Position numbers and translations under genes: made by a program
Shown: one piece after another, positions 1-27,153 of the stretch
Position numbering within the stretch: the stretch's first letter is position 1
Layout: every line of letters begins with the position of its first letter
Notes under the pieces: model-generated
The model's database searches: none
What the model was told of the DNA's origin: nothing
The model's input: the letters and a program-made list of their open reading frames with translations, nothing else
Origin: a virus
Virus record (IMG/VR): IMGVR_UViG_3300025769_010767
Coordinates: 1-27,153 of that record
Length of the DNA: 27,153 nt
Direction: 5' to 3' (one strand)

Positions 1-217
1 TAGGTTCTGCAATAATTAAATCACAAACAATGCTTTCTAAAGTAAGCTTATCAAAAGTAAAGTCTTGCTCAATAAAAAATATTGTTTCGTCATAGTCTTG
101 ATTGTTATCCATGCAGTAAGCAATATGTTTATTTATTCTTTTAGCAATGTTTAAAGTTTGATTAGCGTTAAAGCCTTGGCTTGCGATTGTGTTAAGTGCG
201 TTGTTAAAAGTGTTCAT
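1..217 (-). CDS. Partial hypothetical protein (C-terminus cut by window edge)
   Basis: An open frame starts at an ATG at 217-215 and runs off the left end of the window after 72 codons without a stop. The protein begins MNTFNNALNTIASQGF and has no motif I recognise. It has its own boxed promoter upstream (239-305) and an A-rich leader rich in CAAA. The leader and first five codons are identical over 27 bases to those of the gene starting at 6523, so the two genes share a duplicated expression module. The product is unknown; it is probably a small accessory phage protein. Confidence 0.7.
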   Translation of the reverse strand, partial: MNTFNNALNTIASQGFNANQTLNIAKRINKHIAYCMDNNQDYDETIFFIEQDFTFDKLTLESIVCDLIIAEP

Positions 218-229
218 CTTTGTTTGTTT
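203..229. repeat. 27-bp exact repeat of leader and first codons, copy 1
   Basis: Identical to 6509-6535. It covers the A-rich leader, the ATG and the first four to five codons (MNTFN) of two otherwise different genes. Confidence 0.85.
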
Positions 230-238
230 TTGATGATT

Positions 239-305
239 CAAATATAAAACGCCTTACCACTACAAACTCAATCATTTCGATAAACTAAACCAAATCTTCG
301 ATGAA
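239..305 (-). promoter_or_regulatory. Boxed promoter for the left-edge gene
   Basis: The -7 element TATATTTG is at 246-239. Two boxes lie upstream: TTTATCGAA (284-276) and TTCATCGAA (305-297), 21 bp apart, with the nearer one 29 bp from the -7 element. There is no convincing -33 TTG at the usual spacing. The distal box sits just downstream of the terminator ending the preceding operon. Confidence 0.75.
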
Positions 306-307
306 TT

Positions 308-333
308 AAAAAGCCCTGTCGTTAAACAGGGCT
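308..333 (-). terminator. Rho-independent terminator of the sugar-dehydrogenase cassette
   Basis: An 8-bp perfect stem AGCCCTGT/ACAGGGCT (333-326 with 319-312) has a 6-base loop and is followed on the minus strand by a T run. It closes the operon 1630-365. Confidence 0.85.
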
Positions 334-364
334 ACATCAAAACAAACAAAGTAAAATGGAAATA

Positions 365-586
365 CTATGGAAGAGCAATATTAACTAATTCTGTTAATTT
401 ATAGTTTGCACAATACGTTTTATCTTGCACAACAAAGCCAAAGCATTCATTATTCTCAGCGTAGACTTTAAGTATATCCGATTTAATGTTATGCTTTACA
501 CATATGGCATCCAACCTGTCAAATAGCTCATTTGTTGTAATGTAAAAAAAAGGTAGCTGTTTTAGCGGATAGATTTCTTTGCTCAT
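365..586 (-). CDS. Hypothetical 73-aa protein, last gene of the sugar-dehydrogenase cassette
   Basis: A 73-residue protein of mixed composition with no signal peptide or membrane segment and no family I recognise. Its ATG overlaps the stop of the upstream dehydrogenase gene (ATGA), which implies translational coupling and a linked role. A strong terminator follows. It may be an accessory protein of the sugar cassette, but nothing in the sequence shows a function. Confidence 0.75.
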   Translation of the reverse strand: MSKEIYPLKQLPFFYITTNELFDRLDAICVKHNIKSDILKVYAENNECFGFVVQDKTYCANYKLTELVNIALP

Positions 587-1398
587 TTATTTATGCTTTC
601 TATTAGTTCAATACTCTTTTTTGCTTCTGTAATATCAAAGCCCTTGCCTTCTAATATTCGCTCATAGCTTAGGTTGTGTAAGTCTGTAAAGCCTTTAGCA
701 AGGTCGAAGTTATTGCCGTTAATTATAAGCTCTCTAAGTGGCTCTTTCGTGTATGTAAATGATGTGCTTAATTGATAGAATACTACTGCATCTTGCATTA
801 ATAGTTTACCTTGTTTTATATCCTTTTTTTTATAATTTTTGTATTCTAACACATCTCCAAATAAATCAATAAGCAGGTCGAATAGATGAATACCAATGTT
901 AAACAATAAGCCCCCGCTTTTATTTACATCACCCTTCCAACTTTTAGCGTACCAATCACCACGCGGAGTTAAATATGTTAAATCAACTATGTTACTTTGG
1001 TTATCCATAGCCTTTTTAATTTCTTCTATCATCGGGTGAAGCCTAAGCTGCAAAATACAATTAATGCTAACCCCTTTTAAGTCGGCTAAGGCTTTTAGTT
1101 GGTCTATTTGGTGCGAGCGCAAAACCACAGGCTTCTCACATATAACATTACAACCTTTAGAAATAGCTTCTTTTATGTGGTCGTAGTGTAGAAAGTTAGG
1201 AGTGCAAATACTTACGTAGTCGGGCTTAGTTGTTAGCTTAGTAGAGTATTTACAGTTAGGAAAATATCGGTCTATTATCCCTACTGAATCGTTTACATCT
1301 ACTATCTCTATTAACTCGCAGCCGTTAGCCTTAATAGCTTCAATGTGTTTAGGGGCGATGTAACCACCTGCCCCTATTAATGCGAATGTTTTACTCAT
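583..1398 (-). CDS. Gfo/Idh/MocA oxidoreductase, WbpB/WlbA-like sugar-nucleotide dehydrogenase
   Basis: A 271-residue NAD(P)-dependent dehydrogenase. The Rossmann glycine-rich loop GAGGYIAP is at residues 9-16, the family motif CEKP at 87-90, QLRLHP at 117-122, a GDWYAKSWKGD stretch around 147-157, and the catalytic-His region NIGIHLFD at 167-174. The last features, together with DVNDSVGIID near 34-43, resemble WbpB/WlbA enzymes, which oxidise C3 of UDP-GlcNAc-uronate on the way to diacetamido uronic acids of O-antigen. Those enzymes are about 310-320 residues, so this copy is shorter, but the catalytic Lys and His are kept. It lies 10 bases after a 73-aa gene and overlaps the next by ATGA, inside a promoter-to-terminator cassette in the phage head region. 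A role in altering host surface sugar, or a virion glycan, is inference; substrate is unproven. Confidence 0.88.
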   Translation of the reverse strand: MSKTFALIGAGGYIAPKHIEAIKANGCELIEIVDVNDSVGIIDRYFPNCKYSTKLTTKPDYVSICTPNFLHYDHIKEAISKGCNVICEKPVVLRSHQIDQLKALADLKGVSINCILQLRLHPMIEEIKKAMDNQSNIVDLTYLTPRGDWYAKSWKGDVNKSGGLLFNIGIHLFDLLIDLFGDVLEYKNYKKKDIKQGKLLMQDAVVFYQLSTSFTYTKEPLRELIINGNNFDLAKGFTDLHNLSYERILEGKGFDITEAKKSIELIESINK

Positions 1399-1408
1399 AT
1401 TGGTAATT

Positions 1409-1630
1409 CTACTTAAATTTAGTTAGCCCACAAGTAACAGCACTCCAACACAAATCAATAAAAGACTGTCTATAATCGTGTATCTCAAGTGTTTCAGCCA
1501 AAATGCATAGTTTAGAAGTAAATTTTCTTCCTTGCATTTTTTCATTTTCATGCGTTGAAGTAAGGTAAGTTATTTCATTCATGTAAAACTTTGCTGTTTC
1601 TGCGATGTCGTTAAGTTGTGCTTTTTTCAT
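1409..1630 (-). CDS. Hypothetical 73-aa protein, first gene of the sugar-dehydrogenase cassette
   Basis: The frame is open further upstream, but the start used here is the ATG at 1630-1628 (MKKAQLNDIAETAKF). It follows a boxed promoter and a standard CAAACAAACAAAAAG leader, and an upstream start would run through that promoter. The product is small and soluble with two Cys near the C-terminus and no recognised domain. It is cotranscribed with the dehydrogenase. Confidence 0.78.
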   Translation of the reverse strand: MKKAQLNDIAETAKFYMNEITYLTSTHENEKMQGRKFTSKLCILAETLEIHDYRQSFIDLCWSAVTCGLTKFK

Positions 1631-1651
1631 CTTTTTGTTTGTTTGATAAAT

Positions 1652-1717
1652 CAAAAGTAAAACAACATTCCACACCTTAGCAATGATTTCGATGAACTGC
1701 TTAATTGCTTCGATTAA
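1652..1717 (-). promoter_or_regulatory. Boxed promoter of the sugar-dehydrogenase cassette
   Basis: The -7 element TACTTTTG is at 1659-1652. Boxes are TTCATCGAA (1696-1688) and TTAATCGAA (1717-1709), 21 bp apart, with 28 bp to the -7 element. The distal box covers the stop codon of the head morphogenesis gene. Confidence 0.78.
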
Positions 1718-2544
1718 TAGTTCCTTTCGTCCTTTGTTTGATAGATAAGGGTGCATCTGCAGTTGCAAACATTCTTTGCACTCCCCCAAGTATCGCCCGG
1801 GTATCTCATTTGCTCACCATCTACGATAAAAGCCCCTTGCATAGGTGCTACTTGACCGCCTACGCCTTCAGGCTCGTTCCTGTGCGCTGTTCTTGTTCTA
1901 CCATCAATAAAAGATAACCAAACCTTATCCAACTCTTCGCCTAAACTTTCAGCCCCTATAAAGCTTGCATAGTTAGCCATTGTAAGGCTTTCTGTACGTG
2001 CTATTAGTTCAGGTCTAAAGGCTGTCATTATTCGCCATTCTTGGTTAACACTTGCGTTTATAGCTGCCTTTATTTGTGGTATGCTTTGCCCTTCGTTTAC
2101 CCCTGTTGTAACAGCTTCATTAATCGCTTTTCTTGCTACTTCTTGGCTTGTATCTGTTACGCTTATTATTCGGCTTGCAACTTCGTTATCTACAAATTCA
2201 GACATTTGCAACCAATACAAATCATCTTCGTTTACTATTTCTTTTAGATTGAATCTATAAGGGCTATTTTTTTGTAACGCTCTTATAGTGCCGTTGTAAT
2301 ATTTCTGCCCTTGCTTAGTATAAAGTTCTTTGTATAGCTTTCGTGTATCGCTTGTATTGATGTACTTTGGTATCTCGTCAAGTATGCTTATAGGTGAAGA
2401 GCTTTCTTTAACGGCATTTAATAGGCTTCGCTTTTGTTGTGCGAATAGGCTTTTTATTGACCTTACCCATGTGCGCTCATCTCTTTGGCGTTTATCGTCA
2501 AACTCTCTACCGCTTAACTCTTGCTTTGTTTTTAGGTTGGGCAT
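1714..2544 (-). CDS. Phage head morphogenesis protein (Mu gpF / SPP1 gp7-like)
   Basis: A 276-residue minor head protein. The C-terminal part carries the hallmarks of the phage Mu F-like family: an ARTES motif, then KVWLSFIDGRTRTAHR, then a YPGD segment and the terminal NCRC pair. The N-terminal half is helical and charged. Members sit at or near the portal and help head assembly or DNA injection, which fits its place soon after the portal gene. The ATG is only 4 bases downstream of a -7 box (TAACTTTG), so the mRNA may be leaderless or nearly so. An 82-aa accessory gene separates it from the portal gene. Confidence 0.88.
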   Translation of the reverse strand: MPNLKTKQELSGREFDDKRQRDERTWVRSIKSLFAQQKRSLLNAVKESSSPISILDEIPKYINTSDTRKLYKELYTKQGQKYYNGTIRALQKNSPYRFNLKEIVNEDDLYWLQMSEFVDNEVASRIISVTDTSQEVARKAINEAVTTGVNEGQSIPQIKAAINASVNQEWRIMTAFRPELIARTESLTMANYASFIGAESLGEELDKVWLSFIDGRTRTAHRNEPEGVGGQVAPMQGAFIVDGEQMRYPGDTWGSAKNVCNCRCTLIYQTKDERNY

Positions 2545-2548
2545 GATG

Positions 2549-2556
2549 CAAAGTTA
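2549..2556 (-). promoter_or_regulatory. Unboxed promoter -7 element for the head morphogenesis gene
   Basis: TAACTTTG matches TAnnTTTG and lies directly after the terminator T-run. The gene's ATG begins 4 bases downstream, so the transcript should start at or beside the start codon. No TTCATCGAA box is present. Confidence 0.55.
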
Positions 2557-2558
2557 AT

Positions 2559-2590
2559 TAAAAAAGCCCCACCTGTTATAGTAGGGGCTT
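2559..2590 (-). terminator. Rho-independent terminator after the 82-aa gene
   Basis: Stem AAGCCCC (2590-2584) pairs with GGGGCTT (2570-2564) around a 13-base loop, followed by a run of six or seven Ts on the minus strand. Confidence 0.85.
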
Positions 2591-2615
2591 AGGTAGCTAT
2601 GAAGAAAAAAGTTTA

Positions 2616-2864
2616 TTATCTTAAACTATCCATTTTTGATGAATAACTCATTAAGCCTAAATTTACTTTCTTAGTTTCTTTTCTATCCTTAAATTCAACT
2701 TCGTAGCCCCAATCTTCATACTGTTTAATTGTTTTTTTATACCCGCTTGTACCTTTAGTTTCTGCTTTGCCCCAATCTAATGTACCATCTTCTTTGTATT
2801 GTACAATTTTCATTAGTGTATGTCCAAAATTTCCTGCGAATGTGTAAATGTAAACTTTTTTCAT
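2616..2864 (-). CDS. Hypothetical 82-aa protein (single-gene accessory cassette)
   Basis: The start is the ATG at 2864-2862 (MKKVYIYTFAGNFGHTL), because the longer open frame upstream would cross the boxed promoter. The protein is small, Lys-rich and soluble, with no recognised domain. It forms a one-gene unit, with its own boxed promoter upstream and a terminator downstream, wedged between the portal and head morphogenesis genes. This is the typical layout of a phage moron. Function unknown. Confidence 0.75.
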   Translation of the reverse strand: MKKVYIYTFAGNFGHTLMKIVQYKEDGTLDWGKAETKGTSGYKKTIKQYEDWGYEVEFKDRKETKKVNLGLMSYSSKMDSLR

Positions 2865-2893
2865 CTTTTTGTTTTTTTGTTTGTTTGATGATT

Positions 2894-2959
2894 CAAATGT
2901 ATTACACCAAACCAAACTACTAAACTATTTTAGACGAACTACGCCAACGCTTCGATGAA
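2894..2959 (-). promoter_or_regulatory. Boxed promoter of the 82-aa accessory gene
   Basis: The -7 element TACATTTG is at 2901-2894. The distal box TTCATCGAA (2959-2951) is perfect; the proximal one, TTCGTCTAA (2938-2930), is degenerate. Spacing is 21 bp between boxes and 28 bp to the -7 element. Confidence 0.7.
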
Positions 2960-2963
2960 TTGC

Positions 2964-4265
2964 TTAATAATCAGGATAACGCTTATTAATATCTTCACTA
3001 TCAAACCCATCATCAAAAGGCAATAGGTTACTCGGTATAGTGTACTTTGGAAATGTTTCGTCTACATCTACTTCCATTATTGCCTGCTTTTCTTGATTAG
3101 ACAACCAATAAGCCTTACTAAGCCATTCAACTTGCTTTGCCCTATCTACTTGCAATACTTGAATGTTTGATGTGTCAGCTTTAAAGTATAGGGTATTGTC
3201 ATAAGGTTGAACTACTCGCCTGTTTATCTCGGCTATGTACTTATTAAGTGCAGGTAGTATCGCGTCTGTATAAGCACTCTTTTTAGCTTCGTTTACGTTG
3301 TTATAAGTGCTGCTTTTGTCATCGTTAAATAGTTGGCTCGGTAAGTTGTACAACATACAAATATCATTACGGCTTAAATCGTGTTGCTCTATTAGCTGCA
3401 TACTTCGAGCATCTAAGCCTAATTGCTGCCATTTTAACGCCATGTTAGAGTAGGCTATTTTACCTGCGTTATTAGAACCCATTACTTTTTGCCTAATCTT
3501 ATTTTCAAGGGTTCGCGCTTGTTGCTCTGTTAGGTTGCCCATGTTCTCAGGGCTTAATATCCCTAATGCGCCCATGTTTTGATTTTGGTTTGTAATAGCG
3601 TTTAGGTTTGCATTACTCGCATTAAGTGCCATTAAACCCGCTTTAAGTGGGCTTTGTCCGTATAAAGTTTCACCATTAACCCACTCATAATTAGGTTGCT
3701 TTACGTGTATTATTTCATCGGGGCTATACTTAGCCACAACCGTTGCAGGGCTAAGGGTTAAGTCATAGCTTTTTATTGGCTCAGTTGCACCGCTTCCGCT
3801 TTGAATCTCTATGTATTGAGAAGGTAGCACATAAAGCTCCTTAGTTAGCCCTTTGTTTAATCCATTCTCTAAAGTTACTTTGTAATTGTAAGTGTTACCT
3901 GTTATTAAATAATAGCCAATGCTTTGCTCTACGAAGTCTGTCCAATCCTGTAAATTGTTAGGCTGTTCTAACAATTCTAATAAAGGGCTATCAGTTACCT
4001 TTTCTTCATTGCCATCTTTATCATATCTGCACAACTTCCACGGAATATTAGCAGCCTTAGAACTAATATATTTTACGCAAGAATACACAAAGATGTTTTT
4101 ATTATAGCCATTTTTTACATAACTCTCATAGCTATCAGGTAATGGCACAGGGCTATTTTTAGCTCTCCATTGGTAAAGGGTATCATAAAACTGCTTATCT
4201 AAAGCAACGTCATTTTTGATGTTTAACCCTAATAAATTTAGAGCTTGTTTTTGTAGCCAATTCAT
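2964..4265 (-). CDS. Phage portal protein (HK97/SPP1-type)
   Basis: A 433-residue protein of the usual length for HK97-type portals. The N-terminal region with NIFVYSCVKYISSKAANIPW resembles the start of the phage portal domain, where a conserved block precedes the wing. Further on come ETLYGQSPLKAGL, a Gln/Asn-rich segment with NMGALGILSP, and a LYNLPSQLFND motif near residue 310, all seen in this family. Portals form the dodecameric ring through which DNA is packaged by TerL. The ATG overlaps the TerL stop by four bases (ATGA), giving the canonical TerS-TerL-portal order. Confidence 0.92.
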   Translation of the reverse strand: MNWLQKQALNLLGLNIKNDVALDKQFYDTLYQWRAKNSPVPLPDSYESYVKNGYNKNIFVYSCVKYISSKAANIPWKLCRYDKDGNEEKVTDSPLLELLEQPNNLQDWTDFVEQSIGYYLITGNTYNYKVTLENGLNKGLTKELYVLPSQYIEIQSGSGATEPIKSYDLTLSPATVVAKYSPDEIIHVKQPNYEWVNGETLYGQSPLKAGLMALNASNANLNAITNQNQNMGALGILSPENMGNLTEQQARTLENKIRQKVMGSNNAGKIAYSNMALKWQQLGLDARSMQLIEQHDLSRNDICMLYNLPSQLFNDDKSSTYNNVNEAKKSAYTDAILPALNKYIAEINRRVVQPYDNTLYFKADTSNIQVLQVDRAKQVEWLSKAYWLSNQEKQAIMEVDVDETFPKYTIPSNLLPFDDGFDSEDINKRYPDY

Positions 4266-5479
4266 ATTATAAAAAAGTCATTATTATCTAAAAAATGCTC
4301 TACTAATCCTGTTAGTGCATCGGGTGCATCATCATGTTTATTTTTGCCTTCACGAGTGTACGTGCGTAAAGCTAACATAAATTCATTGTTCAAATCTTTA
4401 CAAAAATAACAATTTAACGACACGTTTGAAGAGTTGGTTACTATACGAGTATTCTTATTTGCGCTTTGGTGATAAGTGGTTATATTAGTTTTACGCCAAT
4501 TAACATCGGTTAAAACACGCTGCACACTACGCGCAAAGCCACGCCCACCGTTATTACTTTCTATAATAGCCCTGTTTACTTTGTTGTTTATTATTAATTG
4601 AGCTACTAAACTTTCTGTTATTTCTTGTGGCTCTTTAGTGTAAACCACATCAGTAATATAAAGGCTTGTATTAGTTTTAACCGCTGTTATTGCACAAAGA
4701 TAATCTTCGCCTGTGTCGGCTGTATCGCAATACATAACCGCTTCGCCTTGTGGTAAGTCTTGATACTCTTGCAGGTTACTGTATAACCGACCTGTAAGCG
4801 TGTCTAACCAACTCCCTAACATTACATGAACATAGAGTTGATAATCGTGCGCCTTCATTTGTTCAGCACGTTTAATAAAGCTTTCGTGTAGGTTAGTTTT
4901 GTTATCTAAATATGTTGAATGGATATAGGTTACATCGCCTTTAACACCGTTGAAGTTTTCATCTACATTAGCATCTAAAAAGAACCGCTTGTAAATCCAA
5001 TGTTCACGAAGCGCAGGGTTAAGTATTAGAATAACCCTATTTTGTATGTTTTTTTCTCTAACGCTTAAATCAATCTTATCAAATACTTCGGGGCTGTCTA
5101 ACTCTTCAGCTTCATCTAATACCCAAGTGGTAACCCCTTGCAAAGATTTAAGGTTAGCTGTCTGATTTCCGCTACTTGTTTTGATTCCACTAAATATAAT
5201 CTCAGAACCGCTTGCAATATTTTTTATAGAGTTATTAGTAACATCAAAAACATTATTATGCCCTTGCACATCTATTTTCTCTACAAACTCAGGTATAATA
5301 GATTTACTTGCTGCCGTTAATGTATAACGTGTAAATAACACTTTGTGACCTTGCTGAAATAATAGGTTCTCAATAAAAGTACCTACTGCATAAGACTTGC
5401 CCGAACCCCTACCACCGGTTACAATAAAGTAACGCGTATCATTACGCCAAAGCGGCTGAAACTTTTTATTAAGCTTCAT
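4262..5479 (-). CDS. terL: Terminase large subunit
   Basis: A 405-residue packaging ATPase-nuclease. Walker A GGRGSGKS is at residues 22-29 and Walker B VLDEAEE at 120-126. The C-terminal RNase H-like nuclease shows its three acidic positions in CDTADTGED (from 251), ESNNGG (from 307) and HDDAPDAL (382-389). Length and motifs fit the PBSX/Terminase_3 group. The protein cleaves concatemers and pumps DNA into the procapsid through the portal. It overlaps the small-subunit gene by 11 bases and the portal gene by four. Confidence 0.95.
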   Translation of the reverse strand: MKLNKKFQPLWRNDTRYFIVTGGRGSGKSYAVGTFIENLLFQQGHKVLFTRYTLTAASKSIIPEFVEKIDVQGHNNVFDVTNNSIKNIASGSEIIFSGIKTSSGNQTANLKSLQGVTTWVLDEAEELDSPEVFDKIDLSVREKNIQNRVILILNPALREHWIYKRFFLDANVDENFNGVKGDVTYIHSTYLDNKTNLHESFIKRAEQMKAHDYQLYVHVMLGSWLDTLTGRLYSNLQEYQDLPQGEAVMYCDTADTGEDYLCAITAVKTNTSLYITDVVYTKEPQEITESLVAQLIINNKVNRAIIESNNGGRGFARSVQRVLTDVNWRKTNITTYHQSANKNTRIVTNSSNVSLNCYFCKDLNNEFMLALRTYTREGKNKHDDAPDALTGLVEHFLDNNDFFII

Positions 5480-5741
5480 CTACCCACTCAATAGGTTTAA
5501 CGTCTAAGAAATTAACGTCAAGGCTTTTTTGCTCTTTTGGTTTGCCTATTACATAATAAAGCAATAACTCAATAGCTTTCATGTTGCCCTTTCTTGCTTG
5601 TTTAGCACATAGTTCTATTATTTCGCTTGTCGGTATAGACGCGCTTATTAACTCAAGTTTCTTTTCTTCGTCGGTTTTAGGCTTTCGCCCTGCTTTACCT
5701 TTTGTGGAATGTCCACCGTTATTTCTTCGACCGTCGGGCAC
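5469..5741 (-). CDS. terS: Probable terminase small subunit
   Basis: A 90-residue basic protein directly upstream of TerL. The N-terminus is rich in Gly, Lys and Arg (RRNNGGHSTKGKAGRKPK), followed by a helical region with KQARKGNMKAIELLLYYVIGKPKE, which resembles small terminase or phage DNA-binding proteins. The start is GTG at 5741-5739; no in-frame ATG exists early enough. The identification rests mainly on position and size. A -7 box TACCTTTG lies 33 bases upstream. DNA recognition for packaging is the expected role. Confidence 0.65.
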   Translation of the reverse strand: MPDGRRNNGGHSTKGKAGRKPKTDEEKKLELISASIPTSEIIELCAKQARKGNMKAIELLLYYVIGKPKEQKSLDVNFLDVKPIEWVDEA

Positions 5742-5774
5742 TATTTAGAATTAATATAGATTAATTAATTAATT

Positions 5775-5782
5775 CAAAGGTA
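5775..5782 (-). promoter_or_regulatory. Promoter -7 element of the packaging operon
   Basis: TACCTTTG matches TAnnTTTG, with a short AT-rich leader to the GTG start at 5741. A weak TCGA-containing sequence at 5811-5819 is in the register of the proximal box, but it matches poorly and sits in the terminator loop; I treat this promoter as unboxed. Confidence 0.55.
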
Positions 5783-5789
5783 ACAAAAT

Positions 5790-5825
5790 AAAAAAAAAGC
5801 CCTGCACATCATCGACATACAGGGC
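5790..5825 (-). terminator. Rho-independent terminator upstream of the packaging genes
   Basis: Stem GCCCTG (5825-5820) pairs with CAGGGC (5804-5799) around a 15-base loop, followed by a run of nine or more Ts on the minus strand. It ends the unit carrying the genes at 6523 and 6126. Confidence 0.82.
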
Positions 5826-5856
5826 ACAAACAAAACATATGATGAAAACGTACTAA

Positions 5857-6126
5857 TCACTTGACATTATCATATTTTTGCGCTAACTTCTTGTTTTCTC
5901 TTATAAGTTGTTCTTCCCTATAAAAAAAACACTGTTTTAAATCGTAGTAGTATTTAGTTTCATAACTCCAAATCATATTAAAGTATTCGTGCAATGATTT
6001 AAAAGGGTTACGCCTTTTAAAGTATTCAGCATAAGCCAAAGGGCAATTTATCTGAGCATATCCTAACACGCTTGTTTGTCGCATTGTATTCGCTCTGCAA
6101 AAGGTTATAGCTTCTTGTTTAGTCAT
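5857..6126 (-). CDS. Hypothetical 89-aa protein
   Basis: A Tyr-rich soluble protein (YFNMIWSYETKYYYDLKQC) with no recognised family. It is the second gene after the boxed promoter at 6543-6608, separated from the first by a 94-base spacer, and is followed by a terminator. Probably a small accessory phage protein. Confidence 0.68.
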   Translation of the reverse strand: MTKQEAITFCRANTMRQTSVLGYAQINCPLAYAEYFKRRNPFKSLHEYFNMIWSYETKYYYDLKQCFFYREEQLIRENKKLAQKYDNVK

Positions 6127-6220
6127 AGGTTTTAAAAACCACCTTTCGGACTTCTTCTAAAAGGTGTTGCGCTTGCGAGATTAAAGGTTTAAAAGGTTAT
6201 TTAAAGGGTTAATTAATTAC
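6127..6220. other. 94-base spacer without a supportable gene
   Basis: It contains repeated ACCTTT motifs and a GCGCTTGCG palindrome. One frame is open for about 24 codons into the next gene but has no start codon. No promoter match is seen. Confidence 0.5.
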
Positions 6221-6523
6221 TTAAAGATAATTTCTACCGTTTAGCATACTTACAAATCTGCCAACAGTACCCCATGCGCCTGATTTGCAATTCTTAGCAT
6301 CTTTAGCCACATACATCACATAATCTTCTTTATTGCCGCTGCATACTTGATAATCCCAATTTTTATGCTTTTCTGTATAAACTTTAAGGCTTACATTTAG
6401 TTGCACCATTTTTTTATACTCATTATAAGCCATTTCAAAAGTTTCAAAGTCTTGAGAGTAGTTGTGACCGTTGCTTATCCATGTAAGCTCAAAAGTTAAA
6501 TTTTCCATGTTAAAAGTGTTCAT
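6221..6523 (-). CDS. Hypothetical 100-aa protein
   Basis: The start is the ATG at 6523-6521 (MNTFNMENLTFELTW), chosen because the leader and boxed promoter lie immediately upstream; an earlier in-frame Met would lie inside the promoter. The C-terminal half has KDAKNCKSGAWGTVGRFVSMLNGR, but I recognise no family. The leader and first five codons are duplicated from the left-edge gene. Function unknown. Confidence 0.75.
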   Translation of the reverse strand: MNTFNMENLTFELTWISNGHNYSQDFETFEMAYNEYKKMVQLNVSLKVYTEKHKNWDYQVCSGNKEDYVMYVAKDAKNCKSGAWGTVGRFVSMLNGRNYL

Positions 6524-6535
6524 CTTTGTTTGTTT
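6509..6535. repeat. 27-bp exact repeat of leader and first codons, copy 2
   Basis: Second copy of 203-229, at the start of the 100-aa gene. Confidence 0.85.
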
Positions 6536-6542
6536 GATGGTG

Positions 6543-6608
6543 TAAATATATAACCACTTACCAAAGTACAACACTTATTTCGATGAACTAAACCTTTGTT
6601 TGGATGAA
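6543..6608 (-). promoter_or_regulatory. Boxed promoter of the 100-aa gene
   Basis: The -7 element TATATTTA (6550-6543) has one change from consensus. Boxes are TTCATCGAA (6587-6579) and TTCATCCAA (6608-6600), 21 bp apart, 28 bp from the -7 element. The distal box lies within the 3' codons of the upstream 56-aa frame. Confidence 0.75.
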
Positions 6609-6758
6609 CTGCTTAAATTTATAGTTAATCTCATTAAGGTTTTTTGATTTCCACAACTCTTTAGGCTTTTTGTAGTTGTCTATTTTTTCAAAGATGTAGT
6701 AGTAAGGGCTTTTCCACTCTATGCTAATGCTATTTTGTGAGCTTCTTTTGCTTTTCAT
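6588..6758 (-). CDS. Short hypothetical 56-aa protein next to the holin
   Basis: An ATG at 6758-6756 opens a 56-codon frame (MKSKRSSQNSISIEWKSPYY at the start) ending at a TAG at 6590-6588. It overlaps the 3' end of the holin gene by 29 bases. It is Lys- and Tyr-rich, without signal peptide or membrane segment. The stop falls between the two promoter boxes, as for other genes here. Coding status is supported by fit and composition only; it could be a small lysis-cluster protein. Confidence 0.5.
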   Translation of the reverse strand: MKSKRSSQNSISIEWKSPYYYIFEKIDNYKKPKELWKSKNLNEINYKFKQFIQTKV

Positions 6759-7134
6759 AAGTTCTTAAACCACCTAAGCCTAACATACCTAAAAGAATTG
6801 TCATTAAATGCTCCATAGCTAACGCAGGCGGTAATGTAATAGCTTCGCCTGTGTTGAGTATTATCCACGCCATTAAATCGCGCACAATGAAGTTATACGC
6901 TAAGGCTATTGCACATATCCAACCTACAAATGGTCTCCACCCCGAAACAAATACATTTCTATGCTTTGCTTCTTGTTTATTAAGTTCTATCTGAGCAACT
7001 GCAAGGGCTTGTAAGGCTTCGCGCTTTTCGTCTTTCGTTTCAACGAATTGGTCAATATTATTTGCAACACTATCAAGCACATTTGTAGCCCCTGAGCTTG
7101 CTATTTTACCTATAAATTCCGCTACTTTACTCAT
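6730..7134 (-). CDS. Holin of the three-TM (GTA holin) type
   Basis: A 134-residue membrane protein. After an N-terminal amphipathic and charged stretch (ETKDEKREALQALAVAQIELNKQEAKHR, residues about 33-60), SGWRPFVGWICAIALAYNF starts the first membrane helix, followed by RDLMAWIILNTG and MTILLGMLGLGGLRTYEK. This is the pattern of the 3TM holin family found beside lysins and in gene transfer agents. Holins form inner-membrane lesions that time lysis. It overlaps the DUF5675 gene by ATGA, forming a two-gene lysis pair. Confidence 0.85.
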   Translation of the reverse strand: MSKVAEFIGKIASSGATNVLDSVANNIDQFVETKDEKREALQALAVAQIELNKQEAKHRNVFVSGWRPFVGWICAIALAYNFIVRDLMAWIILNTGEAITLPPALAMEHLMTILLGMLGLGGLRTYEKQKKLTK

Positions 7135-7535
7135 ATAATCACCAATTTAAATGGCACTTTGATTAGCTCGTTAAGGTCTTGCATAGTTGCCTTACTCGAA
7201 GTAACATCTTTTAACCCATCACCATCAATATCAATATGCTCACGACCAACAGCAATGCAACCTAATAGTTGCCTTGAATAGTTTGCAGCATGAATTAAGA
7301 TGTAGCTTCGATTAGGTACGTTGGTGATATGAAAATGGTTTTTGTACTTTTCGCTCCATCGTGGCACTACTTGATATTCGCCATTAGGTATAGCATCATC
7401 GCGCACTTGGTTTTTATCTACTTCTAATTCTAAAGTTTTACAGCTATAAATTAACTCATCACCATCAAAAATATCAAGCTTCCCTAAAGTTTGCGTTTCA
7501 GCCTTGTCTATTCGGGTTAATACTGCATTAATCAT
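7131..7535 (-). CDS. DUF5675-family protein, candidate lysis enzyme
   Basis: A 134-residue protein with the signature blocks of DUF5675: IPNGEY (residues 49-54), ILIHAAN (79-85) and LLGCIAVG (90-97). The spaced His82 and Cys93 recall the His...Cys arrangement of YkuD-like L,D-transpeptidases, but this similarity is my inference. No canonical endolysin was found in the window, and the gene overlaps the holin gene, so a role in peptidoglycan cleavage or remodelling during lysis is plausible. No signal peptide is visible. The ATG lies 4 bases below a -7 box. Confidence 0.8.
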   Translation of the reverse strand: MINAVLTRIDKAETQTLGKLDIFDGDELIYSCKTLELEVDKNQVRDDAIPNGEYQVVPRWSEKYKNHFHITNVPNRSYILIHAANYSRQLLGCIAVGREHIDIDGDGLKDVTSSKATMQDLNELIKVPFKLVII

Positions 7536-7539
7536 AGTT

Positions 7540-7547
7540 CAAAGTTA
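7540..7547 (-). promoter_or_regulatory. Unboxed promoter -7 element of the lysis pair
   Basis: TAACTTTG, the same octamer as at the head morphogenesis gene and with the same 4-base distance to the ATG, suggests a near-leaderless late transcript. No TTCATCGAA boxes. Confidence 0.55.
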
Positions 7548-7587
7548 CTAAAAAGGGCAATCATTGGATATTATCTGTTATGGGCAA

Positions 7588-8196
7588 TTAAAATAAACTA
7601 CCTTGTTTAATTACATTTGATTTAATTATACCTTGAGCTCTTTCTAATATATGTAATCCTAAATTAGCGTTTACCATATTCCTTTCCGTTAATGGTTTAC
7701 TATGTGCGTGTTTATGCGTTCCTGCGTATTGCTTCATCATTGTGCCAACTTCACCTTTTGGCTGTTCTATTGGTGGAATTTTAAAATTTGCCCACAAATA
7801 ATGCCTACCTATTACTGCTGTTGGATGTATAAAATGCTCATAATATGCTTTTACATTTTCAACGCAAAATTTACCCTTGCAAAATGTTTTTAAAAATATT
7901 ATCTCTTGCCATAATTCCATTTTAGGGTATCTGCTTTCCGTAATATAGTTAATAAAATAGTTTGCTTTGCTGTGGGTTTGGCAGGGCGGAGACGACCACA
8001 CAAACCCATCTTCAAACTCTGTATAATGTTTTAAAAGGTACTCGTGAGCATCCGCTACTATTACTTTGTCGTTAGGATAAAGCTCTTGATATTTTTCTGC
8101 TATTTTCTCATCAAATTCAACTGCTGTTATTTCGTGTTTATCGCCCCACAATTTACGGTTTCCACCTATTCCAGCGTATAAATTAAGTATCTTCAT
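7588..8196 (-). CDS. Small DNA (cytosine-5) methyltransferase
   Basis: A 202-residue protein. Motif I NLYAGIGGNR (residues 5-14) binds S-adenosylmethionine, the catalytic PPCQ with Cys72 is at 70-73, and motif VI ENV is at 113-115. Typical C5 methyltransferases exceed 300 residues; this one lacks a visible large target-recognition domain and the usual motif IX-X block, as in other compact phage enzymes. Likely role: methylation of phage DNA against restriction. It sits behind a boxed but weak promoter (8213-8279), and may also be reached by readthrough from 8645. Confidence 0.82.
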   Translation of the reverse strand: MKILNLYAGIGGNRKLWGDKHEITAVEFDEKIAEKYQELYPNDKVIVADAHEYLLKHYTEFEDGFVWSSPPCQTHSKANYFINYITESRYPKMELWQEIIFLKTFCKGKFCVENVKAYYEHFIHPTAVIGRHYLWANFKIPPIEQPKGEVGTMMKQYAGTHKHAHSKPLTERNMVNANLGLHILERAQGIIKSNVIKQGSLF

Positions 8197-8212
8197 TTTA
8201 ATTTTTTAAATT

Positions 8213-8279
8213 CAATGTTTTTGTTAATTGTTATACAGCTTTATCTTATTTCGATAAACTACCTTAAACCTTCGATGAA
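8213..8279 (-). promoter_or_regulatory. Degenerate boxed promoter before the methyltransferase
   Basis: Boxes TTTATCGAA (8258-8250) and TTCATCGAA (8279-8271) are intact and 21 bp apart, but the expected -7 position reads AAACATTG (8220-8213), two changes from TAnnTTTG. The box part is one copy of the 69-bp repeat. Confidence 0.5.
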
Positions 8280-8295
8280 TTGCAGTATTTCTTTA
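8227..8295. repeat. 69-bp direct repeat, copy 1
   Basis: Differs from copy 2 (8684-8752) at one base only (position 8239). It carries both promoter boxes plus the last codons of the 50-aa HTH gene. Confidence 0.9.
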
Positions 8296-8411
8296 TTTGG
8301 TTGAGTAACCGATTTAACAGAATCAGCACTATTACCTGTTATATTAGCAATGTTGGAGTTAGTCAATCCTAACCTTGACTTCATTGCTTTAAATCTATTG
8401 TTCCAATTCAT
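8259..8411 (-). CDS. Small HTH-like protein (50 aa)
   Basis: A 50-codon frame from ATG 8411-8409 to TAG 8261-8259, beginning MNWNNRFKAMKSRLGLTNSN. The pattern SRLGLTNSNIANITG followed by DSVKSVT resembles the helix-turn-helix of XRE/Cro-type repressors, reduced to one short helical domain. It lies 3 bases after the 76-aa gene under the boxed promoter at 8671-8736. The last ten codons come from the 69-bp repeat that contains the promoter boxes. It is a candidate regulator; a role in binding those boxes is speculation. Confidence 0.65.
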   Translation of the reverse strand: MNWNNRFKAMKSRLGLTNSNIANITGNSADSVKSVTQPNKEILQFIEGLR

Positions 8412-8414
8412 AGA

Positions 8415-8645
8415 TTAACAAATTAATTTCTCGTCTTCAAAAACAAATGATTCACCTGAAAATTCAACAACTACTTCACCATCTTTATTAGTAGAAGGAT
8501 AGCAATTGTAGCTTAATCTTTCGCCATTTTTGAATACCTGATAAGGATGTTTAATTGAATCTAAAGTATGACACAAATTCATCAACCCATTTTCTTCTGA
8601 AAACTCTTTGTTGCATCTTACTAATTTCACTATTACAGATTTCAT
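8415..8645 (-). CDS. Hypothetical 76-aa protein
   Basis: A small protein beginning MKSVIVKLVRCNKEF with three further Cys (near residues 25, 48 and the C-terminal residue) and an acidic C-terminal half (GEVVVEFSGESFVFEDEK). No recognised domain. It is the first gene after a boxed promoter and directly precedes the small HTH gene. Function unknown. Confidence 0.75.
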   Translation of the reverse strand: MKSVIVKLVRCNKEFSEENGLMNLCHTLDSIKHPYQVFKNGERLSYNCYPSTNKDGEVVVEFSGESFVFEDEKLIC

Positions 8646-8670
8646 TTTATTGTGTTTTTGTTTGATGATG

Positions 8671-8736
8671 TAAAAGTAAAACGATTGTTATACAGTTTTA
8701 TCTTATTTCGATAAACTACCTTAAACCTTCGATGAA
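8671..8736 (-). promoter_or_regulatory. Boxed promoter of the 76-aa/HTH genes
   Basis: The -7 element TACTTTTA is at 8678-8671. Boxes are TTTATCGAA (8715-8707) and TTCATCGAA (8736-8728), 21 bp apart, 28 bp from the -7 element. The boxes belong to copy 2 of the 69-bp repeat and overlap the end of the 49-aa gene. Confidence 0.75.
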
Positions 8737-8752
8737 TTGCAGTATTTCTTTA
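8684..8752. repeat. 69-bp direct repeat, copy 2
   Basis: 68 of 69 bases equal copy 1 at 8227-8295. The shared DNA encodes the C-termini of two different proteins in two different frames, so the repeat was duplicated and kept as DNA rather than as protein. Confidence 0.9.
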
Positions 8753-8870
8753 AATCTTTTTCAAATGGTGAGCCACTTGCCTTCATATTTTTAAACCGTG
8801 CTTTACATATCCAACAAACATACTCGCCTGTTTTAGTGTCAAATACCCATATTATCGCGGGGCATTTCAA
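8721..8870 (-). CDS. Short Cys-containing protein (49 aa), possible zinc ribbon
   Basis: A 49-codon frame starting at TTG 8870-8868 that overlaps the primase stop as TTGA, ending at TAA 8723-8721. The protein has a CP pair at residues 3-4 and CWIC at 19-22 within EYVCWICKARF, suggesting a small metal-binding fold, with a further Cys near residue 44. The TTG start and short length lower certainty, but the stop-start overlap is typical of coupled genes. Likely part of the replication operon; function unknown. Confidence 0.55.
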   Translation of the reverse strand: MKCPAIIWVFDTKTGEYVCWICKARFKNMKASGSPFEKDLKKYCNSSKV

Positions 8871-10522
8871 AATTCAAAGTCTGTATTTGTTAACACTTCG
8901 TTCTCCTTATAAACTCTTGTATTGCGTTCATAAACAAAAACACAAGGCTTAAAACTTGGCTTACCTACGTATTCTTGAAAGCGTATTTTTTGTATGAATA
9001 TTTCCACTCCATCGCCTGCATTTCTATAAACAGTAATTCCATTATCTGTCTTATTGTAAAAATGCGCTGAACCGCTTATATCGTACAACGTGGGCACATC
9101 GGGCTGACCTTCTTTTGTCTGCATCTTTTTAGGGTGGGCAATTAAAAAAATGTGCAAATCTCTAAGCTTGGCAAACTTTGTTAATTTAGCGTAAACTTGG
9201 CTAACCCATTCGGTTTCGCTAACATTTGAAGGTCTTACATCTTCCAAACAATTCCAAGGGTCAATAACAACTACATCTAATCCGTATCGCCTTTGTATTT
9301 GTTTAGCTGCTTCAATAATATCATCAATCTTAGCTTCCATTTGTACAGGGTCATAAAAGAAAAAGTATCCATTTGTTTTTTTGTAGGAATCTTGAAACTC
9401 GTTTTCATTCATTAATTGCTCACCTTTAAAAGTGTGCATTTTCTTTTTAGCTACCTTTTCAATTACTTGCCTGTAATGGTCTTTAGGTGGTTTTTCTGAA
9501 CTTATGTAAAACGTTGTTAAATTGTATTTACAAAAGAGCCTGTAAACAATTTCATCTATAAATTCAGACTTTCCATGACCGGGCACTCCTGTAACCGTTG
9601 TAACTTGCCCTTTTGCCGTGCTAAAATGTTTATCAAAATTTTCATGCCCTGTTTTGTATGTTTCAGGGTAGCCGTTTAAGAATTGCTTGTAAACATCTTC
9701 AATTAAATGGCTTGTGTCTAAGATGCCCCTTATTGGATATTGTGAAGGTGTGCTTAATATCTCTTGTACTTTTTCTTTGCCATGCTTTAAAAGTACATCG
9801 TTTACATCTTTGCAATCTTCAGGGTATTCGTAATAGTAGCATTTATCACGCCCTAACCGCTTGCTAATTTCATCTCTAAACTCTACACCATCGGCATCAG
9901 CATCACCGAAAATATGAAAGTTCTCAGCGTGTTTAATCATATCCCAAACATCATCAAGAAATCCTATGTTTTTTGCTCCATTTGGTATGCTTAAAGCTGC
10001 TTGCCCTGTTGCTTCTTTTATCGTAAGTGCATCTATTTCACCTTCTGTAATATAAATATCTGTTTCGCTGCCATCAATAAGATTAAAGCCGAAAAAAGAT
10101 AGCATTGCATTTGGAATAAGCCTAAAGTCTTTCTTTTCAATGTTTCGCGCCTTTACGTTTACAATCTTGCCTAAGTAGTATTGTGGAAAGCCTAACCACC
10201 CTTTGTCGGTTTCATAGCAACCGTATAAAACTGCTGTGTCTCTTGATATTCCACGACCTTCTAAATATTGCGCTGTACGGTCTCCAAATCGGCTGTTGTC
10301 TATACTTACCTTTGCATAGTCTTTTGAACGGTCTGAATCGCTTATAATGTAGCTTGTTTTGCAATTATGGCAATGTCCTACGTTGCCGTGTATAGATAAA
10401 CACTTTTGTTTTTTGTTTTTTCGGCTTTCTGAGCAATTAGGGCAGGTGCTTCTAAAGTTGTTAGAACGTGGCACTATGCCTACCTGTTGCCAACTATCGA
10501 TTATTTTTACGCTGCTTGCCAT
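8867..10522 (-). CDS. DNA primase-helicase (T7 gp4/Twinkle-like)
   Basis: A 551-residue replicative protein. A Cys-rich zinc-binding region lies at residues 27-54 (CPNC, then C41, then CHNC), followed by the TOPRIM domain with TEGEIDA (159-165) and GDADADG (206-212), then a RecA-like helicase core with Walker A GVPGHGKS (312-319) and Walker B VVVIDPWN (417-424). This combination makes primers and unwinds DNA at the phage fork. It overlaps the initiator gene by 16 bases, giving an initiator-helicase pair like lambda O-P, next to the candidate iteron origin. Confidence 0.92.
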   Translation of the reverse strand: MASSVKIIDSWQQVGIVPRSNNFRSTCPNCSESRKNKKQKCLSIHGNVGHCHNCKTSYIISDSDRSKDYAKVSIDNSRFGDRTAQYLEGRGISRDTAVLYGCYETDKGWLGFPQYYLGKIVNVKARNIEKKDFRLIPNAMLSFFGFNLIDGSETDIYITEGEIDALTIKEATGQAALSIPNGAKNIGFLDDVWDMIKHAENFHIFGDADADGVEFRDEISKRLGRDKCYYYEYPEDCKDVNDVLLKHGKEKVQEILSTPSQYPIRGILDTSHLIEDVYKQFLNGYPETYKTGHENFDKHFSTAKGQVTTVTGVPGHGKSEFIDEIVYRLFCKYNLTTFYISSEKPPKDHYRQVIEKVAKKKMHTFKGEQLMNENEFQDSYKKTNGYFFFYDPVQMEAKIDDIIEAAKQIQRRYGLDVVVIDPWNCLEDVRPSNVSETEWVSQVYAKLTKFAKLRDLHIFLIAHPKKMQTKEGQPDVPTLYDISGSAHFYNKTDNGITVYRNAGDGVEIFIQKIRFQEYVGKPSFKPCVFVYERNTRVYKENEVLTNTDFEF

Positions 10523-11247
10523 TTCTTTAATTTAGCTTCCATTTCATCGGTTAATTGCAAGTTTTTCCATCCCATAGCAATGCACTTTTTTACTATCTCA
10601 ATTAAAACTGTTTCATTTAGTTGCCCATTTATTGTAGCGAGTTTAGCAAGTTCTTTTTTTACGTAAGGCTGCCTTTTACGGTTGACAGGTTCGCCTTCTT
10701 GGTATCTGTATTCAAGCCAATCTACCCACGCTTTATTAGCTTGCTCAGTTTTAAATTTATCCTTCGTAAAATCAAGATTAAAAGAAATTGCATCATTCTC
10801 AATTAAATCGTTAACCGATTTGCTGCTTTCATAAGATGTATTTTCATTATTTTCTTTATTAATCATTATTGTTTGTTGCCCTTCGTTTGCCCTTCGTTTG
10901 CCTTTCGCTTGCCCTTCTGCTTGCCCTTCGCTTGCCTTTGATTGATATTTATCGTAATTAACTAATTGAATTATAGTATTTTGGCTTGTGCTTTTTGTGA
11001 TTACTTCGTTTGTCCTTTTAAGTTTAGAAATTGCAGTTCTAATTTCTTTAACTGAAAGTTTAGTATCGTGGCTAAGTTTTGCAAATGATGTGATATGTTC
11101 ACCCCTTTGCACTTCAATTCCCTGCCATTTATTCGGCTTGTGATTAGCTTTTAAAAGTAAGTGAATAAATAAACGTGTCACTTTTAAATCAGAGTACCAC
11201 TCCCATTCTAAAAGTTTACGATGTAAAAATATAAAGCCTTCGTTCAT
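10507..11247 (-). CDS. Replication initiator / replisome organiser protein
   Basis: A 246-residue protein starting at ATG 11247-11245 (MNEGFIFLHRKLLEWEWYSD); an earlier in-frame Met would require translation through a terminator-like hairpin. The N-terminus resembles phage replisome organisers: a winged-helix region with TRLFIHLLLKANHK and a helical segment LSVKEIRTAISKLKRTNEVI. A low-complexity hinge (SEGQAEGQAKGKRRANEGQQ, about residues 104-123) is encoded by 11-bp DNA repeats, as lambda O encodes its own iterons. The C-terminal part is helical and probably binds the helicase. It precedes the primase-helicase gene with a 16-base overlap. Function is inferred from architecture and position. 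Confidence 0.75.
   Translation of the reverse strand: MNEGFIFLHRKLLEWEWYSDLKVTRLFIHLLLKANHKPNKWQGIEVQRGEHITSFAKLSHDTKLSVKEIRTAISKLKRTNEVITKSTSQNTIIQLVNYDKYQSKASEGQAEGQAKGKRRANEGQQTIMINKENNENTSYESSKSVNDLIENDAISFNLDFTKDKFKTEQANKAWVDWLEYRYQEGEPVNRKRQPYVKKELAKLATINGQLNETVLIEIVKKCIAMGWKNLQLTDEMEAKLKKWQAA
10876..10942. other. Candidate replication origin: six 11-bp iterons inside the initiator gene
   Basis: Six units starting TTGCC on the + strand lie head to tail at 10876, 10887, 10898, 10909, 10921 and 10932. The first three and units 5 and 6 are 11 bp; unit 4 is 12 bp. The consensus is TTGCCCTTCG(T/C). The period is not a multiple of three, so the DNA rather than the peptide is repeated. An AT-rich stretch (10830-10875) follows on the downstream side, as in lambda-type origins. 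Confidence 0.65.
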
Positions 11248-11265
11248 TGGTGATGGATTTAAAAT

Positions 11266-11317
11266 AAAAAGCCCCGCAATGACCATCACCACAATAGATT
11301 TTAGCAGGGCTTTTTTT
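11266..11317 (-). terminator. Bidirectional terminator-like hairpin before the initiator gene
   Basis: AAAAAGCCC-type arms (11317-11304 and 11277-11266) pair as AGCCCTGC with GCGGGGCT, including one T:G wobble, around a 26-base loop, with T runs on both strands. It may end the operon of 14328-11378, or act as a leader hairpin, since a -7 box lies just upstream of it. Confidence 0.65.
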
Positions 11318-11325
11318 ATTGATTA

Positions 11326-11392
11326 CAAAAATAAAATTCAAATGTATAACGGTGGTGACGTTCATGTATCAAAGATACTATTTTTCGATGAA
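11326..11392 (-). promoter_or_regulatory. Putative single-box promoter of the initiator/primase operon
   Basis: TATTTTTG (11333-11326) with one TTCATCGAA at 11392-11384 in the distal-box register (50 bp from the -7 element, as at the left-edge promoter). The proximal box is missing. A second -7-like TACATTTG is at 11346-11339. The transcript would start right before the hairpin. Confidence 0.45.
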
Positions 11393-11617
11393 TTGCTCTT
11401 TACTTTCGGTTAATTCTTCCAAAGTGTATTGAGCAACTTTTACATCTTCGTTAAATTGGTTTTTTACATTTATCATTTCGGTTTTAATGTTTAAACCATC
11501 TTCACGCAATAAGTGAACAACCGCTGCAAGTCGGTAAATGCCTAAATGTTTCCACGCTTCTAAAGGTTGAATTGGGTATTCTTCCAACCATGCTTTTAAT
11601 CTTTCTTTTTGTGTCAT
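11378..11617 (-). CDS. Small winged HTH protein
   Basis: A 79-residue protein with PLEAWKHLGIYRLAAVVHLLRE (residues about 18-39), the helix-turn-helix signature of small phage proteins in which a GI.RLA turn is followed by DLR.DG and a Tyr-x-Leu ending (here VAQYTLEEL). Such proteins bind DNA, often in replication or regulation operons. It is the last gene of the SNF2-methyltransferase operon, one base after the previous gene. The final codons QFIE are encoded by a promoter box. Confidence 0.7.
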   Translation of the reverse strand: MTQKERLKAWLEEYPIQPLEAWKHLGIYRLAAVVHLLREDGLNIKTEMINVKNQFNEDVKVAQYTLEELTESKEQFIEK

Positions 11618-11618
11618 T

Positions 11619-11918
11619 TTACTTAGTATTAAATTGATTTTGATAAAAGTTAAAAAATTCCCTTAGCTGTTTTTCACTATTGCCGTGTGCTATTTTCAGC
11701 ACTCCACGCTCTTTCTCTAAGTACCAATAATATTGCATACCACCGTTTTTTAAAGCCTTTAGCTTAATCTTTCCGCTGTGTATTTGCTTATACTCAAATT
11801 GGTATTTAGTCTTTAAATTAACGCAATGGTTTTGTAGTATTCGTCTTAGCAACTCGTGCATTCTTAATTCTTTTAATCTTTGGTTTAAAAGTCGTATTTC
11901 TTTGGTTAAGTCGGTCAT
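11619..11918 (-). CDS. Hypothetical 99-aa basic protein
   Basis: A basic, Leu- and Lys-rich protein with an N-terminal predicted helix (LTKEIRLLNQRLKELRMHEL) and a C-terminal part with GGMQYYWYLEKERG. No family recognised. It overlaps the XRE gene by four bases (ATGA) and is cotranscribed with it. Confidence 0.7.
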   Translation of the reverse strand: MTDLTKEIRLLNQRLKELRMHELLRRILQNHCVNLKTKYQFEYKQIHSGKIKLKALKNGGMQYYWYLEKERGVLKIAHGNSEKQLREFFNFYQNQFNTK

Positions 11919-12160
11919 ACTTCTTTTGGTTTAAATTCAAACGGCATCTGTAAACATTGACACCACTTTAAAAACTCGCTAATTCTCGGCTCTGAGTGAC
12001 CACTTTCCCAACGTGAAAGGGTGGCTGTATTAACTCCTATATCGTCCGCTACATCAAACTGAGAATAGCCCATTTGATAGCGTTTAATAATCATTCTTTC
12101 AATAATGCTTTCGCCTTTGCTTGTTTGCATTATTCGCGCTATATTGGTGGTTACTTGCAT
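11915..12160 (-). CDS. XRE-family HTH transcriptional regulator
   Basis: An 81-residue single-domain protein. The helix-turn-helix spans MGYSQFDVADDIGVNTATLSRWESG (residues about 30-55), with the classical Q-x3-A-x3-G-x4-x-S-x-WE pattern. It has no visible dimerisation or sensor domain. Its ATG overlaps the stop of the SNF2-methyltransferase gene (TAATG). It is the best-supported regulator in the window and a candidate for binding the TTCATCGAA boxes or its own operon's promoter; that link is inference. Confidence 0.85.
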   Translation of the reverse strand: MQVTTNIARIMQTSKGESIIERMIIKRYQMGYSQFDVADDIGVNTATLSRWESGHSEPRISEFLKWCQCLQMPFEFKPKEV

Positions 12161-14328
12161 TAGAATAATGTGATTTGTTGCTTACTTTCAATGGCTGCAT
12201 TGCAGTTATTTTTAGCTAAATCGAAATAGCTCTTTTTAAGCTCAAAACCTATCGCCTTTCTATCCATTTTAACAGCTTGATAAACTTCGCTACCAATGCC
12301 CATAAATGGCGTTAAAACTGTATCGCCTTTATTTGTGTATAGGTGTATTAACCTTTCGATTGTAGGCAACTGCAAAGGGCAAATATGCTTTTCGTCTTTT
12401 TCATCTCTTGCATTTCTAAACCCTTGCAACGTGTCAGAATAATTAATATCATTCCAAACAGGTGAAGCGTACTTTTGCCATAAATCAACAGGTAGCTCGT
12501 TATTTTTAACAGGGTCTAATCTTTCGCCATCTTTTCTAAAAATCATTACATAGTCAGGTATTCCAACTCTTGACATTGTACTATCTTTTTTGATTTGCTT
12601 ATGAAGTAACCCCAATGCTTTTGTTCTTTGCATCTCAATAACAGGGTCTTTCCAAATAGTAACCCTTGAATGATAAATAAAGCCTTCGCTTTCAAAAGCA
12701 TCTTTAATCATCCCGCTAAAGTCTCTAAGTCCTATGTAACCTTCCTTACCTTTCTGAATCGGCAAATCCATGCAATGAACAGCTACATTCCTACCTTCCT
12801 TAATAACTCTAAAAAGTTCCTTAACTAAAAAACCAAACTGAATTAAAAACTCTTTATAATCTTTGCTATTACCCATATCTTCTACATGGTTTGAATATGT
12901 GTAAAGCTCGGCAAATGGTGGACTAAACACGCTAAAACCTACACTTTCATCTTTTACGGTTTTAATCTCTTGTACGCAATCCCCGCGCCTTATTTCGTAC
13001 CATTCATTTTTAACAACTTCATCAGATTTAACTAATTCAATGCTAAATCTTTCTAATAAATCATGGTTAATAGTTTCTCTCATTTTCTTTTGCATTTCTT
13101 CAAATTGTTTTTGTTTTCTGTTAATGTTTTGAATTACGTTTTTCATTGTATCAGTTGTAACAATGTAGATATTTACTTCTTGTTTTTGCCCAAATCTATA
13201 AGAACGTCTAATAGCTTGATAAAGCCCTTCAAAACTAAAATCTAAACTTGCAAATATTTGATTTCTACAATTTTGATAGTTAAGCCCAAATTGAGCTATT
13301 TTAGTTTTAGTAACTAATACTCTAAACTCATTATTTGCAAACCCTAATAGCTTCTTTTCTTTATACTCAGGGCTATCAGAACCACGAACCGCAACTGCAT
13401 CAGGTATTAATTTTTTAACTAATTCTTCTTCTTCATTTTGCTTAATCCAAATTATAAAGTTTTCATCTGAATTATTAACCAATTCCGCTACCTTTTCAAT
13501 TCTTGGTATTTTAGTTAGTCTTAATTCTTGGTTAAAGTTAGTTGCACTTATAGCTGTATCATTAAATAATAAACCATTATCACGTTTTTTAGTGGTTATA
13601 GTGCGCTCTATTAAGTTAAGTTCAGGTAGTTGGTATCCTTCAGCCTTAAACCCAATATCAGAAGGCTTAGAAAGCATTATAGACCATTTGCCTATAAACT
13701 CATAAAACTCATTAACTGCGTGACCTTTTAAACGCCATTTAGCAGTTTCGCCACCATCATGAACAAAGTACATAGATAACATTTCATTGCGCCCCATAAC
13801 ATCTAAAAACTCGCAATGATTACCCAACTCCATAGGGTCATTTGGTGAAGGTGTAGCAGTGCAAGCTAATTTATATTGAGTGTGCTTAAATGTATCAATA
13901 ATTAGCTCTTTTGTTTTACCTGTAAAGTTCTTTAATATGCTACTTTCATCAAGTACCACGCCACTATATTTTGATACGTCTATTTTCTCTAATTGCTCAT
14001 AGTTGGTGATATCTATTAAAGTAGTGTTAACTTTAAACTTAATAGATTCTTGCATTGTCTGCCCTTTAACCGCTAAAGGTGCAAGTATTAAAACACGCTT
14101 ATTTGTGTGCTTTGCTACTTGATAAGCCCATTCTAACTGCATTAAGGTTTTACCTAAACCACAATCTGCGAATATGGCAAACCTACCTTGTTTTAAAGCT
14201 CGTTTTACTATGTAGCGTTGAAAATCAAAAAGATAGTTATTGAGTTGTGATTCATCAACTTCGAATCCGCTATCTTCTAAGCGTTTGATTTTACTTTCTA
14301 AGAACTCTTGATAGTTCATTTCTTGCAT
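12160..14328 (-). CDS. SNF2-type helicase fused to beta-class DNA methyltransferase
   Basis: A 722-residue fusion. The N-terminal half is a SNF2/DEAD-like translocase: Walker A DCGLGKT at residues 55-61, Walker B LDESS at 126-130, motif III TATPSPNDP from 157, and motif VI QAIRRSYRFGQKQE from 371. The C-terminal part is a methyltransferase with motif IV SPPF (469-472) before motif I TPFMGIGS (673-680), the order of beta-class N6-adenine/N4-cytosine enzymes. Phages use such enzymes to modify DNA against restriction; coupling to a translocase may assist methylation of packaged or replicating DNA. First gene after a boxed promoter, followed by HTH genes. Confidence 0.9.
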   Translation of the reverse strand: MQEMNYQEFLESKIKRLEDSGFEVDESQLNNYLFDFQRYIVKRALKQGRFAIFADCGLGKTLMQLEWAYQVAKHTNKRVLILAPLAVKGQTMQESIKFKVNTTLIDITNYEQLEKIDVSKYSGVVLDESSILKNFTGKTKELIIDTFKHTQYKLACTATPSPNDPMELGNHCEFLDVMGRNEMLSMYFVHDGGETAKWRLKGHAVNEFYEFIGKWSIMLSKPSDIGFKAEGYQLPELNLIERTITTKKRDNGLLFNDTAISATNFNQELRLTKIPRIEKVAELVNNSDENFIIWIKQNEEEELVKKLIPDAVAVRGSDSPEYKEKKLLGFANNEFRVLVTKTKIAQFGLNYQNCRNQIFASLDFSFEGLYQAIRRSYRFGQKQEVNIYIVTTDTMKNVIQNINRKQKQFEEMQKKMRETINHDLLERFSIELVKSDEVVKNEWYEIRRGDCVQEIKTVKDESVGFSVFSPPFAELYTYSNHVEDMGNSKDYKEFLIQFGFLVKELFRVIKEGRNVAVHCMDLPIQKGKEGYIGLRDFSGMIKDAFESEGFIYHSRVTIWKDPVIEMQRTKALGLLHKQIKKDSTMSRVGIPDYVMIFRKDGERLDPVKNNELPVDLWQKYASPVWNDINYSDTLQGFRNARDEKDEKHICPLQLPTIERLIHLYTNKGDTVLTPFMGIGSEVYQAVKMDRKAIGFELKKSYFDLAKNNCNAAIESKQQITLF

Positions 14329-14353
14329 TATTTTAATCTGTTTTTGATTTGTT

Positions 14354-14419
14354 CAAAAGTAATTGCATAAAAAAGCCCTAAACATTTATTTCGATGAATA
14401 GGGCTATTGCTTCGATGAA
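14354..14419 (-). promoter_or_regulatory. Boxed promoter of the SNF2-methyltransferase operon
   Basis: The -7 element TACTTTTG is at 14361-14354. Boxes TTCATCGAA at 14398-14390 and 14419-14411 are both perfect, 21 bp apart, 28 bp from the -7 element. The proximal box is in the terminator loop of the preceding operon. Confidence 0.82.
14369..14405 (-). terminator. Terminator of the recombination operon, with operator box in its loop
   Basis: Stem AGCCCTA (14405-14399) pairs with TAGGGCT (14380-14374), followed by a run of Ts. The 18-base loop contains the proximal TTCATCGAA box of the next promoter. Confidence 0.75.
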
Positions 14420-14707
14420 TTAAAATGGTAAAGAATCACCTTCAACTTGTGGAGCTTGCGTTGTGCCTTGTTGCTCTGCGTTGTTAATGTTGCCATTATT
14501 CCAAACTACTTTCCCATTCCCTAAGTATTGGCGATTAACTTTTGCATCGCGCTCTTCTTTGGTTTGTGCATGGTAGCAGCTTGCATTTTGCCCCCATTGG
14601 TTTGTTTGGTCTTCAATACCTAATGTAAGGTTCAACCATTTACCATCTTTAATTTTGCTTTTGTCAATCTTTGTTACGTCGATTGAAAACGATACTACTG
14701 CGCTCAT
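14420..14707 (-). CDS. Single-stranded DNA-binding-like protein
   Basis: A 95-residue protein with a beta-rich N-terminal half (VSFSIDVTKIDKSK, then WLNLTLGIEDQTNQWGQNAS) compatible with a reduced OB fold. An Asn/Gln-rich linker follows and the C-terminus is EGDSLPF, resembling the acidic DDDIPF tip by which SSB proteins recruit partners. It ends the operon that holds the candidate annealing protein, consistent with a recombination and replication role. The OB fold itself is inferred, not certain. Confidence 0.65.
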   Translation of the reverse strand: MSAVVSFSIDVTKIDKSKIKDGKWLNLTLGIEDQTNQWGQNASCYHAQTKEERDAKVNRQYLGNGKVVWNNGNINNAEQQGTTQAPQVEGDSLPF

Positions 14708-14708
14708 T

Positions 14709-15023
14709 TTATTTATTGTTTTTATTAATTAATCGTTCTGCTCTAAGTGCTGTTACATAAAGTTGCACAGCTTCTTTTATTGCGTTTTCTGAGTGTGTTA
14801 ATATCCACTCAATGCAATGCTCTAAGTTTTGCTCATTGTTTCTTTTAGTTTGATTCCAAAAGTTGCTTAAACTACTTTCAATACCTTGCAGTTCATCTTT
14901 TAGCTCTTCAAACTCTTCAAGTATAACCGCGTAAGCTTCGTGGTTAGAATGATAGTTAGTCCATTTTTCGTCAACTTCTTTTAGTTCACTTTCAATAAGT
15001 TGGTCTATTAGTTCCATTTTCAT
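14709..15023 (-). CDS. MazG-like / helical phage protein
   Basis: A 104-residue all-helical acidic protein. The block HEAYAVILEEFEELKDEL (residues about 28-45) has the EExxE pattern of MazG-type nucleotide pyrophosphohydrolases, and the second half has EAVQLYVTALRAERL, similar to phage MazG-like proteins that have a Gln in place of the usual Asp. It may hydrolyse dNTPs or be an inactive relative. The stop is one base before the SSB-like gene start. Confidence 0.5.
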   Translation of the reverse strand: MKMELIDQLIESELKEVDEKWTNYHSNHEAYAVILEEFEELKDELQGIESSLSNFWNQTKRNNEQNLEHCIEWILTHSENAIKEAVQLYVTALRAERLINKNNK

Positions 15024-15217
15024 ATTGTTGAATTTATTTCGTGACTGTTTTTATAACTCGCTACAAGTCTGTTTTTCTTCATGTTTTCGCGAGCTATTTT
15101 TACTTGATTAATTCGGTGCTTTTTTCTTAATCGTGCTTCTATCTTGCAACACAACATATCAAAAGCCTGTGTAAATGCAACTATTAAAGCTGCCATGATT
15201 AACATAAAACTTATCAT
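15020..15217 (-). CDS. Small membrane-anchored protein
   Basis: A 65-residue protein with an N-terminal hydrophobic segment (ISFMLIMAALIVAFTQAF) that looks like a membrane helix, then a basic tail (RLRKKHRINQVK). No family recognised. It overlaps its neighbours on both sides by ATGA. Role unknown. Confidence 0.68.
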   Translation of the reverse strand: MISFMLIMAALIVAFTQAFDMLCCKIEARLRKKHRINQVKIARENMKKNRLVASYKNSHEINSTI

Positions 15218-15375
15218 TTGTAATTTTTTAAAATTTCGTTTATTCTCTTGTTATCTATCTTGCCGTTTTTACAGTTTTCTAACTCTGTTAAAAGCATCTC
15301 TATTCGCTCTTCGTAACGGCTTACCAAATCGGTGAGTAGTTCGTTCTTTTTACGCTCGGTTAATAGTTCAATCAT
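15214..15375 (-). CDS. Short hypothetical coiled-coil protein (53 aa)
   Basis: A frame of 53 codons starts at ATG 15375-15373 and ends at TGA 15216-15214, which overlaps the next gene's ATG as ATGA. It also overlaps the preceding gene's stop by 8 bases. The product is rich in Glu, Leu and Lys (LVSRYEERIEMLLTELENCK) and predicted to form a coiled coil. The overlaps on both sides support it as real. Confidence 0.7.
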   Translation of the reverse strand: MIELLTERKKNELLTDLVSRYEERIEMLLTELENCKNGKIDNKRINEILKNYK

Positions 15376-15568
15376 TCGGGTTAATTATTGTTGGTTGTGG
15401 TGTAGGTATATGCTTCTCCACTTCAATCGTTTTAATACGCTTTATGCTTCGCTCTAACGCGCTCAATTTGTATTCAAAGTATAAACCTATGCAAAGAGTA
15501 ATTAAAAGGCTTAAAATCGAAATTCTTATAAGCGCAAACCATGCGGCTTTATAGTTTGATTTTGCCAT
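15368..15568 (-). CDS. Small membrane protein (66 aa)
   Basis: The start is the internal ATG at 15568-15566 (MAKSNYKAAWF), as upstream codons in this frame would overlap most of the 52-aa gene. A hydrophobic helix FALIRISILSLLITLCIGLY (residues about 11-30) is followed by a charged helical segment ending in Pro-rich HIPTPQPTIINP. Probably anchored in the inner membrane; function unknown. Confidence 0.65.
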   Translation of the reverse strand: MAKSNYKAAWFALIRISILSLLITLCIGLYFEYKLSALERSIKRIKTIEVEKHIPTPQPTIINPND

Positions 15569-15707
15569 ACTTCTTTTTGGTGAAATTGTTAAAATAAAAT
15601 TCCATGTTTTCGTAAGTTTCAAAGCCCCTTACCCTGCCATCGGGGTAAATTATTTTAAAAGGAAATAGGTTTCGCTTATGGTTAAAGCTTAAAATATCTA
15701 ACTTCAT
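15549..15707 (-). CDS. Short hypothetical protein (52 aa)
   Basis: A 52-codon frame starts at ATG 15707-15705, overlapping the stop of the upstream 128-aa gene as ATGA, and ends at TAA 15551-15549. The product is basic and aromatic (MKLDILSFNHKRNLFPFKII at the start) with a YPDGRVRGFETYENMEFYF segment. No domain recognised, but the overlap and composition argue for a real gene. Confidence 0.7.
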   Translation of the reverse strand: MKLDILSFNHKRNLFPFKIIYPDGRVRGFETYENMEFYFNNFTKKKYGKIKL

Positions 15708-16090
15708 TTTATTGCGTTTAAATTGTCAATCTCTTTGCTCATTGTTGCAAGTATATGAGTGCAAGAATTAATTACTTCTTTTAAACCCCTATAAGTTGCT
15801 TCGTTTAGTGCTTCATTTGCTCTTAACTCTCCTATCTTACTTTCTGCTATACTTTCACTCTTTGCAGCACTCTCACCGCTTTCAATCGCTTTTAATTTCT
15901 CTTTGTGAAATGATACTTTGCGCTCTTGCTCAGTAGAATAAAAACTTTTGCCAAAAGCACCACATTTCAAACTTAAATTAAAAACCGCTATGGATAGTTC
16001 CTTTTTTAAGTTGAGTAACTTAGGTAAGTTTATTGGCTCACTTGTATCTAATTGCTCATAAGCTTTTACTATGTCTTTAACTTCTGCCAT
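15704..16090 (-). CDS. Hypothetical 128-aa helical protein
   Basis: A helical protein with Ala/Ser/Glu-rich middle (ESGESAAKSESIAESKIGEL) and Cys at about 43 and 110. Similar small helical proteins lie beside phage annealing proteins; I cannot assign a family. It overlaps the upstream gene by 14 bases and the downstream one by ATGA, so it is part of the recombination operon. Confidence 0.7.
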   Translation of the reverse strand: MAEVKDIVKAYEQLDTSEPINLPKLLNLKKELSIAVFNLSLKCGAFGKSFYSTEQERKVSFHKEKLKAIESGESAAKSESIAESKIGELRANEALNEATYRGLKEVINSCTHILATMSKEIDNLNAIK

Positions 16091-16361
16091 ATTTCTTATT
16101 GTATTCTTTGTTGCTAAAACTGCCCCTTTCGTGTATTGGGTCTATTTGGCTATCTAATAGCTCTTGTTTAATTTTATGCAGTTGGTTTATGTCTGCATCT
16201 GCTATTTGATTAAAAAGCTTAATAACCCTTATTTGACCAAACTTAGATATTTGACTATTATCAACAAGAGAATAGCAATAATCTCTTAGGTTTTCGGTTT
16301 GCTCTTGCTCACCGTATTGCGCTTCTTCTTGTTCTTCACTCCACCAACTTTCAAACTCCAT
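16077..16361 (-). CDS. Hypothetical 94-aa acidic protein
   Basis: The start is the ATG at 16361-16359 (MEFESWWSEEQEEAQYGE), one base after the stop of the annealing-protein gene; the frame is open farther upstream. The N-terminus is strongly acidic and Gln-rich, the remainder helical (LFNQIADADINQLHKIKQEL). It may be a partner of the annealing protein, but no motif shows this. Confidence 0.7.
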   Translation of the reverse strand: MEFESWWSEEQEEAQYGEQEQTENLRDYCYSLVDNSQISKFGQIRVIKLFNQIADADINQLHKIKQELLDSQIDPIHERGSFSNKEYNKKYGRS

Positions 16362-16362
16362 C

Positions 16363-16776
16363 TTATTGCTGTTTAAAATCGTCTGATTCATCTTCTGAAT
16401 ATAAATAACCATGTGCGCCAATTGCAATTAATACGGCTCGTGCTTTTGCCCTTTTTTCAGCCATTTCTAAATAGTATTTAGTAGGGTTTCTTACGTTTGA
16501 CTTTTCAGCACTACCAAAAGAGCTTGCTAATTCTTCGCCATCTTTATTTGCTAATGTGCATTTAACAGCGCAATACTCAGGGTCAACAGATACTACATCA
16601 AAAGAGTATTTAAAGTGTTCTGCGGCTGTTATTTTCTGAATACCTGTTTTTGTAACTATTGGCGTTATCTTTATTTCACCTGTTTTTTTATCTCGGTTTT
16701 GAAGCTTAAAAATATCTTCATTGCCTATAAGAGAATAACGCTCGTATATCTCTTTTATGAATTGCATTTTATCCAT
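16363..16776 (-). CDS. Candidate single-strand annealing protein (ERF/Rad52-like)
   Basis: A 137-residue protein. The first half has TPIVTKTGIQKITAAEHF, the second a motif like YYLEMAEKRAKARAVL followed by IGAHGYLYSEDESDDF. The AEKRAKxRxVL...G..G..YSEDE block is typical of phage proteins annotated as ERF or Rad52-type recombination proteins, which pair complementary strands during phage recombination and replication. Position in an operon ending in an SSB-like gene supports this. It is shorter than full-length ERF (about 200), so the call is tentative. It starts one base after the previous stop. Confidence 0.55.
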   Translation of the reverse strand: MDKMQFIKEIYERYSLIGNEDIFKLQNRDKKTGEIKITPIVTKTGIQKITAAEHFKYSFDVVSVDPEYCAVKCTLANKDGEELASSFGSAEKSNVRNPTKYYLEMAEKRAKARAVLIAIGAHGYLYSEDESDDFKQQ

Positions 16777-16777
16777 C

Positions 16778-17086
16778 TTACTTCATTATTAATTTGTCCG
16801 CAAAAGTTTTGATAGTGTTCTTAGCGTTTTTGTACGCTTCCATAAACTCGGCTTTGTTGCTTTTTTCCCATGCTTTTACAGCCATATATTTACCATTTAC
16901 CCACGTACTATCTCTTTGAGCATTACACCAATTTAAACGTTCCTGAGTTGTTTCATCTTCATAAACATTATAACTAATGTCATAATCACGCATTGAAGCG
17001 TAAATATCAAGCTCAACAGAGCCTTTATCGTGTGATTGAATACAAATAAATTGTTTTCTGTTTCTGTGTTTTAAATAAATTTCCAT
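16778..17086 (-). CDS. Hypothetical 102-aa protein, first gene of the recombination operon
   Basis: A protein beginning MEIYLKHRNRKQFICIQSHD with a Trp-rich middle (LNWCNAQRDSTWVNGKY) and Lys-rich end. No recognised family. It is read from its own boxed promoter and starts a run of ten overlapping or abutting genes down to 14420. Confidence 0.75.
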   Translation of the reverse strand: MEIYLKHRNRKQFICIQSHDKGSVELDIYASMRDYDISYNVYEDETTQERLNWCNAQRDSTWVNGKYMAVKAWEKSNKAEFMEAYKNAKNTIKTFADKLIMK

Positions 17087-17105
17087 TTTGTTTGATTTAA
17101 TGATT

Positions 17106-17171
17106 CAAAAATAATAGTAAAGCCTACCCACCTTGATTTATTTCGATGAGTAGGCTGTTTTATTCGATTAA
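17106..17171 (-). promoter_or_regulatory. Boxed promoter of the recombination/SSB operon
   Basis: The -7 element TATTTTTG is at 17113-17106. Boxes are CTCATCGAA (17150-17142) and TTAATCGAA (17171-17163), 21 bp apart, 28 bp from the -7 element. The distal box overlaps the stop codon of the 64-aa gene. Confidence 0.75.
17121..17156 (-). terminator. Hairpin/terminator after the 64-aa gene, box in its loop
   Basis: Stem AGCCTAC (17156-17150) pairs with GTAGGCT (17127-17121); only a short, interrupted T run follows, so termination may be weak. The loop carries most of the proximal promoter box. Confidence 0.6.
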
Positions 17172-17362
17172 TTGTTATTTAAAAACTCTTGCAAGTATTT
17201 AGGATTCCAATTTTCTTCCGTGTCAATCTCAGGAAATGGTTTAGCTTTTGCTTCCTTCATTGCTCTTTCGTGTGGAAAGTACGGACTCCAATAGTCGTAA
17301 ACTTCTCTTTGCTCAGGTGTTAAGGCTTCACGCTCTTCTCTTTGTTGCTTGTAACTTTTCAT
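17168..17362 (-). CDS. Hypothetical 64-aa protein
   Basis: A highly charged protein (MKSYKQQREEREALTPEQRE) with aromatic VYDYWSPYFPHERAM in the middle. Soluble, no domain known to me. It follows the 75-aa gene by 24 bases in one transcription unit. Function unknown. Confidence 0.7.
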   Translation of the reverse strand: MKSYKQQREEREALTPEQREVYDYWSPYFPHERAMKEAKAKPFPEIDTEENWNPKYLQEFLNNN

Positions 17363-17386
17363 CTTGTTTGTTTTTGCTATTGTAAA

Positions 17387-17614
17387 TTAATTTATTACTA
17401 CGTTTTTTATCTTAGATATCTTATCTAACTCACCACAATCTAAAGTACCTTCAATCTCTAAAAAATATTTACCATCTTTAAAACCAATACTTTCTTCGGT
17501 TTCGTATCTCTCTGTAAAAATAGAATCAGCATTAAGTATTTTAAAGATACGAGCATAAGCACCTTTATACTTTTTATCTTCTTTTACGTTTAATATAGTG
17601 ATGTTTGTATTCAT
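17387..17614 (-). CDS. Hypothetical 75-aa protein
   Basis: The start is the ATG at 17614-17612 (MNTNITILNVKEDKKYKGAY), directly after the leader with CAAACAAAC. The protein is soluble and mixed alpha/beta in look, ending LDCGELDKISKIKNVVIN; no family recognised. First gene of a small unit with its own boxed promoter. Confidence 0.74.
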   Translation of the reverse strand: MNTNITILNVKEDKKYKGAYARIFKILNADSIFTERYETEESIGFKDGKYFLEIEGTLDCGELDKISKIKNVVIN

Positions 17615-17635
17615 TTTTTTGTTTGTTTGATGACT

Positions 17636-17701
17636 CAAATATAAAAAGGCGCATCAATCGACACGCCTTTTTTAGATGAACTGCAATATACTTTCGACTA
17701 A
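17636..17701 (-). promoter_or_regulatory. Boxed promoter of the 75-aa/64-aa genes
   Basis: The -7 element TATATTTG is at 17643-17636. Boxes are TTCATCTAA (17680-17672) and TTAGTCGAA (17701-17693), each with changes, 21 bp apart, 28 bp from the -7 element. A terminator hairpin fills the space between box and -7 element. Confidence 0.68.
17643..17673 (-). terminator. Bidirectional terminator after the metallophosphoesterase operon
   Basis: Arms AAAAAAGGCG (from 17673) and CGCCTTTTT (ending 17643) pair around a 12-base loop, with a T run on both strands. It sits between the promoter boxes and the -7 box of the next unit. Confidence 0.78.
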
Positions 17702-17826
17702 TTGTCTATTTTACTCGCTAAAAATAAACACAATGAGTAAAATGTTTCATAAATTCGGCTTAAAATGGCTAAAGGTATTGTAACCAAAAAAACGGTAACA
17801 AGCAATAAGATGTAAACTACTTTCAT
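17698..17826 (-). CDS. Short membrane peptide (42 aa)
   Basis: A frame of 42 codons starts at ATG 17826-17824, overlapping the stop of the preceding 50-aa gene as ATGA, and ends at TAG 17700-17698. One hydrophobic segment (KVVYILLLVTVFLVTIPLAI) spans residues 2-21 and looks like a membrane helix, followed by a second, weaker one. Function unknown; possibly a small membrane protein of an exclusion or lysis type. Confidence 0.6.
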   Translation of the reverse strand: MKVVYILLLVTVFLVTIPLAILSRIYETFYSLCLFLASKIDN

Positions 17827-17975
17827 ATTTTAACCGTTTTCAGTACCCTTACTTCTGCGCCTAAGTTGTTTTGTAAGGCTCTCCTTTTGCTTTCATACTC
17901 AGCATAAAACCTATTTAAAGCAGGTATTAAGAATTGTCTTACTTTGTTGTTTACTTCAATATCTACTTGCCACAT
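17823..17975 (-). CDS. Short hypothetical protein (50 aa)
   Basis: A 50-codon frame starts at ATG 17975-17973 and ends at TGA 17825-17823. It begins MWQVDIEVNNKVRQFLIPAL and is basic and helical. It lies one base after the stop of the 75-aa gene and overlaps the next by ATGA. No family recognised; genomic packing supports it as a gene. Confidence 0.62.
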   Translation of the reverse strand: MWQVDIEVNNKVRQFLIPALNRFYAEYESKRRALQNNLGAEVRVLKTVKI

Positions 17976-17976
17976 A

Positions 17977-18204
17977 CTAATCAATCAACTCGTTAATGTC
18001 TAATTTCAATTCGTTGTGTTGCTCTAATAGCTCTTGCACTAACTCAATCACTTCTAAATCAACTTCTTTTTTTTCTAACTCTCGCCAAATGTAGGTTTGA
18101 TATTGCCAAACTGTCAAGGCTAAATCAGTTGCATGAATTGCCCTTAACATTTCTTTGTTATCGTAGCCTTCTACATCTGTATCAAATTCAATGGTTATTT
18201 TCAT
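17977..18204 (-). CDS. Hypothetical 75-aa acidic helical protein
   Basis: An acidic protein (MKITIEFDTDVEGYDNKEML) with repeated Glu/Leu helices (ELVQELLEQHNELKLDINEL) suggesting a coiled coil. No known domain. ATGA overlap with the upstream membrane-protein gene. Confidence 0.7.
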   Translation of the reverse strand: MKITIEFDTDVEGYDNKEMLRAIHATDLALTVWQYQTYIWRELEKKEVDLEVIELVQELLEQHNELKLDINELID

Positions 18205-18578
18205 TTTAATTTACTTTTAAAAGTTACATAAGTAAAGTTAAACACTACTAATCCCATTGCGTAAGATAAGCCTGTTAACCACATATTATAATCAAAAGCA
18301 TATAAGCATATAAATAATAGTGCTGAGTGCCTGAGAAGCCCTGCAAAGTGCCACCAATCGCTCAAGCTAACCAACAAAGAAGCACTTAAAAAAAACTTCT
18401 CTTTGTACTTAGCCCCTACTAATTCATGATAGCTCCTGTAAATAGGGTGTAAGCTCTTAATATCTATAAACGGTTGCTTATACTTATTGCGCCAATTAAA
18501 ACCCTTACCGGTGCTTAGAATCGCATCTTGCAAACCTTTAGCGGCAAAGTAGCTAAATACCAAAATCGTTATTATCAT
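18201..18578 (-). CDS. Hypothetical multi-helix membrane protein (125 aa)
   Basis: An N-terminal hydrophobic helix (MIITILVFSYFAAKG) and at least two further hydrophobic segments near residues 75-95 (HSALLFICLYAFDYNMW) and 100-117 (SYAMGLVVFNFTYVTF) suggest an integral membrane protein of about three helices. No family recognised. It overlaps the upstream gene by 26 bases. Possible roles such as exclusion or lysis are guesses. Confidence 0.65.
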   Translation of the reverse strand: MIITILVFSYFAAKGLQDAILSTGKGFNWRNKYKQPFIDIKSLHPIYRSYHELVGAKYKEKFFLSASLLVSLSDWWHFAGLLRHSALLFICLYAFDYNMWLTGLSYAMGLVVFNFTYVTFKSKLK

Positions 18579-18735
18579 TATCGTCTTTTTTTGTTATGTA
18601 AAGGTAGAAGTGAAACCACAATGTAACCATGCTGTACCCTGCAATTATGACAAATCTTGGTGAATCTGTTTGAATGAAAGCTATGGTTAAAAACACATAG
18701 GCTAAAAATGTTGTTATGTAAGGTAAGTATCTCAT
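18553..18735 (-). CDS. Small membrane protein (60 aa)
   Basis: The start is the ATG at 18735-18733 (MRYLPYITTFLAYVFL), one base after the stop of the metallophosphoesterase gene. Two hydrophobic segments (residues about 4-20 and 27-45) and an Asp/Asn-rich C-terminal tail. Function unknown. Confidence 0.65.
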   Translation of the reverse strand: MRYLPYITTFLAYVFLTIAFIQTDSPRFVIIAGYSMVTLWFHFYLYITKKDDNDNNDFGI

Positions 18736-18736
18736 T

Positions 18737-19762
18737 TTATAAACATTTACCATTAATTATTCTAAAGTTATCGACTTGAAATGTACCATCTTCAAAGCTC
18801 TCAACCGTTGCAGCTCCGTGATTCCATTTGATGTAAGCCAAAGGTGAATAGTCAGGTGTTAACGTACATAAACAACCTGTACTAAAAACGCCTATTTTAT
18901 CCCCTTTACCTGTGCCTTGATGGTGTGTACTTGTTTGGTGAAAATGCCCTAACATAGTACTGCAAAGCATTTTGTTAAACATACCTTTTGCAGGGTTTAC
19001 AGGTGAATAAGTGCCGTATATTTCGTGACCGTGCATGATAGTTAATTTGCCCAACCTTGCTATTCTTGAATCGCTTATGTAGGTTATGTTGTTTGTTGCC
19101 AATTCTAAAACATTTTCTAAATCAAATGTATTTAAGTGGCTTAACTTATCGGCATTTTTCCAAAGGTGTAAACGCCATCTATTCTCATGATTGCCAAACT
19201 TGTAATAAACTTTATCAAATAAAGTATTAACGTAATTTAAAAATTGCTTTGTTTGGTTGATTTCGGTTTCTATTGTGAAAGTTTTAATAAGTCGCGGGTC
19301 AGTAGTAAATCGAGTTGTCCAATAGTTATCCATAACATCGCCGTTTAGATACAACTCGGTGCAACCTTGTTCAATGCCATAATCTAAAGCACTTTGCAGG
19401 GCTAGTTCATCGTGAAATGGTAGATGTATATCAGATAAAACTAAGTATTTTTTACCTGTTGGCAAAATAAAATCTTTTTTATCCTGCGCTAAACTATCAG
19501 GCAATTTGTTTGATTTTTGCCCGTGTTCAATAGTACTTTTTAAACTATAACCGCTTTTTACTTGCTCCCGTAATGTATCACCTTGCGCTCCTGTGTATTG
19601 CCTTATTAACGCTCTTACATCTTCGACATCTTTGAATAAATCAGGGTAGTCTTTAAAAATTAACCTTGCTAACCCTTTCTTTGAAACTTCCCCTTCGCGT
19701 AATTGCTCTTCATAATCTTTAACAAATTGCAATACAATTTCGCCTTTTTGTGACTTCGGCAT
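18737..19762 (-). CDS. Calcineurin-like metallophosphoesterase
   Basis: A 341-residue enzyme. Metal-binding motifs in order: SDIHLPFHD (110-118, D111/H113), NGDVMD (140-145), FGNHENR (189-195), TIMHGHE (241-247) and LGHFHQT (271-277). These are the five blocks of the calcineurin-like phosphoesterase fold, which hydrolyses phosphate esters with two metal ions. The N-terminal 95 residues form a separate charged, possibly HTH-like region (KKGLARLIFKDYPDLFKDVED). The substrate (nucleotide, DNA end or other) cannot be read from sequence. It is the first gene of an operon of small membrane proteins and has a weak boxed promoter. Confidence 0.88.
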   Translation of the reverse strand: MPKSQKGEIVLQFVKDYEEQLREGEVSKKGLARLIFKDYPDLFKDVEDVRALIRQYTGAQGDTLREQVKSGYSLKSTIEHGQKSNKLPDSLAQDKKDFILPTGKKYLVLSDIHLPFHDELALQSALDYGIEQGCTELYLNGDVMDNYWTTRFTTDPRLIKTFTIETEINQTKQFLNYVNTLFDKVYYKFGNHENRWRLHLWKNADKLSHLNTFDLENVLELATNNITYISDSRIARLGKLTIMHGHEIYGTYSPVNPAKGMFNKMLCSTMLGHFHQTSTHHQGTGKGDKIGVFSTGCLCTLTPDYSPLAYIKWNHGAATVESFEDGTFQVDNFRIINGKCL

Positions 19763-19784
19763 AGGTATTTATTTATAGTTAGTT

Positions 19785-19851
19785 CAAAATAAACTAAATG
19801 TGATACTATAAAAATCAATAATTCGACAAATAGCCGCATATTAAAGATTAA
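19785..19851 (-). promoter_or_regulatory. Weak boxed promoter of the metallophosphoesterase operon
   Basis: The -7 position reads TTATTTTG (19792-19785). Boxes TTTGTCGAA (19830-19822) and TTAATCTTT (19851-19843) are degenerate but in register (21 bp apart; 29 bp to the -7 element). The distal one covers the stop of the 71-aa gene. Confidence 0.5.
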
Positions 19852-20063
19852 TCGCCAAACTTTCGCTTTAAATACTTTCTTACAAAAAAAGAAACAGCCG
19901 TTAAAGCTATCGCACTACATACGCTTAAAAAAAAACCTAATATGCCGTTTATTATATCTTGTGTGCTAAAATATATAACATTAGCACCTACGCTACCTAC
20001 GCCTACATCCTTTAATTCATCTGCTAACTGAGCTTTTAGGTTTATAAGTTGCGATAACTTCAT
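19848..20063 (-). CDS. Small membrane protein (71 aa)
   Basis: A 71-residue protein with an N-terminal helix (LSQLINLKAQLADELKDVG), then a hydrophobic stretch IINGILGFFLSVCSAIALTA and a basic end FVRKYLKRKFGD. It looks like a one- or two-helix membrane protein at the end of the tail module. Function unknown. Confidence 0.66.
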   Translation of the reverse strand: MKLSQLINLKAQLADELKDVGVGSVGANVIYFSTQDIINGILGFFLSVCSAIALTAVSFFVRKYLKRKFGD

Positions 20064-20067
20064 TTTA

Positions 20068-20283
20068 TTATAATTCTGTTTTTACAAATTCGCTCGGCAA
20101 GCTTTCGGTTAATGTCATATCCATATGCTCATAGCTATCATGCTTAACAACCGCATAATTTTCGGCATTTTCAAAAGAGTGCAAAGGTGTTGCCCATGTA
20201 GATGTTGTACCATTGTATTGCTCACCATCATCAACCTTGGTGATGTAGTAGTGAACCTGTGATTTTGTGCCTGTGTAGTACAT
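20068..20283 (-). CDS. Hypothetical 71-aa protein at the end of the tail genes
   Basis: A Tyr/His-rich soluble protein (MYYTGTKSQVHYYITKVDDG) without known domain. It starts two bases after the stop of the 355-aa tail protein and is probably cotranscribed. It may be a small tail-associated protein. Confidence 0.65.
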   Translation of the reverse strand: MYYTGTKSQVHYYITKVDDGEQYNGTTSTWATPLHSFENAENYAVVKHDSYEHMDMTLTESLPSEFVKTEL

Positions 20284-20285
20284 GT

Positions 20286-21353
20286 TTAAAATATTGTGAA
20301 AAAGTCGTTAATATTATTTTCAATACTATTTACATTGCTTGTTTGGTCATTGTCATATATGACAATCTCTTGTTGCTTATTTTCTGCATAATTCGTAAAT
20401 ATATTTGAAAAACTACTCAATCTCATGGTATTCGAACCTGCGTTAATTGTGCCAATATTAGCGGCGGTATCATCTACATTTTGATTCGTGCTAAGGGTTG
20501 CTTGTGTGCTATTTTTGGTAAGTGTGAATAAATATTGTGCATTATTGCTTATTGCACTACCATTTAAGGAGATACTTCCTGTTGACGTCAATATTATTGA
20601 CCCGACTTTATTATTGCTATATCTTATACCATAACCGTTTGCAGTTGTTGATTCGGTATTCTCAACAATATTTTTGTTATTTTGGGTTACATCTGCTGTA
20701 GTAGTTACGGCGAATAAGAAACCATTTAAAGAGCCGTCAAGCGCATTAAATGATGTATTTTCTAAGAAGTGACTTGTGCCGTTGTAATTTATTGACGCTT
20801 TGCCATTTATCGTATTCAATACCCCACCGCTTAAAATCTGCGGCTGCGAACTTGCCGAACTTTGCGTGGCATTAGAAGAATTTCCGCTTTGGTCATACCA
20901 AGTAACAATGTAACCATCGTTACTCCCTATCCAACTGCCTAAGGTAGTGCCACCATCACTACTATTAAGACTTAACTCGTTGTTTTCATCGGGATAAAAA
21001 TCTTTTTCAGGTTGCCCACCTGTATCTTTTCTAATACGAACTAACGCTCCTGTATAATCAGTTTTAAGAAGTCTAACAGAATAAGCTGCTGCTGCGTTAG
21101 GGTATAAGTCTAATAAACCTTCAAAGCTTGCTAAATCAGCCGTTAAAGTACCATCACCACTAAAATCTACATCTAATAATTTAATAGCTTCTAAAGCTGC
21201 TGTAACCGTACCATTACTAACAAAATCAGCACTTAAATCTCGTAATATACCATCAAGCGCAGCCGTTATAGTTGCGTTACCTTGAAAACGCACACGAAGC
21301 CCGCTAACAAGGCTTTTTAATTTCGTTATTCCTAATCCTAATCCTAATGGCAT
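20286..21353 (-). CDS. Tail protein with arabinofuranosidase/concanavalin A-like domain
   Basis: A 355-residue protein. Residues about 22-82 hold three imperfect 20-residue repeats, each starting with F followed by G/N-rich turn and TAxL (for example FVSNGTVTAALEAI, then FSGDGTLTADLASF). From about residue 90, AYSVRLLKTDYTGALVRIRK, then GSWIGSNDGYIVTWYDQSGN and a beta-rich remainder resemble the alpha-L-arabinofuranosidase B-like/concanavalin A-like fold found in Bacteroidetes phage tail proteins. It is probably a host-recognition fibre or tail-tip protein that binds surface glycans; hydrolytic activity is not shown. It overlaps the fibre gene by one base pattern (TAATG). Confidence 0.75.
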   Translation of the reverse strand: MPLGLGLGITKLKSLVSGLRVRFQGNATITAALDGILRDLSADFVSNGTVTAALEAIKLLDVDFSGDGTLTADLASFEGLLDLYPNAAAAYSVRLLKTDYTGALVRIRKDTGGQPEKDFYPDENNELSLNSSDGGTTLGSWIGSNDGYIVTWYDQSGNSSNATQSSASSQPQILSGGVLNTINGKASINYNGTSHFLENTSFNALDGSLNGFLFAVTTTADVTQNNKNIVENTESTTANGYGIRYSNNKVGSIILTSTGSISLNGSAISNNAQYLFTLTKNSTQATLSTNQNVDDTAANIGTINAGSNTMRLSSFSNIFTNYAENKQQEIVIYDNDQTSNVNSIENNINDFFTIF

Positions 21354-21742
21354 TAGTCTATTTTAAAAGTCAAATTACTTGCACTAAATTTAACTTCATC
21401 GCCATTACTAATAGCTTTTGAGCTTGCTAAATCTTGTTGCGCTAATTGGTTGCCACCTGTTTGAGCATCATAAATAGCTGCTGCTACTGCTGTTGCACTA
21501 CCTACTGCCGAAGCCGTAAATGTTATATCTGCGCTATTAGACATTATTTGACCTGTGCCATCTGTTGTTATAGTTCCAAAAGTGATAGCCTGCCTGTTTG
21601 CGCTACCTGCAATAGTGTTTAGAATAGATGAATCACCGCTATCTAATAGGTCAACATACACCGTAGCAGGTGCAGCGGCAAAGGTTGTACCTTTTACCCA
21701 CTCTAATATTTCAGTTTCTAAATATGATGAAAGACTCGCCAT
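21353..21742 (-). CDS. Phage tail fibre-like protein (Gp80-like)
   Basis: A 129-residue beta-rich protein. The pattern YLETEILEWVKGTTF, VYVDLLDSGDS, ANRQAITFGT and AAIYDAQTGGNQLAQQDL followed by NGDEVKF resembles small phage tail fibre/receptor-binding accessory proteins (Gp80-like family). Likely a virion tail component. It has its own -7 box TAAATTTG at 21768-21761. Confidence 0.72.
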   Translation of the reverse strand: MASLSSYLETEILEWVKGTTFAAAPATVYVDLLDSGDSSILNTIAGSANRQAITFGTITTDGTGQIMSNSADITFTASAVGSATAVAAAIYDAQTGGNQLAQQDLASSKAISNGDEVKFSASNLTFKID

Positions 21743-21760
21743 TTTATTATTCTTTTGTTA

Positions 21761-21768
21761 CAAATTTA
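21761..21768 (-). promoter_or_regulatory. Unboxed promoter -7 element of the tail-fibre genes
   Basis: TAAATTTG, identical to the one before the tail tube gene, overlaps the stop of the baseplate gene. A short A-rich leader leads to the ATG at 21742. No boxes upstream. Confidence 0.5.
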
Positions 21769-24075
21769 ACTAATCAATTTATAATATACTTTAATCAAAA
21801 AATCATAATCACCTGTTGCATCTGCATTTATGTCAAATAATAATGCTTCATTATCCCATAATTTAGCATCATTACCTGTTAACCTTCGCGCTGTACCGTT
21901 GTTAATACTATCTAATAAGTTAGTGCTATCTACTACCGTTGTGGTTTCAGATGCGAAATATATTTGTGCGCCTGCTGTTGCGTAAGGTGTTGTTCCGCTT
22001 GTAGGTGTTATAGTTACGTGGGTAACATCTATTAGACTTCCTGAACCTTGTCCACTTAATATAGTTGTTCCTGTTTGCCCTGATGCTATCATTCCGCTTG
22101 TTAACTCAAACTCAACTACGCCATCTATTTGCGCTGCCCCTTCTGTTATTTCTACACCGCCCACACTTCCATTAGGTAAATCACTTTCGTTAGCATTTGC
22201 CGTTGGTCTGCTAAATAATTGCCTTCGCCTTATTAGTTTTGTTTGTGATGTAATACCGCTTAAATCTGCATCTATTCGCCACCATCTACCATTCCAAGTA
22301 TTAGAAATTAAATCTTGTGTACAATTTAAAAATAGGTAAAACTCACTATTAAAACTAAGCCTTGCGCTAAAGCTCTCACTGCAATAAATAGTACCATCAT
22401 ATAATTTTAAAGGTTCGTGATAATAACCTTGTATTGTTTCAACTGTTAAATCTAATATTCTTTGGTAGCTTCCACTATTACCTATTCGCCATGAATCACT
22501 CTTACTAATAGTGCCACTTGTACCGCTTGATTTTACCCATATTTTACCTGTTTGAAGTTCACCATCTGCGATATTAGTTTTACCTTGATTTAATACTTCA
22601 TTATCGCCTATGCTTGCGTTTGTTGTAGTTGCGTAAAATATCTCTGCATCAGCATAAAACTCGCCATCTTCAAGGCTTACAGAGCTTGCCATTGTCCATG
22701 TTTCAGAAGTTGCGCTTGTATTACTATAAGTGCTACTTAAAGGGCTTAATAACTTTCTTTGCAATGTGTCAAAATAACACCTAATTGTTATATCACCATC
22801 AGCAGGTAACTCTGTTGTTATTATGTTAAAATTACCACTTGCACTATATACACCATCTGTTATAGATAACCCACCTTCAGGCTTAGTTATTATTTCATAT
22901 TGGCTGCTTGATGTTTGCCATTGTTGACCATCCCAATAATAATTAGTACCACCGCTTGCAGCTACTTTTATTTCTACATAAAGTATCGCTCTATAATTAT
23001 ATAAAACACTTAAATTATTTCCTGCAATAAAAGTATAATCGCCTGATACATTTAACCCTACATCATTTATTATAGCTAAATAGCCTACATCTTGCGCTGC
23101 GTTAGATGAATCGGTAAAATTGAACTGCCCAAAATCACGAGTTAAAAACAATCGCTCATAATCAATCTCACACCTTTTTATAGCGGGTAGATAATTGAAT
23201 TGATTATTAGCTGCCCTTGCATTATTTATATCCGTATTTGTTGCAAGTGTAAAATCTCTATTTGCGCTTGCCGTTGTGCTTAGTTGCGTGTAATTATAAG
23301 CGTATGCAACTTCCTTAAATGTAGCATCTTCACGCTCTACATATTGCTCAAATCTATAAGCCCCACCTGCTAAATATAATCGCGCTCCATACGTTACACA
23401 TATTTGGCTCAATACTTCCCATGCTGTTATGTATTCGCGCTCCCAATACTCATTAAATATATTCCATACTCTAACATCTACAAAAGCCAAACTTAAAGGG
23501 TCAATAGTTGCGCCATAGGTCATGCTATCTTCCCAATAATCGCAACTCGTAACTAAAAAAGGGTCACTTGTTGTTAGCAAACTTTGTAAGCCACTTTTTG
23601 CTAAACATTGAATTATTAGTTTTTGAAATGGTGTAGTTTGAGCTGCATCGCTATTAGAGTTATTATATTGAGAAGTCTTTAATTTGCTTAGACCATCAAC
23701 CGCAGTTATTTTATATTGATAAGGTTGCGATGCTTCTTGCTCTTCTGTTATATCTTGAATAATCCAACCAAACCATTCTAATTCATAACCGCTGCCTGTG
23801 TCTTTGTATAATAATACACGATATGTTTGTTGTTGCGATTGAACTAAAGAAGGTATAAAGGTGCTATTAAAATAACCGCCTTCATTCCAACAAGTAAACT
23901 CTAATGTAGAACTAATAATTTGACCTGTGGGTTTGTCTGTTTCAGGGTTATATCTTAGCTGTGCGCTTGCTACTTTAAAAGTATTTGATGTTGGAGTTCC
24001 GCTTGCTTCATCAATCTCAATTTTATAACTAATATCACCGTGCGAATCCCATTCACTTGTTAGTATTACTGCCAT
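21766..24075 (-). CDS. Large baseplate/tail-tip protein
   Basis: A 769-residue protein directly after the tape measure gene, the position of distal tail or baseplate hub proteins. The N-terminal part has YRVLLYKDTGSGYELEWFGWI and YKITAVDGLSKLKTSQY, seen in Bacteroidetes phage tail proteins; residues from about 220 (WEVLSQICVTYGARLYLAGG) recall the tail-associated protein fold that precedes adsorption domains. The C-terminal half is beta-rich, Ser/Thr-rich (GSLIDVTHVTITPTSGT). Assigned by position, size and these blocks; no catalytic motif is visible. Confidence 0.75.
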   Translation of the reverse strand: MAVILTSEWDSHGDISYKIEIDEASGTPTSNTFKVASAQLRYNPETDKPTGQIISSTLEFTCWNEGGYFNSTFIPSLVQSQQQTYRVLLYKDTGSGYELEWFGWIIQDITEEQEASQPYQYKITAVDGLSKLKTSQYNNSNSDAAQTTPFQKLIIQCLAKSGLQSLLTTSDPFLVTSCDYWEDSMTYGATIDPLSLAFVDVRVWNIFNEYWEREYITAWEVLSQICVTYGARLYLAGGAYRFEQYVEREDATFKEVAYAYNYTQLSTTASANRDFTLATNTDINNARAANNQFNYLPAIKRCEIDYERLFLTRDFGQFNFTDSSNAAQDVGYLAIINDVGLNVSGDYTFIAGNNLSVLYNYRAILYVEIKVAASGGTNYYWDGQQWQTSSSQYEIITKPEGGLSITDGVYSASGNFNIITTELPADGDITIRCYFDTLQRKLLSPLSSTYSNTSATSETWTMASSVSLEDGEFYADAEIFYATTTNASIGDNEVLNQGKTNIADGELQTGKIWVKSSGTSGTISKSDSWRIGNSGSYQRILDLTVETIQGYYHEPLKLYDGTIYCSESFSARLSFNSEFYLFLNCTQDLISNTWNGRWWRIDADLSGITSQTKLIRRRQLFSRPTANANESDLPNGSVGGVEITEGAAQIDGVVEFELTSGMIASGQTGTTILSGQGSGSLIDVTHVTITPTSGTTPYATAGAQIYFASETTTVVDSTNLLDSINNGTARRLTGNDAKLWDNEALLFDINADATGDYDFLIKVYYKLIS

Positions 24076-26070
24076 TTACCTTAATCTATTATTAGTCCTT
24101 TGCGCACGTTCTAAAACTATTCTAAGGTCATTACCTGCTATTTGAGTTATTAACCTTTCATTGCCACCCCCACCCCTGTTAATCATTCCAAATAGGTTAG
24201 CTTGTTGGCTTCTGTTTAATATCATCTCACCGCTATTAACTCGTGCCATTACCCTATCACCGCTAAAAGATGAGCCGTTAACTATACCACCGTTGGCAAA
24301 TGCGGGTGCGCTGCTTAATACTTGCTTTGCGCTTGCTATTCCACTTAATACTGCTGCTGTACCTGCACCAATAGCAGGTATATTTGCAGGAAATGGTAAG
24401 CCTGCTCCCGCTTGAACTGCTTTAGCTAAACCTATTGCAGTATTAGCTGCTATTTCAAACAATGCAAAGCCCCTACTCTCGCCTGCTATCATGCCCAAAG
24501 AACTTACAATACTTTGAGCTGTGCCATTGGTAACAGTTTCTAAAGATTTCGTAGCTAATTCAGCCGCTTTTACATTATTAATATATTCGTTCCATGCTTC
24601 GTGGTCAATTTCTGCTACTCCCCTTGTAGGACTTGGCGCACCACCGCCCAAAGTTGCTGTACTACCTGCCCCTATTGTGGCTATTGATGCACCACCTGCA
24701 CCGCCTGTTATTTTTTTGGCTACTTCGCCCGCTTGTTCAACTGCCTTTGTTGCTTCTTCTGCATTATCTTTTACTAACCCTAACGCCACCGCTGCATTAG
24801 TAAAAGACTCAGCTAAACTGCCCCACTCACCCGTTACAGGTTCTATAACACTTTTGCTATCTTCTAAAGTGGTTAATACACTTTTTAAAGGGTTTTCAAA
24901 ATGTATGCCTACTTTTTCACCTAACCAAATTAAACCATCTACAAAAGTGCTAAGGTTTCTTAAAGTAACTTTTACAAAATCAATTGCAAAGTTTTTAATC
25001 ATTTTAAATGCGTTAATCATGTGCTGACTAACAATATTCCAATTATCCCATAAATAAACGGCTGCGGTTGCTAAAGCTAATACGGCTGCTGTTATAATAG
25101 CTATTAACGGGTTTGTTACTACAACTAATCTTAATGCAGCAAAAGCTCCTTTTGTAGCTAAAACAGCACCCTTTACCATTATAAACCCCTTTACCATTGC
25201 GCTTAACCCTAATAATAGAGGACCTATACCTGCGGCTAATGCAGCAACTACTAAAATAATATTTTGCGCTCTTTCTGTTAAATTGCCAAATGCTTGAACC
25301 GCTTTATTGACCTTAGTTATTAACCCTGTAAATAATGGTAATATATTTTCACCGAACTCTTGCCCTAACTGTTTTAGGCTTTCTTGGAATATCCGCATTT
25401 GGTTAGCAGCTCCACCACCTGTACGCTCAAAGTCACCTTGTGCGTTTACCGTTTTACTTAAAACATAATTATAACGAAGTTGCACCTTTTCGGCTTCGCT
25501 CATCGCCTTTAAGTTTTTAGTCATGCCCTGTTCTAATGCAAACGCTTCTAAGTTTGCTTGGGTCATTACTATACCTAAGTTTTTAAGGCTTTCTGTTTCT
25601 CCTGTAAATATTGATTTTAAGGCTGTTTCTGCTACGTCTAAGCGTATGTTTTTAAAGGATGCTAAATCACCTGCAAGCCCTACTAATTGCGTTGACATAT
25701 TAGCCGCTGCACCTTGGCTAATACCCATACTTGTAGCCATATCACCAAACAAAGCAGCCATATCTAATGCGCTACCTTCGGCAATACCAAAACTTGTTAA
25801 GGTTGTTTTTGCAAAGTCTTTTACTACATTAGATGCACCGCCAAAAGCTACTTCAACTTTATTTGCTGACTCTTCAAAATCAGATGCCATTTTAATAGCT
25901 GCACCGCCTGCCGCTACTATTGGCAATGTAAGCCCAATTGATAGACTTTTACCAACATCACGCATACCATTAGCCGCCTTTTGCGCTCTTGATACCGCTT
26001 GGTCTAAAGCCCTGTCAAATTCTTTAAGGTTGGCTTTTATCTGAACTATTAGCGATGTAGATTCTGCCAT
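24076..26070 (-). CDS. Tape measure protein
   Basis: A 664-residue protein. The N-terminus is helical (LKEFDRALDQAVSRAQKAANGM), with a segment VTLRNLSTFVDGLIWLGEKVG and a central hydrophobic stretch (residues about 265-345: IILVVAALAAGIGPLLLGLS and IAIITAAVLALATAAVYLWD) typical of tape measure proteins. A Gly/Ala-rich loop (TGGAGGASIATIGAGS) precedes the C-terminal part ending LQIxLERAQRTNNRLR-like basic helix. Tape measure length sets tail length; at 1.5 A per residue this suggests a tail of about 100 nm (inference). It follows the tail chaperone pair and overlaps the second by 22 bases. Confidence 0.92.
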   Translation of the reverse strand: MAESTSLIVQIKANLKEFDRALDQAVSRAQKAANGMRDVGKSLSIGLTLPIVAAGGAAIKMASDFEESANKVEVAFGGASNVVKDFAKTTLTSFGIAEGSALDMAALFGDMATSMGISQGAAANMSTQLVGLAGDLASFKNIRLDVAETALKSIFTGETESLKNLGIVMTQANLEAFALEQGMTKNLKAMSEAEKVQLRYNYVLSKTVNAQGDFERTGGGAANQMRIFQESLKQLGQEFGENILPLFTGLITKVNKAVQAFGNLTERAQNIILVVAALAAGIGPLLLGLSAMVKGFIMVKGAVLATKGAFAALRLVVVTNPLIAIITAAVLALATAAVYLWDNWNIVSQHMINAFKMIKNFAIDFVKVTLRNLSTFVDGLIWLGEKVGIHFENPLKSVLTTLEDSKSVIEPVTGEWGSLAESFTNAAVALGLVKDNAEEATKAVEQAGEVAKKITGGAGGASIATIGAGSTATLGGGAPSPTRGVAEIDHEAWNEYINNVKAAELATKSLETVTNGTAQSIVSSLGMIAGESRGFALFEIAANTAIGLAKAVQAGAGLPFPANIPAIGAGTAAVLSGIASAKQVLSSAPAFANGGIVNGSSFSGDRVMARVNSGEMILNRSQQANLFGMINRGGGGNERLITQIAGNDLRIVLERAQRTNNRLR

Positions 26071-26369
26071 CGGGCTTTTATTTTATTAGCTTTCTTTATA
26101 AACTCATGCCTACTCACATTAGGCTTTAACACCTTCTTTTGCCTATCAAAACTCAATTCAATAATATCGCTTGGCTTCAAGTTTTTACCCTTTCTTAAAT
26201 GTGGCTGCATTACACTCCACATTATTAAACGGCTATTATGTAATTCAAACTCTTTAGCCTTCGACCTACCTTCGGCATAACACCAATACTCATTAAGGGT
26301 CATTGCCCAAAATTGCTCAGGCAACAACCCTATTTCTAATGCTTCACGGTATAAATTACCGAAAGTTAT
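26049..26369 (-). CDS. Tail assembly chaperone, frameshifted second part (GT-like)
   Basis: This frame has no ATG before residue M of WAMTLNEYW and is open only from the A9 run, so it is probably made only by -1 frameshifting from the upstream gene. The frameshifted peptide continues as ITFGNLYREALEIGLLPEQF then WAMTLNEYWCYAEGRS, which matches the T-type tail assembly chaperone signature (LYREAL...FW.MT..EY). The joined product is about 221 residues: 115 from the upstream gene plus 106. The ratio of the two products controls tail assembly around the tape measure protein. It ends overlapping the tape measure gene. Confidence 0.85.
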   Translation of the reverse strand: MTFGNLYREALEIGLLPEQFWAMTLNEYWCYAEGRSKAKEFELHNSRLIMWSVMQPHLRKGKNLKPSDIIELSFDRQKKVLKPNVSRHEFIKKANKIKARWQNLHR

Positions 26370-26377
26370 TTTTTTTT
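26347..26377 (-). promoter_or_regulatory. Programmed -1 frameshift site (slippery A9 run with stem-loop)
   Basis: The minus-strand run of nine As (26377-26369) contains A AAA AAA in the zero frame, followed by the stop TAA. The -1 frame has a TAA at 26378-26376, so the shift must occur within the run. A stem-loop CGGTA-ATTTA-TACCG (26361-26347) begins 7 bases after the run, the usual spacing for a stimulator. Confidence 0.82.
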
Positions 26378-26713
26378 ATTCTCAGGGCTTTTAGCTTGGG
26401 CTTCTCCCAACTTTTCGCCAAATAGTTCTACTTCTTGCAACTTGGCAACAATTCCGCTAAGTTCATCTTGCTTAATTTCACTAAACAAGTTTGTAAACTT
26501 TGCTTTATTATAATCGAAATCAGTATCTTTTAAATCTGCGTATGCCTTACAAGCATAATAGATTAAATCACTAATCTCAAAAATATTACCTTTTGCGAGT
26601 ACATCGCCTAATTGCGTTAAGTCTAACTTTTTAGCTTCGCAATAATACCTAAAGGCTAATAAACAAAACTGCCCCTTAACCTTATGTTTTTTTAACTCAA
26701 ATATGCCTGTCAT
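26366..26713 (-). CDS. Tail assembly chaperone, first part (G-like)
   Basis: A 115-residue helical protein ending in SPENKKK. It lies between the tail tube and tape measure genes, where G-type tail assembly chaperones are found. The composition (KGNIFEISDLIYYACKAYAD, then LSGIVAKLQEVELFGEKLGE) is helical, compatible with the family, although no named motif is definitive. The terminal Lys codons form the slippery site, so the protein is made alone or as a fusion with the downstream frame. Five bases follow the tail tube gene. Confidence 0.78.
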   Translation of the reverse strand: MTGIFELKKHKVKGQFCLLAFRYYCEAKKLDLTQLGDVLAKGNIFEISDLIYYACKAYADLKDTDFDYNKAKFTNLFSEIKQDELSGIVAKLQEVELFGEKLGEAQAKSPENKKK

Positions 26714-26717
26714 GCTC

Positions 26718-27119
26718 TTATGTATTATCAGCTACTGTTAATGTTCCATCGCCTGTAAATGATGCGCTAAAACTAACAGGTGATTCCATTTCTGCGCTAA
26801 ATTCTACATTGCTTAAATAAGCTGTACCTGTAAAATCTACATCGCCTGCTGTTGAGCTATCAAATACAATTGTAAAACTTGAACGGTTTACAATTTCATC
26901 AGCTAATGATTTTACATCGTAAGTATCGGTAGGGTCATAAAGTCCTTCAAATGAACCTTCCCAACTTCTTAAACCCGCTAATACTTCTCGCCAACCGCCT
27001 GAGCCTTTGGTAGTTGCTTCGGGTAAGTCTTGGTTAATTGTTATACTTGCATTAGTTGTAGAACCAACGGTAACACCATCGATATCTACAAGGTATAACG
27101 TTCCGTTTATTTTTGCCAT
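26718..27119 (-). CDS. Major tail (tail tube) protein
   Basis: A 133-residue protein. The stretch SITINQDLPEATTKGSGGWREVLAGLRSWEGSFEG is typical of TP901-1-like major tail proteins, in which DLPEATTK and RSWEGS form the conserved core of the tube subunit. The C-terminus SFTGDGTLTV resembles the F-GDGTLT repeats of the downstream tail protein. It forms the stacked rings of the tail tube. A -7 box TAAATTTG (27141-27134) lies just upstream; anything farther is outside the window. Confidence 0.85.
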   Translation of the reverse strand: MAKINGTLYLVDIDGVTVGSTTNASITINQDLPEATTKGSGGWREVLAGLRSWEGSFEGLYDPTDTYDVKSLADEIVNRSSFTIVFDSSTAGDVDFTGTAYLSNVEFSAEMESPVSFSASFTGDGTLTVADNT

Positions 27120-27133
27120 GATATTATTTTTTA

Positions 27134-27141
27134 CAAATTTA
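27134..27141 (-). promoter_or_regulatory. Promoter -7 element before the tail tube gene
   Basis: TAAATTTG matches TAnnTTTG and is identical to the box before the tail-fibre gene. Any upstream element lies beyond the window end, so its class cannot be decided. Confidence 0.45.
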
Positions 27142-27153
27142 TTACAATTCTGT

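Follow-up and report, generated by a model that had tools for sequence, protein, structure and literature searches.

At least eight promoters of the phage analysed here carry the paired tags of Bacteroidota LytS/LytTR genes, which suggests that a host signalling protein would switch them on. Judged from the DNA sequence, the promoters of its accessory, recombination, modification and replication genes are probably activated by a LytTR response regulator, most likely one belonging to the host. The paired boxes are predicted to be operators for a regulator of this family: two LytTR subunits would sit on one face of the DNA, two helical turns apart and centred near -45 and -66, and would bring RNA polymerase to sigma-A promoters of the Bacteroidota type, with a -7 element (TAnnTTTG) and no -33. 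The regulator would be the output of a host LytS-type sensor kinase/LytTR system, and in many Bacteroidota such a system may drive its own operon from a promoter of the same layout. We infer three steps of this proposal, namely LytTR binding at the phage sites, promoter activation as its effect, and a host gene as the source of the protein.

The window (the whole stretch of DNA that was analysed, 27,153 nt) contains nine tandem TTCATCGAA-like pairs, all on the minus strand and with a period of exactly 21 bp (Table 1). Pair scores range from 34 to 43 bits, against a best score of 17 in 20 first-order Markov shuffles, and the pair-matrix scan of the window gave no match above 20 bits on the plus strand; the scoring matrix was derived from the same nine window sites, and the independent test therefore lies in the relatives and the host genomes. 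Single boxes with at most one mismatch occur 22 times in the window (4.3 +/- 2.0 expected). Exact doubling of TTCATCGAA is seen once, the remaining pairs differing by one to three changes, and the base after the second box is A at all nine sites. Across the window and three near-complete relatives, 23 of 23 box pairs lying no more than 120 bp apart have the 21-bp period, which bears out two claims of an earlier, sequence-only reading: that the spacing is invariant and that two proteins would sit on one DNA face. The same reading saw TTC-N3-GAA as an inverted repeat fitting an HTH dimer, a view that we abandon: with a conserved [A/G]TC at its centre and every copy in one orientation, the box is an asymmetric direct repeat. 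The nine window pairs have the form expected of LytTR operators, namely two 9-bp direct repeats in one orientation, and all 23 pairs have the expected spacer of about 12 bp (11-13).

Table 1. Box pairs, their -7 elements and candidate regulator genes in the window
Feature	Positions	Strand	-7 element (positions, minus strand)	Second box to -7 (nt)	Context	Same, orthologous or related site in
Tandem pair TTCATCGAA-N12-TTTATCGAA	276..305	-	TATATTTG (239..246)	29		L133, L134, L043, L152 (orthologous)
Tandem pair	1688..1717	-	TACTTTTG (1652..1659)	28	Overlaps stop codon of Mu-F-like gene	L137, L043, L054, L056, L145, L152
Tandem pair, second box TTCGTCTAA	2930..2959	-	TACATTTG (2894..2901)	28		L133, L134, L137, L056
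Tandem pair	6579..6608	-	TATATTTA (6543..6550)	28	Overlaps 3' end of upstream gene	L137, L036, L017, L134, L141
Tandem pair	8250..8279	-			Copy of 8707-8736; -7 not recognisable at 28 nt	
Tandem pair	8707..8736	-	TACTTTTA (8671..8678)	28		L017, L134, L141 (related)
Degenerate pair	11384..11413	-			In 3' end of winged-helix gene; no -7 at the proper distance	
Perfect tandem pair	14390..14419	-	TACTTTTG (14354..14361)	28	Upstream of helicase-methyltransferase, XRE and winged-helix genes; second box in loop of terminator-like hairpin	L132, L015
Tandem pair	17142..17171	-	TATTTTTG (17106..17113)	28	Second box in hairpin loop	L132, L136, L015
Tandem pair	17672..17701	-	TATATTTG (17636..17643)	28	Terminator-like hairpin between second box and -7	L132, L136
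Winged-helix protein	11378-11617				Candidate phage-encoded regulator	
XRE protein, 81 aa	11915-12160				Candidate phage-encoded regulator	

Eight of the pairs stand above a TAnnTTT[G/A] -7 element on the minus strand, and seven sites have 28 nt between the second box and its TA, site 276/297 having 29, placing the repeats immediately upstream of the core promoter. Every complete site continues from the -7 to a start codon 19-29 nt below. A positioned -33 TTG is absent from the phage and host members of this promoter class, in line with the earlier view that the boxes occupy activator-like positions in place of a -33. That they lie on accessory, recombination, modification and replication genes and are absent from late structural promoters is likewise borne out. 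The first count of ten promoters with a common N28/29 distance has to be reduced to nine pairs, eight of them with a -7. The proposed site at 19822/19843 (TTAATCTTT...TTTGTCGAA) is missed even at a 10-bit threshold, and no TAnnTTTG lies at the required distance from it. The 8250 pair, whose boxes are good, lacks a -7 at 28 nt; it duplicates 8707 almost exactly (56 + 12 identical bases) and has lost the promoter half. At 11384, read earlier as a single box, a good box is accompanied by a second, weak one (26 bits), in the 3' end of a coding gene and with no -7 at 28 nt; this pair is probably outside the regulon.

About 20 related contigs share the layout, among them a relative whose primase is 74% identical, and at orthologous sites the boxes are 95% identical against 79% for the 28-nt spacer. 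Viral matches that include the -7 all come from the present phage lineage; bare exact matches to the pattern in other viral contigs lack a properly placed -7 and resemble chance matches in coding sequence. At 75 loci of distant terminase relatives (44-63% identity), no convincing 21-bp repeat, the same or analogous, was found at this geometry, and a cluster at 31-33 nt is mostly antisense within the terminase gene. A near DNA search among annotated phages gave no match.

The relatives also bear on a reading, compatible with LytTR control and scarcely credible as the main explanation, in which the sites are chiefly mobile terminator-promoter linkers at mosaic joints and the boxes hitch-hike. 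Homology between relatives repeatedly ends at a promoter or leader, the genes directly below the promoters are often unique, terminator-like hairpins overlap three sites, and 8250 and 8707 are a duplication. Against this, the boxes are the best conserved columns, their spacing is fixed despite differing spacer sequences, and the same boxes head cellular operons. An RNA hairpin as the common signal was rejected, only three sites folding better than shuffles (z about -2). T4-type phages have been reported to carry promoter-stem-loop cassettes ("mobile regulatory cassettes") at gene joints; the present sites resemble these in combining a terminator-like hairpin and a promoter at joints of a mosaic phage genome, and differ from them in having a conserved tandem operator, with hairpins at some sites only.

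A scan of GTDB genomes with TTNRTCGAA-N12-TTNRTCGAA-N28-TANNTTTR returned 87 stretches with the complete layout (rough chance estimate below 1), nearly all with titles naming Bacteroidota or neighbouring phyla. A LytS-type His_kinase gene lies downstream on the same strand at 22 of the 80 loci checked, and 14 of these also have a LytTR response regulator, as expected of an autoregulatory element; chance linkage to LytTR is expected about 0.7 times, given that eight of these genomes hold 117 LytTR domains in 34 Mb. The gene order is box, kinase, LytTR in Chitinophagaceae and box, TonB receptor, kinase, LytTR in Bacteroidales, and the box-linked LytTR proteins fall into three separate groups, so the linkage is not one inherited locus. 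In Chitinophagaceae the geometry emerges even where it is not imposed: with spacers of 6-18 bp allowed, 12 bp is the spacer in 25 of 39 box pairs and the others are scattered over that range, and the -7 lies at 28 nt in 13 of 36 pairs, any other distance occurring at most three times. The base after the second box, also not imposed, is A in 78% of host sites. At 58 of the 80 loci the DNA stretch examined has no LytS/LytTR operon below the site, several of these sites preceding TonB-receptor or other genes. In Flavobacteriaceae the box pair barely exceeds the control and there is no peak at 28 nt, so that the case would be weaker if the phage host belonged to this family.

That the phage encodes the protein that binds the boxes (an XRE, winged-helix or unrecognised protein), the likeness to LytTR operators being mimicry or shared origin, is an unlikely alternative. 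The XRE and winged-helix genes, with Pfam HTH_3 and HTH_39 matches, belong to the operon below the perfect site 14390-14419, and L138, L141, L132 and L015 retain them; box-bearing L143 has a divergent XRE protein (30%) at the same place. XRE proteins are typically palindrome binders. The phage boxes are instead asymmetric direct repeats with a conserved [A/G]TC centre in a single orientation, and bacterial LytS/LytTR operons are headed by the same layout, both spacers included. The XRE protein, one of two regulators suggested earlier, is 98-100% conserved in near relatives, and its fall to 30% identity in L143 leaves the boxes nearly unchanged, which makes it an improbable regulator. The other, the HTH protein at 8259-8411, is rejected because it is missing from L141, L134 and L017, relatives that keep the boxes.

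A phage-encoded LytTR protein was also sought. The LytTR domain (PF04397) has no match at E<=1 in 16 phage records, namely the window and 15 relatives, among them record G003, which covers a segment missing from the window; the phage thus appears to lack a regulator copy of its own. Since no LytTR gene is recognisable in these records, the regulator is probably the host's. The phage is presumably a virus of Bacteroidota bacteria, with no close relative of its terminase among 395 Bacteroidia genomes; the operator class of its sites matches Bacteroidota genomes as a group, and these genomes hold 4-24 LytTR domains each, so that every one offers several candidates for the relevant regulator.

A host LytTR regulator could in principle act in the opposite sense, by repressing the phage genes until the signal changes or by being titrated on decoy sites. 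Nine sites in 27 kb, against one or two in each bacterial genome, make titration arithmetically possible. We consider both variants distinctly improbable: the boxes end 28 nt before the -7 without overlapping it, promoters without a -33 suit dependence on an activator, and decoys would not need the -7 and start codon found at all complete sites. Published LytTR operators upstream of a -35 also activate (PMC6193735). Most transcription of the replication, recombination, modification and accessory genes might depend on the host LytS/LytTR system as a phage-wide regulon, and infection might be gated by the sensor's signal, an extension that we put forward tentatively.

If LytTR control is correct, the non-late programme of a tailed phage is written in the operator language of a host LytTR system, which would reach well past the few PhoB-controlled cyanophage genes and might offer a route to the host through a search for species whose LytTR regulator has the fitting specificity. 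The element of free-living Bacteroidota, in both gene orders, provides an operator that can be tested for a large family of regulators in the phylum. A search of open-licence PMC papers found no description of a phage LytTR regulon or of the bacterial promoter element. The earlier impression that no such phage system is described holds in part only: the geometry is that of published LytTR operators (PMC6193735), and phage use of a host two-component system is known from PhoBR in cyanophages (PMC10976474).

LytTR regulators recognise a pair of 9-bp direct repeats, mostly 12 bp apart, that lies directly before the -35, and they activate the operons that encode them (PMC6193735); PMC4227749 describes the LytTR domain as mainly beta-strand and non-HTH, and AgrA as a direct-repeat binder. 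The HdrR/BrsR systems resemble the phage and bacterial sites in repeats, 12-bp spacer and core-promoter position, and in an element often placed on the regulator's own operon (PMC6193735). Unlike these and AgrA-type systems, the present sites serve many promoters of a phage with no recognisable LytTR gene, at a Bacteroidota -7 without a -33, and with a single stringent sequence, TTNRTCGAA. Zeng and Chisholm (2012), as cited in PMC10976474, reported host PhoBR control of cyanophage genes. For S-PM2d, PhoB binding was shown by gel shift and the predicted PhoB boxes were only partly confirmed (PMC10976474), which by analogy is a warning for all such operator predictions. The two cases are alike in phage promoters with host two-component operators, here predicted from sequence, and in a replication gene (DNA polymerase) among the targets. 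PhoB belongs to a different regulator family and has a different box. In S-PM2d some genes only are concerned, with variable site positions (PMC10976474), whereas most of the non-late promoters of the present phage follow a single rigid layout.

Most genes of this 27,153-base viral record lie on its minus strand, and the window holds a putative terminase and portal (named from sequence and context), a Mu-F-like protein, a primase-helicase, a DnaD-like loader and a helicase-methyltransferase fusion. A 9-bp box (consensus TTCATCGAA) forms nine tandem pairs on the minus strand, all with a 12-bp spacer. The pairs score 34-43 bits and shuffled windows (n=20) never exceed 17, on a matrix that is partly circular, being derived from the nine scored sites; the independent tests in relatives and bacteria therefore weigh more. 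The sequence-only reading had claimed a shared box-box-(-7) layout serving an activator regulon. This layout stands for eight of the nine pairs, which carry TAnnTTT[G/A] 28 nt below the boxes (29 nt in one). At 8250 the boxes are present but no -7 element lies at 28 nt; the pair at 11384 falls inside a gene end with no -7 element at the right distance, and the pair at 19822 is unsupported by the matrix scan of the window. The base after the second box, which was not imposed, is A at 9/9 phage sites.

Relatives were gathered from IMG/VR by the exact pattern, terminase, XRE protein and primase. The layout recurs in about 20 contigs of this lineage: the boxes stand 12 bp apart, and the -7 element follows at 28 nt at nearly all sites (29 nt for the 276/297 type). 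In the related contig L143, whose primase is 74% identical, five sites remain, each at 28 nt, and a slightly different box, TTCGTCGAA, is favoured. Across orthologous sites, identity is 95% in the boxes, 89% in the -7 element, and 79% in both the 28-nt spacer and the leader. In more distant terminase relatives (44-63% identity) the element is absent, and nothing with the same geometry makes a convincing analogue.

The box pairs also occupy a characteristic genomic position: six of nine run into the end of the upstream gene or come within 4 nt of it, and the start codon follows the -7 element by 19-29 nt at every complete site. Homology among relatives often breaks off where the promoter or leader lies, with different genes immediately downstream, so the box promoters are also joints of the mosaic. 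A mosaic-linker view of the elements is compatible with LytTR control and explains the duplicated, truncated 8250 copy, which matches the 8707 element over 56 + 12 bases, has lost its -7 region, and is separated from the 8707 copy by two small genes. Terminator-like hairpins overlap three elements; at two, the loop holds the second box, which may place the end of one unit at the start of the next promoter. Candidate -7 elements without boxes lie upstream of structural, packaging or lysis-region genes, and those at 2556 and 7547 are so near ATG that their transcripts may be nearly leaderless. L143 has TATCTTTGATACATGATG, near-identical to TATCTTTGATACATGA, above its own DnaD-like gene.

Positions of elements, candidate promoters and genes in the window
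Feature	Position	Strand	Remark
8250 element	8210-8290	minus	truncated copy
8707 element	8668-8748	minus	
Hairpins over elements	14365-14420, 17118-17172, 17640-17705		z about -2
Box-less -7 candidate	2556	minus	TAACTTTGCATCATG
Box-less -7 candidate	7547	minus	TAACTTTGAACTATG
Box-less -7 candidates	5782, 21768, 27141		
Box-less promoter candidate	11377	minus	TATCTTTGATACATGA; above DnaD-like gene
GFO/IDH/MocA-type oxidoreductase gene	583-1398		in a box-controlled unit
Short C5 DNA methylase gene	7588-8196		in a box-controlled unit
Winged-helix gene	11378-11617		
XRE gene	11915-12160		

The pattern TTNRTCGAA-N12-TTNRTCGAA-N28-TANNTTTR was scanned across about 85,000 species genomes (GTDB) and returned 87 stretches, against an estimate from base composition of fewer than one by chance. 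By title, almost all are Bacteroidota; a few are Ignavibacteria or Calditrichaeota and one is Ligilactobacillus. One further match is in a MAG labelled Beijerinckiaceae, where the gene below the site is of a Bacteroidota kinase type. In the Chitinophagaceae loci tested with Pfam, a LytS-type His_kinase (PF06580) and a Response_reg + LytTR protein (PF00072 + PF04397) lie directly below the site. A kinase lies downstream on the same strand in 22 of 80 bacterial loci, joined by a LytTR regulator in 14, at 1-4.6 kb below the promoter; the chance expectation is about 0.7 (117 LytTR domains in eight genomes, 34 Mb). Chitinophagaceae loci run box, kinase, LytTR and Bacteroidales loci box, TonB receptor, kinase, LytTR; the box-linked LytTR domains fall into three separate groups in a tree. 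The Bacteroidales operons (L155, L168, L183, L184, L187 and similar loci), in which a TonB-dependent receptor precedes the LytS-type kinase, suggest an outer-membrane uptake system with positive feedback. Element-bearing bacterial genomes hold one or two sites, versus nine in 27 kb of phage. In a Chitinophagaceae MAG (L215/L295), about 550 bp carry six box pairs before short unknown genes with similar leaders.

In Chitinophagaceae the geometry recurs when constraints are relaxed. With the -7 element left out of the pattern, 200 genomes of this family gave 55 box-pair matches versus about 7 for the reversed pattern; 13 of 36 pairs read had the -7 element at 28 nt, and any other distance occurred at most three times. 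With the spacer free at 6-18 bp (100 genomes), 25 of 39 pairs had exactly 12 bp. The base after the second box, again not imposed, is A in 78% of bacterial sites. In Flavobacteriaceae the pair hardly exceeds the control, without any 28-nt peak; four loci there (L250, L252, L255, L263), which may represent another promoter family, have TAnnTTTA at 17-18 nt and resemble one another downstream.

The phage promoters are thus most likely built on a host-type LytTR-activated promoter, for which we infer binding, the direction of regulation and host identity. A host-encoded LytTR regulator would bind the phage boxes and would activate the promoters. No LytTR domain was found in the phage records even at E=1, including G003, a related record covering a segment absent from the window. 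The phage does encode an XRE and a winged-helix protein, and either could bind instead. Against this, the box lacks the palindromic form of an HTH site and in bacteria is tied to LytTR operons. The position of the boxes suits repression or titration less well. TAnnTTTG is a documented Bacteroidota -7 element, and no -33 motif was found in Flavobacterium johnsoniae (PMC7366714); the lack of a positioned -33 TTG in phage and bacterial members alike is therefore, by itself, weak evidence for an activator.

Among open-licence papers, we found none describing LytTR operators in phage promoters or a TTNRTCGAA-type paired operator in Bacteroidota; phage-encoded LytTR proteins are mentioned for Pseudomonas phages (PMC11945551). 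In described LytTR-family operators, 9-bp direct repeats stand in pairs, 12 bp apart, immediately above the -35 element, and the regulators commonly activate their own operons (PMC6193735); AgrA likewise binds direct repeats (PMC4227749). The phage elements resemble these operators in repeat length, spacer and position just above the core promoter. For PhoBR, exploitation of a host two-component system by phages is already described (PMC10976474, citing Zeng and Chisholm 2012), and a host LytTR regulator acting at the present promoters would be a further example.
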